A stretch of DNA of 64,000 bases from Microlunatus capsulatus (lineage in GTDB: Bacteria; Actinomycetota; Actinomycetes; Propionibacteriales; Propionibacteriaceae): positions 3,596,001 to 3,660,000 of the forward strand of contig NZ_JAGIOB010000001.1 in NCBI RefSeq assembly GCF_017876495.1. The letters are read 5' to 3'. The notes below the pieces were generated by a model, which worked only from the letters and a program-made list of their open reading frames with translations, was not told where the DNA came from and did no database searches. Positions 1-64,000 of this stretch are shown piece by piece. The position numbers and the translations under genes were made by a program. Position 1 is the first letter of the stretch. Each line of letters opens with the position of its first letter.

Positions 1-1
1 G

Positions 2-331
2 GGCACCCGCTTCGACGACCTCGTCACCGCCCACGCCGGCCGGCTGCGCGCCGTCGTGCTGCTGGGCGTCGACCGCGAGGTGATCGCCGGGGCGCTGGCT
101 CGACACGCGCCGGATGTCCCGGTCCAGGTGATCGAGGCCACCGACACTGGAGCCATGGTGCAGGCCGTCGCGGCGGCTGCCTCGTCGGCCCGCCCCGGTG
201 ACACGGTGCTGCTGGCCCCGGGGTGCGCCAGCTTGGACATGTACACCGACTACGCCGCACGTGGCCACGCGTTCGTCCGGGCGATCCGGGACCTGACCTC
301 CGGGTCGGGCGGGACGGGTGGCACGGCGTAG
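2..331 (+). CDS. murD: UDP-N-acetylmuramoylalanine--D-glutamate ligase, C-terminal part
   Basis: This is the 3' end of a gene that begins before the window; about 109 codons are visible in frame from base 2. It encodes the C-terminal Mur-ligase domain of MurD, the cytoplasmic enzyme that adds D-glutamate to UDP-MurNAc-L-Ala. The recognisable segment is [16 protein letters not shown] near the end, matching the conserved MurD motif (P-A/G-CASxDxFxxYxxRG). It is followed 23 bases later by ftsW and stands first in the visible murD-ftsW-murG-murC-ftsQ order, which is the usual actinobacterial dcw arrangement. The Gly/Thr-rich tail after the last helix is not conserved. The identity rests on that motif and on context. 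Confidence 0.9.
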
Positions 332-354
332 GCGAGCACGAAGGAGCAGCAGGC

Positions 355-1677
355 GTGACCACAACGGTTCCCTCCCGGGGCGGTGCCCCGGCCCCCGGGC
401 CGACGACCACCCGGCGCCGCTCCGACAAGCGCGAGCAGCTGGCGGCGGGCCCCCGCGGCGGGGCCCTGCACGAGACGCTCGGCTGGCTCCGCGCCGCGCT
501 GGACCGGCCGCTGACCAGCTACCACCTGGTGCTGGCCTCGGTCTCGCTGCTGCTCGTGCTCGGGCTGATGATGGTGCTCTCGGCCTCCAGCGTCAGCGCC
601 TACGTCAACTTCGACGACTCGTACTACTACGTGAAGCGCCAGGCCCTCTTCCTCGTCGCCGGGGTGGTCGGCGCGCTGGTTCTGTCCCGGGTGCCCGTCA
701 GCACGCTGCGCGCCCTCAGCTGGGCCGCGGTCGGGCTGGCCGTCGTGCTGCTGACGCTGACCTACACCCCGCTGGGCATCGAGCGCGGCGGCAACCGGAA
801 CTGGCTCTACCTCGGCTCGGAGGCCTTCTCGATCCAGCCGGCCGAGTTCGCCAAGCTGGCCATGATCGTCTGGGGCGCCGACGTGCTGGCCCGCAAGCAG
901 CGGCTGCTCGACCAGCCCAAGCACCTGCTCGTGCCCTACCTGCCGGTCTGCGGCCTGCTGATCCTGCTCGTGGTCTTCCAGGGCGACGCCGGCACCGCCG
1001 TCGTGATGGCCGGGATCGTCGCCGGCGTGCTGTGGATCGTCGGGGCGCCGCTGCGGGTGCTCGGGGCCCTGGTCGGCGTCGGCGCGCTCGGGGTGGTCGG
1101 GCTCTTCGCCTCCAGCCCCAACCGGATGCGCCGGCTCGCCGCCTTCCTCGACCCGACGGCCGACCTCAACGGCGCCAACGACCAGTCCCAGGCCGGCATG
1201 TACGCCATCGCCTCGGGCGGCTGGTGGGGCGTCGGGCTGGGCGCCAGCCGGCAGAAGTGGGGGAGCCTGCCGGAGGCGCACACCGACTTCATCTTCGCGG
1301 TGCTGGGCGAGGAGTTCGGGCTGTTCGGCAGCCTCGTCGTGCTGGGGCTGTTCCTCGTCCTCGGCTACGCCGGCATCCGGATCGCCACCCGCTCCGACGA
1401 GCCCTTCGCCCGCTACGCCGCCGGCGGCGTCACCGCCTGGTTCATGATCCAGGCCCTCATCAACCTGGCCGTCGTGCTGAGGCTCGTCCCGATCGCCGGC
1501 GTGCCGCTGCCGCTGGTCTCCTACGGCGGCTCGGCGCTGCTGGCCAACCTGCTGGCCGTCGGGGTGCTGCTCGCCTGCGCCCGCCGCGAGCCGCAGGCCC
1601 GGGCCCTGCTGGCCCAGCGCCCCGACCGGCACCGCCCCCGCGTCAGCACCGTCGTCGGCTCCCGGGCCCCGCGGTGA
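355..1677 (+). CDS. ftsW: Septal peptidoglycan polymerase FtsW (SEDS family)
   Basis: A 440-residue polytopic membrane protein of the SEDS family, the glycosyltransferase that polymerises lipid II at the septum with its cognate class B PBP. A cytoplasmic basic N-terminus of about 70 residues precedes roughly ten membrane segments. Family signatures are IQPAEFAKLA near residue 160, EAHTDFIFAVLGEEFG near residue 308 and GVPLPLVSYGG near residue 382. GTG at 355 is chosen because AAGGAG lies 12 bases upstream; upstream in-frame codons would overlap murD. Its stop overlaps the murG start (GTGA), so the two are translationally coupled. Position in the dcw cluster favours FtsW over RodA. Confidence 0.93.
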   Translation: MTTTVPSRGGAPAPGPTTTRRRSDKREQLAAGPRGGALHETLGWLRAALDRPLTSYHLVLASVSLLLVLGLMMVLSASSVSAYVNFDDSYYYVKRQALFLVAGVVGALVLSRVPVSTLRALSWAAVGLAVVLLTLTYTPLGIERGGNRNWLYLGSEAFSIQPAEFAKLAMIVWGADVLARKQRLLDQPKHLLVPYLPVCGLLILLVVFQGDAGTAVVMAGIVAGVLWIVGAPLRVLGALVGVGALGVVGLFASSPNRMRRLAAFLDPTADLNGANDQSQAGMYAIASGGWWGVGLGASRQKWGSLPEAHTDFIFAVLGEEFGLFGSLVVLGLFLVLGYAGIRIATRSDEPFARYAAGGVTAWFMIQALINLAVVLRLVPIAGVPLPLVSYGGSALLANLLAVGVLLACARREPQARALLAQRPDRHRPRVSTVVGSRAPR

Positions 1678-2771
1678 GCGGCCCCTCGGTCGTCCTCGCC
1701 GGCGGCGGCACCACCGGCCACACCGCGCCGCTGATCGCCACCGCCGCCGAGCTGCAGCGGCTGCGGCCCGACGTCCGCGTCACCGCCGTCGGCACCGCCC
1801 GCGGCCTGGAGACCCGGGTCGTCCCCGCGGCCGGGCTCACCCTCGAGCTCATCCCGCCGGTCCCGCTGCCGCGCCGTCCCGGGCTGGACCAGGCCCTCGT
1901 CGGGGTCCGGCTCTGGCAGGCGGTGGCCGCGGCCACCGCGCTGCTCCGCCGCGTCGAGGCCGACGTCGTGCTCGGCTTCGGCGGCTACGTCTCCACCCCC
2001 GTCTACCTCGCGGCCCGCCGGCTGCGGCTGCCGCTGGTGCTGCACGAGCAGAACGCGCTGCCGGGGCTGGCCAACAAGCTCGCCGCCCGGCTCACCCGGA
2101 ACGTCTACACGTCCTTCCCCGGCACACCGCTGCCGCACGCGCAGTACCTCGGCCTGCCCCTGCGCCGGGCCATCACCGAGCTGGACCGCGACGCCGCCCG
2201 GGCCGGGGCCCGCGCCCGCGCCGGGCTGGACCCCGAGCGGACGACGCTGCTGGTCAGCGGCGGCTCCCAGGGGGCGGCCAGCATCAACCGGGCCGTGCTC
2301 GGAGCCCGCGAGGCCCTGCTGGGCGCCGGGATCCAGGTGCTGCACGTCCTCGGCCCCAAGAACCTCACCGACGAGACCGTGCCCTCGCGCGACCCGGTCA
2401 CCGGCGCCGGCTACCACCCCGTCGGCTACGTCGACGCCATGGAGGACGCCTACGCCGCGGCCGACCTGATGCTCGGCCGCTGCGGCGCCAGCACCGTGCT
2501 GGAGACGGCGGCCGTCGGCCTGCCCGCGGTCTTCGTGCCCTACCCGCACGGCAACGGCGAGCAGGCGCGCAACGCCGCCCTCGTCGTCGAGGTGGGCGGC
2601 GGGCTGCTGCTGGCCGACGCCGACTGCACCCCCGACTGGGTCGCCACGACGCTGCCGGCCCTGCTGGCCGACGCGGACCGGCGGCGCGGGATGACGGAGG
2701 CCCTCCGCGGCGTTGCGCGGGTGGACGCCGCGACCGAGCTGGCGCGGAGAACCCTGGAGGTGGCGGTCTGA
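1674..2771 (+). CDS. murG: Lipid II synthase (UDP-GlcNAc transferase) MurG
   Basis: A 365-residue glycosyltransferase of the GT-B fold that transfers GlcNAc from UDP-GlcNAc to lipid I on the inner membrane face, giving lipid II. The N-terminal glycine-rich loop is present as GGGTTGHTAP (residues 10-19), with a T where many homologues have G. HEQNALPGLANK, VSGGSQGA and the C-terminal donor-binding stretch ending VPYPHGNGEQARNA are all visible. The length is typical. GTG at 1674 overlaps the ftsW stop by four bases, and the murG stop overlaps the murC ATG by one base, so ftsW, murG and murC read as one operon. Confidence 0.95.
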   Translation: MSGPSVVLAGGGTTGHTAPLIATAAELQRLRPDVRVTAVGTARGLETRVVPAAGLTLELIPPVPLPRRPGLDQALVGVRLWQAVAAATALLRRVEADVVLGFGGYVSTPVYLAARRLRLPLVLHEQNALPGLANKLAARLTRNVYTSFPGTPLPHAQYLGLPLRRAITELDRDAARAGARARAGLDPERTTLLVSGGSQGAASINRAVLGAREALLGAGIQVLHVLGPKNLTDETVPSRDPVTGAGYHPVGYVDAMEDAYAAADLMLGRCGASTVLETAAVGLPAVFVPYPHGNGEQARNAALVVEVGGGLLLADADCTPDWVATTLPALLADADRRRGMTEALRGVARVDAATELARRTLEVAV

Positions 2772-4222
2772 TGGCGCTGGTGGAACCGGTCGAGCTGGTG
2801 GCGGCCCGCGAGCTGGGCCCGGTGCACTTCATCGCCATCGGCGGTTCGGGCATGAACGGGATCGCGTCGATGATGGTGCAGCTGGGCGTGGAGGTCAGCG
2901 GCAGCGACCGCAACGACTCCGCCTACCTGCGCTCCCTGGAGGCCGCCGGGGCGCGGGTGCACGTCGGCCACGCCGCCGAGCAGCTGGGCGACGCCCGCAC
3001 GGTCGTCGCGTCCTCCGCCATCCGGTCGGACAACCCCGAGCTGGCCGAGGCCCGCCGGCGCGGCCTGCGCGTGCTGCACCGCAGCGCCGCCCTCGGGTCG
3101 CTGATGCTGGGCCGGCGCGGCGTCGCCGTCGCCGGCACGCACGGCAAGACCACCACCACCGCGATGCTGGCCCACGTGCTGACCGGCGCGGGGCTCGACC
3201 CGTCCTTCGTCATCGGCGGCGCCCTCACCGGCACCAAGACCGGCGGCCACCTCGGCGGCGGCGACGTGATGGTCGTCGAGGCCGACGAGAGCGACGGCTC
3301 CTTCCTGCAGTACCCGGCCGAGGTGGCCGTGGTCACCAACGTCGACCCGGACCACCTCAGCAACTGGGGGACCGCCGAGCACTACGCGGACGGCTTCCTG
3401 CGCTTCGCGACCGGCCCGGCCGTCCGGCTGCTCGTGGTCAGCGCCGACGACCCGGGCGCGGTCGCGCTCACCGCCCGCGTCCGCGCGGCCCTGGCCGACG
3501 GCCGGGCCCCCGAGGGCCTGCGGGTCGTCACCTTCGGGGTCGCGCCCGACGCCGACGTGCGGATCGCCGGCACCGCGTTCGCCGGCACCGGCTCGGACTT
3601 CACCCTGCACCGCGACGGCGCGGGCGGCCCCGTCCGGCTGAGCGTGCCGGGCCACTACAACGTGCTGAACGCCGCGGCGACCTACGCGGTCGCCACCGGG
3701 CTCGGCGCCGACGAGGCGCAGGTCCGGACGGCGCTCGGCGGCTACGCCGGCACCAACCGCCGCTTCCAGCTCGTCGGCACCGTGGACGGCGTCCGCGTCT
3801 ACGACGACTACGCCCACCACCCGACCGAGGTGCACCACACCCTCGTCGCCGCCCGTACCGGGGTGGGGGAGCACGGCCGGGTCGTCGTCTGCTTCCAGCC
3901 GCACCTCTACACCCGCACCCGCGACTTCTGGCCCGAGCTGGCCGCCGCCCTCGAGCTGGCCGACGAGGCGGTGGTGATGGACGTCTGCGGCGACCGCGAG
4001 GACCCGCTCCCGGGCATCGACGGCGCGCTCGTCGCCGACGCCGTCAGCCCGGGCACGGCGCACGTCACCTACGTGCCGTCCTGGGACGACGCCGCCCCGA
4101 CGGCGGCCGCCATCGCCCGCCCCGGCGACCTCGTCATCACCGTCGGCTGCGGGGACGTCACGAAGGTCGCGCCCCTGATCGTCACCGAGCTGCAGCACCG
4201 CGCAGGAGGAGGGGGCCGATGA
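2771..4222 (+). CDS. murC: UDP-N-acetylmuramate--L-alanine ligase
   Basis: A 483-residue Mur ligase that adds L-alanine to UDP-MurNAc in the cytoplasm. The N-terminal Rossmann-type domain starts with HFIAIGGSGMNGIA; the central ATP-binding loop is GTHGKTTTT (residues 122-130); EADESDGSF follows at about residue 170; and the C-terminal domain has DDYAHHPTEV. These are the family hallmarks and the length is standard. ATG at 2771 shares its first base with the murG stop. The murC stop overlaps the ftsQ ATG (ATGA). murB and ddl, which follow murC in many other phyla, are not here. Confidence 0.96.
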   Translation: MALVEPVELVAARELGPVHFIAIGGSGMNGIASMMVQLGVEVSGSDRNDSAYLRSLEAAGARVHVGHAAEQLGDARTVVASSAIRSDNPELAEARRRGLRVLHRSAALGSLMLGRRGVAVAGTHGKTTTTAMLAHVLTGAGLDPSFVIGGALTGTKTGGHLGGGDVMVVEADESDGSFLQYPAEVAVVTNVDPDHLSNWGTAEHYADGFLRFATGPAVRLLVVSADDPGAVALTARVRAALADGRAPEGLRVVTFGVAPDADVRIAGTAFAGTGSDFTLHRDGAGGPVRLSVPGHYNVLNAAATYAVATGLGADEAQVRTALGGYAGTNRRFQLVGTVDGVRVYDDYAHHPTEVHHTLVAARTGVGEHGRVVVCFQPHLYTRTRDFWPELAAALELADEAVVMDVCGDREDPLPGIDGALVADAVSPGTAHVTYVPSWDDAAPTAAAIARPGDLVITVGCGDVTKVAPLIVTELQHRAGGGGR

Positions 4223-4980
4223 GCCCGACCGCCACCGGGACCCGCCCCCGGCCGACCGCCCCGGGTCCCGCCGGACCGCAGCCCGGGCTGCGCCGCGAGC
4301 TCGACCGCCGACGCTCGGCGCGGCGCCGCCTGGTCGCGGCCGGGGTGGCGGGGCTGGTCGTCGTGCTCGTCGGGGTCCTGGTCTGGCTGCTCACCGCGTC
4401 CTCGGTGCTCGCCGCCCGCACCGTCGACGTCAGCGGCCAGCGGGGGCTGACCCCCGACCAGGTCCGCGAGGCCGCCGCCGTTCCGCTGGGCGTGCCCCTG
4501 GCCCGCCAGGACGTCGACGCGATCGCCCGGCGGGTGACGACGCTGCCGCAGGTCGCCTCGGCCCGGGTCGAGCGCCGCTGGCCGCACGCCGTCGAGGTCG
4601 TCGTCACCGAGCGCGAGCCCCTGCTGGCCATCCGCCAGCCGGACGGCTTCGCCCTCGTCGACGACCAGGGCGTCGCCTACGAGACGGTGGCCCGGGTGCC
4701 CGACGGCGTGCTGCGGGCCGACGCCGACCCGGGCGCCGTGCCCCTGCTGACCGCTCTCGGGGTGGTGGCGGCCGCGCTGCCGGTCGAGCTGGCCGACCGG
4801 GTCGAGCGGGTCCGCGCCACCGCGGCCGACGACATCGTGCTGGAGCTGCGCTCCGGCACGACGGTGCGCTGGGGCGACGCGAGCGAGTCCGACCTCAAGG
4901 CCCAGGTCGTCGAGGCGCTGCGGACGTCGAAGACCCGGGCGATCGACGTCTCCGCCCCGCACAACCCCGCCACCCGCTGA
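4219..4980 (+). CDS. ftsQ: Cell division protein FtsQ
   Basis: A 253-residue bitopic division protein. A proline- and arginine-rich cytoplasmic tail of about 35 residues is followed by one membrane segment (about 37-60). An extracellular POTRA domain begins at RTVDVSGQRGLTPDQVREAA, and the FtsQ/DivIB beta domain follows, including VERRWPHAVEVVVTEREPL. FtsQ bridges FtsW, FtsI and FtsL/FtsB in the divisome. The ATG overlaps the murC stop by four bases, and AGGAGGAGGG lies just upstream. It is the last gene of the tightly packed murG-murC-ftsQ run; about 230 non-coding bases then separate it from ftsZ. Confidence 0.9.
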   Translation: MSPTATGTRPRPTAPGPAGPQPGLRRELDRRRSARRRLVAAGVAGLVVVLVGVLVWLLTASSVLAARTVDVSGQRGLTPDQVREAAAVPLGVPLARQDVDAIARRVTTLPQVASARVERRWPHAVEVVVTEREPLLAIRQPDGFALVDDQGVAYETVARVPDGVLRADADPGAVPLLTALGVVAAALPVELADRVERVRATAADDIVLELRSGTTVRWGDASESDLKAQVVEALRTSKTRAIDVSAPHNPATR

Positions 4981-5075
4981 CGCGGGACGATCGCCCGGCG
5001 GAGGGGTGAAGGTGTACCTCAGGTCGAGCATCGGGGCCGTTTTCGCGGCCGGCGGGCGTGTCCGGCCTGCGCAGG

Positions 5076-5106
5076 TGGACAGCCGCCCACGGGTCTCGGA
5101 TAGCCT
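5076..5106 (+). promoter_or_regulatory. Possible ftsZ promoter
   Basis: TGGACA (5076-5081) and TAGCCT (5101-5106) lie 19 bases apart in the ftsQ-ftsZ gap, placing a transcript start about 100 bases before ftsZ. In other actinobacteria ftsZ has its own promoters in this gap, so the reading is plausible. The spacing is long and the match only moderate. Confidence 0.35.
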
Positions 5107-5214
5107 CGTGCCACGCCGGTCCGTCCGTCCCTGAGCCCCTTCCCCGTTGAGTGAAGGTCGAGACTTCTCCGCGCGCCCCCCATGTCGTCAGCACGAAGAA
5201 GAGGCGGAATACCC

Positions 5215-6459
5215 GTGGTCTCTGCATCACAGAACTACCTGGCCATCATCAAGGTCGTCGGGGTCGGCGGCGGCGGCGTCAACGCCGTCAACCGGATGAT
5301 CGAGGCCGGACTTCGGGGAGTCGAGTTCATCGCCGTCAACACCGACGCCCAGGCGCTGCTGATGAGCGACGCCGACGTCAAGCTGGACATCGGCCGCGAG
5401 CTGACCCGCGGGCTCGGCGCCGGCGCCGACCCGGACAAGGGCCGCCAGGCCGCCGAGGACCACGCGCAGGACATCGAGGACGCGCTCAAGGGCGCCGACA
5501 TGGTCTTCGTCACCGCCGGCGAGGGGGGCGGGACCGGGACCGGTGGGGCGCCGGTCGTCGCCCGCATCGCCCGGGCGCTCGGCGCCCTGACCATCGGCGT
5601 CGTGACCCGGCCGTTCTCCTTCGAGGGCAAGCGCCGCGCGACCCAGGCCGAGACCGGCATCAACGGGCTGCGCGAGGAGGTCGACACCCTCATCGTCATC
5701 CCGAACGACAAGCTGCTCCAGATGATCGACCACCAGATCGCGATCCTCGACGCCTTCAAGCAGGCCGACCAGGTGCTGATGCAGGGTGTCTCGGGCATCA
5801 CCGACCTCATCACCACCCCCGGCCTGATCAACCTCGACTTCGCCGACGTCAAGGCCGTCATGTCGAACGCGGGCTCCGCGCTGATGGGCATCGGCTCGGC
5901 CCGCGGCGAGGACCGGGCGCGGGCGGCGGCCGAGATGGCCGTCTCCTCCCCGCTGCTGGAGGCCAGCATCGACGGCGCCCACGGCGTCCTGCTCTCTATC
6001 GCCGGCGGCTCCGACCTCGGCCTGTTCGAGGTCTCGGCGGCCGCGAACCTCATCCAGACCGCGGCCCACGAGGACGCGAACATCATCTTCGGCACCGTGA
6101 TCGACGACGCCCTCGGCGACGAGGTCCGGGTCACCGTCATCGCGGCGGGCTTCGAGGGCGGCCAGCCTCCGCGCCGGCAGCCCGGCATCAGCCGCAGCGC
6201 CGACCTCCGCCAGGGCGGCGGGCAGGGCGGGGGCCGTCCCGGCGGCGCCCCGGCCGGCCAGGGCCAGAACGGCGGCGGCCCGACCTCCGCCCCGGCCTCC
6301 CAGCAGGCCCCGGCGCAGGCTCCCTCCGGGGGCGGCACGCAGGCCGGTGCCCCCGCCGCGCCGGTGTTCCGGCCCGCGCCCCAGCAGCAGCCGCCGGCCC
6401 CGCGGCCCAGCCGGCCCGCCGACGACGACGACCTGGACATCCCCGACTTCATGAAGTGA
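5215..6459 (+). CDS. ftsZ: Cell division GTPase FtsZ
   Basis: A 414-residue tubulin-like GTPase that assembles the Z-ring. The signature loop GGGTGTG is at residues 104-110, the N-terminal nucleotide-binding run is [16 protein letters not shown], and the C-terminal conserved peptide is DLDIPDFMK, which binds SepF and other partners. A Gly/Pro/Gln-rich linker of about 80 residues (from about residue 320) joins core and tail. An in-frame ATG lies at 5182, but GTG at 5215 follows GAAGAAGAGGCGG and gives the usual actinobacterial N-terminus ([14 protein letters not shown]). ylmD and ylmE, often downstream, are missing before sepF. Confidence 0.97.
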
Positions 6460-6670
6460 GCCGCGGCCCGCGCCGCCCGCGTCCCCGCGACCGGGGCGGA
6501 CCCCGCGTGTCGGGCAGGACCTGGCTGGCTTCCCCGGCCGCGGCCGGTAGCGTCGTCGCCAGCGGCGCGCGGGACCCGGCCGACGACGTCGGACCCGTCC
6601 CCGCAGGTCCGGCCCCCCGGGGCCGGTCGCACCACGAGCACACCCGAGACGGCAGAGGCAGGACGACCAG

Positions 6671-7210
6671 ATGGCGGAGAAACTGAAGCGGGCGGCCGCG
6701 TGGCTGGGTCTGGTCACCGACGACCGGTACGCGGACTACGACGACGCCGACGCCAACGAGCGCACCGAGGGCATCAGCCGCGAGGAGCTCCTGGGCGCCC
6801 AGGAGAAGCAGCCCGCCAGCGTCACCCCGCTGGAGACGCGGCGGACGACCCCGCCGGCGGCGTCCGGCTCGACCCCTGTCCCGATCCAGGGCGCCGCACC
6901 GGCGCCCGCCCCGACCCCCCGGACGGCCGACGTGACCCGCATCATCACCGTCCACCCGCGCACCTACAACGAGGCGCGGACGATCGGCGAGCACTACCGC
7001 GACGGCGTCCCGGTGATCATGAACCTCACCGAGATGGAGGACGTCGACGCCAAGCGCCTCGTCGACTTCGCCGCCGGCCTGATCTTCGGCCTCCGCGGCA
7101 CCATCGAGCGCGTCACCAGCAAGGTCTTCCTGCTCTCCCCGCAGAACGTCACCGTGACCGCGGAGGACAAGGAGCGGATCGCCGCCGGGAGCTTCTTCAA
7201 CCAGAGCTGA
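6671..7210 (+). CDS. sepF: Cell division protein SepF
   Basis: A 179-residue protein with a short amphipathic N-terminus ([14 protein letters not shown]), an acidic and proline-rich linker, and a C-terminal DUF552/SepF domain (about 85-170: [20 protein letters not shown], then [10 protein letters not shown] and [16 protein letters not shown]). SepF tethers FtsZ filaments to the membrane and is essential in actinobacteria lacking FtsA and ZipA. The 211 bases between ftsZ and sepF contain no recognisable gene. ATG at 6671 has GGCAGAGGCAGG upstream. A strong hairpin follows the gene. Confidence 0.93.
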
Positions 7211-7217
7211 CGCCGGC

Positions 7218-7247
7218 AGCGCCGGCCGGACCGCCCCGGCCGGCGCT
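7218..7247 (+). terminator. Hairpin terminator after sepF
   Basis: A perfect 12-bp stem (AGCGCCGGCCGG, loop ACCGCC, and complement) begins 7 bases after the sepF stop. It has no U-tract, as is usual for actinobacterial terminators. Confidence 0.6.
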
Positions 7248-7339
7248 GACCGGCGCCACCCGTTGCCCGGGGGCCTACCCTGGAGAGCACGGAGTGCCGC
7301 TCGACCTCGACTGGCCGTAGCAGAACAGGGTTCCCCACT

Positions 7340-7636
7340 GTGTTGATCGTCGGATCGCTCATCCTCGTGGTGCTGAGGATCTTCCTCGTCTTCCTCTTCG
7401 CACGGATGGTCCTCTCGTGGGTCCCCGTGCTCGTCCGCGACTGGGAGCCCCGCGGCCCCCTCCTCGTGGCCGCCGAGTTCGTCTACTCCGTCACCGACCC
7501 GCCGCTGCGCGCCCTGCGCACCGTGCTGCGGCCCGTGCGGATCGGCAGCGTGATGCTCGACCTGGCCTTCATCGGCCTCTTCATCCTGGTGAGCCTGCTG
7601 ATGCGGGTGGTCGGGCTGATCTTCTTCGGCGCCTGA
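7340..7636 (+). CDS. YggT/YlmG-family small membrane protein
   Basis: A 98-residue protein with two or three hydrophobic segments (about 3-24 and 70-96) flanking a polar stretch with the family motif YSVTDPPLRALR, typical of YggT/YlmG proteins (related to plant CCB3). In Gram-positive bacteria the gene sits between sepF and divIVA, as here. Its biochemical role is not settled; links to division and membrane organisation are reported for the family. GTG at 7340 gives the expected length. The upstream Shine-Dalgarno sequence (CAGGG) is weak. Confidence 0.85.
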   Translation: MLIVGSLILVVLRIFLVFLFARMVLSWVPVLVRDWEPRGPLLVAAEFVYSVTDPPLRALRTVLRPVRIGSVMLDLAFIGLFILVSLLMRVVGLIFFGA

Positions 7637-7749
7637 GGAACCGCCCGGGCGGCCCCGGCCCGGCGATGTGTGATCCCCAGGTCCACCCGGTACGGTGACC
7701 CGGTTGGGTGAACCTGCCCAGCTGACCCTGTGATGTCTCGAGGTGAACG

Positions 7750-8634
7750 ATGACGCTGTCGTTGGACGATGTGCGCAACAAGCGGTTCCGGATGGCCCGC
7801 AAGTCCGGCTACGAGGTCCTGGAGGTCGACGAGTTCGTCGACGAGGTGGAGGCCACCTTCGAGCAGCTGTTCGAGGAGAACCGGAACCTCAAGAAGCAGG
7901 TCGAGTCGCTGAAGACCACCGGGAGCGCCGCCGCGACCCCGTCCGAGGACGCGAAGCCGGCCCCGGTGCCCGAGCAGCCGGCCGCGGCGCCGGTCGCCGC
8001 CGCTCCCGAGCAGCCGGCCGAGCGGATCGTCGTCACGACCGCCAAGGAGGCCAGCTCCGCCGTCGTCCGGCTGGTCGAGCTGTCCACCGAGCAGGCCGAG
8101 CGCCTGGTGGCCGAGGCCACCGCCGAGGCCTCGAAGATCCGCGAGCAGGCGACGACGTCGGCCCAGCAGGAGACCGCCGACGCGCACGCCCGGGCCGAGA
8201 AGGTCGAGACCGAGGCGCGCGCCCACGCCGAGCGGCTGCAGGCCGACGCGCTGGGCCGGGCCGAGTCGCTCGACCGCGACATCGACACCCGCCGCACCGA
8301 GATGTTCGGCGAGCTGGAGAAGCAGCGCGAGGAGCTCACCGCCACGGTGCACGCGCTGCGGAGCTTCGAGGCCACCTACCGCGGCAACCTCACCCGTCAT
8401 CTGCAGAGCCAGATCGACGTGCTGGCCTCGGGACGGGAGGAGCCGGCCGACCCGCCGGCCGCCCTCGACGAGGCCCCGACCTCCCGCCAGACCCCGGCCG
8501 CCGGGGCCGCGCCCGCCGGCGCGGAGCAGGCCACCGCGACGGACGACGACGACGCCCCGACCGGCGGCGGCGGCTCCACCGCCACCGCCAGCGACACCCC
8601 CCGCCTGGACGCGCTGCTCGGCGACCAGCGCTGA
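7750..8634 (+). CDS. divIVA: Polar growth / division scaffold DivIVA (Wag31-like)
   Basis: A 294-residue coiled-coil protein. The N-terminal membrane-binding module (residues 1-55) includes DVRNKRFR, SGYEVLEVDEFVDEVEATFEQL and the first coiled coil. After an Ala/Pro-rich linker comes a long second coiled coil (about 100-215, Ala/Glu/Arg-rich), then a low-complexity Pro/Ala/Asp tail ending DTPRLDALLGDQR. DivIVA/Wag31 marks curved membrane at poles and septa and directs wall synthesis in actinobacteria. The N-terminal motif departs slightly from the common LTPEDVRNKxF form (here LSLDDVRNKRF). ATG at 7750 follows GAGGTGA. A strong terminator lies just after the stop. Confidence 0.92.
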   Translation: MTLSLDDVRNKRFRMARKSGYEVLEVDEFVDEVEATFEQLFEENRNLKKQVESLKTTGSAAATPSEDAKPAPVPEQPAAAPVAAAPEQPAERIVVTTAKEASSAVVRLVELSTEQAERLVAEATAEASKIREQATTSAQQETADAHARAEKVETEARAHAERLQADALGRAESLDRDIDTRRTEMFGELEKQREELTATVHALRSFEATYRGNLTRHLQSQIDVLASGREEPADPPAALDEAPTSRQTPAAGAAPAGAEQATATDDDDAPTGGGGSTATASDTPRLDALLGDQR

Positions 8635-8648
8635 CCCACCCGACCACC

Positions 8649-8682
8649 GCGCGCAGGGCCCGCTCCGGCGGGCCCTGCGCGC
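8649..8682 (+). terminator. Hairpin terminator after divIVA
   Basis: A perfect 15-bp G+C-rich stem (8649-8663 with 8668-8682) closed by a TCCG tetraloop starts 15 bases downstream of the divIVA stop. It separates the division genes from the following dksA-lspA-rluD group. Confidence 0.85.
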
Positions 8683-8806
8683 TGTCCGGACCCGGCGCTC
8701 AGCAGATTCTTCGGCGACGACGTCGTCACCGGGTCCACCGGTCATTGAGTTGCGGCCGATCACCGCCTACTGTCTCTGCGTCACTCCAACCCTCAGGGGG
8801 AACCCC

Positions 8807-9337
8807 ATGTCAACCGCCAAGGCGACGCCCGCCGGCGACGGTGCTGCCACCGCGACCCGCACCGGAGCGCGCCAGGCCCCGGCGATCCACGCCCTCCCCG
8901 TCACCGAGTCCGCGTCGACCGCGCACGTCGAGCCCACCGGGGCCTCGTCGCTGCCCGTCCGCCAGGGTGAGGACCCGTGGACCGAGGCCGAGCTCGGCGA
9001 GGTGATCGAGGTGCTGGAGGCCGACATCGTGCGGTTCCGCGAGCAGCTCGAGACCTCGACCGCCGAGCTCGTCGGCCTGCTCCGCGACGGCACCGAGGGT
9101 GCCGGCCGCGACCCGGCCGACGTCGGCTCGGCCAACTTCGAGCGGGACGCCGAGATGTCGCTGGCCAACAACGCCCGCGAGATGCTAGACCAGTCCAAGC
9201 TGGCGCTGCGGCACATCCAGCTGGGCACCTACGGCAGCTGCGACAACTGCGGCCAGCCCATCGGCAAGGGCCGCCTGCAGGCCTTCCCCCGCGCGACCTT
9301 GTGCGTCAAGTGCAAGCAGCGCGAGGAGCGACGGTAG
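8807..9337 (+). CDS. DksA/TraR-family C4 zinc-finger protein
   Basis: A 176-residue protein. The first 55 residues are low-complexity; a helical hairpin follows (about 60-140), then a C4 zinc finger with cysteines at 145, 148, 166 and 169 (CDNCGQPIGKGRLQAFP, then CVKCKQ). This is the DksA/TraR architecture. In actinobacteria the gene conserved next to lspA is a TraR/DksA-like protein thought to bind the RNA polymerase secondary channel; action with ppGpp is not shown by the sequence. The start is placed at ATG 8807, preceded by AGGGGG, rather than at an in-frame ATG 57 bases earlier that lacks a ribosome site. Confidence 0.85.
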   Translation: MSTAKATPAGDGAATATRTGARQAPAIHALPVTESASTAHVEPTGASSLPVRQGEDPWTEAELGEVIEVLEADIVRFREQLETSTAELVGLLRDGTEGAGRDPADVGSANFERDAEMSLANNAREMLDQSKLALRHIQLGTYGSCDNCGQPIGKGRLQAFPRATLCVKCKQREERR

Positions 9338-9363
9338 CCCCTCCGGGCCCGCCCCCGGCCCCC

Positions 9364-9936
9364 GTGCTGACGGCGGCGCACCGCCGCCGGCTGCGGTGGC
9401 TGTTCGCCGTGGTGGCCCTGGTCGGGCTGGCCCTGGACGTGGTGACGAAGGTGGTCGCCGTCGACCAGCTGGAGCCGGGCCGCCCCGTCCCGCTGCTGGG
9501 CGGGCTCCTGACCCTGCGGCTCATCCGCAACCCGGGGGCCGCGTTCAGCACCGGTGAGGGCATCACGCCCGTCTTCGCCCTGGCCGCCTGCGCGGTGCTC
9601 GTCTTCGTCGTGGTCCGGCTCGCGCCCCGGCTCGGCCACCCGGCCTGGTCGGTGGCGCTGGGCCTGCTCTGCGCCGGCGTCAGCGGCAACCTCGTGGACC
9701 GGTTCGTCCGCCAGCCGGGCGTCCTCCGCGGGCACGTCGTCGACTTCCTCCAGCTGCCGCACTGGCCGATCTTCAACGTGGCGGACATGTGCATCACCTC
9801 CGCCGCCGTGCTGATCATGGTGCTGTCGGTGATCAAGAACGTCGGCATCAGCGGCGAGCGCTACGGCCGGGGCAGCGCCCCCGCCGAGCCCGTCGCGGCC
9901 ACGCCGACCGCACCCCGCGAGGCCGAGGATGCCTGA
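9364..9936 (+). CDS. lspA: Prolipoprotein signal peptidase
   Basis: LspA removes signal peptides from lipid-modified prolipoproteins at the inner membrane. From GTG 9364 the product is 190 residues with four membrane segments. The catalytic aspartates are D112 in GNLVDRF and D141 in FNVADM, and the RNPGAAF motif is present. GTG codons at 9301 and 9310 are also in frame but would overlap the preceding gene, so 9364 is preferred without certainty. The C-terminal tail is Ala/Pro-rich. The gene overlaps the following pseudouridine synthase by 8 bases. Likely clients in this window are LivJ and the Rieske protein. Confidence 0.93.
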
Positions 9937-10858
9937 GACCCGCGTCGTGCTGGTGCCCGACGGGCTCGAGGGCGAGCGCGTCGACGCCGCGGTCGCCCGG
10001 ATGCTCGGCCTCTCGCGCAGCCGCACCGCCGACCTCATCAGCCGGGGCCAGGTCCGCCTCGACGGCACCGCGGTCAGCAAGTCCGACCGGGTCCTCGGCG
10101 GCTCCATGCTCGAGGTCGAGCTGGACGAGGAGGGGGAGCGGACCGCCCGCGTCGTCCCCCGCACCGTCGAGGGCGTCGGCATCGTCCACGACGACGACGA
10201 CGTGGTGGTCGTGGACAAGCCCGTGGGCGTCGCCGCGCACCCCAGCGTCGGGTGGGACGGCCCGGACGTGCTCGCGCACCTGGCCGGCGCCGGCTTCCGC
10301 ATCTCCACCTCCGGCGTCCCCGAGCGCAAGGGCATCGTGCAGCGCCTCGACGTCGGCACCTCGGGCCTCATGGTGGTGGCCAAGAGCGAGCGCGCCTACA
10401 CCGTGCTCAAGCGCGCCTTCAAGGCGCGGACGGTCGACAAGACCTACCACACCCTCGTCCAGGGGCACCCCGACCCGTTCACCGGGACCATCGACGCCCC
10501 CATCGGCCGGCACCCGGGCGCCGACTACAAGATGGCGGTCATCGAGGGCGGCCGGCACAGCGTGACCCACTACGACACCCTCGACGCCTTCGTCGGCACC
10601 ACCCTGCTCGAGGTGAAGCTGGAGACCGGCCGCACCCACCAGATCCGGGTGCACATGGCGGCGATCAAGCACCCCTGCGCCGGCGACCCCACCTACGGCG
10701 CCGACCCCGTGCTGGCCGCCCGGCTCGGCCTGCAGCGCCAGTGGCTGCACGCGGTCCGGCTGGGTTTCGTCCACCCGACGACCGGCGAGCCCGTCGAGTT
10801 CACCTCCCCGTACCCGGCGGACCTGCAGCACGCGCTCGACGTCGTCCGCTCCGCCTGA
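9929..10858 (+). CDS. rluD: 23S rRNA pseudouridine synthase, RluD type
   Basis: A 309-residue RluA-family enzyme. An N-terminal S4 RNA-binding domain (about 1-75) precedes the pseudouridine synthase catalytic domain. The catalytic aspartate is D141 in [16 protein letters not shown], and the family motif [15 protein letters not shown] follows at about residue 235. RluD-type enzymes convert uridines in the helix 69 loop of 23S rRNA; the exact target site here is inferred from context next to lspA, where RluD is conserved. ATG 9929 overlaps the lspA stop, so translation is probably coupled. Confidence 0.88.
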
Positions 10859-10918
10859 GGCCGCCCGGCCCAGCGGACCAGTGACCCGGTTGGTCTCGCT
10901 GGCCCGCGGGGGCCCCGC

Positions 10919-10930
10919 TAGTGTCGGGAC
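10919..10930 (+). promoter_or_regulatory. -10 element for a leaderless pyk transcript
   Basis: TAGTGT (10919-10924) ends six bases before the GTG of pyk, and no Shine-Dalgarno sequence is present. The spacing puts the transcript start on the start codon. Confidence 0.5.
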
Positions 10931-12346
10931 GTGCGTAGAGCCAAAATTGTCTGCACGCTGGGACCTGCGTCCTCAGCGCCCGAGCGCCTCATCGAGCTGG
11001 TCCAGGCCGGCATGGATGTCGCCCGTCTGAACATGAGCCACGGCGAGTACGCCGACCACGAGGCCAACCTGGCGAACGTCCGGGCGGCCGCGGCCGCCGT
11101 CGGCCGCCCGGTCGGCGTCCTGGCCGACCTCCAGGGGCCGAAGATCCGGCTCGGCCGGTTCGCCAGCGGCAAGGAGGTGCTCGAGGTGGGCGCCACCTTC
11201 ACCATCACCGTCGACGACGTCGCCGGCGACGTGCACCGCTGCTCGACCACCTTCAAGGGCCTGCCCGGCGACGTGAACCCGGGCGACCGCATCCTCATCG
11301 ACGACGGCCGCCTCATGCTGGAGGCGACCTCCGTCACCGCCACCGACGTCGTCACCGAGGTGGTCGTCGGCGGCCCGGTCAGCAACAACAAGGGCATCAA
11401 CCTGCCCGGCGTCGCCGTCAGCGTCCCCGCCATGAGCGAGAAGGACAGCGAGGACCTCCGCTGGGCCCTGCGCCAGGGCGTCGACATGGTGGCGCTCTCC
11501 TTCGTCCGCAGCGCGGCCGACATCGAGATCGTGCACCAGATCATGGACGAGGAGGGGCGCCGCGTCCCCGTCATCGCCAAGATCGAGAAGCCGCAGGCCG
11601 TCGAGAACCTCGACGAGATCATCGACGCCTTCGACGCGCTGATGGTCGCGCGCGGTGACCTCGGCGTCGAGCTCCCGCTCGAGGACGTGCCGCTGGTCCA
11701 GAAGCGCATCGTCACCGCGGCCCGCCGCTGGGCCAAGCCGGTCATCGTGGCCACCCAGATGCTCGAGTCGATGATCTCGGCCCCGCGCCCCACCCGGGCC
11801 GAGGCCTCCGACGTCGCCAACGCGATCCTCGACGGCGCCGACGCGGTCATGCTCTCGGGCGAGACCAGCGTGGGCGAGTACCCCGTCGTCACCGTGGAGA
11901 CCATGGCCCGGATCGTCTCGACCACCGAGGCGCACGGCCAGGAGCAGATGCAGGACATCGACTGGGACCCGCACACCACCAGCGGCGTCATCACCAAGGC
12001 CGCGGCCGAGGTGGGGGAGCGGATCGACGCCAAGTTCCTCGTCGCCTTCACCCACTCGGGCGACTCGGCCCGCCGCCTCTCCCGGCTGCGCTCGACGATC
12101 CCCGTCCTGGCCTTCACCCCGGTCGAGCAGACCCAGGCCGCCCTCACCCTCAGCTGGGGCGTCGAGTCCTTCCTGGTCCCGATGGTCGGCCACACCGACG
12201 ACATGATCCGCCAGGTCGACAAGGCCCTCATCGAGACCGGCATGATCGCCGAGGGCGAGCGCGTCGTCATCGTCGCCGGCTCCCCGCCCGGGGTCGCCGG
12301 CCACACCAACATGGTCCGGGTGCGGAGGATCGGCGCGCCGCTGTGA
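10931..12346 (+). CDS. pyk: Pyruvate kinase
   Basis: A 471-residue type II pyruvate kinase, which transfers phosphate from phosphoenolpyruvate to ADP in the last step of glycolysis. Visible motifs are KIVCTLGPAS at the N-terminus, LNMSHG, ADLQGPKIRLG, the active-site block VIAKIEKPQAVENL and MVARGDLGVELP, and KPVIVATQMLESM. The C-terminal allosteric domain is complete, ending in the G-rich phosphate-binding loop (IVAGSPPGVAGHTNMVRV). The GTG start has no ribosome site but has a -10 box at leaderless distance. It is a single-gene unit, followed by a 480-base gap before the tRNA gene. Confidence 0.96.
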   Translation: MRRAKIVCTLGPASSAPERLIELVQAGMDVARLNMSHGEYADHEANLANVRAAAAAVGRPVGVLADLQGPKIRLGRFASGKEVLEVGATFTITVDDVAGDVHRCSTTFKGLPGDVNPGDRILIDDGRLMLEATSVTATDVVTEVVVGGPVSNNKGINLPGVAVSVPAMSEKDSEDLRWALRQGVDMVALSFVRSAADIEIVHQIMDEEGRRVPVIAKIEKPQAVENLDEIIDAFDALMVARGDLGVELPLEDVPLVQKRIVTAARRWAKPVIVATQMLESMISAPRPTRAEASDVANAILDGADAVMLSGETSVGEYPVVTVETMARIVSTTEAHGQEQMQDIDWDPHTTSGVITKAAAEVGERIDAKFLVAFTHSGDSARRLSRLRSTIPVLAFTPVEQTQAALTLSWGVESFLVPMVGHTDDMIRQVDKALIETGMIAEGERVVIVAGSPPGVAGHTNMVRVRRIGAPL

Positions 12347-12487
12347 CACGGTCCTCGCTCCGCTCGGACGCGGACCGCGCTCTGGCCCGCCGTCTTCGTC
12401 GTCGCGGCTGAACGAAGAACGTGTTCACCCGCTCCTCCTCATGACGGCGGCGCGCGGTCCGTGTGCCCCGTGAGCACGCAGTGAGGT

Positions 12488-12520
12488 GAACGCCTCGGTC
12501 CCTTGGGGGCCGGGGCGTTC
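12488..12520 (+). terminator. Probable terminator downstream of pyk
   Basis: The arms GAACGCCTCGGTCCC and GGGCCGGGGCGTTC pair with a few G-T wobbles and one bulge around a TTGG loop. It lies about 140 bases after the pyk stop. Confidence 0.45.
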
Positions 12521-12532
12521 TGCGTACCGCGG

Positions 12533-12581
12533 CCTGAGCTCGTCGAAGGCCTCCCGTTCCCGCGGCTGAGCCTGTCGGGCC
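12533..12581. repeat. Two copies of a dispersed CCTGAGC..GTCGAAGG repeat
   Basis: CCTGAGCTCGTCGAAGG at 12533-12549 and a diverged copy (GGCTGAGCCTGTCGGGCC) at 12564-12581, both in the same orientation. Related copies occur at 54006-54046 and 56975-57053. Confidence 0.6.
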
Positions 12582-12828
12582 TGTCCGGCTGAGGATGCCC
12601 CGCAGGCCAGAGGGGTGACCCACCAGCACCGATCAGCGACCGACACGGCGGCACGAGCAGGCGGAGCGGACCACGGGGGCGCGGGCGTGGATGAGTCTGG
12701 CGGGAGCACGTCGGGGACAGTGGCCGCGGTAGCACGGGGAGCTGCCGACGTGCGGATGGTTGCCCGCGCCCCCGAGGTCCGCGCAGCCGGCGGACCGAGC
12801 CCCAGCCCCGACGGGCAGAGGAAGACGG

Positions 12829-12911
12829 TGCCGGGAAGGGGAGTCGAACCCCTATGTCCTTGCGGACAGACGGGTTTGAGCCGTCCGCGTATACCTTTCC
12901 GCCACCCCGGC
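12829..12911 (-). tRNA. leuX-like: tRNA-Leu(CAA)
   Basis: On the minus strand an 83-base class II tRNA can be read. The acceptor stem is GCCGGGG paired with (T)CCCGGC plus discriminator A. The D-arm runs from TGGCGGAA to GGTATACGCG. The anticodon stem is GACGG/CCGTC with loop CTCAAAC, giving anticodon CAA (reads UUG). There is a long variable arm (TGTCC-GCAA-GGACA) and a T-loop GTTCGACTC. The long variable arm and the A discriminator support leucine. CCA is not encoded. No integrated element lies at its 3' end. Confidence 0.95.
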
Positions 12912-13040
12912 CGGGGTCACCCCGCCGTCGTCACGGCGACGGGAGCGGCTCATCATGCCACAGCGCCGCAGTCCCGCCCGGGCCCCGACGTGGGCCGTCC
13001 GCACCCCCTCGACCGCGACAAACCCGTAACACGGCCTGGC

Positions 13041-13053
13041 TAAGGTGTCCTCC
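13041..13053 (+). promoter_or_regulatory. -10 element for a leaderless regulator transcript
   Basis: TAAGGT (13041-13046) ends seven bases before GTG 13054, and no ribosome site precedes that codon. Confidence 0.45.
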
Positions 13054-13671
13054 GTGACGAACGCAGAAGCTGGTACGACGGACGGCGCGAAGACGCGCGT
13101 GGTCGTCGCGGAGGACGAGGTCCTGATCCGCCTGGACCTGGTCGAGATGCTCACCGAGGAGGGCTACGAGGTCGTCGGCCAGGCCGGCGACGGGGAGACG
13201 GCGGTGCAGCTGACCACCGACCTCACGCCCGACCTCGTCGTGATGGACGTGAAGATGCCCAAGATGGACGGCATCAGCGCGGCCGAGCAGATCGCGACGG
13301 CGCGGATCGCCCCGGTGGTCATGCTGACCGCCTTCAGCCAGCGCGAGCTGGTGGACCGGGCCAGCCAGGCCGGGGCGATGGCCTACGTGGTCAAGCCGTT
13401 CAGCAAGTCCGACCTGGTGCCGGCGATCGAGATCGCCCGCGCCCGCTTCGCCGAGATCCAGGCCGTCGAGGCCGAGGTCAGCGACCTCACCGAGCGCCTG
13501 GAGTCCCGCAAGGCGGTGGACCGCGCGAAGGGCCTGCTGCAGTCCGGCCTGGGCCTCACCGAGCCCGAGGCCTTCCGCTGGATCCAGAAGACGGCTATGG
13601 ATCTCCGCAAGTCGATGCGCGAGGTGGCCGAAGGTGTCATCGAGCACGGCTCGGGCGGCAAGAAGAAGTAG
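13054..13671 (+). CDS. pdtaR: ANTAR-domain response regulator, PdtaR-like
   Basis: A 205-residue response regulator. The receiver domain has acidic-pocket residues in VVVAEDE, the phospho-acceptor D65 (VVMDVKM), T92 and K114 (VVKPF). The C-terminal ANTAR RNA-binding domain (about 145-200) contains RKAVDRAKGLL and EAFRWIQKTAMDLRKSMREVA. PdtaR binds dual-hexaloop RNAs to prevent transcription termination and is phosphorylated by PdtaS, which is not in this window. Its position upstream of polA matches mycobacteria (Rv1626 before polA). An alternative in-frame GTG lies at 13045, but 13054 fits the leaderless spacing. The protein ends in a Lys-rich tail. Confidence 0.9.
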   Translation: MTNAEAGTTDGAKTRVVVAEDEVLIRLDLVEMLTEEGYEVVGQAGDGETAVQLTTDLTPDLVVMDVKMPKMDGISAAEQIATARIAPVVMLTAFSQRELVDRASQAGAMAYVVKPFSKSDLVPAIEIARARFAEIQAVEAEVSDLTERLESRKAVDRAKGLLQSGLGLTEPEAFRWIQKTAMDLRKSMREVAEGVIEHGSGGKKK

Positions 13672-13825
13672 CGTCCGCCCGGCCCCGCGTGGCCAGGTAA
13701 CGAACATGCAACACGAGGCGGACGACCGCCTCAACCGGGGCCCCCGGACGTAGGGTTCCGTCCAGTTCGCCGGGTCCTGCCCGCCGCGGACCCTGCGCCA
13801 CGTAGCAGCTCAACTTGGAGGAAAT

Positions 13826-15037
13826 GTGCGTAAGCAACTCGTGCTCACGGGGGTCACCCTGCTGGCCACCACGATGGCCCTGTCGGCCTGTGGCTCCCGC
13901 GCGGAGGAGACGGGTACCGGCGGCTCCGGCGACACCGCCGCGAAGGTCGCCAAGATCGGCGTCATCGCCCCGCTGTCGGGCGACCTGTCCGCGCTGGGCC
14001 TCGGCATCCAGAACTCGGTCGAGCTCGCGGTCAAGCAGGCCAACGAGAAGGGCACCATCCCCGGCTGGACGCTCGAGGTCGACGCCCAGGACGACCAGGC
14101 GCTGCCGGACACCGGCAAGAACGCCGCCACGAAGCTCGCCGGTGACGACGAGGTCGTCGGCGTCGTCGGCACCCTGAACTCCTCGGTCGCCCAGTCGGTG
14201 CAGCCGGTGCTGAGCGGCGCGAACATCGCGCAGATCTCGCCCGCCAACACCAACCCGACGCTCACCAAGGGCGCCGACCCGGCCAGCCCGCAGCGCTCGT
14301 ACCCCGGCTACTTCCGCACCTGCACCACCGACGACGTGCAGGGCCCGTTCGCGGCCAAGTACCTCCTCGAGCAGGGCATCAAGTCCGTCGCCACCATCCA
14401 CGACAAGAAGGCCTACGGCCAGGGCCTCGTCGCCGCCTTCACCGAGGCGTTCAAGGCCGGCGGCGGCACCATCGCCCAGGCCGAGACGATCAACCCGGAC
14501 GACAAGGACTTCTCCGCCGTCATCAGCAAGGTGAAGGGTGCCAACCCCGACGCCATCTACTACGGCGGTGAGTACCCGCAGGCCGGCCCGCTGGCCCAGC
14601 AGGCCAAGGCCGCCGGCCTCGACGTCCCCCTCATGGGTGGCGACGGCATCTTCGACCCGGCCTACATCGAGCTGGCCGGCAAGACCTCGGACGGCGACCT
14701 CGCCACCTCCGTCGGCGCGCCGACCGAGACCCTCGACTCGGCCAAGCAGTTCGTCTCGGACTACTCGGCCGGTGGCTTCGAGCAGCCCTACGGGGCGTAC
14801 GGCGCCTACGCCTACGACGCGGCCAACGCCATCATCAACGGCCTGAAGGAGTCCCTGGCCAGCGCCGAGGACGCCAAGTCCGCGCGCGAGGCCACCATCA
14901 CCGCCATCGGCGGGGTCTCCTTCGACGGTGCCACCGGCCCGGTCTCCTTCGACGAGTACGGCGACACCAAGACCAAGGTGCTCACCGTCTACAAGGTGAC
15001 CGACGGCAAGTGGGCGGCCGACAAGACCGGCAGCTAG
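13826..15037 (+). CDS. livJ: Branched-chain amino-acid ABC transporter, substrate-binding lipoprotein
   Basis: A 403-residue lipoprotein with an N-terminal signal peptide and lipobox LSAC (C22 lipidated). A type I periplasmic-binding fold of the LivJ/Leu-Ile-Val family follows (KIGVIAPLSGDLSALGLGIQN, VVGVVGTLNSSVAQSVQPVL, IYYGGEYPQAGPLAQQAKAAG). It captures substrate outside the membrane for LivHMGF. GTG 13826 has GGAGGAAAT immediately upstream. It heads the livJHMGF cluster but is separated from livH by 156 bases containing a strong hairpin. Specificity for leucine, isoleucine and valine is inferred from the family and operon; related systems also take amides or other amino acids. Confidence 0.9.
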   Translation: MRKQLVLTGVTLLATTMALSACGSRAEETGTGGSGDTAAKVAKIGVIAPLSGDLSALGLGIQNSVELAVKQANEKGTIPGWTLEVDAQDDQALPDTGKNAATKLAGDDEVVGVVGTLNSSVAQSVQPVLSGANIAQISPANTNPTLTKGADPASPQRSYPGYFRTCTTDDVQGPFAAKYLLEQGIKSVATIHDKKAYGQGLVAAFTEAFKAGGGTIAQAETINPDDKDFSAVISKVKGANPDAIYYGGEYPQAGPLAQQAKAAGLDVPLMGGDGIFDPAYIELAGKTSDGDLATSVGAPTETLDSAKQFVSDYSAGGFEQPYGAYGAYAYDAANAIINGLKESLASAEDAKSAREATITAIGGVSFDGATGPVSFDEYGDTKTKVLTVYKVTDGKWAADKTGS

Positions 15038-15044
15038 TCCGGTG

Positions 15045-15075
15045 AGGGCGGGCGGTGCTCAGCACCGCCCGCCCT
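15045..15075 (+). terminator. Intra-operon hairpin between livJ and livH
   Basis: A perfect 15-bp inverted repeat (AGGGCGGGCGGTGCT, one central C, and its complement) begins 8 bases after livJ. In binding-protein transporters such hairpins often lower downstream expression or protect the upstream mRNA, so partial termination is likely. Confidence 0.7.
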
Positions 15076-15193
15076 TCCCATCTCCTGCACGCACCGAGGA
15101 GGCAGACGACGTGCTCGCTGCCTCCTCGTGCTCTGTCCGGGACAGCACCGTCCCGGGCGGCACGACCAACCACGCAACGGAAGGGGGCCACGG

Positions 15194-16134
<941 letters not shown>

Positions 16135-16138
<4 letters not shown>

Positions 16139-17847
16139 GGCGTCCTGTGCTCGTCACCCCCGCCCTGCAGGAGCGGCACGGCTCCCGCGGCCGGCTGGCC
16201 GCCCTCGTCGGCGGCGCGCTCGTCCTGGTCTCGGGCCTGCTGCCCTGGGCCTACAGCCGCGAGGCCCTCGACAACATGACCTACCTGGTCGACCCGTCGC
16301 CGCTGCAGTTCATGGGCATGGTGCTCGGGCTGCTCGTCGTCGTCGCGCTGCTCGGGCCGCGGTTCCTGCCGGCCCGCCGGGGCCGGCCGCGCGTCGGCTG
16401 GCTGCGCGCGGCCCGGGCGGCGTCCGCCGGGGCCCTGGTCTTCACCGGCGTCGTCGTGGTCTCCATCGCCGCCGAGCTCGGCGGCCTCGTCAATGTCGAG
16501 TACGGCGGCTGGGTCGCCCTCGTGGGCGCGCTGCTCGCCTTCGGCGGCACCCGGCTGGTCGCCCGCGGCCCCGAGCCCACGCTCCACCGGGCGCAGGCGC
16601 GGTCGTGGCTGGAGCTGCTCGCGATCGTCGTGGTGATGGCGGCCGCGCTGTTCGGGATCGCCTACGCCCTCGACAACGACGACGCCGGCACCTTCGTCAG
16701 CTTCATCGCCTTCGCGGGCGCCGTCATCGCCACCCTCTTCGCCGTCGGCGTGATGGGCTGGCTGTCGGCGGTCTCGCAGCGGCACAAGAAGGTGCTGATC
16801 CTGGCCGCCTTCCTCGTGGCCTTCCTGTTCCCGTTCACCCAGGACGGCTCGGACGCCAACATGTCCATCGCCACCCAGGTGATCATCTTCGCGGCCGCTG
16901 CGATGGGCCTGAACATCGTCGTCGGCCTAGCCGGCCTGCTCGACCTCGGCTACATCGCGTTCCTCGGGGCCGGAGCCTTCGTGGCGGCGATCCTGTCCCG
17001 GTCGGCGTTCTCGACGCTCGACGTCCACCCGCCGTTCATCGTCGTGGTGCTGATCAGCGGGCTGGTCTCGGCCACCCTCGGCCTCATCATCGGCACGCCG
17101 ACCCTGCGGGTGTCGGGGGACTACCTGGCCATCGTCACGCTGGCGTTCGGCGAGATCTTCCGGATCACCATGATCAACCTGGACGGCGAGGCGGGCCCCA
17201 ACCTGACCCGCGGCTCCAACGGCATCCCGGCGATCCCCGACCTCAACCTGCTCGGGTTCGACTTCGGCGACCCGCACGAGCTGCTCGGCATCCCGCTGGG
17301 CCGGTTCTCCAACTACTACTTCCTGCTGCTCGTGGTGATCGCGCTGATCATCCTGGTCTTCAGCCGGCTCAACAACTCCCGCATCGGGCGGGGCTGGGTG
17401 GCCATCCGCGAGGACGAGAAGGCGGCCGAGGCCATGGGCGTCAACGTCTTCGGGCTCAAGCTCTTCGCCTTCGCCGGCGGTGCGTTCCTCGCCGGGGTGG
17501 CGGGCTCGGTCAAGGCGCACCAGGACGTCTCGGTCACCCCCGACCAGTACAACTTCCTCCAGTCCGCGTTCCTGCTGGCCGCCATCGTGCTGGGCGGCAT
17601 GGGCACCGTGCTCGGGGTGCTGGTCGGCGCGACCCTGCTGATCCTGCTGCCCGAGAAGCTCCGCTTCGTCAGCGAGTTCCGGCTCCTGCTCTTCGGCCTG
17701 ACGCTCGTCGTCATGATGCGCTTCCGGCCCGAGGGGTTGATCGCCAGCCGCCGACGGCAGCTGGAGTTCCACGAGGACGACGAGGACCTGGCCGAGCGGA
17801 TCGACGACCAGATCCAACCCAGCACGCTGAAGGGGGCGACGACATGA
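16135..17847 (+). CDS. livM: Branched-chain amino-acid ABC transporter permease LivM, N-terminally extended
   Basis: A 570-residue permease. The LivM core starts near residue 218 (KKVLILAAFLVAFLFPF) and includes GLNIVVGLAGLLDLGYIAFLG and RGWVAIREDEKAAEAMGVNV, the conserved ATPase-contact region. The preceding 215 residues form an extra domain with about six predicted membrane segments (for example 22-41, 58-76, 94-113, 117-135, 157-175, 187-209). That is far longer than the roughly 320-420 residues common in LivM. The frame stays open and in phase, so this is a real extension, not a misread. ATG 16135 overlaps livH. Function of the extra segments is unknown. Confidence 0.9.
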
Positions 17848-18683
17848 CGGCGGTGGACACGGCTCCGGCGCAGGACCGGGCGAGCGGCGAGGCCATGCTG
17901 GTGGCGGAGGACGTCACCATGCGGTTCGGCGGCCTCACCGCCGTCGACTCGGTGAACTTCCGGGTCAACCGCGGCGAGATCATGGGCCTCATCGGGCCCA
18001 ACGGCGCGGGCAAGACGACCTTCTTCAACTGCCTGACGGGGCTGTACCTGCCCACCAGCGGCCGGGTCGTCTTCGACGGCGCGGTGCTGCCGCCCAAGCC
18101 GCGCAAGGTCGTGCTGGCCGGGATGGCCCGGACGTTCCAGAACATCCGGCTGTTCGGCAACATGACGGCGCTCGAGAACGTCATGGTCGGGCGCTACTGC
18201 CGGACGACGGCGGGACCGTTCACCTCGATCATCCGCGGGCCGAAGTACCGCCGCGAGGAGGCCGCGACCCGGCACCGGGCGCAGGAGCTGCTGGACTTCG
18301 TCGGCCTCGGCCACACGACGGACAGCCTCGCGCGCAACCTGCCCTACGGCGACCAGCGGCGGCTCGAGATCGCCCGCGCGCTGGCCACCGACCCGAAGCT
18401 GCTGCTGCTGGACGAGCCGACGGCCGGGATGAACCCCCAGGAGACCCGGCAGGCGGAGGAGCTGATCTTCAAGATCCGCGACTCCGGGCTGGCGATCGTG
18501 GTGATCGAGCACGACATGCGCTTCATCTTCACCCTCTGCGACCGGGTGCTCTGCCTGGTGCAGGGCAAGGCGCTGATCGAGGGGACCCCCGCGCAGGTGC
18601 AGTCGGACCCGCGCGTCATCGAGGCCTACATCGGGACCGGTCCCGAGGACGCCTCGGAGCTGGAGAAGGAGCTGGACGCGTGA
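17844..18683 (+). CDS. livG: Branched-chain amino-acid ABC transporter ATPase LivG
   Basis: A 279-residue ATPase of the LivG subfamily. Walker A is GPNGAGKTT (residues 51-59), the Q-loop is ARTFQNIRLF, the signature is a variant LPYGDQRRLEIARAL, Walker B is LLLLDEPTAGMNP, and the H-loop lies in VVIEHDMRF. MNP after Walker B is characteristic of LivG. It couples ATP hydrolysis to transport on the cytoplasmic side of LivHM. ATG 17844 overlaps the livM stop (ATGA), and its own stop overlaps livF (GTGA). The acidic C-terminal tail (GPEDASELEKELDA) is an extra. Confidence 0.95.
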   Translation: MTAVDTAPAQDRASGEAMLVAEDVTMRFGGLTAVDSVNFRVNRGEIMGLIGPNGAGKTTFFNCLTGLYLPTSGRVVFDGAVLPPKPRKVVLAGMARTFQNIRLFGNMTALENVMVGRYCRTTAGPFTSIIRGPKYRREEAATRHRAQELLDFVGLGHTTDSLARNLPYGDQRRLEIARALATDPKLLLLDEPTAGMNPQETRQAEELIFKIRDSGLAIVVIEHDMRFIFTLCDRVLCLVQGKALIEGTPAQVQSDPRVIEAYIGTGPEDASELEKELDA

Positions 18684-19396
18684 CCGCGATGCTCGAGGTC
18701 AAGAACCTGAAGGTCGCCTACGGCCGCGTGCGCGCGGTCAAGGGCATCAGCTTCAGCGTCGAGAAGGGCCAGGTGGTGACGCTGGTCGGCACCAACGGCG
18801 CCGGCAAGACGACCACCCTGCGCACCATCTCCGGCCTGCTGCGGCCGGAGGAGGGCGAGATCTGGTTCGAGGGCGAGCGGATCGACGCCGTCCCGGCCCA
18901 CGAGGTGACCACCCGTGGGCTGGCGCACTCGCCCGAGGGGCGGCGGATCTTCCCGCGGCTGACGGTGGAGGACAACCTGCGGCTGGGGGCCTTCGCCCGC
19001 AAGGACAAGGCGGGGATCGCGAAGGACCTCGAGCGGGTCTTCGACCTGTTCGACATCCTGCGCACCCGGCGCGCCCAGCCCGCCGGCACGTTCTCCGGCG
19101 GGGAGCAGCAGATGCTGGCCATCGGCCGGGCCATGATGAGCCGGCCCAAGCTGCTGATGCTCGACGAGCCGTCGATGGGGCTGTCGCCGCTGATGATGCA
19201 GCGGATCATGTCGACGATCACCGAGCTCAAGTCCGAGGGCGTGACCATCCTGCTGGTCGAGCAGAACGCGCAGGCCGCCCTGTCGCTGGCCGACTACGGC
19301 TACGTGCTCGAGGTCGGCTCGATCGTCCTCGAGGACACCGGCGCGAAGCTGCTCACCGACGACGCCGTCCGCAAGGCCTACCTCGGCGAGGACTGA
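18680..19396 (+). CDS. livF: Branched-chain amino-acid ABC transporter ATPase LivF
   Basis: A 238-residue ATPase of the LivF subfamily, the second nucleotide-binding subunit of the importer. Walker A is GTNGAGKTT from residue 37, with the signature FSGGEQQMLAIGRAM, Walker B LLMLDEPSMGLSP and H-loop region ILLVEQNAQAAL. SMGLSP and VEQN are LivF features. GTG 18680 overlaps livG by four bases. It is the last gene of the operon and converges on the thioesterase gene 18 bases away, with no clear terminator between them. Confidence 0.95.
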   Translation: MTAMLEVKNLKVAYGRVRAVKGISFSVEKGQVVTLVGTNGAGKTTTLRTISGLLRPEEGEIWFEGERIDAVPAHEVTTRGLAHSPEGRRIFPRLTVEDNLRLGAFARKDKAGIAKDLERVFDLFDILRTRRAQPAGTFSGGEQQMLAIGRAMMSRPKLLMLDEPSMGLSPLMMQRIMSTITELKSEGVTILLVEQNAQAALSLADYGYVLEVGSIVLEDTGAKLLTDDAVRKAYLGED

Positions 19397-19414
19397 GGCG
19401 GTCCCGGCCGGCGC

Positions 19415-19831
19415 TCAGCGCGGGTCGACCAGCTGGCACGTCAGCCGCGCGGTGCAGACCCGGCGGCCGTCGTCGTCGGTCAGCACGACCTCGTAGCTGG
19501 CCACGGCGCGGCCGAGCCGGATCGCCGTCGCGGTGCCGGTGACCCAGCCGCGGCGGACCGAGCGGTGGTGGGTGGCGTTGATGTCGACGCCCACCGCCAC
19601 CCGCCCGGGACGGGCGTGGGCCGCGGCGCCGATGGAGCCCAGCGTCTCCACCAGCACGCACGAGGCGCCGCCGTGCCAGAGCCCCATCGGCTGGGTGTTG
19701 CCCTCGACGGGCATCCGGCCCACCACCCGCTCGGGCGTCAGCTCCAGCACCTCCAGGCCCATCTTCGCGTCCAGCGCACTGGTCATCCCGGCGTACCAGG
19801 CGGGGACGGCGGGGCTCTCGGGGCTGGTCAC
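19415..19831 (-). CDS. PaaI-type hotdog-fold thioesterase
   Basis: A 138-residue single hotdog domain. The PaaI/DUF4442-type signature is visible as GLWHGGASCVLVETLGSIGAA (about 50-70), with MPVEGNTQPMG before it and VGVDINATHHRSVRRG after it. Such enzymes hydrolyse acyl-CoA thioesters; the substrate cannot be told from sequence. The GTG start lies 6 bases from a minus-strand TAGGCT, so the mRNA is probably leaderless. It is divergent from polA, and the two promoters lie within about 45 bases of each other. Confidence 0.82.
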   Translation of the reverse strand: MTSPESPAVPAWYAGMTSALDAKMGLEVLELTPERVVGRMPVEGNTQPMGLWHGGASCVLVETLGSIGAAAHARPGRVAVGVDINATHHRSVRRGWVTGTATAIRLGRAVASYEVVLTDDDGRRVCTARLTCQLVDPR

Positions 19832-19843
19832 CGGCCCAGCCTA
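19832..19843 (-). promoter_or_regulatory. -10 element for the leaderless thioesterase transcript
   Basis: On the minus strand TAGGCT (19843-19838) ends six bases before the GTG start at 19831. Confidence 0.5.
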
Positions 19844-19856
19844 AGCAACCCGGGCG

Positions 19857-19885
19857 TTGTCAGCGGTCGCGGATAGAGTCAGCGC
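19857..19885 (+). promoter_or_regulatory. RecA-NDp/PafBC-type promoter of polA
   Basis: TTGTCAGCG (19857-19865), then 8 bases, then TAGAGT (19874-19879), with GTG of polA 6 bases further on. It matches the published mycobacterial consensus TTGTCRGTG-N8-TANNNT in all but one 9-mer position. No ribosome site is present, so the mRNA is probably leaderless. Confidence 0.75.
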
Positions 19886-22648
19886 GTGCCCGCGAAGACC
19901 GCCCCCTCCTCCAGAGCCGCCAAGAACGCCGCCGCCGCGGCCGCGGCGCCGCCGTCCCGGCCCAAGCTGCTGCTCATCGACGGCCACTCGGTGGCCTACC
20001 GGGCGTTCTTCGCGCTGCCCGTCGAGAACTTCTCCACCCAGACCGGGCAGCACACCAACGGCGTCTTCGGGTTCACCTCGATGCTCATCAACGTCCTGCG
20101 CGACGAGGCGCCCACCCACGTCGGCGTGGCCTTCGACGTGTCCCGGCAGACGTTCCGCTCCGAGATCTACACCGAGTACAAGGCCAACCGCAGCGCGACG
20201 CCGGACGAGTTCAAGGGCCAGGTCGACCTGGTGCGCGAGGTCCTCAAGGCCCTCAACATCCCCTACGTGCAGAAGCCCGGCTTCGAGGCCGACGACGTCA
20301 TCGGCACGCTGGCCACCCAGGCCGAGGCGCAGGGCTTCGACGTCCTCATCTGCACCGGCGACCGCGACGCGTTCCAGCTGGTGACCGAGAACGTCACCGT
20401 GCTCTACCCGCGCAAGGGCGTCTCGGACCTGGCCCGGATGACGCCGGCCACGGTCGAGGAGAAGTACTTCGCCACCCCCACCATGTACCCGGACCTGGCG
20501 GCGCTGGTGGGCGAGACCAGCGACAACCTGCCCGGGGTGCCGGGCGTCGGCCCCAAGACCGCCGTCAAGTGGCTGCAGCAGTACGGCAGCCTCGAGGAGC
20601 TGGTCGCGCACGCGGGCGAGCTCAAGGGCAAGGCCGCCACCGAGTTCCAGGCCCGCACCGAGGACGTGCTGCGCAACCGGCAGATCAACGCGCTGGTCCG
20701 CGACCTGGAGCTCGACGTCGTCGTCGACGACCTGGTCCGTCGGCCGTGGGACCGCGAGGCCACCCACACCCTCTTCGACGGCCTCGAGTTCCGGGTGCTG
20801 CGCGACCGCCTGCTGGAGGCGCTGCCGAACGAGGAGGAGGTGCTGCCCGAGGGCGGCTTCGAGCTGACGGGTGAGGTGCTGGCCCAGGACGCGCTGGCCG
20901 CCTGGCTGGTCGAGCACGCGGCGGGGGAGCGCACCGGCGTCGACGTCATCGGCCACTGGGGCTCGGGCACCGGCGACATCACCGCGCTAGCCCTGGCCGC
21001 TGCCGACGGCGCCGCCGCGTACGTCGACGTCGAGCAGCTCACCCCGGCCGACGACCAGGCGCTGGCCCGCTGGCTGGCCGACCCGACCCACCGCAAGGCC
21101 ATGCACGACGCCAAGGGCCCGCTGCTGGCGCTGTGGGCGCGCGGCTGGGACCTGGACGGCCTGACCTCCGACACCCAGCTGGCCGCCTACCTCACCCGGC
21201 CCGACCAGCGCACCTTCGACCTCGCCGACCTCACCGTCCGCTACCTCAAGCGCGAGCTCAAGGTCGAGGGGTTGCCGGACGCGCTGGACACCGACCAGGA
21301 GGCGCTGGACTTCGGCGACGACGACTCCGGCACCCGGCTGGCGGCCGAGGCGGCCATGGTCCGGGCCCGGGCCGTCATCGACCTGGCCGACGCGCTCGAC
21401 GCCGAGATCGCCCAGCGCAACGGGACCAGCCTGCTGAACGGCGTCGAGCTGCCGCTGCTGCGCACGCTGGCCCGGATGGAGCAGACGGGCATCGCCGTCG
21501 ACCTCGACCACCTGCAGGCGCTGGAGGCCGACTTCGGCGCCAAGGTGACCCAGGCGGCGAACGACGCCTACGAGGTGCTCGGCAAGCAGATCAACCTGGG
21601 CTCGCCGAAGCAGCTGCAGGTGGTGCTGTTCGAGGAGCTGGGGATGCCGAAGACGCGGCGCACCCGGACCGGCTACACGACCGACGCGGACGCGCTGCAG
21701 TCCCTCTACGCCAAGACCGAGCACCCCTTCCTGGCCCACCTGCTGGTGCACCGCGACGCGATCCGGCTCAAGCAGACCGTCGAGGGGCTGCTGAAGTCCG
21801 TCGCCGACGACGGCCGCATCCACACCACCTACGTGCAGACGATCGCGGCCACCGGCCGGCTCTCCAGCACCGACCCGAACCTGCAGAACATCCCGATCCG
21901 CACCGAGGAGGGCCGGCGGATCCGCGAGGCGTTCGTCGTCGGGACCGGCTACGAGTCGCTGATGTCGGCCGACTACTCCCAGATCGAGATGCGGATCATG
22001 GCCCACGCCAGCGACGACGCCGACCTCGTCGAGGCGTTCCGCTCGGGGATGGACTTCCACACCGTCACCGCCTCCCGGGTCTTCGGCGTCGAGCCGGACG
22101 CCGTCACCCCGGCGGAGCGGGCCAAGATCAAGGCGATGAACTACGGCCTGGCCTACGGGCTCAGCGCCTTCGGCCTCAGCCAGCAGCTCACCATCGACAC
22201 CTCCGAGGCCAAGGCGCTGATGGAGGAGTACTTCGAGCGCTTCGGCGGCGTGCGCGACTACCTGCGCTCGCTGGTGGCCGACGCCCGCAAGACCGAGTAC
22301 ACCGAGACGATCCTCGGCCGCCGGCGCTACCTGCCCGACCTGATGAGCGACAACCGGCAGCGCCGCGAGATGGCCGAGCGGATGGCGCTCAACGCGCCCA
22401 TCCAGGGCTCGGCCGCCGACATCATCAAGGTCGCCATGCTGGACGTCGAGCGCGCGCTGGCCGACGCGGGGATGAGCAGCCGGATGCTCCTGCAGGTGCA
22501 CGACGAGCTCGTCTTCGAGGTCGGCACGGGCGAGCGCGAGGCGCTGGAGCAGCTGGTGCGCGACAAGATGGGCCAGGCCGTGGAGATGACGGTGCCCCTC
22601 GACGTGTCGGTGGGGGTCGGCCGCTCCTGGCACGAGGCCGCGCACTGA
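19886..22648 (+). CDS. polA: DNA polymerase I
   Basis: A 920-residue DNA polymerase I for gap filling and Okazaki-fragment processing. An Ala-rich leader of about 25 residues is followed by the 5'-3' exonuclease domain (LLLIDGHSVAYRAFFAL, GFEADDVIGTLA, CTGDRDAFQL, GVPGVGPKTAVKWL). A central 3'-5' exonuclease-like domain lacks the metal-binding aspartates. The polymerase domain has motif A SADYSQIEMR (D696), motif B around KIKAMNYGLAYGLSAFGLS and motif C LQVHDELVFEV (H872-D873-E874). Loss of proofreading is normal for actinobacterial Pol I. The promoter carries the damage-response motif shared with uvrA, uvrB and uvrC. Confidence 0.97.
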   Translation: MPAKTAPSSRAAKNAAAAAAAPPSRPKLLLIDGHSVAYRAFFALPVENFSTQTGQHTNGVFGFTSMLINVLRDEAPTHVGVAFDVSRQTFRSEIYTEYKANRSATPDEFKGQVDLVREVLKALNIPYVQKPGFEADDVIGTLATQAEAQGFDVLICTGDRDAFQLVTENVTVLYPRKGVSDLARMTPATVEEKYFATPTMYPDLAALVGETSDNLPGVPGVGPKTAVKWLQQYGSLEELVAHAGELKGKAATEFQARTEDVLRNRQINALVRDLELDVVVDDLVRRPWDREATHTLFDGLEFRVLRDRLLEALPNEEEVLPEGGFELTGEVLAQDALAAWLVEHAAGERTGVDVIGHWGSGTGDITALALAAADGAAAYVDVEQLTPADDQALARWLADPTHRKAMHDAKGPLLALWARGWDLDGLTSDTQLAAYLTRPDQRTFDLADLTVRYLKRELKVEGLPDALDTDQEALDFGDDDSGTRLAAEAAMVRARAVIDLADALDAEIAQRNGTSLLNGVELPLLRTLARMEQTGIAVDLDHLQALEADFGAKVTQAANDAYEVLGKQINLGSPKQLQVVLFEELGMPKTRRTRTGYTTDADALQSLYAKTEHPFLAHLLVHRDAIRLKQTVEGLLKSVADDGRIHTTYVQTIAATGRLSSTDPNLQNIPIRTEEGRRIREAFVVGTGYESLMSADYSQIEMRIMAHASDDADLVEAFRSGMDFHTVTASRVFGVEPDAVTPAERAKIKAMNYGLAYGLSAFGLSQQLTIDTSEAKALMEEYFERFGGVRDYLRSLVADARKTEYTETILGRRRYLPDLMSDNRQRREMAERMALNAPIQGSAADIIKVAMLDVERALADAGMSSRMLLQVHDELVFEVGTGEREALEQLVRDKMGQAVEMTVPLDVSVGVGRSWHEAAH

Positions 22649-22664
22649 GCGCGGCCGGCCGGGC

Positions 22665-22973
22665 CTAGCCGGCGGGGGTCCAGGTGAAGGCCTCCAGCCA
22701 CCAGCCGTCGTCGGCCGCCCACGAGCGCAGGGCGTCGAAGGCGGCGTCGGTGTTGGGCACGGTGGCCACCACCGCGTCCTCACCCGGCCGGCCCACCTCG
22801 ACGCGCCACCGCCCGGCGGGGGCGCGGACGGCCAGCGCCCGGCTCCCCGCGGTGCCGTCGACGGGCTCGACGAGCACCGAGGCCGCCGCCTCCCAGAGCA
22901 GGGGCCGCAGGCTCTCCGGGGTCAGCGGGTCGGCCACCCGGCCGGTGTCGTCGGTGCCGCGGAAGCCGCTCAT
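22665..22973 (-). CDS. Small hypothetical protein
   Basis: A 102-residue acidic soluble protein that I cannot assign to a family. It contains SLRPLLWEAAASVLVEPVDG near the middle of the N-terminal half and ends WAADDGWWLEAFTWTPAG. No signal peptide or membrane segment is seen. Coding status is supported by an ATG preceded by GGAGGGG at good spacing on the minus strand and by third-position G/C bias. It converges on polA 16 bases away and lies back-to-back with the rpsA leader. Confidence 0.6.
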   Translation of the reverse strand: MSGFRGTDDTGRVADPLTPESLRPLLWEAAASVLVEPVDGTAGSRALAVRAPAGRWRVEVGRPGEDAVVATVPNTDAAFDALRSWAADDGWWLEAFTWTPAG

Positions 22974-23310
22974 CGTGTCCCCTCCTCGAGCCCGGGGTGG
23001 TCCCGGACGTGCTGCGTCCCTGCGAGGCTAGGCGGTGCCGCCGGAGCGGCGGGCGGGGGCCGGTCCACGAGGGGACCGCACGTTTGACCCTGCCGCAGCC
23101 CGAACGTATCCTGAGATGTCGCTGTGGCCTGCGCGACCTCGGACGGAGCAGGTCGCGCGTGTCGAGGGTTCGTCAGTTGTCGGGTCAGGTCTGGGTCCAA
23201 GCACCACGTGTGGGTTTGAGCAGCAGGTTGTCACGCAGCAGGTCCTCCCCTCGACGGGCGGCCGCAGCACACCGGAACACCCACACCTTCCACTATCGGA
23301 GCCCTACTAC
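22974..23310. other. rpsA upstream region and 5' leader
   Basis: 337 bases with no gene. It contains the rpsA promoter at 23084-23112 and a predicted untranslated leader of about 190 bases. No known riboswitch motif was recognised in the leader. Confidence 0.55.
23084..23112 (+). promoter_or_regulatory. Strong sigma-70-type promoter of rpsA
   Basis: TTGACC (23084-23089), a 17-base spacer and TATCCT (23107-23112) form the best housekeeping promoter in the window. The transcript should start near 23119, leaving a leader of about 190 bases before rpsA. Confidence 0.7.
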
Positions 23311-24804
23311 ATGACGTCCTCCCTCGAGGCACCCCCGCAGGTCGCAGTCGACGACTTCGACTCGGCCGAGGCTTTCCTGGCCGCGATCGACGCGACCATC
23401 AAGTACTTCAACGACGGCGACATCGTCACCGGCACCGTCGTCAAGGTCGACCGTGACGAGGTCCTGCTGGACATCGGCTACAAGACCGAAGGGGTCATCC
23501 CCTCCAAAGAGCTGTCCATCAAGCACGACGTCGACCCGTTCGAGGTCGTCAGCGTCGGCGACGTGATCGAGGCCCTCGTCCAGCAGAAGGAGGACAAGGA
23601 GGGCCGCCTGATCCTGTCCAAGAAGCGGGCTCAGTACGAGCGCGCCTGGGGCACGATCGAGAAGATCAAGGAAGAGGACGGCGTCGTCACCGGCCACGTC
23701 ATCGAGGTCGTCAAGGGTGGCCTCATCATCGACATCGGCCTGCGCGGCTTCCTGCCCGCCTCGCTGGTGGAGATGCGCCGTGTCCGCGACCTGCAGCCCT
23801 ACGTGGGCATGGAGCTCGAGGCCAAGATCATCGAGCTGGACAAGAACCGCAACAACGTGGTCCTGTCCCGCCGTGCGTGGCTCGAGCAGACGCAGTCCGA
23901 GGTCCGCCAGAACTTCCTCACGCAGCTGCAGAAGGGCCAGATCCGCAAGGGTGTCGTGTCCTCCATCGTCAACTTCGGTGCCTTCGTGGACCTGGGTGGC
24001 GTCGACGGCCTGGTGCACGTCTCCGAGCTGTCCTGGAAGCACATCGACCACCCCTCCGAGGTCGTCGAGGTCGGCCAGGAGGTCACCGTCGAGGTGCTCG
24101 ACGTGGACATGGACCGCGAGCGTGTCTCCCTGTCGCTGAAGGCGACGCAGGAGGACCCGTGGCAGGCCTTCGCCCGGACCCACCAGATCGGCCAGATCGT
24201 GCCCGGCAAGGTCACCAAGCTGGTCCCGTTCGGTGCGTTCGTGCGGGTCGAGGAGGGCATCGAGGGTCTGGTGCACGTCTCCGAGCTGGCCGAGCGCCAC
24301 GTCGAGATCCCCGAGCAGGTCGTCACGGTCAACGACGACGTCCTGGTCAAGATCATCGACATCGACCTCGAGCGTCGCCGCATCTCGCTGTCGCTGAAGC
24401 AGGCCAACGAGGGTGTCGACATCAACTCCGAGGAGTTCGACCCCACGCTGTACGGCATGGCGGCGTCCTACGACGACCAGGGCAACTACCTGTACCCGGA
24501 GGGCTTCGACTCCGAGACGGGCGAGTGGCTCGAGGGCTACGACGAGCAGCGCGCGGCCTGGGAGCAGCAGTACGCCGAGGCCCACGCCCGCTGGGAGGCG
24601 CACAAGAAGCAGGTCGAGGACGCCGAGAACGCCGAGGTCACCGCGGCGGCTCCCGCGAGCTACTCCTCGGGCGGCAGCACCGGCGGTGGCGCTCCTGCCG
24701 CCGACGTGGCCCCGGCCAGCAGCTCCGCCGCGCCGGAGGGCTCGCTGGCCTCCGACGAGGCCCTGCAGGCCCTGCGCGAGAAGCTGACGGGCGGCGCCTC
24801 CTGA
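23311..24804 (+). CDS. rpsA: 30S ribosomal protein S1
   Basis: A 497-residue protein with four S1 RNA-binding repeats (roughly residues 37-105, 124-188, 209-277 and 294-363), as in other actinobacterial S1 proteins. Repeat markers include GTVVKVDRDEVLLDIGYKTEG, GVVSSIVNFGAFVDLGGVDGLVHVSELSW and GKVTKLVPFGAFVRVEEGIEGLVHVSEL. An acidic, Ala/Ser-rich C-terminal tail follows. S1 binds mRNA on the 30S subunit, and can bind tmRNA. The frame is open further upstream, but ATG 23311 starts the conserved N-terminus and follows a weak CGGAG. A strong terminator follows the gene. Confidence 0.95.
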   Translation: MTSSLEAPPQVAVDDFDSAEAFLAAIDATIKYFNDGDIVTGTVVKVDRDEVLLDIGYKTEGVIPSKELSIKHDVDPFEVVSVGDVIEALVQQKEDKEGRLILSKKRAQYERAWGTIEKIKEEDGVVTGHVIEVVKGGLIIDIGLRGFLPASLVEMRRVRDLQPYVGMELEAKIIELDKNRNNVVLSRRAWLEQTQSEVRQNFLTQLQKGQIRKGVVSSIVNFGAFVDLGGVDGLVHVSELSWKHIDHPSEVVEVGQEVTVEVLDVDMDRERVSLSLKATQEDPWQAFARTHQIGQIVPGKVTKLVPFGAFVRVEEGIEGLVHVSELAERHVEIPEQVVTVNDDVLVKIIDIDLERRRISLSLKQANEGVDINSEEFDPTLYGMAASYDDQGNYLYPEGFDSETGEWLEGYDEQRAAWEQQYAEAHARWEAHKKQVEDAENAEVTAAAPASYSSGGSTGGGAPAADVAPASSSAAPEGSLASDEALQALREKLTGGAS

Positions 24805-24858
24805 GGCACCACCCCCGGCTGAGCCGGACCCCGGTCCGGCACCAGCGCTGAGCTCGAC

Positions 24859-24896
24859 CACGAGGCCCTCCCACCGTCCGGTGGGAGGGCCTCGTG
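24859..24896 (+). terminator. Hairpin terminator after rpsA
   Basis: A perfect 17-bp stem (24859-24875 with 24880-24896) and a GTCC loop, about 55 bases after the rpsA stop. It is one of the strongest hairpins in the window. Confidence 0.85.
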
Positions 24897-24926
24897 CCGT
24901 TCCGGGCCCGGCGACGCCGACCTGCC

Positions 24927-24938
24927 TAGGCTGACGCC
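24927..24938 (+). promoter_or_regulatory. -10 element for a leaderless coaE transcript
   Basis: TAGGCT (24927-24932) ends six bases before the coaE ATG, and there is no ribosome site. Confidence 0.5.
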
Positions 24939-25538
24939 ATGCTGCGGGTGGGTCTGACGGGCGGGATCGCCTCCGGGAAGAGCACGGCCGCCGACGAGCT
25001 GGCGGCCCTGGGGGCCGTGCTGGTCGACGCCGACGTGCTGGCGCGGGAGGTGGTCGAGCCCGGGACGCCGGGGCTCGCGGAGGTGGTCGAGCGCTTCGGG
25101 CGGGACGTCCTCGACGGCGACCGGTTGGACCGCGCGGCGTTGGGCCGGGTCGTCTTCGCCGACGCCGGCGCCCGTCGTGACCTCGAGCGGGTCGTCCACC
25201 CCCGGGTGCGGGCCCGCGCCGCCGAGATCGAGGCCGCCGCCCCGCCCGACGCCGTCGTGGTGCACGTGATCCCGCTGCTCGTCGAGACCGGCCAGGCCGG
25301 GGACTTCGACCTCTGCGTCGTCGTCGACCTCGAGCCCGCGACCCAGCTGCGCCGGCTCCGCGAGCGCAGCGGGCTGGACGAGGCGGAGGCCCGGTCCCGC
25401 GTCGAGGCACAGGCCGGCCGGGCCGAGCGGCTGGCCGTCGCCGACCGCGTGCTGGACAACGAGGGCGGCCCCGACGACCTCCGGCGGCAGGTCCGCGCGC
25501 TGTGGGCAGAACTCACCCCGGGCGACACCCCCGGCTGA
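24939..25538 (+). CDS. coaE: Dephospho-CoA kinase
   Basis: A 199-residue P-loop kinase that phosphorylates the 3'-OH of dephospho-CoA in the last step of coenzyme A synthesis. The P-loop is GGIASGKST (residues 8-16). VDADVLAREVV and HVIPLLVETG are the substrate and lid motifs. It is the short single-domain form, without the C-terminal GrpB-like domain found fused to CoaE in mycobacteria. Its place after rpsA is conserved across actinobacteria. The ATG is positioned for leaderless translation. Confidence 0.93.
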   Translation: MLRVGLTGGIASGKSTAADELAALGAVLVDADVLAREVVEPGTPGLAEVVERFGRDVLDGDRLDRAALGRVVFADAGARRDLERVVHPRVRARAAEIEAAAPPDAVVVHVIPLLVETGQAGDFDLCVVVDLEPATQLRRLRERSGLDEAEARSRVEAQAGRAERLAVADRVLDNEGGPDDLRRQVRALWAELTPGDTPG

Positions 25539-25636
25539 CATACTCCCTCGTGCGCCGGGCCGGGCGGGGTGTCCCGGTCCCGCACCGTGCACAGGCGTCG
25601 GGCCCGACCCGACCCGTCGAGAGGGAACGAACCACT

Positions 25637-26932
25637 GTGGAATGCCCACGCTGCCGCGCCGTGCTCCCGGACGTCGCCCACTTCTGCCAGGTCTGCGGGC
25701 TCGACCAGCGGTCGGGGGACACCGACCGCCGCCAGTCCTTCGCCGCCAAGCCCGACGAGCCCGTCGCGTCCTTCGCGCTGATCTCCTCGATCATGCCCCG
25801 CGGTGCCGGCCAACGCCCCCAGACCTACCGGCTGGCGCTGACCGTCTCGCTGGTCGTCGCCCTGGTCGCCGCGATCTTCGGCGCGATGCCGATCGCCGTC
25901 CTGGTCGCCGCCTTCGCCATCCCGGTCGTCTACGTCGTGTACCTCTACGACGTGAACCTGTGGGAGGACGAGCCGCTCCCCGTGACGGCGCTCGCCTTCC
26001 TGCTCACCGGCGGGCTGGCCCTGGTGTTCACCGTGCTCTGGACGTTCCTGCGCGGTCCGGTGCCCTTCGCGCCCACCGGCCTCGACGGCACCCTGAGCGC
26101 GGCCCCGCGGCTCGGCACCTTCCTGCTCGTCGCGGTCCTCGTCCCCGTGGTCGGGGAGCTGATCCGCCAGGTCGGGCCCGTCGTGCTGGCCAGCCGCCCC
26201 TCGTTCGACGACCTGATGGACGGCCTGACGTTCGGCGTGGTCAGCGGCGTGGCGTACGCCTGCTTCGACACCCTGGTGCGGCACTGGGACCTGCTGACCG
26301 GCGGGCTCCAGGACCAGAACGCCGGGCTGTGGGCCTCGCTGGTCTTCCTCGAGGGCTTCGTGAAGCCCCTGGTCATGGGCACCGCGACCGGCCTCGCCTG
26401 CGCCGAGTTCTCGGGCCTGGGCCGCGGCTACGACGGCTTCACGCCGCGCTACGTGCGGGCGGTGCTGCTGGCCGTGCTGGCGAACGTCGCCTACCAGGCG
26501 GGGACCTACCTCTTCTCCTTCGTCGGCAGCCCCACCCTGGCCGTCCTGCTCAGCGTCCTCTGGGGCCTGCTCATCCTCGGCGTCCTGATCCTGCGCCTGC
26601 GCGTCGTGCTGCACACCGGCCTGATGGAGGCCGCCCTGGAGCGGTCAGCCCGTGAGCGCGGGGCCGGCGAGGACGGGGACCTCCAGTTCTGCGGCCGCTG
26701 CGAGATGCCGCTGCTGGACCACGCCGCCTTCTGCAACGCCTGCGGGACCGCCGTCCGCGTCCAGGCCAAGCCCGAGCGCGCGGGGGTCCCGGCCCTGGCC
26801 GGGGCCGGACCAATGTCGCCCGCAGGGGCCACGTCGGCCGCCCCGGCCGGGGGCCCGCCGGAGGAGCCACCGCCCTCGGAGGACGTCACCGAGGTCCGCC
26901 GTCCGGTCGCCGGTGAGGAGGACCGGGCATGA
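25637..26932 (+). CDS. PrsW-like membrane protein with zinc ribbons at both ends, probably non-catalytic
   Basis: A 431-residue protein. The N-terminus is a zinc ribbon (C3, C6, C17, C20) and a second ribbon lies near the C-terminus (C352, C355, C366, C369). Between them are about eight membrane segments with the spacing of PrsW-family intramembrane proteases. The catalytic motifs look degenerate: the usual EExxK appears as GELIRQ, the second-helix glutamate region reads ACFDTLVRHW, and the later His motif reads GFVKPLVMG. A scaffold or sensor role is therefore more likely than proteolysis; this is inference. GTG 25637 follows GAGAGGGAA. Its stop overlaps the next gene (ATGA), so the two probably work together. 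Confidence 0.6.
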   Translation: MECPRCRAVLPDVAHFCQVCGLDQRSGDTDRRQSFAAKPDEPVASFALISSIMPRGAGQRPQTYRLALTVSLVVALVAAIFGAMPIAVLVAAFAIPVVYVVYLYDVNLWEDEPLPVTALAFLLTGGLALVFTVLWTFLRGPVPFAPTGLDGTLSAAPRLGTFLLVAVLVPVVGELIRQVGPVVLASRPSFDDLMDGLTFGVVSGVAYACFDTLVRHWDLLTGGLQDQNAGLWASLVFLEGFVKPLVMGTATGLACAEFSGLGRGYDGFTPRYVRAVLLAVLANVAYQAGTYLFSFVGSPTLAVLLSVLWGLLILGVLILRLRVVLHTGLMEAALERSARERGAGEDGDLQFCGRCEMPLLDHAAFCNACGTAVRVQAKPERAGVPALAGAGPMSPAGATSAAPAGGPPEEPPPSEDVTEVRRPVAGEEDRA

Positions 26933-27924
26933 GCCAGCAGCCGGGGTCGTGGGACCAGGGCCAGGGCGGCCTGCCGCCGCAGGGGCCGCCGCCGGGCCAG
27001 CCCGGGTACGGCGGGCAGCCCGCCTACGGGCCGCCCGCCGGCTACGGGCAGCAGCCCCCGCCGGGGTACGGGGGCCAGGGCTACGGGGGCCAGGGGTACG
27101 GGGCCCAGGGGTACGGGGCCCCCGGGTACGGGCAGCAGCCGCCCGGCTACGGCGGCGGGGGCCGCGGCCCGGCCGGGCCGTCCCCGCGCGGCAAGAGCAC
27201 CGGGCTCATCCTCGGCCTGGTCGGCGGGGCGCTCGCGCTGCTGGTGCTGATCGGCGGCATCGCCCTCGTCTTCGGCGGGGACGACGGCGACCAGCCGACG
27301 ACGACCATCAGCCCGGGGCTGCCCACGGCCCCGCCGGACGACCCCTCGGCCGACCCGTCGGCGGAGCCGTCCGAGCCGCCGAGCACCGAGCCCTCCGACG
27401 AGCCCAGCGCGTCGAGCAGCCCCGAGCCGGACCCGACGCCCTCCTCGGGCGGCGGCCAGCCGGCCGGTGATGCGGTCGACCTCGGCAACGACATCGCGCT
27501 GGTGCCCGCGCAGGGCTGGGAGGTCACCAAGAAGGCGAAGGGTCTGGCCCAGCTGTCCAACGGCGACGAGCTCTTCCTCGGCCAGGCGCTCGAGCTGGAG
27601 ACGGGCACCAACCCGGGCCAGCTCTGCACCGCGTGGCACAAGCAGGTCGCCGAGGGCGGGGCGGACGCCAAGCTCGCCGACCCGAAGAAGGTCGACCTGG
27701 GCTCGTCGGGGCTGAGCGGGGCCAGCTGCCTCGCCCAGGTCACCGTGTCGGGCGGGCAGGGGTCCAGCGATGTCCTCGTCTACACGGTCGTGTCGGTGCG
27801 GGAGAGCGACGGCGTGACCGTGCTGGGGACCGTCTACTTCACCGCCGGCTCCGACACCGAGCAGGTGGACGAGGACTTCTCCTCGATGGTGACCTCGATG
27901 CTGAAGACGCAGGTCGCGGGCTAG
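26929..27924 (+). CDS. Gly/Tyr/Pro-rich single-pass membrane protein of unknown function
   Basis: A 331-residue protein. Residues 1-85 are a Gly/Tyr/Pro/Gln-rich tail with five consecutive GYGxx repeats. One membrane segment follows (about 88-110: GLILGLVGGALALLVLIGGIALVFG), then a Ser/Pro/Glu-rich linker (about 120-180) and an extracellular domain of about 145 residues (DLGNDIALVPAQGWEVTKKAKGL onward) with two cysteines that could pair. This layout is common in actinobacterial envelope proteins that sit behind zinc-ribbon or PrsW-like genes; no function is known to me. The ATG overlaps the preceding stop, indicating translational coupling. Confidence 0.7.
   Translation: MSQQPGSWDQGQGGLPPQGPPPGQPGYGGQPAYGPPAGYGQQPPPGYGGQGYGGQGYGAQGYGAPGYGQQPPGYGGGGRGPAGPSPRGKSTGLILGLVGGALALLVLIGGIALVFGGDDGDQPTTTISPGLPTAPPDDPSADPSAEPSEPPSTEPSDEPSASSSPEPDPTPSSGGGQPAGDAVDLGNDIALVPAQGWEVTKKAKGLAQLSNGDELFLGQALELETGTNPGQLCTAWHKQVAEGGADAKLADPKKVDLGSSGLSGASCLAQVTVSGGQGSSDVLVYTVVSVRESDGVTVLGTVYFTAGSDTEQVDEDFSSMVTSMLKTQVAG
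27064..27138 (+). repeat. Five tandem 15-base units coding GYGxx
   Basis: Five in-frame units (consensus GGGTACGGGGGCCAG) encode GYGGQ, GYGGQ, GYGAQ, GYGAP and GYGQQ within the preceding gene. Tandem units of this kind can change copy number without a frameshift. Confidence 0.7.
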
Positions 27925-27936
27925 CCCCCGACCCGA

Positions 27937-27971
27937 CGAGGGCGCTTCCGGCGGGTGGGGGAGCGCCCTCG
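27937..27971 (+). terminator. Hairpin terminator upstream of uvrB
   Basis: A 13-bp stem (27937-27949 with 27959-27971, one G-T pair) and a 9-base loop begin 12 bases after the previous stop and end just before the uvrB promoter. Confidence 0.7.
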
Positions 27972-28008
27972 CCGCTGTTCGCGAGGGGCTGACGCGCGGG
28001 CCGGAAAA

Positions 28009-28037
28009 CTGTCGGAGGCCGCGCGTAGGCTTCCCGC
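28009..28037 (+). promoter_or_regulatory. RecA-NDp/PafBC-type promoter of uvrB
   Basis: CTGTCGGAG (28009-28017), 8 bases, TAGGCT (28026-28031), then the uvrB ATG after 6 bases. The 9-mer is identical to the one before uvrA. No Shine-Dalgarno sequence is present. Confidence 0.75.
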
Positions 28038-30134
28038 ATGCGTCCCCTCGAAGACCTCCAGCGCGTCGTGGCACCCCTGCACGTGGTGAGCGACTTCGAG
28101 CCGTCGGGCGACCAGCCGACGGCCATCGCCGAGCTGGAGCGGCGGATCAACGCCGGCGAGCAGGACGTCGTCCTGCTCGGCGCCACCGGCACCGGCAAGA
28201 CGGCCACCGTCGCCTGGCTGGCCGAGCGGGTGCAGCGCCCCATCCTGGTCATGCAGCCCAACAAGACCCTGGCCGCCCAGTTCGCGAACGAGCTCCGGCA
28301 CTTCTTCCCGAAGAACGCCGTCGAGTACTTCGTCTCGTACTACGACTACTACCAGCCTGAGGCCTACGTGCCGCAGACGGACACCTACATCGAGAAGGAC
28401 TCCTCGCTCAACGAGGAGGTCGAGCGGCTCCGGCACTCGGCGACCAACTCGCTGCTGACCCGCCGCGACGTCGTCGTGGTGGCCACGGTGTCGGCCATCT
28501 ACGGCCTGGGCACCCCGCAGGAGTACGTCGACCGGATGGTCGCGCTCAAGGTGGGCCAGGAGATCGAGCGCGACGCCCTGCTCCGGCAGCTCGTCGGCAT
28601 CCAGTACGCCCGCAACGACCTCGCGGGCACCCGGGGCACGTTCCGGGTGCGGGGCGACACCCTCGAGGTGTTCCCCATGTACGAGGAGCTGGCCGTCCGG
28701 ATCGAGTTCTTCGGCGACGAGATCGAGAAGCTCAGCACGCTGCACCCGCTCACCGGGGAGGTGGTGACCGAGGACGAGCACATCTACCTGTTCCCGGCCA
28801 GCCACTACGTCGCCGGGCCCGAGCGGATGGAGAAGGCCATCGCCCGGATCGAGACCGAGCTGGGGGAGCGGCTGGCCGAGCTCGAGAGCCAGAACAAGCT
28901 GCTCGAGGCCCAGCGGCTGCGGATGCGCACCAGCTACGACATCGAGATGATGCGCCAGATCGGGACCTGCTCGGGCATCGAGAACTACTCGAGCCACATC
29001 GACGGCCGCGGCCGCGGCACCGCGCCCTACTGCCTGCTCGACTACTTCCCCGAGGACTTCCTGCTCGTCGTCGACGAGTCGCACGTGACCATCCCGCAGA
29101 TCGGCGGGATGTACGAGGGCGACATGTCGCGCAAGCGGACGCTGGTCGACCACGGGTTCCGGCTGCCCAGTGCCATGGACAACCGGCCGCTGCGGTTCGA
29201 GGAGTTCGTCGAGCGGATCGGCCAGACGGTGTACCTCTCGGCCACGCCCGGCAACTACGAGCTGGCGCGCGGCGACGGCTTCGTCGAGCAGATCATCCGC
29301 CCGACGGGCCTGATCGACCCCGAGGTCATCGTCAAGCCCACCCAGGGCCAGATCGACGACCTGATGGGGGAGATCCGGCTCCGCGTCGAGCGCAAGGAGC
29401 GGGTCCTGGTCACCACCCTGACCAAGAAGATGTCGGAGGACCTCACCGACTACCTGCTGGAGAACGGCATCCGGACCCGGTACCTGCACTCCGAGGTCGA
29501 CACGCTGCAGCGGGTCGCCCTGCTCCGCGAGCTGCGGATGGGCGAGTACGACGTGCTGGTCGGCATCAACCTGCTTCGCGAGGGCCTCGACCTGCCCGAG
29601 GTGTCGCTGGTGGCCATCCTCGACGCCGACAAGGAGGGCTTCCTGCGCAGCGCGAAGAGCCTCATCCAGACGATCGGCCGCGCGGCCCGCAACGTGTCGG
29701 GCCAGGTGCACATGTACGCCGACTCGATCACCGACTCGATGGCCCAGGCCATCGACGAGACCAACCGGCGGCGCGACATCCAGGTGGCCTACAACCTCGA
29801 GCACGGCATCGACCCCAAGCCGCTGCAGAAGAAGATCGCCGACATCACCGACATGCTCGCCCGCGAGGACGCCGATACCGAGCAGCTGCTGAGCGGCCGC
29901 CCGCAGGGCAAGGGCAAGTCCCCGGTGCCGGCGCTCGGGCTCAAGGCCGGGGCCGACCACGGCCGTCGGCTGGGCGGGATGCCGGCGGGCGAGCTGGCCG
30001 ACCTCGTCCAGGAGCTCACCACCCAGATGCACGGGGCGGCCGCCGACCTGCAGTTCGAGGTGGCGGCCCGGCTGCGCGACGAGATCTCCGACCTCAAGAA
30101 GGAGCTGCGGCAGATGGTGGAGGCCAGCCGCTAG
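28038..30134 (+). CDS. uvrB: UvrABC excinuclease subunit B
   Basis: A 698-residue damage-verifying helicase of nucleotide excision repair. Walker A is GATGTGKT (residues 48-55). The beta-hairpin that clamps DNA includes [21 protein letters not shown] from about residue 97. The helicase II motifs [29 protein letters not shown] and QTIGRAARN are present. A UVR domain for UvrC binding closes the protein ([22 protein letters not shown]). UvrA loads UvrB and UvrC then incises. The gene is monocistronic, leaderless by its promoter, and followed by the terC riboswitch. Confidence 0.97.
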
Positions 30135-30158
30135 CAGCCAGGGCCGGTCCGGACGGGG

Positions 30159-30187
30159 TCGAGATCCGCGGCCCGGGCTGCCATACT
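30159..30187 (+). promoter_or_regulatory. Probable promoter of terC
   Basis: TCGAGA (30159-30164), 17 bases and CATACT (30182-30187) would start a transcript near 30194, exactly ahead of the riboswitch core. Confidence 0.45.
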
Positions 30188-30194
30188 GACCGGC

Positions 30195-30335
30195 GGAGGG
30201 GAGTATTCCCTCGCGTCGGCATCGTCATCACGGACGTGCGTGGGCGGGCGACGCCCGGACCGCGCCTCCCGGTGCCCCGGTCAACTCGGTTGGCGGAAGA
30301 GACCTCCGAGACCTCGACGTCTCCTGACCTGTCTC
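30195..30335 (+). promoter_or_regulatory. yybP-ykoY (manganese-sensing) riboswitch
   Basis: The terC leader shows the hallmarks of the yybP-ykoY family in order: GAGGGGAGTATTCCC (30196-30210), the conserved CATCGTCATCACGG (30220-30233), a G+C-rich stem region with CCGGTGCCCCGG, then TCAACTCGGTTGGCGG (30281-30296) and AGAGACCTCCGAG (30298-30310). These RNAs bind Mn2+ and switch on exporters; TerC-family proteins are among their classical targets. The exact 3' boundary and the expression platform near 30311-30345 are inferred. Confidence 0.75.
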
Positions 30336-30348
30336 GGAAGGTACCCCT

Positions 30349-31398
30349 GTGCACGTTCACCCCTACGCCTGGGCCATCACCGTCGTGGTGATGGTCGCGA
30401 TCCTCACGATCGACGTCTTCATCATCGGCCGCCGGCCGCACGAGCCCTCCACGAAGGAGGCCTCGATCGCCATCGGCTTCTTCGTCGGGCTGGCCGTCCT
30501 GTTCGGCCTGGGGGTCTGGTTCGTCTCGGGCGGCCAGTACGCCGGGGAGTTCTTCGCCGGCTGGATCACCGAGTACAGCCTCTCGGTCGACAACCTCTTC
30601 ATCTTCCTCATCATCATGAGCAAGCTGAAGGTGCCCCGCGAGCTGCAGCAGTTCGCGCTGCTCGTCGGCATCATCCTGGCGCTGATCTTCCGCGGCATCT
30701 TCATCGCCGTCGGCGCCGCCGCCATCGAGCGGTTCGCCTGGGTGTTCTTCATCTTCGGCGCGTTCCTCGTCTACACCGCGGTCAAGCTGTTCCTCGACTA
30801 CCGCAAGCACGACGACGAGGAGGACGCCCCGGACAACCCGCTGATGCGGCTCGTCCGCCGCCGCTTCAACGCGACCGAGGACTTCCGCGGCACCAAGCTG
30901 ACGGTCAAGGAGCAGGGCAAGCGCTTCATCACGCCGATGTTCTTCGTCATCGTCGCCCTGGGCAGCACCGACCTGCTGTTCGCCCTGGACTCGATCCCGG
31001 CGATCTACGGGCTCACCCAGGAGCCGTACCTGGTCTTCGCGGCCAACGTCTTCGCGCTGATGGGCCTGCGGCAGCTGTACTTCCTCATCGGCGGCCTGCT
31101 GAAGAAGCTCGTCTACCTCTCCCTCGGCCTCTCGGTCATCCTCGCCTTCATCGGCGTCAAGCTCGTGCTGCACGCCCTGCACGAGTACCACTGGGCCGAC
31201 TGGGCGCCCTGGGGCGGGGAGATCCCGATCTGGTTCTCGCTGCTGGTCATCGTCGGCACCCTGGCCATCACGACCGTGGCCAGCCTGCTGAAGTCGCGGC
31301 GCGACCCGGCCGAGCCGACCGAGCCGCTGACCGAGCAGGACGCCGCCGAGCGTCCCGCCGGCATCGCCGACCGCGGCACCCCGCCGGCCGCCTCCTAG
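30349..31398 (+). CDS. TerC-family integral membrane protein, probable metal exporter
   Basis: A 349-residue protein with about nine membrane segments. TerC motifs are visible: EYSLSVDNLFIFLIIM (about 78-93), and GSTDLLFALDSIPAIYGLTQEPYLVFAANVFALMGLRQLYFLI with its membrane-embedded acidic residues. The C-terminal tail is hydrophilic. TerC proteins of this type (MeeF/Alx-like) export Mn2+ and can assist metalation of secreted proteins. Manganese control here is supported by the riboswitch in the leader. GTG 30349 is chosen because GGAAGG lies 9 bases upstream. Tellurite resistance, the historical name, is not implied. A bidirectional terminator separates it from lon. Confidence 0.88.
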   Translation: MHVHPYAWAITVVVMVAILTIDVFIIGRRPHEPSTKEASIAIGFFVGLAVLFGLGVWFVSGGQYAGEFFAGWITEYSLSVDNLFIFLIIMSKLKVPRELQQFALLVGIILALIFRGIFIAVGAAAIERFAWVFFIFGAFLVYTAVKLFLDYRKHDDEEDAPDNPLMRLVRRRFNATEDFRGTKLTVKEQGKRFITPMFFVIVALGSTDLLFALDSIPAIYGLTQEPYLVFAANVFALMGLRQLYFLIGGLLKKLVYLSLGLSVILAFIGVKLVLHALHEYHWADWAPWGGEIPIWFSLLVIVGTLAITTVASLLKSRRDPAEPTEPLTEQDAAERPAGIADRGTPPAAS

Positions 31399-31462
31399 CC
31401 CGACAGCCGACGGCACCTGCGGGTGCCGCCGGCCACGGCCACCCGCACCACCGCCGGACGCG

Positions 31463-31502
31463 CAGCGGCCGGGCCCGCCCCGAGGGGTGGACCCGGCCGC
31501 TG
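31463..31502. terminator. Bidirectional terminator between terC and lon
   Basis: Arms CAGCGGCCGGG (31463-31473) and CCCGGCCGCTG (31492-31502) are perfect complements, with further CCCC/GGGG pairing inside. A smaller hairpin, CGGCACC/GGTGCCG, lies at 31411-31428. Both serve the convergent terC and lon units. Confidence 0.7.
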
Positions 31503-31518
31503 GTGCGTCCGTCCGCCG

Positions 31519-33876
31519 TCAGGCGGCGAGCCGCTCCGCCTGCTCGGCGGCGGGCTCGATGGCCTGCCGGACCAGGGCGGCGACGTCGGTCATCGGCCGG
31601 ACGTCGATCGCCTCCAGCACGTCCGCGGGGACGTCGTCCAGGTCGGGCTCGTTGCGCTGCGGCACGAAGACCGTCGTCAGCCCGGCCCGCTGGGCGGCGA
31701 GCAGCTTCTGCTTGAGGCCGCCGATCGGCAGCACCCGGCCGTTCAGGGTGACCTCGCCAGTCATCCCGACCTCCCCGCGGACGGGGCGGCCCAGCGCCAT
31801 AGACGTCAGCGCCGTCACCATGGTGACGCCCGCCGAGGGGCCGTCCTTCGGCACGGCGCCGGCCGGCACGTGGACGTGGATCGGGCCGTAGAGCACCGAC
31901 GTGTCGGTGATCCCCAGCTCGTGGGCGTGGGCCCGGACGTAGGAGAGGGCGATCTGCGCCGACTCCTTCATGACGTCACCCAGCTGCCCGGTGAGGGTCA
32001 GCCCGCCGCCCCCGGAGCCGGTGGACCCCTCGCCCGCCGGCACCGCGCTGGCCTCGATGAAGAGGACGTCGCCGCCCAGCCCGGTCACGGCCAGCCCGGT
32101 CGCGACGCCCGGCACCGCGGTGCGCTCGTGCGCGTCGGGGGTGAAGCGCGGCCGTCCGAGGTACTCGCGCAGCGTCGAGCGGTCGATGACCAGCGGCTCG
32201 GGGCTCTCGCTCCGGGCCAGCTTCGTGGCCGCCTTGCGCATCGCCTTGGCCAGCAGCCGCTCGAGCTGGCGGACGCCCGGCTCGCGGGTGTAGTCCGCCG
32301 CGATCTCGCGCAGCGCCTCGTCGTCGACCCGGACCTCGTCCTCGGTCAGCGCGGCGAGGCCGAGCTGGCGGGGGAGCAGGTACTGCCGGGCGATGGCGAT
32401 CTTGTCGTCCTCGGTGTAGCCGTCCAGCTGGACGAGCTCCATCCGGTCCAGCAGCGCCTGCGGGATCGTCTCGATGACGTTGGCGGTGGCCAGGAAGACC
32501 ACGTCGGAGAGGTCGAGGTCGACCTCGAGGTAGTGGTCCCGGAAGGTGTGGTTCTGCGCGGGGTCGAGGACCTCGAGCAGGGCCGCCGCCGGGTCGCCGC
32601 GGTAGTCGGCGCCGACCTTGTCGATCTCGTCGAGCAGCACGACGGGGTTCATCGAGCCGGCCTCGGTGAGGGCCCGGACGATCCGCCCCGGCAGCGCGCC
32701 GACGTAGGTGCGGCGGTGCCCGCGGATCTCGGCCTCGTCGCGGACGCCGCCCAGGGCGACGCGGACGAACTTCCGGCCCAGCGCGCGGGCGACGGACTCA
32801 CCCAGGGAGGTCTTGCCGACCCCGGGCGGGCCGACGAGCGCCATCACGGCACCGGAGCCGCGGCCGCCGACGACCTCGAGGTGCCGCTCGGCGCGGCGGG
32901 AGCGGACGGCCAGGTACTCCACGATCCGGTCCTTGACGTCCTCCAGGCCGTGGTGGTCGGCGTCCAGCACCTCGCGGGCGCCGACGACGTCGGTGGTGTC
33001 GGTGGTCCGCTGCCCCCAGGGCAGGTCGAGGACGGTGTCGAGCCAGGTCCGCAGGTAGCCCGACTCCGGGCTCTGGTCGCTGGCCCGCTCGAGCTTGGAG
33101 ACCTCGCGCAGCGCGGCCTTGCGGACGTCGTCGGGCAGGTCGGCCTCCTCGACGCGCGTCCGGTAGTCCTGGGCGCCGTCGGGCTCGTCCTCGCCGAGCT
33201 CCTTGCGGATGGCGGCGAGCTGCTGGCGGAGCAGGAACTCCCGCTGGCTCTTCTCCATGCCCTCGCGGACGTCGTCGGCGATCTTGTCGTTGACCTCGGT
33301 CTCGGCCAGGTGGTCCTTGGCCCAGGTGACGAGGACGCGCAGCCGCTCGGCCACGTCCGGGGTCTCGAGGAGCTGGCGCTTCTGAGCGTCGGTGAGCCAG
33401 GAGGCGTAGCCGGCCAGGTCGGCGAGCGCGGAGGGGTCGGTCACCTTGTTGACGGTGTCGATGACCTGCCAGGCGTCGCGGCGCTGCAGCGTGGCGACGA
33501 CCAGCGCCTTGTACTCGGCGGCCAGCTTCGTCACCTCCTCGCTGTCGTGCCCCTCGGTGCCGAGCTCCTCGGCCTCCACCCAGAGGGCGGTGCCGGGGCC
33601 GGACACGCCGGAGCCGATGCGGACGCGCTGCTCGGCGCGGATGACGGCGGCGGCCTCGCCGCTGGCGAGCCGGCCGATCTGCACGATGGAGGCCTCGACG
33701 CCGTAGGAGGCGTAGCGGTCCTCGAGGCGGGGGGCGACGAGCAGGTGCCCGTCGCTGTGGGAGTTGGCGGCGTCGACGGCCGCGCGGGCGGCGTCGTCCA
33801 GCTCGATCGGCACGACCATGCCGGGAAGCACGACGAGGTCGGTCAGGAACAGGACGGGGAGCCGGGTGGTCGACAT
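31519..33876 (-). CDS. lon: ATP-dependent protease Lon
   Basis: A 785-residue LonA-type protease in the usual order: the N-terminal substrate-binding domain begins LPVLFLTDLVVLPGM; the AAA+ module has Walker A GPPGVGKTS and Walker B VVLLDEIDKVG; the C-terminal serine-lysine protease has PKDGPSAG (S681) and the lysine 43 residues later (K724). It degrades misfolded and short-lived regulatory proteins. On the minus strand the ATG follows GGAGGTAA. A HAIR-like HspR site lies about 40 bases upstream, suggesting heat-shock control. Many actinobacteria lack Lon, so its presence next to terC is worth noting. Confidence 0.95.
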   Translation of the reverse strand: MSTTRLPVLFLTDLVVLPGMVVPIELDDAARAAVDAANSHSDGHLLVAPRLEDRYASYGVEASIVQIGRLASGEAAAVIRAEQRVRIGSGVSGPGTALWVEAEELGTEGHDSEEVTKLAAEYKALVVATLQRRDAWQVIDTVNKVTDPSALADLAGYASWLTDAQKRQLLETPDVAERLRVLVTWAKDHLAETEVNDKIADDVREGMEKSQREFLLRQQLAAIRKELGEDEPDGAQDYRTRVEEADLPDDVRKAALREVSKLERASDQSPESGYLRTWLDTVLDLPWGQRTTDTTDVVGAREVLDADHHGLEDVKDRIVEYLAVRSRRAERHLEVVGGRGSGAVMALVGPPGVGKTSLGESVARALGRKFVRVALGGVRDEAEIRGHRRTYVGALPGRIVRALTEAGSMNPVVLLDEIDKVGADYRGDPAAALLEVLDPAQNHTFRDHYLEVDLDLSDVVFLATANVIETIPQALLDRMELVQLDGYTEDDKIAIARQYLLPRQLGLAALTEDEVRVDDEALREIAADYTREPGVRQLERLLAKAMRKAATKLARSESPEPLVIDRSTLREYLGRPRFTPDAHERTAVPGVATGLAVTGLGGDVLFIEASAVPAGEGSTGSGGGGLTLTGQLGDVMKESAQIALSYVRAHAHELGITDTSVLYGPIHVHVPAGAVPKDGPSAGVTMVTALTSMALGRPVRGEVGMTGEVTLNGRVLPIGGLKQKLLAAQRAGLTTVFVPQRNEPDLDDVPADVLEAIDVRPMTDVAALVRQAIEPAAEQAERLAA

Positions 33877-33908
33877 GAGGGTTACCTCCAGGAACGGGTC
33901 GCCCGGTG

Positions 33909-33929
33909 GTTGAGCGACATCGACTCAAG
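33909..33929 (-). promoter_or_regulatory. HAIR-like HspR operator upstream of lon
   Basis: Read on the minus strand, CTTGAGT, 7 bases, GCTCAAC. The HAIR consensus is CTTGAGT-N7-ACTCAAG: the first half-site is perfect, the second matches 5 of 7. It lies 33 bases from the lon ATG. HspR control of lon is known in Streptomyces. Confidence 0.6.
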
Positions 33930-33975
33930 GCTGTCGCCGAGAAGATTCTTCCGGCGTCCGCCGTGGGCGAACGGA

Positions 33976-33998
33976 GGCCGCTCCCGCGCGGAGCGGCC
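33976..33998 (-). terminator. Terminator after the SDR gene
   Basis: A perfect 9-bp stem, GGCCGCTCC/GGAGCGGCC, with a CGCGC loop, lies just past the SDR stop on the minus strand. Confidence 0.5.
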
Positions 33999-34010
33999 CC
34001 GTCCGCTCGC

Positions 34011-34814
34011 TCAGCCCAGCCGGGTGCCGCCGATGCCGCCGTCGACGGCGAGCGTCGTCCCCTGGACCATCCGCCCGCCGTCGCCGGCCAGGAAGACGAC
34101 GGCCGCGGCGACGTCCTCGGGCCGGACCACCACGCCGGCCGGGGTGGTGGCCGCCATCGCGTCCAGCACCGGCCGCGCGGCGGCGTTCCCCGGCGTCAGG
34201 GTCACCCCGGGCGCGACCCCGTTCACCCGCACACCGCGCGGGCCGTACTCCGCGGCCCAGGCCCGGGTCAGCTGCTCGTCCGCCGCCTTGGTGGCGGTGT
34301 AGAGGGCGCCGAAGGGGCTGCCGACCCGGGCCATCCAGGACCCGACGGTGACGATGCCGCCCGCGCCCCGGGCGGCCATCGCCGGTGCGAGGGCGCCGAC
34401 CAGGACGTGCGGGGCCCGGACGTTCACCGCCAGCATGGCGTCGAGGTCGGCGTCGGGGAGGTCCTCGGTGGCGCCTACGGGGTAGAGGCCCGCGTTGTTC
34501 ACCAGCAGGTCGACGTGCCCGCCGAGCGCCGCGGCGGCCTCGACGGCGAAGCGGCGCAGCCCCGCGTAGGACCCGGCGAGGTCGACGGCCACGACGTGCG
34601 CCTCGCCGCCCGCCGCGCGGAGCTCGGCGACCAGGGCGGCGCCGCGGTCCGCGTCCCGGCCGCTGACGACGACGGCCGCCCCGGCGGCTGACAGCGCGCG
34701 GGCGACGGCGGCGCCGATGCCGCTGGTGGAGCCGGTGACGAGGGCGTGCCGCCCGGTGAGGGGGCGGGAGGTGGTGGGTTCGGGGGCGGGCCGCCGTGCG
34801 GTCGTGGAGGTCAT
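34011..34814 (-). CDS. SDR-family oxidoreductase
   Basis: A 267-residue classical short-chain dehydrogenase. The cofactor motif is TGSTSGIG (residues 27-34), with LVNNAG later and the catalytic YTATK (Y172, K176) preceded by a serine in VGSWMARVG. NADP(H) preference is likely because of R in SGRDADRG after beta-strand 2, but the substrate is unknown. The open frame extends 24 codons upstream, but the ATG at 34814 gives the conserved start and avoids the divergent promoter. It is divergent from an MmyB-type regulator, a pairing often seen and suggesting that the regulator controls it. Confidence 0.85.
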   Translation of the reverse strand: MTSTTARRPAPEPTTSRPLTGRHALVTGSTSGIGAAVARALSAAGAAVVVSGRDADRGAALVAELRAAGGEAHVVAVDLAGSYAGLRRFAVEAAAALGGHVDLLVNNAGLYPVGATEDLPDADLDAMLAVNVRAPHVLVGALAPAMAARGAGGIVTVGSWMARVGSPFGALYTATKAADEQLTRAWAAEYGPRGVRVNGVAPGVTLTPGNAAARPVLDAMAATTPAGVVVRPEDVAAAVVFLAGDGGRMVQGTTLAVDGGIGGTRLG

Positions 34815-34816
34815 GG

Positions 34817-34869
34817 GCCCAGGTCTACGGCGCGCGGGACGCCCGGCCCAGACCCCGTCGGACCTGGGC
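34817..34869. promoter_or_regulatory. Inverted GCCCAGGTC half-sites between SDR and regulator
   Basis: GCCCAGGTC (34817-34825) and its exact complement GACCTGGGC (34861-34869) lie 35 bases apart in the divergent intergenic region. They are candidate operator half-sites for the adjacent HTH protein. Confidence 0.4.
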
Positions 34870-34903
34870 ACGCCAGGACCAGGCACGGAGGACGGGGGCC
34901 TCC

Positions 34904-34915
34904 TAGGCTGGCCCC
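34904..34915 (+). promoter_or_regulatory. -10 element for the leaderless MmyB-type regulator
   Basis: TAGGCT (34904-34909) ends six bases before GTG 34916. Confidence 0.5.
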
Positions 34916-35758
34916 GTGAGCCGCGACCGCGCCGCCCTGGGCGCCTTCCTCCGCTCCCGCCGGGACGCGCTGACGCCGGCCCGGGCGGGCATCGCGGCGT
35001 TCCCCGGGCCGCGGCGGGTCCCCGGGCTGCGCAAGGAGGAGCTGGCGGTCCTGGCCGGGGTCAGCGCCGACTACTACAGCCGGCTGGAGCAGGGCCGGCA
35101 GGCCCACGTCTCGCGGGCGGTCCTGGACGCGCTGGCCCGGGCGCTGCGGCTCGACGCCGTCGAGCAGGCGCACCTGCGGGAGCTGGCGGACCCCGACGCG
35201 GGGCGTCGGCCGGCGCCGGCGGGACGGCAGCGCGCCGACCCCGGGCTGCTGCGGCTGATGGCGTCGCTCGACCACCGGCCCGTCCTGCTGCTGGGCCGCC
35301 GCGCCGAGGTGCTGGCGGCGAACGGGCTCTTCGCCGCGGTGGTCGCCGAGCTGCCCGCGGGATCGAGCTTCGCGCGCTTCCTGCTGCTCGACCCGCTGGC
35401 GCGGGAGCGGGTGACGAACTGGGCCGACTTCGCCGCCGCCACCGTCGCGACGCTGCGCCGCGAGGCCGGCCGGGAACCGGACGACCGGCGGCTGGCGGCG
35501 CTGGTCGCCGAGCTCCGCGCCGACCCCGACGTCGACCGCTGGTGGTCCGACCACGCCGTCCGCGACCTCGCCCCAGCGGCCAAGGAGATCGACCACCCGG
35601 TGGCCGGGCCGCTCTCCTTCGACGTCGAGGTCGTGCGCGCGCCGCACGACCCGGACCAGCACCTGGTGGTCTACACCGCCCGGCCGGGCTCGGCCACCGC
35701 CCGGATGCTCCCGCTGCTGGCCAGCTGGACCCCGGCGCTGCCCGGCGCCGGCGCGTGA
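34916..35758 (+). CDS. XRE-type regulator with MmyB-like ligand domain
   Basis: A 280-residue transcription regulator. An N-terminal Cro/C1 helix-turn-helix (about residues 8-80) contains the typical PGLRKEELAVLAGVSADYYSRLEQGR. A C-terminal MmyB-like ligand-binding domain (about 105-270) includes VLAANGLFAAVVAEL, RFLLLDPLARERVTNWADFAAATVATLRREAG and DVRRWWSDH-like DVDRWWSDH. Such proteins are abundant in actinobacteria and often repress a divergent SDR gene while binding a small molecule, possibly a fatty acid by analogy with the solved structure. The GTG start sits at leaderless distance from TAGGCT. Confidence 0.85.
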   Translation: MSRDRAALGAFLRSRRDALTPARAGIAAFPGPRRVPGLRKEELAVLAGVSADYYSRLEQGRQAHVSRAVLDALARALRLDAVEQAHLRELADPDAGRRPAPAGRQRADPGLLRLMASLDHRPVLLLGRRAEVLAANGLFAAVVAELPAGSSFARFLLLDPLARERVTNWADFAAATVATLRREAGREPDDRRLAALVAELRADPDVDRWWSDHAVRDLAPAAKEIDHPVAGPLSFDVEVVRAPHDPDQHLVVYTARPGSATARMLPLLASWTPALPGAGA

Positions 35759-35847
35759 CAGACGTCATCCCCGACCCGGGAGCCGCTCACCGGAGCCGGT
35801 GAGGCCGCGCACTACCCGGGCGCCCGCACCCGGGGGACGGTGGGGAC

Positions 35848-36867
35848 ATGACCGCTCCCGCCCCCTCCTCCGTCCTCCGGTCCGGCCCGCCGGACCCCGA
35901 GCGCCCCGCCGTCGAGGTCCGCGGGCTCCGCCGCCGCTACCGGGGCGCGGGCCGTCGCTCCCGGGGGGCGGACGCCGGCTACGAGGCGGTCCGCGGTGTC
36001 GACCTCGAGGTGCACCGGGGGGAGCTCCTCGCCCTGCTGGGCACCAACGGCGCCGGCAAGACCTCGACGCTCGAGGTCGTCGAGGGACTGGCCCCGGCCA
36101 GCGGCGGCAGCGTCCGGGTGCTCGGCCTCGACCCCTGGGCCGACCGGGCCCGGCTGCGGCCGCGGATCGGCATCATGCTGCAGGAGGGCGGCTTCCCGGG
36201 CGCGCTGACCGTGGCGGAGATGGCCACGCTGTGGCACCGGACGCTGGACCGGCCCCGCAGCGTCGCGGAGGCGCTCGGGATGGTGGTGCTGGACCACCGC
36301 GCCGGGTCGCCCATCGAGAGCCTGTCCGGCGGCGAGCGCCGGCGGCTGGACCTGGCCCTGGCGCTGATGGGGCGGCCCGAGGTGCTGTTCCTCGACGAGC
36401 CGACCACCGGCCTGGACCCGCAGAGCCGCCGGGCCACCTGGGACCTGGTCCGCAGCCTGCTCGACGCCGAGACGACGGTGCTGCTCACCACCCACTACCT
36501 CGAGGAGGCCGAGGAGCTGGCCGACCGGATCGCCATCCTGCACGAGGGCGCGGTGGCCACGTCCGGGACGCTGCACGACATCGTCTCCCGGCAGCCGACC
36601 CGCATCTCGTTCGCGGTGCAGGACCCGGCCGACCTGGACGGCCTGCGGGCCGTCCTCGGCGCCGCCGTCACCTGCGATCAGCAGGGCGGCCGCCCGCGCG
36701 CTCGGCTGGAGACCTTCGACCCGCCCGCCGTCCTCACCGCCCTGCTCGGCTGGGCCGACGGCCGCGACCTCCCCGACCTCACCGTCCTGCCGGGAACCCT
36801 CGAGCAGGCCTTCCTCGACGTCGCCCGCACCCCGGCGTCGGCCCCGACCCCGGCAGGAGCCCGCTGA
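35848..36867 (+). CDS. ABC-2 type exporter ATPase
   Basis: A 339-residue ATPase of the drug/antibiotic export (DrrA/CcmA-like) class. Walker A is GTNGAGKTS (residues 65-73), the signature LSGGERRRLDLALAL, Walker [14 protein letters not shown] and the H-loop region LLTTHYLEEAEEL. A C-terminal extension of about 90 residues, ending FDPPAVLTALLGW..LPGTLEQAFLDVA, matches the DrrA-like C-domain. A basic insertion (GRRSRGADAGY) sits in the A-loop region. The stop overlaps the permease ATG. It is the first gene of a four-gene export and two-component operon. The exported substrate cannot be inferred. Confidence 0.9.
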   Translation: MTAPAPSSVLRSGPPDPERPAVEVRGLRRRYRGAGRRSRGADAGYEAVRGVDLEVHRGELLALLGTNGAGKTSTLEVVEGLAPASGGSVRVLGLDPWADRARLRPRIGIMLQEGGFPGALTVAEMATLWHRTLDRPRSVAEALGMVVLDHRAGSPIESLSGGERRRLDLALALMGRPEVLFLDEPTTGLDPQSRRATWDLVRSLLDAETTVLLTTHYLEEAEELADRIAILHEGAVATSGTLHDIVSRQPTRISFAVQDPADLDGLRAVLGAAVTCDQQGGRPRARLETFDPPAVLTALLGWADGRDLPDLTVLPGTLEQAFLDVARTPASAPTPAGAR

Positions 36868-37709
36868 TGACCACCACCACGCCCGTCCCGACCCCCGCTC
36901 TCCCGTCCCCGACGGCGACGCCGGCGCCCGCCGTCCTGCGGTCCGAGGCCCGGCGCGCCCTGGCCCTGGCCCGGGCCGAGGTGACGCTGCTGCTCCGCAA
37001 CCGGACCGCGCTGTTCACGGCGCTGACGATGCCGCTGCTCTTCGTCGGCCTGTACGCGACGCTGCCCGGCGGGCTGGGCGGCCCGGCGGCCGTCACCGGC
37101 CTGGTGACCGGCTCGGCCCTGCTCTTCGTCGTCCACTACACCCTCGTCACCTCGGTGGTCGCCCGTCGCGAGCAGCACACGCTCAAGCGGCTCTACACCT
37201 CACCGGCGCGGCCGGCGACGGTGCTGGTCGGGATGACGCTGCCCCTGGTGGTGCTGCTCGTCCTCCAGGTCCTGCTGGGGCTGGCCGCCACCGCCGTCCT
37301 CACCGGCCTGGGCGGGCTGCCGCGGCCCGGCCTGCTCGTCCCGGCGGTGCTGCTGGGGGCGGCGGTGTGGGCCGTGCTCGCGCTGGTCTGCTCCGTGGTC
37401 ACCCGCTCGGTGGAGTCCGCGCAGCTGTCGACGCTGCCGCTGATCCTCGTCGCCCTGCTGTTCTCCGGGCTGTCGCTGCCGCTCGGGCTGCTGCCCGAGG
37501 CCCTCCGGGTGCTGGCCCAGCTGACCCCGATGTTCCCGGTCGTCGACCTCGTCGCCCTGGCCTTCGGGCCCGCTCGGGTGACGACGGAGGTGGTCGTCGG
37601 CGGCGCGCTGGTCCGGGCGGTGCTCGTCGACGTCGCCGTGCTCGTCGGCTGGCTCGTGGGCGGCCTCGCCCTGGTCCGGCGGTCGTTCCGGTGGGAGCCG
37701 CGGCGGTGA
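36867..37709 (+). CDS. ABC-2 type exporter permease
   Basis: A 280-residue membrane protein with six predicted segments, an N-terminal Pro/Thr-rich cytoplasmic stretch and the ABC-2 features RNRTALFTALTMPLLFVGLY and RREQHTLKRLYTSPARPATVLVG (coupling helix). A late segment reads LSTLPLILVALLFSGLSLPLGLLPEALRVLAQLTPMFPVVD, typical of family permeases. ATG 36867 overlaps the ATPase stop by one base (TGATG). Together they form one exporter, placed directly ahead of the kinase and response regulator that probably control it. Confidence 0.88.
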   Translation: MTTTTPVPTPALPSPTATPAPAVLRSEARRALALARAEVTLLLRNRTALFTALTMPLLFVGLYATLPGGLGGPAAVTGLVTGSALLFVVHYTLVTSVVARREQHTLKRLYTSPARPATVLVGMTLPLVVLLVLQVLLGLAATAVLTGLGGLPRPGLLVPAVLLGAAVWAVLALVCSVVTRSVESAQLSTLPLILVALLFSGLSLPLGLLPEALRVLAQLTPMFPVVDLVALAFGPARVTTEVVVGGALVRAVLVDVAVLVGWLVGGLALVRRSFRWEPRR

Positions 37710-37762
37710 GCCGGGCGGCTCGGCGGCCCCGGCCAGGGGACCCGGGCTGGCAGGATCGGGGT

Positions 37763-38959
37763 GTGAGCAGCAGCGCCGCCAGCCTGGGCACCGACACCCG
37801 CCGGCTCGAGCTCTACATCCAGAGCTCGCTCTACGTCCTGCTGCTGGCCGAGCCCCTGGTGCTGACGCCGTCCTTCGTCGACCGCCCGGCCCTGGCCGTC
37901 CTCTCCCTGGTGCACACCGGCGCGAACGTCGTCGTCTGCCGCTGGTCGACGAACGGGCGCCGGCCGCCCGTGCTGCGCCCGGGCCGGCGGGCCACGGCCG
38001 GGCTGGTCGCCTGGGCGGCGCTCTCGCTCGGACTGGCCGCGGCCACCGCCGGCACGCGGATGGGGGACCTGCCCTTCCCGCTGGCGCTGGTCGTCCTGGG
38101 CGCGAGCCTGGGCAGCATCGCCTGCGCGCTGGGCCACCGGGTGCTGCTGGCCGCCGTGCTGGTGGCCGCCGTGGGGGCGACCCTGGCCCTGGTGCGGCTG
38201 GACCGCCAGCCCCCGGCGGGCGTGCTGCCCCTCGTCGTGGTGTCGGTGCTCCTGCTGCTGGGCATCGTCTACACGTTCTGGTCCTCCGGCTGGATGGTCC
38301 GGGTGGTCCGCGAGCTGGTCGAGGCGCGGCACCGCGCCGCCCAGCTCGCGGTCGCGGAGGAGCGGCTGCGGATCTCCCGGGACCTGCACGACCTGTTCGG
38401 GCGGACGCTCGCCGCGGTCGCGCTGAAGAGCGAGCTGGCCGCCGAGCTGCTGCGCCGCGACCGGCCCGAGCAGGCGGCGGCGGAGATCGGCGCCGTCCGT
38501 GCCCTCGCCGAGCAGACGGGCGGGGAGATCCGCCAGGTGGTGCGCGGCTTCCGCCGGGTCGACCTCGCCGAGGAGCTGTCCGGCGCCCGGGCCCTGCTGG
38601 ACTCGGCCGGCATCCGCTGCGTCGTGCACGCCGAGGGGGCGGACCGGCTGGCGCCCGACGCTGCCGCGGCCCTGGCCTGGACGCTGCGGGAGGCCGTCAC
38701 CAACGTCATCCGGCACAGCCGCGCCGGCGAGTGCTTCATCACCCTCGAGGCCGCGGACCCGGTCCGCCTCCTGGTGACCAACGACGGGGCCGGGGACGGG
38801 ACGACCGCTCCGGACGGCCGCGGGACGGGCCTGCTGGGGATGGCCGAGCGGCTCGCCGGCGTCGAGGGCACGCTGCTGCGCCACCACGCCGCCGGCCGGT
38901 TCACGGTGGAGGCCCGCGTGCCGGCCGCCCGGGCCCACCGGGCGGAGGTGCCGGCGTGA
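37763..38959 (+). CDS. Sensor histidine kinase, NarL/DesK class
   Basis: A 398-residue kinase. About six membrane segments form the sensor (residues 20-190) with little extracellular sequence. The HisKA_3 dimerisation domain follows with phospho-acceptor H209 in ISRDLHDLFGRTLAAVALKSE, then a HATPase_c domain (N-box TLREAVTNVIRHS; G-box GTGLLGMAERL). A membrane-buried sensor of this kind often reports on membrane state or on the linked exporter, as in DesK or bacitracin-type modules. GTG 37763 is chosen after the local GGGGTGTG context. The stop overlaps the response regulator (GTGA). Confidence 0.9.
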   Translation: MSSSAASLGTDTRRLELYIQSSLYVLLLAEPLVLTPSFVDRPALAVLSLVHTGANVVVCRWSTNGRRPPVLRPGRRATAGLVAWAALSLGLAAATAGTRMGDLPFPLALVVLGASLGSIACALGHRVLLAAVLVAAVGATLALVRLDRQPPAGVLPLVVVSVLLLLGIVYTFWSSGWMVRVVRELVEARHRAAQLAVAEERLRISRDLHDLFGRTLAAVALKSELAAELLRRDRPEQAAAEIGAVRALAEQTGGEIRQVVRGFRRVDLAEELSGARALLDSAGIRCVVHAEGADRLAPDAAAALAWTLREAVTNVIRHSRAGECFITLEAADPVRLLVTNDGAGDGTTAPDGRGTGLLGMAERLAGVEGTLLRHHAAGRFTVEARVPAARAHRAEVPA

Positions 38960-39564
38960 CGACGCGGGTGCTGCTCGCCGACGACGAGACCCTGCTCCGC
39001 GACGCCCTCGCGTCGCTGCTGGGCCTGGAGCCCGCCCTCGCCGTCGTCGCGGTGGCCTCCTCCGGCCCCGAGGCGCTGGCCCTGGCCCGCCGGGAGCAGC
39101 CCGACGTGGCGCTGCTCGACCTGCAGATGCCCGGCCTGGACGGGATCGCCGTCGCCGAGCAGCTGCGCGACCTGGTGCCGGGCTGCGCCAGCGTCATCCT
39201 CACCTCCCACGGGCGGCCCGGCTACCTCAAGAGCGCGCTCGCCGCAGGGGTCCGGGGCTTCCTGCCGAAGACGGTGGCGGCCCCGGTGCTGGTCCAGGTG
39301 ATCGCCACGGTGGCCGCGGGCGGCCGCTACGTCGACCCGCAGCTGGCCGCCGAGGCGATCGGGGCCGGCGACTCGCCGCTCACCCCGCGCGAGGCCGACG
39401 TGCTGGGGCTGGCGGCGGAGGGCAGCCCGGTCGAGGAGATCGCGCAGCGGGCGTCGCTGTCCCCGGGCACCGTCCGCAACTACCTGTCCTCGGCGGTCAG
39501 CAAGCTGGGCGCGGCCAACCGGCACGAGGCGGTCCACCGGGCGCGCGACCGCGGCTGGATCTAG
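38956..39564 (+). CDS. Response regulator, NarL/LuxR family
   Basis: A 202-residue regulator. The receiver has D9, D10 and phospho-acceptor D55 (ALLDLQMPGLDG), then the switch threonine region ILTSHG and the lysine in FLPKTV. The C-terminal LuxR-type HTH (about 140-200) includes LTPREADVLGLAAEGSPVEEIAQRASLSPGTVRNYLSSAVSKLGA. It is the DesR-like partner of the upstream kinase, with a four-base gene overlap. Likely targets are the exporter operon itself and possibly membrane-lipid genes; this is inference. Confidence 0.92.
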   Translation: MTTRVLLADDETLLRDALASLLGLEPALAVVAVASSGPEALALARREQPDVALLDLQMPGLDGIAVAEQLRDLVPGCASVILTSHGRPGYLKSALAAGVRGFLPKTVAAPVLVQVIATVAAGGRYVDPQLAAEAIGAGDSPLTPREADVLGLAAEGSPVEEIAQRASLSPGTVRNYLSSAVSKLGAANRHEAVHRARDRGWI

Positions 39565-39682
39565 CCGCGTCGCGCCGCCCGGCGACGGTGGTGCGACGTC
39601 CCCCCGGAGCCCGGCCCGTGAGCGTCACTCTGGTCGGGCGGCGCCGCGTACCCAGGATGACCCGGGTGTCACACCGGGCGCT

Positions 39683-39697
39683 GGTAGCTCTACTACC
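39683..39697. promoter_or_regulatory. Inverted repeat GGTAG-N5-CTACC next to a TTGACA box
   Basis: GGTAG and CTACC face each other across CTCTA, directly upstream of TTGACA (39700-39705). TAC-rich inverted repeats suit LuxR/NarL-type regulators, two of which flank this spot. Confidence 0.4.
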
Positions 39698-39699
39698 CG

Positions 39700-39750
39700 T
39701 TGACATGTCTGACTCTCCGCGGGTACACATCCCACCTCCCGCCCTACACT
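39700..39750 (+). promoter_or_regulatory. Promoter region of the LuxR-type gene
   Basis: TTGACA (39700-39705) with TACACA (39724-39729) 18 bases on, and a second TANNNT, TACACT (39745-39750), six bases before GTG 39757. The gene may have a leadered and a leaderless start; sequence alone cannot decide. Confidence 0.45.
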
Positions 39751-39756
39751 GACCCT

Positions 39757-40530
39757 GTGACTCCGATCACAGCGGTCGCGGCGACGGGTGCCGAGCACGC
39801 GGGACTCCGGCTGGCCCTGGCCCTCGCCGACACCCCCACTCTGAGCGCGGCGACCGCCACGACCCTGCCGGTGGTCGCCGCCGTCACCGGGGCCGCGGTC
39901 GTGGTCTTCGCCGTCGCCGGCACCCGCGCCGCCGGCGCCCGCTGCTGGCCCGACGCCCCGGACTGGAGCGCCGCCTTCGAGGCCGGGCTGAGCGCGGTGT
40001 GGGAGAGCGGGCCGCTGACCGCCTTCTGCCGCACCGCCGGCGTCGTGCCGCCGTTCCGGCTGGACGTCATGATGGCCGACCTCGGCTGGGACGCGCTGCC
40101 GCTGCGCGGGCCGACCGGTGAGCCGCTGCGGCACGCGGCCTACCTGGCCGTCGCCGCCCTGGGGGAGACGGTGAGCGGCTACTTCGTCGCCCGCACCGAC
40201 CGCGCGGTGAGCGACGCCGAGCTCGACGCCCTCGCCGGGCTGCAGGCCGGGGTCGTGGCCTCCCACGGGCGCTTCCTGCACGGACCCGACCCGGCGCTGC
40301 GGCTGACCGGGCGGCAGCAGCAGATCCTCGACCTGATGCAGGGCGGTCTGACGGCCGGGGCCATCGCCTCCCGGCTCGGCATCAGCGAGAGCACCGTCGG
40401 CAAGCACCTGCGCGACCTCTACGCTCGGCTCGAGGCCCACGACCGGGTCTCGGCGATCCGCGAGGCCCGGGCCCGGGGCCTGCTGGACGGCCTGGGCGGC
40501 GAGGCCTGGCAGGACGTCCGGATGCCCTGA
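39757..40530 (+). CDS. LuxR-type transcription regulator
   Basis: A 257-residue protein whose C-terminal 65 residues are a LuxR/GerE helix-turn-helix (LTGRQQQILDLMQGGLTAGAIASRL, then GISESTVGKHLRDLYARLEAHDR). The N-terminal 180 residues form an Ala-rich domain with no receiver-domain phosphorylation residues; it may be a small-molecule sensor (GAF- or PAS-like), but I cannot assign it. There is no cognate kinase. The start at GTG 39757 is supported by TACACT at leaderless distance. It converges on the MFS gene 30 bases away. Confidence 0.78.
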   Translation: MTPITAVAATGAEHAGLRLALALADTPTLSAATATTLPVVAAVTGAAVVVFAVAGTRAAGARCWPDAPDWSAAFEAGLSAVWESGPLTAFCRTAGVVPPFRLDVMMADLGWDALPLRGPTGEPLRHAAYLAVAALGETVSGYFVARTDRAVSDAELDALAGLQAGVVASHGRFLHGPDPALRLTGRQQQILDLMQGGLTAGAIASRLGISESTVGKHLRDLYARLEAHDRVSAIREARARGLLDGLGGEAWQDVRMP

Positions 40531-40560
40531 GCCGCCTGGTGGAGAACGGAGCCGGTCCGG

Positions 40561-41748
40561 TCAGACCCGGCCGACCGGGGCCGGTCGGCGGCCCACCGCC
40601 AGCGCGGCCGCCACCAGGGCCAGCAGCCCCACCGCGGGGGTGCCGACCTCGAGCGCCCGCAGCAGCCCGGCGCCGGTCGCGACCAGGCCGAGCCCGAGGG
40701 CCGCGAGCGCCTGGACCAGGTAGCCGACGGTGTACGCCGCGGACAGCACGCCCGCCCGGTGGTGGGCGGGGGCGCTCGCGGTGACCAGCCCGAGCCCCCC
40801 GGAGAACAGCAGGCTGTAGCCGGCCCCGCCGACCACCGAGGACGCGAGGAACCCGGCCATCGAGTGGGTGCTGGCGGCCAGCACCAGCAGGCCCAGCCCG
40901 GCCAGAGCGGCGGGCGGGCCCAGGACCAGGGCGCGCCGCGGGGCCAGGTCGCGAGCCAGCAGGGCCACGGCCCCGATGACCACGGCCGAGACGGAGATGA
41001 CCGCCCCGCTGACCAGGGCGTCGGTGGAGCCGACGAGGTCGTGGGCGATCTGGGCGCCCAGGGCGAGGTAGACCGCGCCCAGGGCGTAGGCGCCGGCGAT
41101 GGCCAGGGTGCCCGCGCTGAACAGCCGGCGGGCGCCGCGCGGCACGTGCGGTCGGCGCGGGCGCCAGCGCTCGGCGGCCGGCCCACCCGTCCGGGGCAGG
41201 AACGCCACCAGGACGGCGGTGCCGAGGGTGACGCCCCCCAGCACGACGAAGGTCAGGTGCCGCGGTGCCGGCGCGTGCTGGACGAGCGCCCCGCCCACCA
41301 GGGTGGCCAGCGCCAGCCCGGTGGCGGTGGCGGTGGTGGTCACCGAGCCGGCGCGGCCGGCACGACCCGACGGCTCCAGCTCGGCGACGGCCGCCGTGGC
41401 GGGGCTGAGCGAGAGGCCCACCCCGACGCCCATCAGGCCCCGGCCGACGAGGACCCAGCCGAGGCTGTCGGCCAGCGCGAAGGCCAGCGAGCCGAGGGCG
41501 AGGACGCCGAGGCCCAGCAGCATGACCACCCGGCGGCCGAGCACGTCCGACAGGTTGCCGAACAGCAGCAGGACGGGGATGAGCACCAGCGGGTAGACCG
41601 CGAAGATCAGCGTCGTGGTGGACGGCGCGAGGTCCCACGCCCGGGCGTAGAGGGGGTAGACGACCGTCGGCGCGCCGCTCGCCCACAGCGCGAGGCCGGC
41701 GACGGCGGCGGCGGTCCAGAAGCTGGCGGTGCGGCTCAGTGCGGGCAT
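40561..41748 (-). CDS. MFS transporter, probable drug or metabolite exporter
   Basis: A 395-residue protein with 12 predicted membrane segments. The MFS signature between helices 2 and 3 is GNLSDVLGRRVVMLLGLG, and the motif C-like VGRGLMGVGVGLSLSPATAAVAEL supports an antiporter of the exporter type. The minus-strand ATG follows GGAGAG. It is divergent from an HxlR-type regulator, and an inverted repeat in the gap overlaps both promoters, so repression by that regulator, relieved by a ligand, is likely. Substrate unknown. Confidence 0.87.
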   Translation of the reverse strand: MPALSRTASFWTAAAVAGLALWASGAPTVVYPLYARAWDLAPSTTTLIFAVYPLVLIPVLLLFGNLSDVLGRRVVMLLGLGVLALGSLAFALADSLGWVLVGRGLMGVGVGLSLSPATAAVAELEPSGRAGRAGSVTTTATATGLALATLVGGALVQHAPAPRHLTFVVLGGVTLGTAVLVAFLPRTGGPAAERWRPRRPHVPRGARRLFSAGTLAIAGAYALGAVYLALGAQIAHDLVGSTDALVSGAVISVSAVVIGAVALLARDLAPRRALVLGPPAALAGLGLLVLAASTHSMAGFLASSVVGGAGYSLLFSGGLGLVTASAPAHHRAGVLSAAYTVGYLVQALAALGLGLVATGAGLLRALEVGTPAVGLLALVAAALAVGRRPAPVGRV

Positions 41749-41802
41749 CGGCTCTCCTCGTGCGGGGCCCTGGGGATGCGGCGCCGCACCGGGGTGACGC
41801 TC

Positions 41803-41830
41803 ACCGTAGCACCTGGGTAGGAAGTTCCAA
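41803..41830 (-). promoter_or_regulatory. Promoter of the MFS gene
   Basis: On the minus strand, TTGGAA (41830-41825), 16 bases and TACGGT (41808-41803) give a transcript start about 50 bases before the MFS ATG. The -35 lies inside the inverted repeat at 41812-41836. Confidence 0.5.
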
Positions 41831-41836
41831 CTCAGG
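41812..41836. promoter_or_regulatory. Inverted-repeat operator shared by MFS and HxlR genes
   Basis: The arms CCTGGGTAGGAA and TTCCAACTCAGG flank a central G and pair at 10 of 12 positions. The repeat covers the -35 regions of both divergent promoters, as expected for an autoregulating HxlR/MarR-type repressor site. Confidence 0.6.
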
Positions 41837-41840
41837 TCGG

Positions 41841-41852
41841 TACGCTGGAGAC
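41841..41852 (+). promoter_or_regulatory. -10 element for the leaderless HxlR-type regulator
   Basis: TACGCT (41841-41846) ends six bases before GTG 41853; TAGGAA lies 17 bases upstream of it. Confidence 0.5.
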
Positions 41853-42314
41853 GTGGACGCGGAGGAGCAGGACCGGCGGGACGTGGCGGCGCGCTGCTCG
41901 ATCGCGCGCACCCTCGAGGTGGTCGGGCAGAAGTGGACCCTGCTCGTCGTCCGCGAGGCGTTCCTGGGCGTCACCCGGTTCGCCGACTTCCGCTCCCGGC
42001 TCGGCGTGGCCCCGGACGTCCTCGCCGCCCGTCTCGCCGTGCTGGTCGAGCACGGCGTGCTCGAGCGCCGCCGCTACCGAGCTCCGGGCGAGCGGGAGCG
42101 CGACGAGTACGTGCTCAGCCCGGCGGGGGAGGAGCTGCTGCCGGTGCTGAGCGCGATGCTCGCCTGGGGCGACGCCCACCGGCCGACCGGCCGCCCGCCC
42201 GTCGGCCTCAGCGTCGAGCGGGCCACCGGTCAGCCGGTCCGGCTGGCCCACGTCCGGCCCGACGGCACGGTGCTGGGGACCGGCGCGGTCCAGCTGGTCC
42301 GCCGCGCGTCCTGA
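41853..42314 (+). CDS. HxlR-family transcription regulator
   Basis: A 153-residue winged-helix protein. HxlR features are CSIARTLEVVGQKWTLLVVREAFLGVTRFADFRSRLGVAPDVLAARLAVLVEHGVLERR, with the conserved cysteine (residue 15) at the N-terminal edge, then the wing YRAPGERERDEYVLSPAGEELLPVL. Some HxlR proteins use that cysteine to sense electrophiles or quinones. GTG 41853 is at leaderless distance; upstream in-frame codons would overlap the operator. It converges on the metallo-hydrolase gene with a 3-base gap. Confidence 0.88.
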   Translation: MDAEEQDRRDVAARCSIARTLEVVGQKWTLLVVREAFLGVTRFADFRSRLGVAPDVLAARLAVLVEHGVLERRRYRAPGERERDEYVLSPAGEELLPVLSAMLAWGDAHRPTGRPPVGLSVERATGQPVRLAHVRPDGTVLGTGAVQLVRRAS

Positions 42315-42317
42315 GCC

Positions 42318-42977
42318 CTACCAGCCGCGGGCGCGCCACTCCGCGAGGTGCGGCCGTTCGGCGCCGAGGGTCGTCCCGTCCCCGTGACCGGGGTGCACGA
42401 CGGTGTCGTCGCCGAAGCGCGCGAACACCTTGGCCTCGAGGTCGTCCAGCAGGGACGCGAACTCGGGCGGTCCCGCGGTCTTCCCCGGTCCGCCCGGGAA
42501 GAGGCCGTCGCCGGTGAAGAGGTGGGTGGGGCCGTCCTCGCCCGTCCAGGCCAGGGCGACCGAGCCGGGCGTGTGGCCGACCAGCCCGATGACCTCGAGC
42601 CGGTGGGACCCGACGGCGACGACGTCGCCGTCCCAGACCCCGACCAGCCCCTCCACCCAGGCGCCGGTGGCGATGGCGTCGACGTCCGGGCGCCCGCAGA
42701 CGAGCGCGGCGCCGGTGGCCCCGGCCACGGCGGCCAGCGCCTGCCAGTGGTCGCCGTGCCGGTGGGTCGTGACGACGGTGGCCAGGTCGGCGCCGGTCAC
42801 GGCCAGCAGCCGCTCCGGCTCGGCGGCGGCGTCGACCAGCAGCGCCGCGTCCGGGGTGCGGAGCAGGTAGGCGTTGTTGTCCATCGGGCCGACGCTCACC
42901 TTCGTGAGCGTCAGCGTCGGGGCGAGCGGCAGCACCAGCGGCTCGCCACCGGGCTCGACGTGGTGCGGTCCGGGCAT
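42318..42977 (-). CDS. Metallo-beta-lactamase-fold hydrolase (glyoxalase II-like)
   Basis: A 219-residue MBL-fold protein. Metal-binding motifs are THRHGDHW (HxHxDH), VGHTPGSVAL, the bridging aspartate in FTGDGLFPGG, and VVHPGHGDGTTLG. The arrangement fits hydroxyacyl-thiol hydrolases; in a mycothiol-using organism the substrate may be an S-acyl-mycothiol. A gene of this type adjoins uvrA in mycobacteria too (Rv1637c). The minus-strand ATG follows GGAGGA. It lies 64 bases downstream of the MDMPI-type gene and is probably transcribed with it. Confidence 0.85.
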   Translation of the reverse strand: MPGPHHVEPGGEPLVLPLAPTLTLTKVSVGPMDNNAYLLRTPDAALLVDAAAEPERLLAVTGADLATVVTTHRHGDHWQALAAVAGATGAALVCGRPDVDAIATGAWVEGLVGVWDGDVVAVGSHRLEVIGLVGHTPGSVALAWTGEDGPTHLFTGDGLFPGGPGKTAGPPEFASLLDDLEAKVFARFGDDTVVHPGHGDGTTLGAERPHLAEWRARGW

Positions 42978-43041
42978 CGGGGTCCTCCGGTTCAGGGGGT
43001 GGGGTCGGTCGGTGATCTGGGCGGGGCGGGAGCCCCCCGGG

Positions 43042-43782
43042 TCAGAAGGCGGGCAGCCGGAGGCCGTCGACGCCCTCGAGGTCGGCGCCGTCGGTCCGCC
43101 CGGTCAGCCACCCCAGCAGGAGGGCGCTGCGGCCGCGGACGGTCCGGGTGGCGCCGGAGCTGCCGACGACGAGCGTGCTCGTGGGGGAGACGAGCTCCAG
43201 CCGCGGGAACTCGTCGCGCTCGCGCAGCCGGAAGCCGCACAGCTCCAGCAGCCAGTCGGCGGTGGCGTCGTCGAGGTCGGCCATCTCGCGGCCGAGGCCG
43301 AGGTCGACGTGGTGCACCGCGACCTCCAGCAGCCGCGCCAGCGGCAGCAGCCGGGCGGGGGCCCGCAGGCCGCCGCGGAGCTCGACCACCTCGTCCCAGC
43401 GGCCGGCCTCCTGCAGCGCCTCGAAGGCGTCCGCGAGCAGGCCGGCGGAGGTGTCGAGGTCGATCTGCAGCTCCAGCCCGGAGCGGCCGGCGCCGGCCTC
43501 GATCTCGTCGTCGCGCTGCCCGGGGGCGGGGTACATCTCCGCCCGCCGACCCGCGAGCGCGCCGTCGACCAGCCGGCGCAGCGCGTCGGCCTGCCGGGCC
43601 AGGTGGGTCGCGAGGTGCCCGCGGCTCCAGCCGGGCAGCCGGCTCGGCGCCTGCCAGTCCTCGTCGGCGACGGCGATGGTCGCGCCCAGCAGCCGGGAGG
43701 TGGCGTCGCGCAGCAGGTCGTGCAGCCGGTCCTGCTGGTCCCGCTGCGCGTCGGGGTCGGGAGCCGGGGCGTCGGGGGGCAT
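43042..43782 (-). CDS. Maleylpyruvate isomerase-family (mycothiol-dependent) protein
   Basis: A 246-residue protein of the MDMPI/DinB-like fold. The N-terminal metal-binding bundle has LPGWSRGHLATHLARQADALRRLVDG and, about 95 residues later, EVAVHHVDLGLG, supplying the His and Glu ligands of the family. A C-terminal SCP2-like domain of about 85 residues follows (LELVSPTSTLVVGSSGATRTVRGRSALLLGWLTGR). Family members use mycothiol as cofactor; the exact reaction is unknown. It is divergent from uvrA. The minus-strand ATG is six bases from TAGCGT. Confidence 0.85.
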   Translation of the reverse strand: MPPDAPAPDPDAQRDQQDRLHDLLRDATSRLLGATIAVADEDWQAPSRLPGWSRGHLATHLARQADALRRLVDGALAGRRAEMYPAPGQRDDEIEAGAGRSGLELQIDLDTSAGLLADAFEALQEAGRWDEVVELRGGLRAPARLLPLARLLEVAVHHVDLGLGREMADLDDATADWLLELCGFRLRERDEFPRLELVSPTSTLVVGSSGATRTVRGRSALLLGWLTGRTDGADLEGVDGLRLPAF

Positions 43783-43794
43783 GCGCTCACGCTA
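43783..43794 (-). promoter_or_regulatory. -10 element for the leaderless MDMPI-type gene
   Basis: Minus-strand TAGCGT (43794-43789) ends six bases before the ATG at 43782. Confidence 0.5.
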
Positions 43795-43845
43795 GCCGCC
43801 CGCGCCGGGCCCCCCGCGCGGCCGGGCGACGGCGCGCGGCCAGAA

Positions 43846-43876
43846 CTGTCGGAGGGCCCACCTACGATGGTTGATC
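43846..43876 (+). promoter_or_regulatory. RecA-NDp/PafBC-type promoter of uvrA
   Basis: CTGTCGGAG (43846-43854), 8 bases, TACGAT (43863-43868), then GTG of uvrA after 8 bases. The 9-mer is identical to that of uvrB. Confidence 0.75.
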
Positions 43877-46921
<3,045 letters not shown>

Positions 46922-47062
46922 CCCACCGGAGCAGTTGACTCTTCCAGCGATTCCTCGAACTTTCCGGGTCCGCGGTTCGTCATCACCGACGACGGCCTCC
47001 GCGCCGGTCCAGCCGGACCGCCGCGGGGCCGCCCGACCGTCCCACGCACCCAGGAGGCCCCC

Positions 47063-47602
47063 ATGCCCGAGCGCGACCCCGACCTGAGCCCCTTCGAGCA
47101 CGGCCCGACCCGCCGCACCGTCCTGCGCGCCGCCGGGCTGGTGGCCCTGACCGGGGGCGGCGTGGGCGTCCTCGCCGCCTGCTCCTCCGACGCGGGGGTG
47201 GCGGCACCGGCCGCGACCGGCGCGGCCCCGTCCTCGGCCGCCCCCGCCTCCTCCGCCCCCGCCTCGCCGTCCCCCTCGGCGTCCGCCTCCTCCTCGGCGC
47301 CGGCGGCGCCCTCCGGCCCCAGCGTCGCGGCCGCCGACGTGCCGGTGGGCAGCGGCGTCATCCTCGAGGACGCGAAGTACGTGGTCACCCAGCCCACCAA
47401 GGGCGAGTTCAAGGCGTTCAGCAGCATCTGCACCCACCAGGGCTGCCCCGTCTCCGAGATCCAGGGCGACGCCATCCTCTGCAACTGCCACGGCAGCAAG
47501 TTCTCGATCAAGGACGGCTCCGTGCTGAACCCGCCCGCCAGCGAGCCGCTGGCCCAGGCGTCGGCCACGGTCGAGGGCGACACCGTCGTCGTCCAGGCCT
47601 GA
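47063..47602 (+). CDS. Rieske [2Fe-2S] lipoprotein with Tat signal
   Basis: A 179-residue exported protein. The N-terminus has a twin-arginine motif (TRRTVLRAA, R17-R18) and a lipobox LAAC (C40), so it is probably exported folded and lipid-anchored. A long Ala/Ser/Pro linker (about 45-90) leads to a Rieske domain: cluster ligands C123, H125 (CTHQGC) and C140, H143 (CNCHGS), plus C128 and C142, which can form the stabilising disulfide. The redox partner is unknown; it is not a cytochrome bc1 subunit by context. ATG follows CAGGAGG. A similar gene lies near uvrA/uvrC in other actinobacteria. Confidence 0.9.
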   Translation: MPERDPDLSPFEHGPTRRTVLRAAGLVALTGGGVGVLAACSSDAGVAAPAATGAAPSSAAPASSAPASPSPSASASSSAPAAPSGPSVAAADVPVGSGVILEDAKYVVTQPTKGEFKAFSSICTHQGCPVSEIQGDAILCNCHGSKFSIKDGSVLNPPASEPLAQASATVEGDTVVVQA

Positions 47603-47608
47603 CCGGCG

Positions 47609-47646
47609 CCGCGGACGCCCGGGCTCCGGGGGCCGGGCGTCCGCGG
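47609..47646 (+). terminator. Hairpin terminator after the Rieske gene
   Basis: A perfect 14-bp stem, CCGCGGACGCCCGG/CCGGGCGTCCGCGG, with a 10-base loop, starts 6 bases after the stop. Confidence 0.8.
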
Positions 47647-47668
47647 TCCAGCAGCACGCGCACCGGGG

Positions 47669-47698
47669 CTGTCAGCGGCCCCACCTAGAGTGGTCGAC
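47669..47698 (+). promoter_or_regulatory. RecA-NDp/PafBC-type promoter of uvrC
   Basis: CTGTCAGCG (47669-47677), 8 bases, TAGAGT (47686-47691), then GTG of uvrC after 7 bases. The -10 is identical to that of polA. Confidence 0.75.
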
Positions 47699-49822
47699 GT
47701 GGCTCCACCCGTCTCCTCCCGCACGTCCCGGCACCCCCTGGCCTACCGTCCGGCACCGGGCTCGATCCCGGAGCAGCCGGGTGTCTACCGCTTCTCCGAC
47801 GCCGAGGGCCGGGTCATCTACGTCGGCAAGGCCAAGAGCCTGCGGCAACGGCTGAACTCCTACTTCGCCGACCTCGGCTCGCTGCACAGCCGCACCCAGT
47901 CGATGGTGCTGACGGCCAACCGGGTGGACTGGACCGTCGTCCAGACCGAGGTCGAGGCGCTCCAGCTCGAGTACTCCTGGATCAAGGAGTACGACCCGCG
48001 GTTCAACGTCAAGTACCGCGACGACAAGTCCTACCCGTGGATGGCGGTCACGCTGTCCGAGGAGTACCCCCGGGTCACCGTCGGCCGCGGCCCGAAGAAG
48101 AAGGGCACCCGGTACTTCGGGCCCTACTCCCACGCCTGGGCCATCCGCGAGACCGTCGACCTGGTGCTGCGGGTGTTCCCGATGCGCTCCTGCCGCCCCG
48201 GGGTGTTCAAGAACCACCGCCAGCTGGGGCGGCCCTGCCTGCTCGGCTACATCGGCAAGTGCTCCGCGCCGTGCGTCGACCGGGTCACGCCCGAGGAGCA
48301 CCGCGAGATCGTCGACGACTTCTGCCAGTTCATGGCCGGCCAGGCCGGGCCGATGCTCAAGCGGCTGGAGAAGGACATGCAGCAGGCCAGCGCCGAGCTG
48401 GAGTTCGAGCGCGCGGCCCGGATCCGCGACGACATCGGCGCCCTGCAGCGGGCGATGGAGCAGAACGCCATCGTCTTCGCCGACGGCACCGACGCCGACG
48501 TGGTCGCCCTGGCCGAGGACCCGCTCGAGGTCGCGGTCCAGATCTTCCACGTCCGCGGCGGCCGGGTCCGCGGCGAGCGGGGCTGGGTCGCCGACCGCTT
48601 CGACGAGGGGGACACCGGCGAGCTCGTCGAGCAGTTCCTGCTCCAGCTGTACGCGGAGTCCGACGCCTCCACCACCGACCGGGACGCGGTGCCGCGCGAG
48701 ATCCTCGTGCCCGCCCTGCCGCCGTCGCTGGAGCCGCTGACGGAGCTGCTCAGCGAGCGGCGCGGCTCCCACGTCTCCATCCGGGTGCCGCAGCGCGGGG
48801 ACAAGAAGCAGCTGATGGAGACGGTGTCCCGCAACGCCAGCCAGGCCCTGATCCGGCACAAGACGACGCGGGCGGGCGACCTGTCGACCCGCAACCGGGC
48901 GCTGGAGGAGATCCAGGAGGCCCTGGAGCTGCCGGGCGTACCGCTGCGGATGGAGTGCTTCGACATCTCCAACCTGCAGGGCACCGAGGTGGTCGCCTCG
49001 ATGGTCGTGTTCGAGGACGGGCTGCCGCGCAAGAGCGAGTACCGGCGCTTCGTCATCCGGGGCGTCGACGGCCAGAACGACGTCGCGTCCATGCACGAGG
49101 TCATCACCCGGCGGTTCCGCCGGCTGCTCGACGACCGGGGGGCCATGGCGGCCGCCCAGGCCGCGGGCGGCGACGAGGGCCCGCTGCTGGTCGACCCCAC
49201 CACCGGGGCGCCCCGGCGCTTCGCCTACGCCCCGTCGCTGGTCGTCGTCGACGGCGGGCCCCCGCAGGTCGCGGCCGCGGCCCAGGCGCTGGACGAGCTG
49301 GGCATCTCCGACGTCGCCCTGTGCGGGCTGGCCAAGCGGCTGGAGGAGGTCTGGCTGCCCGACCTGGAGGAGCCGGTCATCCTGCCCCGGACCAGCGAGG
49401 GCCTCTACCTGCTCCAGCGGCTGCGCGACGAGGCGCACCGCTTCGCCATCACCCACCACCGGACGCGGCGCAGCAAGTCGATGGTCGAGTCGCTGCTCGA
49501 CCAGGTGCCGGGCCTCGGCGAGGTCCGCCGCAAGGCGCTGATGACCCACTTCGGCTCGCTGAAGAAGCTGCGCCAGGCGACGGTCGAGGAGATCGCGATG
49601 GTGCCGGGCTTCGGGCCGAAGATGGCGCAGAACATCAAGGACGCGCTGGAGGCCACCCCGCAGCGCGAGGCCATCAACACCGCGACCGGCGAGGTGATCT
49701 CCGACGAGCCCCTGGTCCGGCCTTCGTCGGTGACGCCGGTCCCCGCCACGCCGGCGCCGGCCACCGCGGCGTCCGACGGGCGTGCCGGGACCGGGCCGGT
49801 CGACGGCGACCCGGGATACTAG
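47699..49822 (+). CDS. uvrC: UvrABC excinuclease subunit C
   Basis: A 707-residue nuclease that cuts on both sides of a lesion bound by UvrB. The N-terminal GIY-YIG domain ([24 protein letters not shown]) makes the 3' cut. A Cys-rich loop and UVR domain follow ([20 protein letters not shown]). The RNase H-like domain with [24 protein letters not shown] and [15 protein letters not shown] makes the 5' cut, and tandem HhH motifs end the core ([35 protein letters not shown]). A GTG at 47690 is also in frame, but 47699 fits the -10 spacing. It begins the uvrC-rapZ-yvcK-whiA run. Confidence 0.96.
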
Positions 49823-49826
49823 GCCC

Positions 49827-50759
49827 GTGACCAGCGACACCACCGACCTGCCCGCGGTGACCGAGGCGGCCCCGGTGACGGGGCCGACGGACCCGGGCGG
49901 CGAGGCGCCGCTCCGGCTCGTCGTGGTCACCGGCATGTCCGGCGCGGGACGCTCGACGGCGGCCGACAACCTCGAGGACCTCGGCTGGTACGTCGTCGAC
50001 AACCTGCCGCCGAACGTGCTGCCGGAGGTCTGCAGCCAGGCCCGGCAGAACGGCATCACCCGGTTGGCCGTCGTCCTCGACGTCCGCACCCGTTCCTTCT
50101 TCGAGCAGCTGCCGACGATGTTCGCCGACCTCAGCGGCGGCGGCACGCTGCCCGAGATCCTCTTCCTCGAGGCCGCCGACGACGTCATCGTCCGCCGCCA
50201 GGAGTCGGTCCGCCGCCCCCACCCGCTGCAGGGCGACGGCCGGCTGATGGACGGGATCACCCGCGAGCGCGAGCTGCTGGCCACCCTGCGGGCCGCCGCC
50301 GACCTCGTGATCGACACCTCCTCGCTGAACGTGCACCAGCTGGGCTCCCGCGTCCGCAGCGCCTACGGCGGCGACGAGCAGGACCAGCTCCGGGTGACGC
50401 TGCTCTCCTTCGGCTTCAAGAACGGGGTGCCGGTCGACGCCGACATGGTCGTCGACGTCCGCTTCCTGCCCAACCCGCACTGGGTGCCCGAGCTGCGGCC
50501 GCAGACCGGGCTGAGCCGTCCCGTCAGCGACTACGTCCTGGCCCAGCAGGGCGCCGAGCCCTTCCTGGACCACCTGCAGCAGCTGCTCGACACCGTCGCC
50601 GTCGGGTACGTGCGCGAGGGCAAGCGGTTCGCCACCATCGGCATCGGCTGCACCGGCGGCAAGCACCGCAGCACCGCGATGGCCGAGGAGTTCGCCCGCC
50701 GGCTGCGGGCCGCCGGACGGCCCACCACCGTCCTGCACCGGGACCTGGGCCGGGAATGA
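49827..50759 (+). CDS. rapZ: RNase adapter / nucleotide-binding protein RapZ (YvcJ family)
   Basis: A 310-residue P-loop protein. The loop reads GMSGAGRSTAAD (residues 36-47) with R in place of the usual K; this is the common actinobacterial variant. LGWYVVDNLPPNVLPE and the C-terminal GIGCTGGKHRSTAMAEEFARRL motif are diagnostic. In E. coli RapZ presents GlmZ RNA to RNase E; in Gram-positives YvcJ has GTPase activity and an uncertain role. The GTG lies 4 bases after the uvrC stop, and its stop overlaps yvcK (ATGA). Confidence 0.92.
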   Translation: MTSDTTDLPAVTEAAPVTGPTDPGGEAPLRLVVVTGMSGAGRSTAADNLEDLGWYVVDNLPPNVLPEVCSQARQNGITRLAVVLDVRTRSFFEQLPTMFADLSGGGTLPEILFLEAADDVIVRRQESVRRPHPLQGDGRLMDGITRERELLATLRAAADLVIDTSSLNVHQLGSRVRSAYGGDEQDQLRVTLLSFGFKNGVPVDADMVVDVRFLPNPHWVPELRPQTGLSRPVSDYVLAQQGAEPFLDHLQQLLDTVAVGYVREGKRFATIGIGCTGGKHRSTAMAEEFARRLRAAGRPTTVLHRDLGRE

Positions 50760-51736
50760 GCCCGCTGGCGCCGGGTCGCCCGCCGGGCCCGCCCGGCTCG
50801 ACGCTGCCCGCGGTCGTCGCGTTCGGCGGCGGGCACGGGCTCTCCGCCTCGCTCAGCGCGCTGCGCCGGGTCACCGACCGGCTGACCGCCGTGGTCACCG
50901 TGGCCGACGACGGCGGCTCCTCGGGCCGGCTGCGCGAGGAGCTGGACTGCCTGCCGCCCGGGGACCTGCGGATGGCCCTGGCGGCGCTCTGCGGCGACGA
51001 CCCCTCGGGCCGCACCTGGGCCGACGTCCTGCAGTACCGGTTCGCCGGCTCCGGCCCGCTCCGCGACCACGCGATCGGCAACCTGCTCATCGCCGGCCTC
51101 TGGGAGCGCCTCGGCGACCCGGTGGCCGGTCTCGACATGGTGGCCGGCCTGCTGGGCGCCAAGGGCCGGGTGCTGCCGATGGCCGCGGTCCCGCTGCAGA
51201 TCGTCGCCGACGTCATCGGCCTGGACCCCGCGCACCCCGACGAGGTGGCGACCGTCCGCGGCCAGGCCGCGGTGGCGAAGACGACGGCCGAGGTGCAGGC
51301 GGTGCACCTCGAGCCGGCCGACCCCCCGGCCTGCCCCGAGTCGGTCGAGTCGGTGCTGGCCGCGGATTGGGCGGTGCTGGGTCCGGGGTCGTGGTTCACC
51401 TCCGTGATCCCGCACCTGCTGGTCCCGCGGCTCGCGGAGGCGATCGAGCGGACGCCCGCCCGGCGGCTGCTCGCCCTCAACCTCGAGCCGGCGGGGGAGA
51501 CCGCGGGGTTCTCCCCGGCCAAGCACATCGAGCTGCTGGCCGAGCACGCCCCGAACCTGCGGCTGGACGTCGTCCTCGCCGACGCCAGCTTCGCCGGCGA
51601 CGACCCCCACCTGGACCGCTGGGCGCGCTCGCTGGGCGCCGAGCTCGTCGTGGCCGACCTCGCCGCGCGCGACGGCTCCCCCCGCCACGACACCCTCCGG
51701 CTGGCCTCGGCCTACGCCGAGATCATGGGCGTCTGA
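50756..51736 (+). CDS. yvcK: YvcK/CofD-like gluconeogenesis factor (CuvA type)
   Basis: A 326-residue protein of the CofD-like YvcK family. The UDP-sugar-binding N-terminus is [41 protein letters not shown], with [13 protein letters not shown] and [14 protein letters not shown] following. Homologues (CuvA in mycobacteria) bind UDP-GlcNAc and help coordinate wall synthesis with carbon source. ATG 50756 overlaps the rapZ stop. Conserved order rapZ-yvcK-whiA supports the call. Confidence 0.93.
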
Positions 51737-51809
51737 GCCCTCCCCGGACCGGTCCACGCACCGTTCCCGGCGTGCCGGACGTCCCCGCGTGCCGTGGCAA
51801 GATGTCCCA

Positions 51810-52796
51810 ATGGCTATGACCGCGCAGGTGAAGGCGGAGCTGGCGACCATCAAGGTCACCAAGCCCTGCTGCCGCAAGTCCGAGGTCGCAGCGACGTTGA
51901 GATTCGCCGGGGGGCTCCACATCGTCAGCGGCCGGATCGTCATCGAGGCCGAGCTGGACACCGGCGCCGCCGCCCGCCGGCTGCGCACCGACATCAGCGA
52001 GGTCTTCGGCCACCCGAGCGAGATGGTCGTCGTCAACGGCTCGGGCATCCGGCGCGGCACCCGCTACGTCGTCCGGGTGGTCAAGGACGGCGACGCCCTG
52101 GCCCGCCAGACCGGCCTCGTCGACTCCCGCGGCCGACCCGCCCGCGGGCTGCCGGCCCAGGTCGTCAGCGGCGGCCTCTGCGACTGCGTCGCCGCCTGGC
52201 GCGGCGCCTTCCTCGCCCACGGCTCCCTCACCGAGCCGGGCCGCTCGATGGCCCTCGAGGTCACCTGCCCCGGGCCCGAGGCTGCGCTGGCCCTCGTCGG
52301 CGCCGCCCGCCGGCTCGGCATCGCGGCCAAGGCCCGCGAGGTCCGGATGGTCGACCGCGTCGTCATCCGTGACGGCGACGCCATCGGCGCGCTGCTCACC
52401 CGGCTGGGGGCCCACGAGTCCCTGATGGCCTGGGAGGAGCGCCGGATGCGCCGCGAGGTCCGCGCCTCGGCCAACCGGCTGGCCAACTTCGACGACGCCA
52501 ACCTGCGCCGCTCCGCCCGGGCCGCGGTCGCCGCCGGGGCCCGCGTCGAGCGCGCCCTGGAGATCCTCGGCGACGACGTCCCCGACCACCTCAAGGCGGC
52601 CGGCCTGCTGCGGGTGCAGAACAAGCAGGCGAGCCTGGAGGAGCTGGGGCAGCTGCACGCCCCGCAGCTGACGAAGGACGCGGTGGCCGGCCGGATCCGC
52701 CGGCTGCTGGCCACCGCGGACAAGCGGGCGGCCGAGCTGGGCATCCCCTCGACCGAGGCCAGCCTCAGCGCGGACATGCTCGAGGACGTCGAGTGA
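51810..52796 (+). CDS. whiA: Sporulation/division transcription factor WhiA
   Basis: A 328-residue DNA-binding protein. The N-terminal two-thirds is a LAGLIDADG homing-endonuclease-like fold without nuclease residues ([47 protein letters not shown]). The C-terminal helix-turn-helix includes [33 protein letters not shown]. WhiA controls division and sporulation genes, including ftsZ in Streptomyces, together with WhiB. GTG 51789 is in frame, but ATG 51810 gives the family N-terminus [18 protein letters not shown] box six bases upstream is compatible with leaderless expression, though weak. Confidence 0.95.
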
Positions 52797-52822
52797 CGAC
52801 CACGGCCGTTACGACCAGGTAA

Positions 52823-53950
<1,128 letters not shown>

Positions 53951-54005
53951 GCTGACCCACCCGGCGCCCGCCCCCGGGCGGCGCCACCCGAGCTCGTCCA
54001 CCGCA

Positions 54006-54046
54006 CCTGAGCCTGTCGAGGGGTCCTGCCCCTCGACGGGCTCAGG
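54006..54046. repeat. Hairpin-forming dispersed repeat between gap and pgk
   Basis: An 18-bp stem (CCTGAGCCTGTCGAGGGG, loop TCCTG, and complement with one G-T pair). Both arms are copies of the CCTGAGC..GTCGAAGG repeat family seen at 12533-12581 and 56975-57053. It could act as a partial terminator or mRNA-stability element. Confidence 0.75.
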
Positions 54047-54066
54047 GCACGTGAAGGGAACTCTGC

Positions 54067-55275
54067 ATGAAGACCATCGCCGACCTCGGTGACCTGCGCG
54101 GCCAGCGCGTGCTCGTCCGCTGCGACCTCAACGTCCCCCTCGACGGGACCACGATCACCGACGACGGCCGGATCCGTGCCTCGGTGCCGACGCTGACCGC
54201 GCTCCGCGACGCCGGGGCCAAGGTCGTCGTGCTGGCCCACCTCGGCCGTCCGAAGGGGCAGGTGAACCCCCAGTACTCGCTGGCGCCCGCCGCCGCCCGG
54301 CTGGGCGAGCTGCTCGGCATGGACGTCCACCTGGCCTCCGACGTGGTCGGGGAGTCCGCGCAGGCCACGGTCGCCGCGCTCGCCGACGGCGAGGTCGCGA
54401 TGCTGGAGAACGTGCGCTACGAGCCGGGCGAGGAGTCCAAGGACGAGGCGGTCCGCGGCGAGCTGGCCGACCGCTACGCCGCGCTCGGCGACGCCTTCGT
54501 CTCCGACGGCTTCGGCGTGGTCCACCGCAAGCAGGCCTCGGTCTACGACCTGGCCTCCCGGCTGCCCGCCGCCGCCGGCGGGCTCGTCGAGGCCGAGGTG
54601 CAGGTGCTGCGCCGGCTGACCGAGGAGCCGCAGCGGCCCTACGTCGTCGTGCTCGGCGGCGCGAAGGTGTCCGACAAGCTCGCGGTCATCGCCAACCTGC
54701 TCAAGACCGCCGACACCCTCGTGGTGGGCGGCGGGATGGTCTTCACGTTCCTGGCCGCGCAGGGCCACGAGGTGGGCAAGTCCCTCCTCGAGGCCGACCA
54801 GATCGAGACGGTCAAGGGCTACCTCGACGAGGCCGCGGCGACGGGCAAGCAGATCGTGCTGCCCTCCGACGTCGTCGTGGCACCCGACTTCAAGGCCGAC
54901 GCGCCGCCCACCGTGGTCGCCGCCGACGCCATCCCCGCCGACCAGCTGGGCCTCGACATCGGTCCGGAGTCGTCGCGGGCGTTCGCCGCCGTCATCGCGC
55001 AGGCGCGGACCGTGTTCTGGAACGGCCCGATGGGCGTCGCCGAGTGGGAGGCCTTCGCCGGCGGCACCCGCGCCGTCGCCCAGGCCCTCACCGAGGTCGA
55101 CGGCCTGTCGGTCGTCGGCGGCGGGGACTCCGCGGCTGCCGTGCGCGACCTCGGCTTCGCCGACGACGACTTCGGCCACATCTCCACCGGCGGCGGCGCC
55201 AGCCTGGAGTACCTGGAGGGCAAGACCCTGCCGGGGCTCGCCGTGCTCGACACCACCGACGCTGGGAAGGCGTGA
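54067..55275 (+). CDS. pgk: Phosphoglycerate kinase
   Basis: A 402-residue two-domain kinase. [10 protein letters not shown] (residues 19-28) is the N-terminal substrate-binding signature; [22 protein letters not shown]-like [24 protein letters not shown], and the C-terminal ATP-binding GGGDSAAAV and [20 protein letters not shown] follow. It makes ATP from 1,3-bisphosphoglycerate. The upstream GAAGGGAA is a modest ribosome site. It overlaps or abuts tpiA, depending on the start chosen there. Confidence 0.97.
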
Positions 55276-55280
55276 ACCCG

Positions 55281-56069
55281 ATGACCCGCAAGCCCCTGAT
55301 GGCCGGCAACTGGAAGATGAACCTGACCCACGTCGAGGCGACGGGTCTGGTGCAGAAGCTGGCCTGGACCCTGAGCGACAAGAAGTGGGACCCGGAGCGC
55401 TCCGAGGTCGTCGTGCTGCCCCCGTTCACGGACCTGCGCACGGTGCAGACCCTCGTCGAGGGCGACCGGCTGAAGATCGGCTACGGCGCCCAGGACCTCT
55501 CGGCCCACGTGAAGGGCGCCTACACCGGTGAGGTGTCGGTCGAGATGCTGGCCAAGCTGAACTGCGCCTACGTCACCGTCGGCCACTCCGAGCGCCGCGA
55601 GTACCACCGCGAGGATGACGCCCTCGTCAACGCCAAGACCCTGCGCGCGCTGAGCGGCGGCGTCACGCCGATCGTCTGCGTCGGCGAGGGCCTCGACGTC
55701 CGGCAGGAGGGCGAGCAGGTCCCGCACTGCCTCGCCCAGGTCCGCGCCGCCCTCACCGACGTGCCGGCCGAGCAGGTGGCCGGCCTCGTCATCGCCTACG
55801 AGCCCGTCTGGGCCATCGGCACCGGCGAGGTCGCGACGCCGGAGGACGCCCAGGAGGTGTGCGGGGCCATCCGCACGCTGGTGGGGGAGCTCTACACCGC
55901 CGAGGTCGCCGACGCCGTCCGCGTGCTCTACGGCGGCTCGGTCAAGTCGGGCAGCGTCGCGGCCATCATGGCCCAGCCCGACGTCGACGGCTGCCTGGTC
56001 GGCGGCGCGAGCCTGCTGGTGGACGAGTTCGCCGCCATCGCGCGCTTCTACGACCTGCCCGCCGTCTGA
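55281..56069 (+). CDS. tpiA: Triosephosphate isomerase
   Basis: A 262-residue TIM-barrel enzyme interconverting dihydroxyacetone phosphate and glyceraldehyde 3-phosphate. MAGNWKMN carries the catalytic lysine, VTVGHSERR the histidine (H102), [11 protein letters not shown] the glutamate (E174), and [11 protein letters not shown] the phosphate loop. A GTG at 55272 overlaps the pgk stop, but GGAAGG at 55265-55270 is correctly spaced only for ATG 55281. It ends the glycolytic operon, followed by a small hairpin. Confidence 0.97.
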
Positions 56070-56085
56070 GGCCCGTCCGCCGCGC

Positions 56086-56106
56086 CCGTGCGCTCCTCGC
56101 GCACGG
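56086..56106 (+). terminator. Possible terminator after tpiA
   Basis: Perfect 8-bp stem CCGTGCGC/GCGCACGG with a TCCTC loop, followed by TT; 16 bases after the tpiA stop. Confidence 0.5.
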
Positions 56107-56128
56107 TTCCGATCGCCGTCTGGTGAGT

Positions 56129-56140
56129 TAGGCTACGTCC
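56129..56140 (+). promoter_or_regulatory. -10 element for a leaderless secG transcript
   Basis: TAGGCT (56129-56134) ends six bases before GTG 56141; no Shine-Dalgarno sequence is seen. Confidence 0.5.
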
Positions 56141-56404
56141 GTGTTTTTCGTGCCCCTGATGACCGTGCCGATCACGATCTTCTCGATCGTGCTGGTGATC
56201 ACCAGCGTCGTCCTCGCCCTCTTCGTGCTCATGCACAAGGGTCGCGGAGGTGGCCTCTCCGACCTCTTCGGCGGCGGGATCTCCTCCTCGATGGGCGGGT
56301 CGTCGGTGGCGGAGCGCAACCTGGACCGGCTGACGATCATCGTCGCGGTCATCTGGCTCGCGGCCATCGTGGCCCTGGGCCTGCTCTACAAGCTCGGCGC
56401 CTGA
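56141..56404 (+). CDS. secG: Preprotein translocase subunit SecG
   Basis: An 87-residue protein with two membrane helices (about 9-28 and 66-84) and the SecG loop HKGRGGGLSDLFGGGISSSMGGSSVAERNLDR between them. SecG stimulates SecYE-A translocation by easing SecA cycling. Its place after tpiA is conserved in actinobacteria. The GTG start at leaderless distance from TAGGCT fits the family N-terminus. Confidence 0.93.
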   Translation: MFFVPLMTVPITIFSIVLVITSVVLALFVLMHKGRGGGLSDLFGGGISSSMGGSSVAERNLDRLTIIVAVIWLAAIVALGLLYKLGA

Positions 56405-56512
56405 CGCCGGGGCGCGGCGGGGGGCTGCGCTGGAGGTAGGACACGCACGATCCGGCGGTGTGCGCGCCGGGGCACGGCCCACAGGAACAGCAGGGACAGC
56501 GAGGGAGTCAAC

Positions 56513-56872
56513 GTGGCTGGTGGTGGCAGCGCCATCCGGGGGAGCCGGGTCGGGGCGGGACCGATGGGGGAGGCCGAGCGGGGCGACACCGCGCCGCGGC
56601 TGTACATCTCCTACTTCTGCGCCCGTGGGCACGAGACGCGGCCGGCCTTCGCCGCCGACGCCACCGTGCCGGAGACGTGGGACTGCCCGCGCTGCGGGCT
56701 GTCGGGCAACCGGGACTCGCTGAACCCGCCGCCGCCCACGAAGATCGAGCCGTACAAGACACACCTCGCCTACGTGAAGGAGCGTCGCAGCGACGCCGAG
56801 GCGGCCGACATCCTCAGCGAGGCGCTGCAGACCCTCCGCGACCGCCGCGCGCGCGGCGACGTCATCTACTGA
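56513..56872 (+). CDS. rbpA: RNA polymerase-binding protein RbpA
   Basis: A 119-residue protein with the RbpA layout: a flexible N-terminal tail containing AIRGSRVGAGPMGEAERG, a core with a zinc-type site (CARGHE, then CPRC), a basic linker, and a C-terminal sigma-interaction helix (THLAYVKERRSDAEAADILSEALQTLRDRR). RbpA is actinobacteria-specific, binds group 1 and some group 2 sigma factors and stabilises the open complex. GTG 56513 follows GAGGGAGT. It converges on pgl across a 198-base repeat-rich gap. Confidence 0.9.
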   Translation: MAGGGSAIRGSRVGAGPMGEAERGDTAPRLYISYFCARGHETRPAFAADATVPETWDCPRCGLSGNRDSLNPPPPTKIEPYKTHLAYVKERRSDAEAADILSEALQTLRDRRARGDVIY

Positions 56873-56974
56873 CGGATCACCGCTGGGCCTGAGCGCGACG
56901 CACCCGCCCGGGGTGACGCCGAGCTCGCCCACCGCGGCCTGAGCTGGATTTACCATGGCCCGAGCTCGCCGGGG

Positions 56975-57053
56975 CCCTTCGACGAGCTCAGGGAGCGGGG
57001 ACGCTCCCGACCACCGCGGCCTGAGCTTGTCGAAGGCCCTCGACGGGCTCAGG
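56975..57053. repeat. Cluster of dispersed repeats between rbpA and pgl
   Basis: CCCTTCGACGAGCTCAGGG (56975-56993), CCTGAGCTTGTCGAAGG (57020-57036) and CCCTCGACGGGCTCAGG (57037-57053) are copies in alternating orientation; the last two form an inverted pair. A partial copy starts at 56938. They probably fold into hairpins that end both convergent transcripts. Confidence 0.7.
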
Positions 57054-57070
57054 CAGCGGTGTGACGCTCG

Positions 57071-57835
57071 TCAGAACCGCCCGTGCTGCGCCAGGTCCGG
57101 CGGCAGCTCGGAGGCGGCCGCGCGGTCGAGCAACCAGAGCGTGCGGTGCTGGCCGTGGGCGCCCGCCCCGGGCACCTGCACCGGACCGGCGCCCTGCAGG
57201 GCCAGCGCCGTCGCCGCGGCCTTGTCCTCCCCGCTGACCAGGAACCAGACCTCGGCCGAGGCGTTGACGACCTCCAGGGTCAGGCTGATCCGGTCCGGCG
57301 GCGGCTTGGGGGAGTTGCGGACGGCGATGACCCGGCCCTCCGCGTGCGAGGACGGGTGCTCGGGGAACAGCGACGCCACGTGCCCGTCGGGGCCGAGCCC
57401 CAGCAGGCAGACGTCGAAGCGGGTGCCGCCCAGCTCGCGCGCGTAGGCGTCCGCGGCGTCGTCGAGGTCGGTGCCGGCGTCGGCGGCCGGCATGACGTGC
57501 ACCCGCTCGGCGGCCAGGCCCAGCGGCCGCAGCAGCTCCAGCACGGGCTCGGCGTTGCGGTCGTCGTCACCGGCGGGGACGAAGCGCTCGTCGCCCCACC
57601 ACAGCTCCACCCGGCCCCAGTCGACGGCGGACGAGCGGCCCTCCTCGGCCAGCCGGCCGTAGGCCTTCGTGGCGATCCGGCCGCCGGTGAGGCAGAGCTG
57701 CGGGACGCGGCCCTCGCCCTGGATCTCGGCGAGCCGGGCCAGCAGCCGGGCGGCGAGCGCCTCGGCCACCGCGTCCGCGTCGGCGTGCAGCAGGATCTCC
57801 GGGGCGGGCGCGGAGTCGACGTCGGGCTGGGTCAT
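57071..57835 (-). CDS. pgl: 6-phosphogluconolactonase
   Basis: A 254-residue lactonase of the DevB/SOL family, the second step of the oxidative pentose-phosphate pathway. VPQLCLTGGRIATKAYGRL, ELWWGDERFVPAGDDDRN and the active-site CLLGLGPDGHVASLFPEHPS are visible, as is LVSGEDKAAAT. TGGRI replaces the more usual SGGxT in the first loop. The minus-strand ATG follows GGAGGT. The genes normally beside it (opcA, zwf) are absent; a strong hairpin lies between tal and this gene. Confidence 0.92.
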   Translation of the reverse strand: MTQPDVDSAPAPEILLHADADAVAEALAARLLARLAEIQGEGRVPQLCLTGGRIATKAYGRLAEEGRSSAVDWGRVELWWGDERFVPAGDDDRNAEPVLELLRPLGLAAERVHVMPAADAGTDLDDAADAYARELGGTRFDVCLLGLGPDGHVASLFPEHPSSHAEGRVIAVRNSPKPPPDRISLTLEVVNASAEVWFLVSGEDKAAATALALQGAGPVQVPGAGAHGQHRTLWLLDRAAASELPPDLAQHGRF

Positions 57836-57878
57836 GCGGACCTCCGGGGTGGGGCGGGGGAGAGCGTCGGACAGGGGT

Positions 57879-57915
57879 GCGGGCCGTCACCGGGGAGCAC
57901 CCGGTGACGGCCCGC
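57879..57915 (-). terminator. Hairpin terminator between tal and pgl
   Basis: A perfect 15-bp stem (57879-57893 with 57901-57915) and a 7-base loop lie just past the tal stop on the minus strand. Confidence 0.75.
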
Positions 57916-57922
57916 GCCGTGC

Positions 57923-59083
57923 CTACTGCGAGTCGTGCGTGACGTCGGGGTCGGCCGACTCGCCCGGGCTCTTGCCCTTCTCGGCGTCGTCGAGGGCGGT
58001 CTGCACCGTCTCGACGAGCTCGTCCCAGGACTTGTCGAACTTCTCGAGGCCCTCGCGCTCGAGGACCTCCACGACGTCGTCGAAGTCGACGCCCACCGCG
58101 GCCAGCCGGTCGATGACCTGCTGGGCCTCCTCGGCGGTGCCGCTCACCTTGTCGCCCTGCACCTCGCCGTGGTCGGCGAAGGCCTGCAGCGTCTTCTCCG
58201 GCATGGTGTTGACCGTGCCGGCGACGACGAGCTCGGCGACGTAGAGCGTGTCCGGCAGGTCGGGGTCCTTGACCCCGGTCGACGCCCACAGCGGCCGCTG
58301 CCGGTTGGCGCCCTGGGCCTCCAGGGCCGCCCAGCGCTCGGAGCTGAACTCCTCCTCGTAGAGGGCGTAGGCCAGCCGCGCGTTGGCCAGGGCCGCCTGG
58401 CTCTTGAGCGCCTGCGCCTCGTCGGTGCCGACGGTGTCGAGCCGCTTGTCGACCTCGCTGTCGACCCGGGAGACGAAGAACGACGCCACGGAGTGGATCT
58501 TCGACAGGTCGTGGCCGTTGGCCGCCGCCTGCTCCAGGCCGGTCAGGTAGGCGTCGATGACCCCGCGGTAGCGCTCGAGGGCGAAGATCAGCGTCACGTT
58601 CACGCTGATGCCCTCGGCGATCGAGCGGGCGATCGCGGGCAGGCCCTCGACCGTCGCCGGGATCTTGATGAGCACGTTGGGCCGGTCGACGATCTTGAAG
58701 AGGTCGGCGGCCTCGCTGACGGTGCCCTCGGTGTCGCGGGCCAGACCCGGCTCGACCTCGATCGAGACCCGGCCGTCGTAGCCGTCCGACGCCGCGTAGG
58801 TGTCGGCGAAGACGTCGCAGGCGTGCCGGACGTCGTCGGTGGTCAGCGCCTTGATGGCGTCGCCCACGTCGGACCCGCTGGCGGCCAGCTCGCGCATCTG
58901 GTCGTCGTACTGCTCGCCCTTGGCCAGGGCCGAGGCGAAGATCGTCGGGTTGGTGGTGACACCCACCACCGACGACGACGCCACCAGCTCGGCCAGGTTG
59001 CCGGTCTTCAGGCGCTCGCGGGACAGGTCGTCGAGCCAGATGGAGACCCCCGCGTCGGCGAGGGCTTTCAGACGGTCACTCAT
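57923..59083 (-). CDS. tal: Transaldolase
   Basis: A 386-residue transaldolase of the long actinobacterial type. The Schiff-base lysine is K140 in [21 protein letters not shown] near residue 40, [19 protein letters not shown] and [19 protein letters not shown] are family blocks. It transfers a dihydroxyacetone unit between sugar phosphates. An acidic tail of about 25 residues follows the core. The ATG follows GGAGG and lies 59 bases downstream of tkt, so the two are co-transcribed. Confidence 0.95.
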
Positions 59084-59142
59084 GGTTCCTCCAGGGATGG
59101 AGAGAGGGGTCGTGCTGGATGACAGCAGTGCTCAGTCGTGGG

Positions 59143-61338
59143 TCAGCTGGTGGTGACGCCCGGGTCCTCTTCGAGGTCCGCCGGCGCCTTCGGGCCGCTG
59201 GCGGCGGCGTGGGTGGGGGCGGCGTCGCCCTGCGCGGCCTCGAGGCTCTCGTGCGCCGCCGCGGCCACCGTGGCGCCGCTGAAGCCGAACTCCTCGAAGA
59301 GCTTCGCGCCCGAGGCGCTCGCGCCGTAGTGGTTGATGCTGATGATCCGCCCGGCGTCGCCGACGATGTCGCGCCAGCCCTGGCTCACCCCGGCCTCGAC
59401 GCTGACCCGCGCCTTGACGGCCGGCGGGATGACGCTGTCGCGGTACTCCCGGTCCTGCTCGTCGAACCACTCGCGGCAGGGCATGGAGACGACGCGGGCG
59501 CTGATGCCCTCGCCCGCCAGCTGCTCCTGCGCGGCCAGGGCGTACTGGACCTCGGACCCGGTGCCGACGAGCACCACGTCCGGGGCGCCCTCGGCGTCCT
59601 TGAGCACGTAGGCGCCCTTGGCGACCCCGGAGGTGTCGGCGTAGCCCTCGGCGCCGCGCGGCACGATCGGCAGGTTCTGCCGGCTGAGGATGAGGCCGGC
59701 GGGGCGGTCGCCGTTCTTGAGGATCTGCGCCCACGCGGCCGCCGTCTCGTTGGCGTCGGCGGGCCGGACGACGTCCAGGCCGGGGATCGCGCGCAGCGCG
59801 GCGAGGTGCTCGATGGGCTGGTGGGTCGGGCCGTCCTCGCCGAGGCCGATCGAGTCGTGGGTCCAGACGTAGGTGACGGGCACCCGCATCAGCGCCGACA
59901 GCCGCACCGCGCCGCGCATGTAGTCGCTGAAGGTGAGGAAGGTGCCGCCGTAGGGACGGGTCCCGCCGTGCACCTTGATGCCGTTCATGATCGCGCCCAT
60001 GGCGTGCTCGCGGATGCCGAAGTGCAGCACCCGGCCGTAGGGCCCGCCCGAGAAGGCCTTGGTCTGGCGGTCGGTCGGCAGGAAGCTCGGCTCGCCCTCG
60101 GGGGTGGTGTTGTTGGACTCGGCGAGGTCGGCCGAGCCGCCCCACAGCTCGGGCATCACCGGGGCGAGGGCGCTGAGCACCTTGCCCGAGGCGGCGCGGG
60201 TGGCGACGCCCTTGGGGTCGGCGTCCCAGCTGGGCAGCGCGTCCTCCCAGCCGGGGCTCAGCTCGTCGGCGACGAAGCGCTCGTAGAGGGCCTTGCCCTC
60301 GGGGTTGGCCTCGGCCCACGTCTGGAAGGACTTCTCCCACTCCGCCTGGGCCTGCGCGCCGCGGTCCCGCAGCTCGCGGGTGTGGGCGATGACGTCGTCG
60401 GCGACCTCGAAGGTCTGCTCCGGGTCGAAGCCCAGCAGCGCCTTGGTCGCCTTGATCTCGTCCTCGCCCAGCGCCGAGCCGTGCGCCTTGCCGGTGCCCT
60501 GCTTCTTCGGGGCGGGCCAGCCGATGATCGTCCGGAGGCTGATGAAGCTGGGCCGGTCGGTGACGCCGCGGGCGGTCTCCAGCGCGTCGGCCAGGGCCTT
60601 GAGGTTCTCCTGGTACTGCGTCTCGCCGTTGGTCCAGTCGATGGTCTGGACGTGCCAGCCGTAGGCCTCGTAGCGCGCGGCGACGTCCTCGGTGAGGGCG
60701 ATGTTGGTGTCGTCCTCGATGGAGATCCGGTTGTTGTCGTAGATCAGCGTCAGGTTGTCGAGCCGCTGGGTGCCGGCGAGGGAGGAGGCCTCGGAGCTGA
60801 TGCCCTCCTCGATGTCGCCGTCGGAGGCCAGCACGTAGACGTGGTGGTCGAACGGGGAGGTGCCGGGGGCGGCGTCGGGGTCGAGCAGGCCGCGCTCGCG
60901 GCGGGCGGCCATGGCCATCCCGACGGCGTTGGCGATGCCCTGGCCCAGCGGCCCGGTGGTGATCTCGACGCCGGTCGTGTGGCCGTACTCCGGGTGGCCC
61001 GGGGTCCTGGAGTCCCAGGTGCGCAGGGCCTTGAGGTCGTCGAGCTCGAGGCCGAAGCCGCCGAGGTAGAGCTGGATGTACAGCGTCAGGCTGGAGTGGC
61101 CGCAGGAGAGGACGAAGCGGTCCCGGCCCGGCCAGTGGGCCTCGGCGGGGTTGTGCCGCATCTCCTTCTGGAACAGCAGGTAGGCGACGGGCGCCAGGCT
61201 CATCGCGGTGCCGGGGTGGCCGTTGCCGACCTTCTGCACGGCGTCGGCGGCGAGCAGGCGGACCGTGTCGACGGCCTTGGTGTCGAGGTCGGTCCAGCCC
61301 TCGGGGACGACGGCGGTGGAGGCAGAGGTGTCGGTCAC
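59143..61338 (-). CDS. tkt: Transketolase
   Basis: A 731-residue thiamine-diphosphate enzyme. The N-terminal domain has DAVQKVGNGHPGTAMSLAP and the ThDP/metal-binding VYVLASDGDIEEGISSEASSLAG..NLTLIYDNNRIS; the central domain has YGGTFLTFSDYMRGAVRLSALM and THDSIGLGEDGPTHQPIEHLAALR; the C-terminal domain follows. The frame is open 90 codons further upstream, but GTG 61338 follows GGAAGGACC and starts the conserved region. An Ala/Pro-rich tail extends the C-terminus. It leads the tkt-tal unit and is divergent from ctaB. Confidence 0.96.
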   Translation of the reverse strand: MTDTSASTAVVPEGWTDLDTKAVDTVRLLAADAVQKVGNGHPGTAMSLAPVAYLLFQKEMRHNPAEAHWPGRDRFVLSCGHSSLTLYIQLYLGGFGLELDDLKALRTWDSRTPGHPEYGHTTGVEITTGPLGQGIANAVGMAMAARRERGLLDPDAAPGTSPFDHHVYVLASDGDIEEGISSEASSLAGTQRLDNLTLIYDNNRISIEDDTNIALTEDVAARYEAYGWHVQTIDWTNGETQYQENLKALADALETARGVTDRPSFISLRTIIGWPAPKKQGTGKAHGSALGEDEIKATKALLGFDPEQTFEVADDVIAHTRELRDRGAQAQAEWEKSFQTWAEANPEGKALYERFVADELSPGWEDALPSWDADPKGVATRAASGKVLSALAPVMPELWGGSADLAESNNTTPEGEPSFLPTDRQTKAFSGGPYGRVLHFGIREHAMGAIMNGIKVHGGTRPYGGTFLTFSDYMRGAVRLSALMRVPVTYVWTHDSIGLGEDGPTHQPIEHLAALRAIPGLDVVRPADANETAAAWAQILKNGDRPAGLILSRQNLPIVPRGAEGYADTSGVAKGAYVLKDAEGAPDVVLVGTGSEVQYALAAQEQLAGEGISARVVSMPCREWFDEQDREYRDSVIPPAVKARVSVEAGVSQGWRDIVGDAGRIISINHYGASASGAKLFEEFGFSGATVAAAAHESLEAAQGDAAPTHAAASGPKAPADLEEDPGVTTS

Positions 61339-61597
61339 GGGATGGTGGTCCTTCCGAACTGCGCTGACGGCTTCTCCGTCGGCCACGAACGCCTCCGACA
61401 CTATCGCCGCGGGCGCCCGCCCCGGTACGGGGCTCCCGGGGCGCGGACGGCCCCGTGACCTTCGCCACCCCGCCCGCGTGACCGCCGTGGCGGCGGCCGC
61501 CCCGGGGCGCGGCCGGGGTGGAGTTCGGGGAGCCCCGTCATAGACTCGCCGAGGTGCGCCCCGGACGGGGAGCCGGGCGAGCGAGTGAAGAGGGCGA

Positions 61598-62584
61598 GTG
61601 ACGAGCATCGACGTGGGCCGGGCCGCGGCCGAGGACCGCAGCGCGTCGACCGACCTCGCCGACCGGTCGGGCCTCGGCGGCCAGGACGGCCACGCGGTCA
61701 GCCTGCGCGACGTCCTCGGTGCCTACGTCGGCCTCACCAAGCCACGCATCATCGAGCTGCTGCTCGTCACCACCGTGCCCGCGATGTTCCTCGCCGCCGG
61801 CGGCGTCCCGCCGCTGCTGCTCGTGCTGAGCACGATGATCGGGGGCTGCCTGGCGGCCGCCAGCGCGAACGTCATCAACTGCGTCCTGGACCGCGACATC
61901 GACGAGCAGATGCGCCGCACCCGGCGCCGCCCGCTGCCCCGGCACGCGGTGGGCCCGGCGGCCGCCGCCGTCTTCGGCGCCGTGCTGGGCGTGGCCGCGA
62001 CGCTGTGGCTGGGCTTCTTCGTCAACTGGCTCTCGGCCCTGCTGGCCCTGGGCGCCAACGCCTTCTACGTCGTCGTCTACACGATGCTGCTCAAGCGGCG
62101 GACCTCCCAGAACATCGTCTGGGGCGGGATCGCCGGCTGCTTCCCGCCGCTGATCGGCTGGACCGCCGTCACCGGCGAGGTGGCGCTGGCCCCGTTCGTG
62201 CTGTTCGCCATCGTCTTCTTCTGGACGCCGCCGCACACCTGGGCGCTGGCCTTCCGCTACCGCGAGGACTACGCCGCGGCCCAGGTGCCGATGCTGCCCG
62301 TCGTCGCGCCCGCCCCGGCCGTCGCCGCACGGATCCTGGCCTACTCCGTGGTCACCGTGGCGGTCTCGCTGGCCCTGTGGCCCGTCGCCGGCACCGGCTG
62401 GCTGTACCCGGTGGTGGCCGCGCTGACCGGCGCCGCCCTCATCTGGGAGTCGGTCCAGCTGCTGGTCCGTGCCCGGCGCGGGCTGACCGACGCCGCGCTG
62501 AAGCCGATGCGGCTGTTCCACTGGAGCAACTCCTACCTCGCGCTCGTCTTCGTCGCCGCCGCGGTCGACCCGCTGCTGCGCTGA
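61598..62584 (+). CDS. ctaB: Protoheme IX farnesyltransferase
   Basis: A 328-residue UbiA-superfamily membrane enzyme that converts heme b to heme o for cytochrome oxidase. About nine membrane helices follow a 40-residue cytoplasmic lead. The prenyl-diphosphate motif [15 protein letters not shown] (from residue 91) and RTRRRPLP are diagnostic, with the second loop [17 protein letters not shown] 61598 is preceded by AAGAGGGCG. A TAGACT box at 61541-61546 may be its -10. Location opposite tkt is conserved in actinobacteria. Confidence 0.93.
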
Positions 62585-62606
62585 GCACCACCCGGAGGAC
62601 GCCGCG

Positions 62607-63131
62607 GTGACCCAGTCCGTCGAGCTCCTCCTCGACCGGGACGCCGAGCAGGCGGTCCGGGTGCTCTGGGCGCGGCTCGCCGAGGCGGACCTGCCGACCG
62701 AGCAGCGGACCACCCCCAGCCCCAGCCACCGCCCGCACGTCACGCTGTTCGCCGGCGACGCGCTGGCCGAGGGGGCCGACGACGCCCTGCCCGGCCTGCT
62801 CGCCGGGTTGGACCGGCCCCTCCGGCTCGGTGGCCTGCTCGCCTTCGGCCCGCGGAAGGGGAGCGTGGTGCTGGCCCGCCAGGTCGTCGTCGACGCCGCG
62901 CTGCTGGCCCTGCAGACGAGGGTGGCCGCCGTCTGCGGCGCCGATCCCGACGGGCACTTCGGCCCCGGCCGGTGGACGCCGCACGTCACCCTGGCCCGAC
63001 GGGTCCCGGTCGCGCAGCTGTCGGCGGTGGTGGCCGCGCTCGGCGAGCTGCCCGAGCTGACGGCGTCCAGCCGGCGCTGCCGCCGCTGGGACAGCGTGCA
63101 GCGGGAGACCTGGGAGCTCACCGGGCGCTGA
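62607..63131 (+). CDS. 2'-5' RNA ligase / 2H phosphoesterase family protein
   Basis: A 174-residue protein of the 2H superfamily. The paired HxT motifs are RPHVTLFAG (H44) and TPHVTLARR (H126), at the expected distance in an internally duplicated fold. Family members cleave or ligate 2'-5' bonds or hydrolyse cyclic phosphodiesters; the substrate here is unknown. GTG 62607 follows CGGAGGA. It lies 22 bases after ctaB and may be read with it. Confidence 0.82.
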   Translation: MTQSVELLLDRDAEQAVRVLWARLAEADLPTEQRTTPSPSHRPHVTLFAGDALAEGADDALPGLLAGLDRPLRLGGLLAFGPRKGSVVLARQVVVDAALLALQTRVAAVCGADPDGHFGPGRWTPHVTLARRVPVAQLSAVVAALGELPELTASSRRCRRWDSVQRETWELTGR

Positions 63132-63170
63132 GCGGCCGCGCCGTGACCCGGTCCGGCGTGCACGACCGGT

Positions 63171-63183
63171 TAGGCTGCCCGGC
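63171..63183 (+). promoter_or_regulatory. -10 element for the leaderless LacI-type gene
   Basis: TAGGCT (63171-63176) ends seven bases before ATG 63184. An 8-base palindrome CGTGCACG (63157-63164) lies just upstream and could be an autoregulatory site. Confidence 0.45.
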
Positions 63184-64000
63184 ATGTCCTCCGACGACCC
63201 CGCTGCGGGAGCCGCCGGTCGGGCCCCCGGCATGCTGGACGTCGCCCGGCTCGCCGGCGTCTCCCACCAGACCGTCTCCCGGGTGCTCAACGACCACCCG
63301 AGCGTCCGGCCCGAGACCCGGGTGCGGGTCGAGACGGCGATCCGCGAGCTGGGCTACCGCCGCAACTCCGCCGCCCGCGCCCTGGCCACCCGGCGCAGCA
63401 GCACCGTCGGCCTGCTGACGGCCACGTCCAACCGCAGCGGTCCCGTCTCCACCCTGGTCGCCGTCGAGCAGGCCTCCCGGGCCGCCGGCCTGTGGGTGAG
63501 CGTGGCCAGCCTCAGCGTCTACGACCCCGAGTCGGTGCGTTCCGCGCTCGACCACTTCCTCGACCAGGGCGTCGACGGGATCATCGTCATCGCCCCCGTC
63601 GAGGAGGCCGTCCAGGTCGCCTCCGCCGTCGCCCTCGACGTGCCGGTGGTCATCGTGGCCCCGCGGGTCGAGGCGGGCAGCCGGGCCCTGGCCGTCGCGG
63701 TCGACCAGCGGCACGGCGCCCGGCTGGTCGTCCGGCACCTCGCCGGCCTGGGCCACACCCGGATCGCCCACGTCGCCGGCCCCGTCGGCTGGCTGGACGC
63801 CATCGAGCGCGAGGGCGGCTGGCGCGAGGAGCTCGCGGCCCTCGGGCTGGACGCGCCGGACACCGTCCGGGGGGACTGGACCGCGGCCAGCGGCTACGCG
63901 GTGGCCCGCGACCTCGACCCGGGCGCGACGGCGGTCTTCGCCTCCAACGACCAGATGGCCCTGGGCCTGGTCCGGGCGCTCGTCGAGCAGGGCCGCCGGG
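63184..64000 (+). CDS. LacI-family transcription regulator, 5' part
   Basis: 272 codons are visible before the window ends. The N-terminal helix-turn-helix with hinge is MLDVARLAGVSHQTVSRVLNDHPSVRPETRVRVETAIRELGYRRNSAARAL (from about residue 17), a textbook LacI/GalR start. The periplasmic-binding-like effector domain follows (TVGLLTATSN, GVDGIIVIAPVEEAVQVA, HLAGLGHTRIAHVAGP, FASNDQMALGLVRAL). The effector is probably a sugar, but its identity and the target operon, likely beyond the window, are unknown. Confidence 0.92.
   Translation, partial: MSSDDPAAGAAGRAPGMLDVARLAGVSHQTVSRVLNDHPSVRPETRVRVETAIRELGYRRNSAARALATRRSSTVGLLTATSNRSGPVSTLVAVEQASRAAGLWVSVASLSVYDPESVRSALDHFLDQGVDGIIVIAPVEEAVQVASAVALDVPVVIVAPRVEAGSRALAVAVDQRHGARLVVRHLAGLGHTRIAHVAGPVGWLDAIEREGGWREELAALGLDAPDTVRGDWTAASGYAVARDLDPGATAVFASNDQMALGLVRALVEQGRR

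What the first reader, a model, noticed from the sequence alone, without database searches (positions are those of the whole stretch)
19857..47698. polA, uvrB, uvrA and uvrC share one DNA-damage promoter architecture
Seen: four separate transcription units carry [CT]TGTC[AG]G[AC]G, exactly 8 bases, TANNNT, then 6-8 bases to the start codon (polA 19857-19885, uvrB 28009-28037, uvrA 43846-43876, uvrC 47669-47698). uvrA and uvrB have the same 9-mer; polA and uvrC share the same -10. I did not find this combination before other genes of the window. Known: TTGTCRGTG-N8-TANNNT is the RecA-independent (RecA-NDp) damage promoter activated by PafBC in mycobacteria; a LexA-type TCGAAC..GTTCG box was not seen at these genes. 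Inference: excision repair and its resynthesis polymerase form one LexA-independent regulon here, made of leaderless mRNAs.
Basis: partly seen in the sequence, partly recalled or inferred. Interest (0 to 1): 0.85.

Follow-up and report, generated by a model that had tools for sequence, protein, structure and literature searches.

The report
DNA-repair promoters with two lineage-specific codes
Four DNA-repair genes of this actinobacterium carry the damage-response promoter already known from mycobacteria; following it outwards suggests that other branches of the phylum use a recoded version of it, which would matter because it could show how one regulator and its promoters changed together.

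Summary
Exactly four matches lie in the window, before polA, uvrB, uvrA and uvrC (0 in 100 shuffles). The genome has 39 matches, the reversed pattern none. With the spacer free from 4 to 12, 39 of 41 matches sit at 8; 26 of 39 sites have a start codon 5-10 nt after the -10. Other targets include recA, ligA, two UvrD-type helicases, dnaX, a RadA-like and a DinG-like protein. pafA, pafB and pafC are present. LexA exists, but no LexA box was found at the four promoters. This is a PafBC-type (RecA-NDp) regulon, a known kind.

Two extensions were not met in my literature searches. First, in part of this genus the motif also precedes pup-prcBA and bpa, proteasome genes. Second, actinobacteria outside this class carry TGTCRYACC-N7-TANNNT in the same register. 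It precedes recA, uvrD, ssb and rmuC genes and tracks PafC: 622 sites (control 13) in 117 strong-PafC genomes, 41 (control 43) in 144 others. It coincides with Arg at one PafB helix position. Binding and induction are untested; phylogeny confounds the Arg correlation.

The parts
19857..19879 (+). PafBC-type promoter of polA: TTGTCAGCG - N8 - TAGAGT (-10 at 19874-19879)
   Evidence: 0 of 100 shuffles
19886..22648 (+). polA, DNA polymerase I; GTG start 6 nt after the -10 hexamer (leaderless layout)
   Evidence: (PRK05755/TIGR00593 over cut-off)
28009..28031 (+). PafBC-type promoter of uvrB: CTGTCGGAG - N8 - TAGGCT (-10 at 28026-28031)
28038..30134 (+). uvrB; ATG 6 nt after the -10
43846..43868 (+). 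PafBC-type promoter of uvrA: CTGTCGGAG - N8 - TACGAT (-10 at 43863-43868)
43877..46921 (+). uvrA; GTG 8 nt after the -10 (ATG 43880 alternative start)
47669..47691 (+). PafBC-type promoter of uvrC: CTGTCAGCG - N8 - TAGAGT (-10 at 47686-47691)
47699..49822 (+). uvrC; GTG 7 nt after the -10

Best explanation
The four sites are sigma-A promoters that lack a -35 and are switched on by the heterodimeric WYL-domain activator PafBC when it has bound single-stranded DNA. PafB would read the -26 element (TGTCRGNG), PafC would hold sigma-A domain 4, and RNA polymerase would use the TANNNT -10. Transcription would start about 6-8 bases later, on or next to the start codon, so the mRNAs are leaderless. 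Nucleotide-excision repair (uvrA, uvrB, uvrC) and its gap-filling polymerase (polA) would thereby rise together after DNA damage without LexA, as part of a regulon of about 39 promoters. Shown here: the sequence architecture, its strict spacing, its enrichment, its target genes, its conservation at uvrB and polA, and the presence of pafABC. Taken from M. smegmatis work: the ssDNA trigger and the PafB/PafC roles. Inferred: that this organism's PafBC acts at these sites.
For: Four sites, 0 in 100 shuffles. 39 genome-wide against 0 for the reversed pattern. 39 of 41 matches at spacer 8 when 4-12 is allowed; the reversed pattern with free spacer has 2. 26 of 39 sites have ATG/GTG with an ORF of at least 80 codons 5-10 nt after TANNNT, against 0-4 in nine other 6-nt offsets. 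Targets: recA (RecA by Pfam), NAD-dependent ligase, two UvrD helicases, a second PolA-family polymerase, an AP-endonuclease-type TIM barrel, dnaX, a RadA-like protein, a DinG-like helicase, an RNase_T exonuclease. pafA by TIGR03686; pafB (WYL+WCX) and pafC (HTH_PafC+WYL+WCX) downstream of it; PafB matches M. smegmatis PafB of entry 7p5x at 9e-59. In 40 of 40 genomes of the relatives sample (own genome included) matches outnumber the reversed control. uvrB: at least 10 of 11 positions in 20 of 79 named loci, all 20 Actinomycetota; the other strand never exceeds 9. polA: 12 of 26 loci. Mechanism: PMC11804915 (introduction and two results sections read; passages).
Against: No expression or binding data. 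By my count 14 of the 39 targets look like replication or repair genes; the other 25 include histidinol, malate and S-adenosylhomocysteine enzymes and transporters, so the regulon is broader than repair or some sites are idle. recA carries both a LexA box and this motif. In S. venezuelae LexA bound the uvrA region by ChIP and a uvrA site in vitro (PMC9380542, passages), so LexA independence of uvrA is not general. polA lacks the motif at the single Mycolicibacterium, Arthrobacter, Corynebacterium and Microbacterium loci tested. uvrB lacks it at the Bifidobacterium, Corynebacterium and Mobiluncus loci and at some other actinobacterial loci such as L053, L056-L058 and L061. uvrA and uvrC were not surveyed outside the window.
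Confidence: 0.9

Rival explanations
1. Constitutive leaderless sigma-A promoters with an unusual extended element; the shared 9-mer reflects housekeeping promoter preference, not damage control.
For: TANNNT plus 6-8 nt to the start is a usual layout of leaderless actinobacterial promoters (own knowledge); several targets are housekeeping genes.
Against: The 9-mer with strict 8-bp spacing is rare (39 per genome), common at repair genes, and in the phylum sample the promoter flavour follows PafBC by lineage.
Confidence: 0.05
2. LexA (SOS) controls these genes through boxes too diverged to be recognised; the motif is secondary.
For: LexA is encoded and exact boxes occur upstream of recA and lexA. 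In S. venezuelae LexA binding was seen at uvrA (PMC9380542, passages).
Against: Best LexA-box matches near the four promoters are 6-7 of 10; boxes with 8 or more of 10 are not in excess in the window; of 39 motif sites only recA has an exact box within 1 kb.
Confidence: 0.05
3. A different WYL-type activator, not PafBC, reads the motif.
For: The genome has four WYL matches besides the pafB-pafC pair; SiwR and DriD show that other WYL proteins act in damage responses (PMC10693628 passages, PMC11804915 introduction).
Against: The motif matches the published RecA-NDp/PafBC element; motif flavour follows PafC presence and the PafB recognition helix across the phylum.
Confidence: 0.04

Closest known systems
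Mycobacterial PafBC regulon / RecA-NDp promoter
   Same: Same core TGTCRG-G, same 8-bp spacer, same TANNNT, targets include uvrA/B/C and recA, pafBC downstream of pafA; recA has a separate LexA box, as in M. smegmatis (PMC11804915 passage). The review PMC8223512 (passages) lists UvrABC, RecA and RecBCD among PafBC targets and says the promoter extends to other Actinobacteria.
   Different: Position 1 mostly C and position 8 any base; polA included; mostly leaderless; also on pup-prcBA and bpa in part of this genus.
Streptomyces DNA-damage response
   Same: Two named Streptomycetaceae genomes carry the element or a near match: Peterkaempfera uvrB 11/11 and polA 10/11; Streptomyces oceani uvrB 10/11 (mismatch in the right half) and polA 10/11 (mismatch in the -10).
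   Different: PMC9380542 (passage) reported from an initial search that the M. smegmatis motif is not conserved in S. venezuelae; no named S. venezuelae genome was tested here, so this is a hint, not a contradiction.
LexA/SOS regulon
   Same: DNA-damage genes; LexA and exact boxes exist in this genome (recA, lexA).
   Different: No box found at the four promoters; activator-type -26 element instead of an operator palindrome.
TGTCRYACC-N7-TANNNT element (described here)
   Same: Same TGTC core, same distance from TGTC to the -10, often the same leaderless layout, overlapping target genes (recA, UvrD-type, RadA-like, uvrB).
   Different: Right half is YACC instead of GNG; found mainly outside the class; no published counterpart met, which are limited searches of open-licence papers.

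Membership tests
PafBC / RecA-NDp regulon (window sites) | TTGTCRGTG-N8-TANNNT element | tested here: met
   Core TGTCRG-G, spacer and -10 met at all four sites; positions 1 and 8 deviate (CTGTC at three sites; GAG or GCG at the end).
PafBC / RecA-NDp regulon (window sites) | pafB and pafC encoded near pafA | tested here: met
   L042: pafA (TIGR03686), pafB WYL+WCX, pafC HTH_PafC+WYL+WCX.
PafBC / RecA-NDp regulon (window sites) | Targets include recA and other DNA-repair genes | tested here: met
   recA (L040), ligase, UvrD types, dnaX, RadA-like, DinG-like plus the window genes; 14 of 39 by my count.
PafBC / RecA-NDp regulon (window sites) | Damage induction that needs PafBC and not RecA | not testable with these tools
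   Needs expression data.
PafBC / RecA-NDp regulon (window sites) | PafBC-RNAP-sigma-A complex at the promoter | not testable with these tools
   Known for M. smegmatis (PMC11804915), not for this organism.
LexA/SOS regulon (window sites) | LexA box CGAAC-N4-GTTCG at the promoter | tested here: not met
   Best matches 6-7 of 10; no exact box in the window.
RecA-NDp promoter (variant TGTCRYACC sites outside the class) | RGTG right half of the consensus | tested here: not met
   By construction YACC; so it is described as working like, not filed as, RecA-NDp.
RecA-NDp promoter (variant TGTCRYACC sites outside the class) | Fixed distance from TGTC to TANNNT | tested here: met
   111 of 120 matches at N7 when N3-N11 is allowed, in 5 genomes chosen for high counts; reversed control 11.
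RecA-NDp promoter (variant TGTCRYACC sites outside the class) | Co-occurrence with PafBC | tested here: met
   Sites (control): 622 (13) in 117 strong-PafC genomes, 13 (16) in 84 weak, 28 (27) in 60 without a match; hand-transcribed.
RecA-NDp promoter (variant TGTCRYACC sites outside the class) | Bound and activated by PafBC | not testable with these tools
   Needs in vitro transcription or ChIP.

The most novel reading that the evidence does not exclude
The PafBC damage promoter has at least two lineage-specific codes that share TGTC and the distance to the -10 but differ in the right half: TGTCRGNG in this class, TGTCRYACC in many other actinobacterial families with PafBC. The change is read by the recognition helix of PafB, where the residue before the conserved Arg is S/E/N/D/G in nearly all class genomes seen and Arg (or Lys/His, with mixed sites) elsewhere. 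A whole damage regulon was thus recoded in step with its activator. In part of the window's genus the same switch also drives the proteasome core and its activator, closing a loop in which damage induces the machine known from M. smegmatis to clear RecA afterwards.
Probability: 0.45. Interest if true: 0.75.

Novelty: new variant of a known kind. Interest (0 to 1): 0.6.

Why it matters
The PafBC papers I met are nearly all on mycobacteria. The data here say that the promoter code can be read from sequence across a phylum, that polA and (in part of one genus) proteasome genes belong to it, and that a second promoter flavour exists elsewhere. A natural co-change between a WYL activator's recognition helix and its promoters would be a direct way to learn how sigma adaptation chooses its sites, and it would make damage regulons predictable in uncultured actinobacteria. 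It also makes testable the published doubt whether Streptomyces has such a response.

Tried and rejected
Rejected: chance (shuffles; reversed-pattern controls); a LexA operon; a window-only peculiarity (39 sites genome-wide). Considered and dropped: that the motif is missing outside the class because PafBC is missing there. PF19187 matches in 236 of 296 sampled genomes at E<=0.001 (192 over cut-off), and the recoded motif explains much of the gap.

Led nowhere: literature searches for the variant. Acidimicrobiia with PafBC gave 0 papers. TGTCACACC with DNA damage gave 17 papers, 10 listed, none about bacteria by title and abstract start. One search listed 5 of 273 papers, none of the five holding PafBC; the order of listing means it does not show absence. 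One search listed 12 of 19. A find for polA in PMC8151990 gave no passage on the gene among those shown (it also matched words such as Poland).

Results against the reading: PafB position 67 is not a clean switch. Among rows with the FERDK-type helix, Arg genomes outside the class range from 0 to 36 variant sites and Lys genomes from 0 to 17; column 48 predicts variant counts better than column 67 (p 3.9e-7 against 4.8e-5), while column 67 is best for canonical excess (1.8e-6). These p values ignore phylogeny. A first alignment (135 rows) included at least two rows that are not PafB helices (G079, G259, where PafB was cut off or missed); one search drops 7 rows and keeps 128. A regex extraction left 34 of 140 unresolved. 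Selection: the first 19 usable genomes outside the class (G291 was fetched at a wrong place and dropped) were picked mainly for high variant counts; those mainly for low or mixed ones; searches then took the other outside-class PafC hits listed (73 regions), except G195, G212, G214 and G332. Six listed class genomes were not fetched. The pup-prcBA motif reaches 10 of 11 in 10 of 19 same-genus loci and the bpa motif in 6 of 19 (own genome counted in both), in none of 11 loci each outside the genus; at bpa the opposite strand, shared with a divergent gene, also reaches 10 or 11 in 5 loci, so the strand is not a clean control there. Of the 30 one-per-genome variant loci, 29 were scanned by Pfam (L230 was not); the nine gave no replication or repair enzyme. 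Of the further variant loci only three, chosen by eye, were scanned.
Full report
1. The observation. The pattern YTGTCRGMG-N8-TANNNT occurs four times in the window, all on the + strand, and never in 100 shuffles. With one mismatch allowed and N at position 8 there is still nothing else. The downstream genes are polA, uvrB, uvrA and uvrC by curated NCBIfam models. The start codons lie 6, 6, 8 and 7 bases after the -10 hexamer.

2. Genome scan. In the 4.41 Mb genome the pattern with N at position 8 has 39 matches; the same pattern read backwards has none. Letting the spacer run from 4 to 12 adds only two matches, at 5 and 11 (reversed control 2), so the 8-bp spacer is a hard rule. In 26 of 39 sites an ATG or GTG with an ORF of at least 80 codons begins 5-10 nt after TANNNT (14 at 6, 9 at 7); nine other 6-nt offsets give 0-4. 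The layout is therefore mainly leaderless. Exceptions include recA (start codon 51 nt after the -10) and pup (71 nt).

3. Targets. Pfam scans give recA, NAD-dependent DNA ligase, two UvrD-type helicases, a second PolA-family polymerase, an AP-endonuclease-type protein, dnaX, a RadA-like protein, a DinG-like helicase and an RNase_T-type exonuclease, beside the four window genes: 14 of 39 by my count. The rest include cytidylate kinase, malate dehydrogenase, S-adenosylhomocysteine hydrolase, histidinol dehydrogenase and transporters; for three sites (L005, L008 and L029) no protein was scanned. Two places concern the proteasome: the Pup-PrcB-PrcA operon and bpa.

4. The regulator. pafA is an equivalog match. 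Downstream lie pafB (WYL, WCX) and pafC (HTH_PafC, WYL, WCX). PafB matches M. smegmatis PafB in entry 7p5x (E 9e-59) and A. aurescens PafBC in 6sj9. In M. smegmatis PafBC is activated by ssDNA, PafB's HTH engages the -26 element and PafC's HTH engages sigma-A domain 4 (PMC11804915, introduction). LexA is encoded, and exact boxes lie upstream of recA and lexA, but of the 39 motif sites only recA has an exact box within 1 kb. Near the four window promoters the best match is 6-7 of 10.

5. Conservation. uvrB: of 80 named loci, 79 had some upstream DNA (a few very little); 20 carry at least 10 of 11 positions, all Actinomycetota, and in all 20 an ATG or GTG follows 6-7 nt after the -10. The opposite strand never exceeds 9. 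One of the 20 (L075) is nearer the variant of section 7. Bifidobacterium, Corynebacterium, Mobiluncus, several other actinobacterial loci and the non-actinobacterial loci do not reach 10. polA: of 30 loci returned from 28 of 29 genomes, 26 reach near the N-terminus; 12 have at least 10 of 11 (reversed control at most 9): Microlunatus, Nocardioides, a Nocardioidaceae MAG, a Propionibacteriales MAG, Nostocoides, Phycicoccus, Nocardia, Hamadaea, Saccharothrix, Peterkaempfera, Streptomyces oceani (its mismatch is in the -10) and Microcella. The single Mycolicibacterium, Arthrobacter, Corynebacterium and Microbacterium loci do not. polA is thus a recurrent target of the class, apparently not in every family. 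uvrA and uvrC were not surveyed outside the window; UvrABC is listed as PafBC-controlled in M. smegmatis (PMC8223512, passage).

6. Proteasome loop. In the genus, the motif stands before pup-prcBA in 10 of 19 loci at 10 or more of 11 positions, and directly before bpa in 6 of 19; none of the 11 loci examined outside the genus has either (30 loci each of 39 and 38 genomes with a hit). For pup neither the reversed control nor the opposite strand reaches 10 in any of 30 loci. In M. smegmatis the proteasome clears RecA after damage (PMC8223512, passage). A damage promoter on proteasome genes would tie clearance to induction. I met no statement of this in the passages read or the listing; the published target lists were not available.

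7. A second flavour. In a sample of 296 genomes of the phylum, 28 of the 35 own-class genomes have 9 or more canonical sites, nearly always far above control, while outside the class counts are mostly near control, although PafC's HTH is common there. uvrB upstream regions of some class members and outgroups showed TGTCRYACC in the same register. Searched across the same 296 genomes, TGTCRYACC-N7-TANNNT is 0 in the window's genome and at most 7 in its class but reaches 36, 26, 24, 20, 19, 18 and 17 per genome outside, with controls of 0 in those genomes. In five such genomes 111 of 120 matches keep the N7 spacer when N3-N11 is allowed (control 11). Of 30 one-per-genome loci 29 were scanned: recA (3), UvrD, RadA-like, SSB, RmuC (3), a Y-family polymerase and an exonuclease make 11; a DNA methylase, three DUF222 proteins (two with HNH) and others make the rest. 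Three more, picked by eye, are SbcD-like. By PafC status, variant sites (control) are 622 (13) in 117 genomes with a strong PafC hit, 13 (16) in 84 with a weak hit and 28 (27) in 60 without (groups set by hand at about E 1e-15).

8. A candidate specificity residue. PafB N-termini were aligned; 128 rows keep the FERDK-type helix. The residue before the conserved Arg of the helix AF-x-R-M-FERDK (67 in this genome's numbering) is S, E, N, D or G in 27 of 29 class genomes (canonical 580 sites, control 36; variant 39, control 12). Outside, it is Arg in 62 of 99 (canonical 49, control 60; variant 429, control 4), Lys in 30 (canonical 81, control 27; variant 79, control 3), His in 5 and Gln in 2. One family holds Arg and Lys: Arg with 20 variant sites, Lys with 0. 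The class genome with Lys has 7 variant and 23 canonical sites, the one with Gln 7 and 6. M. smegmatis PafB has Ser there. Against it: Arg genomes range from 0 to 36 and Lys genomes from 0 to 17, other columns also correlate, the genomes were partly chosen by motif count, and the p values take no account of descent. I hold the flavour itself as well supported (about 0.9), its reading by PafBC as likely (about 0.8) and residue 67 as the cause as a guess (about 0.4).

9. Verdict. What lifts it is what it led to: a strictly spaced regulon in a non-mycobacterial genus with polA and proteasome genes, and a recoded promoter outside the class that follows PafBC.

Noticed in passing
L138 (own genome C1:350000-368000) and L042 (C1:3980000-3999000): The Pup-proteasome locus is split: mpa-type ATPase, pup, prcB, prcA, then prephenate dehydrogenase and cmk at about 0.36 Mb, while pafA and pafBC follow scpA-scpB at about 3.99 Mb. 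The exchanged neighbours suggest a reciprocal inversion between the two loci.
   Followed up: partly
L138 9399-9421 (-) and L022 1501-1523 (-): Damage-type promoter motif before pup-prcBA and before bpa (bacterial proteasome activator), shared by part of the genus.
   Followed up: yes
L226, L229, L233; also L280, L285, L290: DUF222 proteins outside the class carry the variant damage promoter; L280, L285 and L290 (one genome, not scanned by Pfam) begin near-identical proteins, so gene families may inflate per-genome counts.
   Followed up: partly
L001, L004, L013, L015 (own genome) and L219: Metabolic genes (cytidylate kinase, histidinol dehydrogenase, S-adenosylhomocysteine hydrolase, malate dehydrogenase; a transketolase in a non-class genome) stand close behind damage-type promoters.
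   Followed up: no
L047, L059 (uvrB), L248, L249 (polA): Streptomycetaceae loci carry the canonical element or near matches, a hint against the remark in PMC9380542 that the PafBC motif is not conserved in S. venezuelae.
   Followed up: partly
L244 (Saccharothrix polA), L062 (Saccharothrix uvrB), L065 (Hamadaea uvrB): Hybrid or variant right halves (GGACC, GTACC, ATACC) in Saccharothrix and Hamadaea, which may be intermediates between the two promoter flavours.
   Followed up: no
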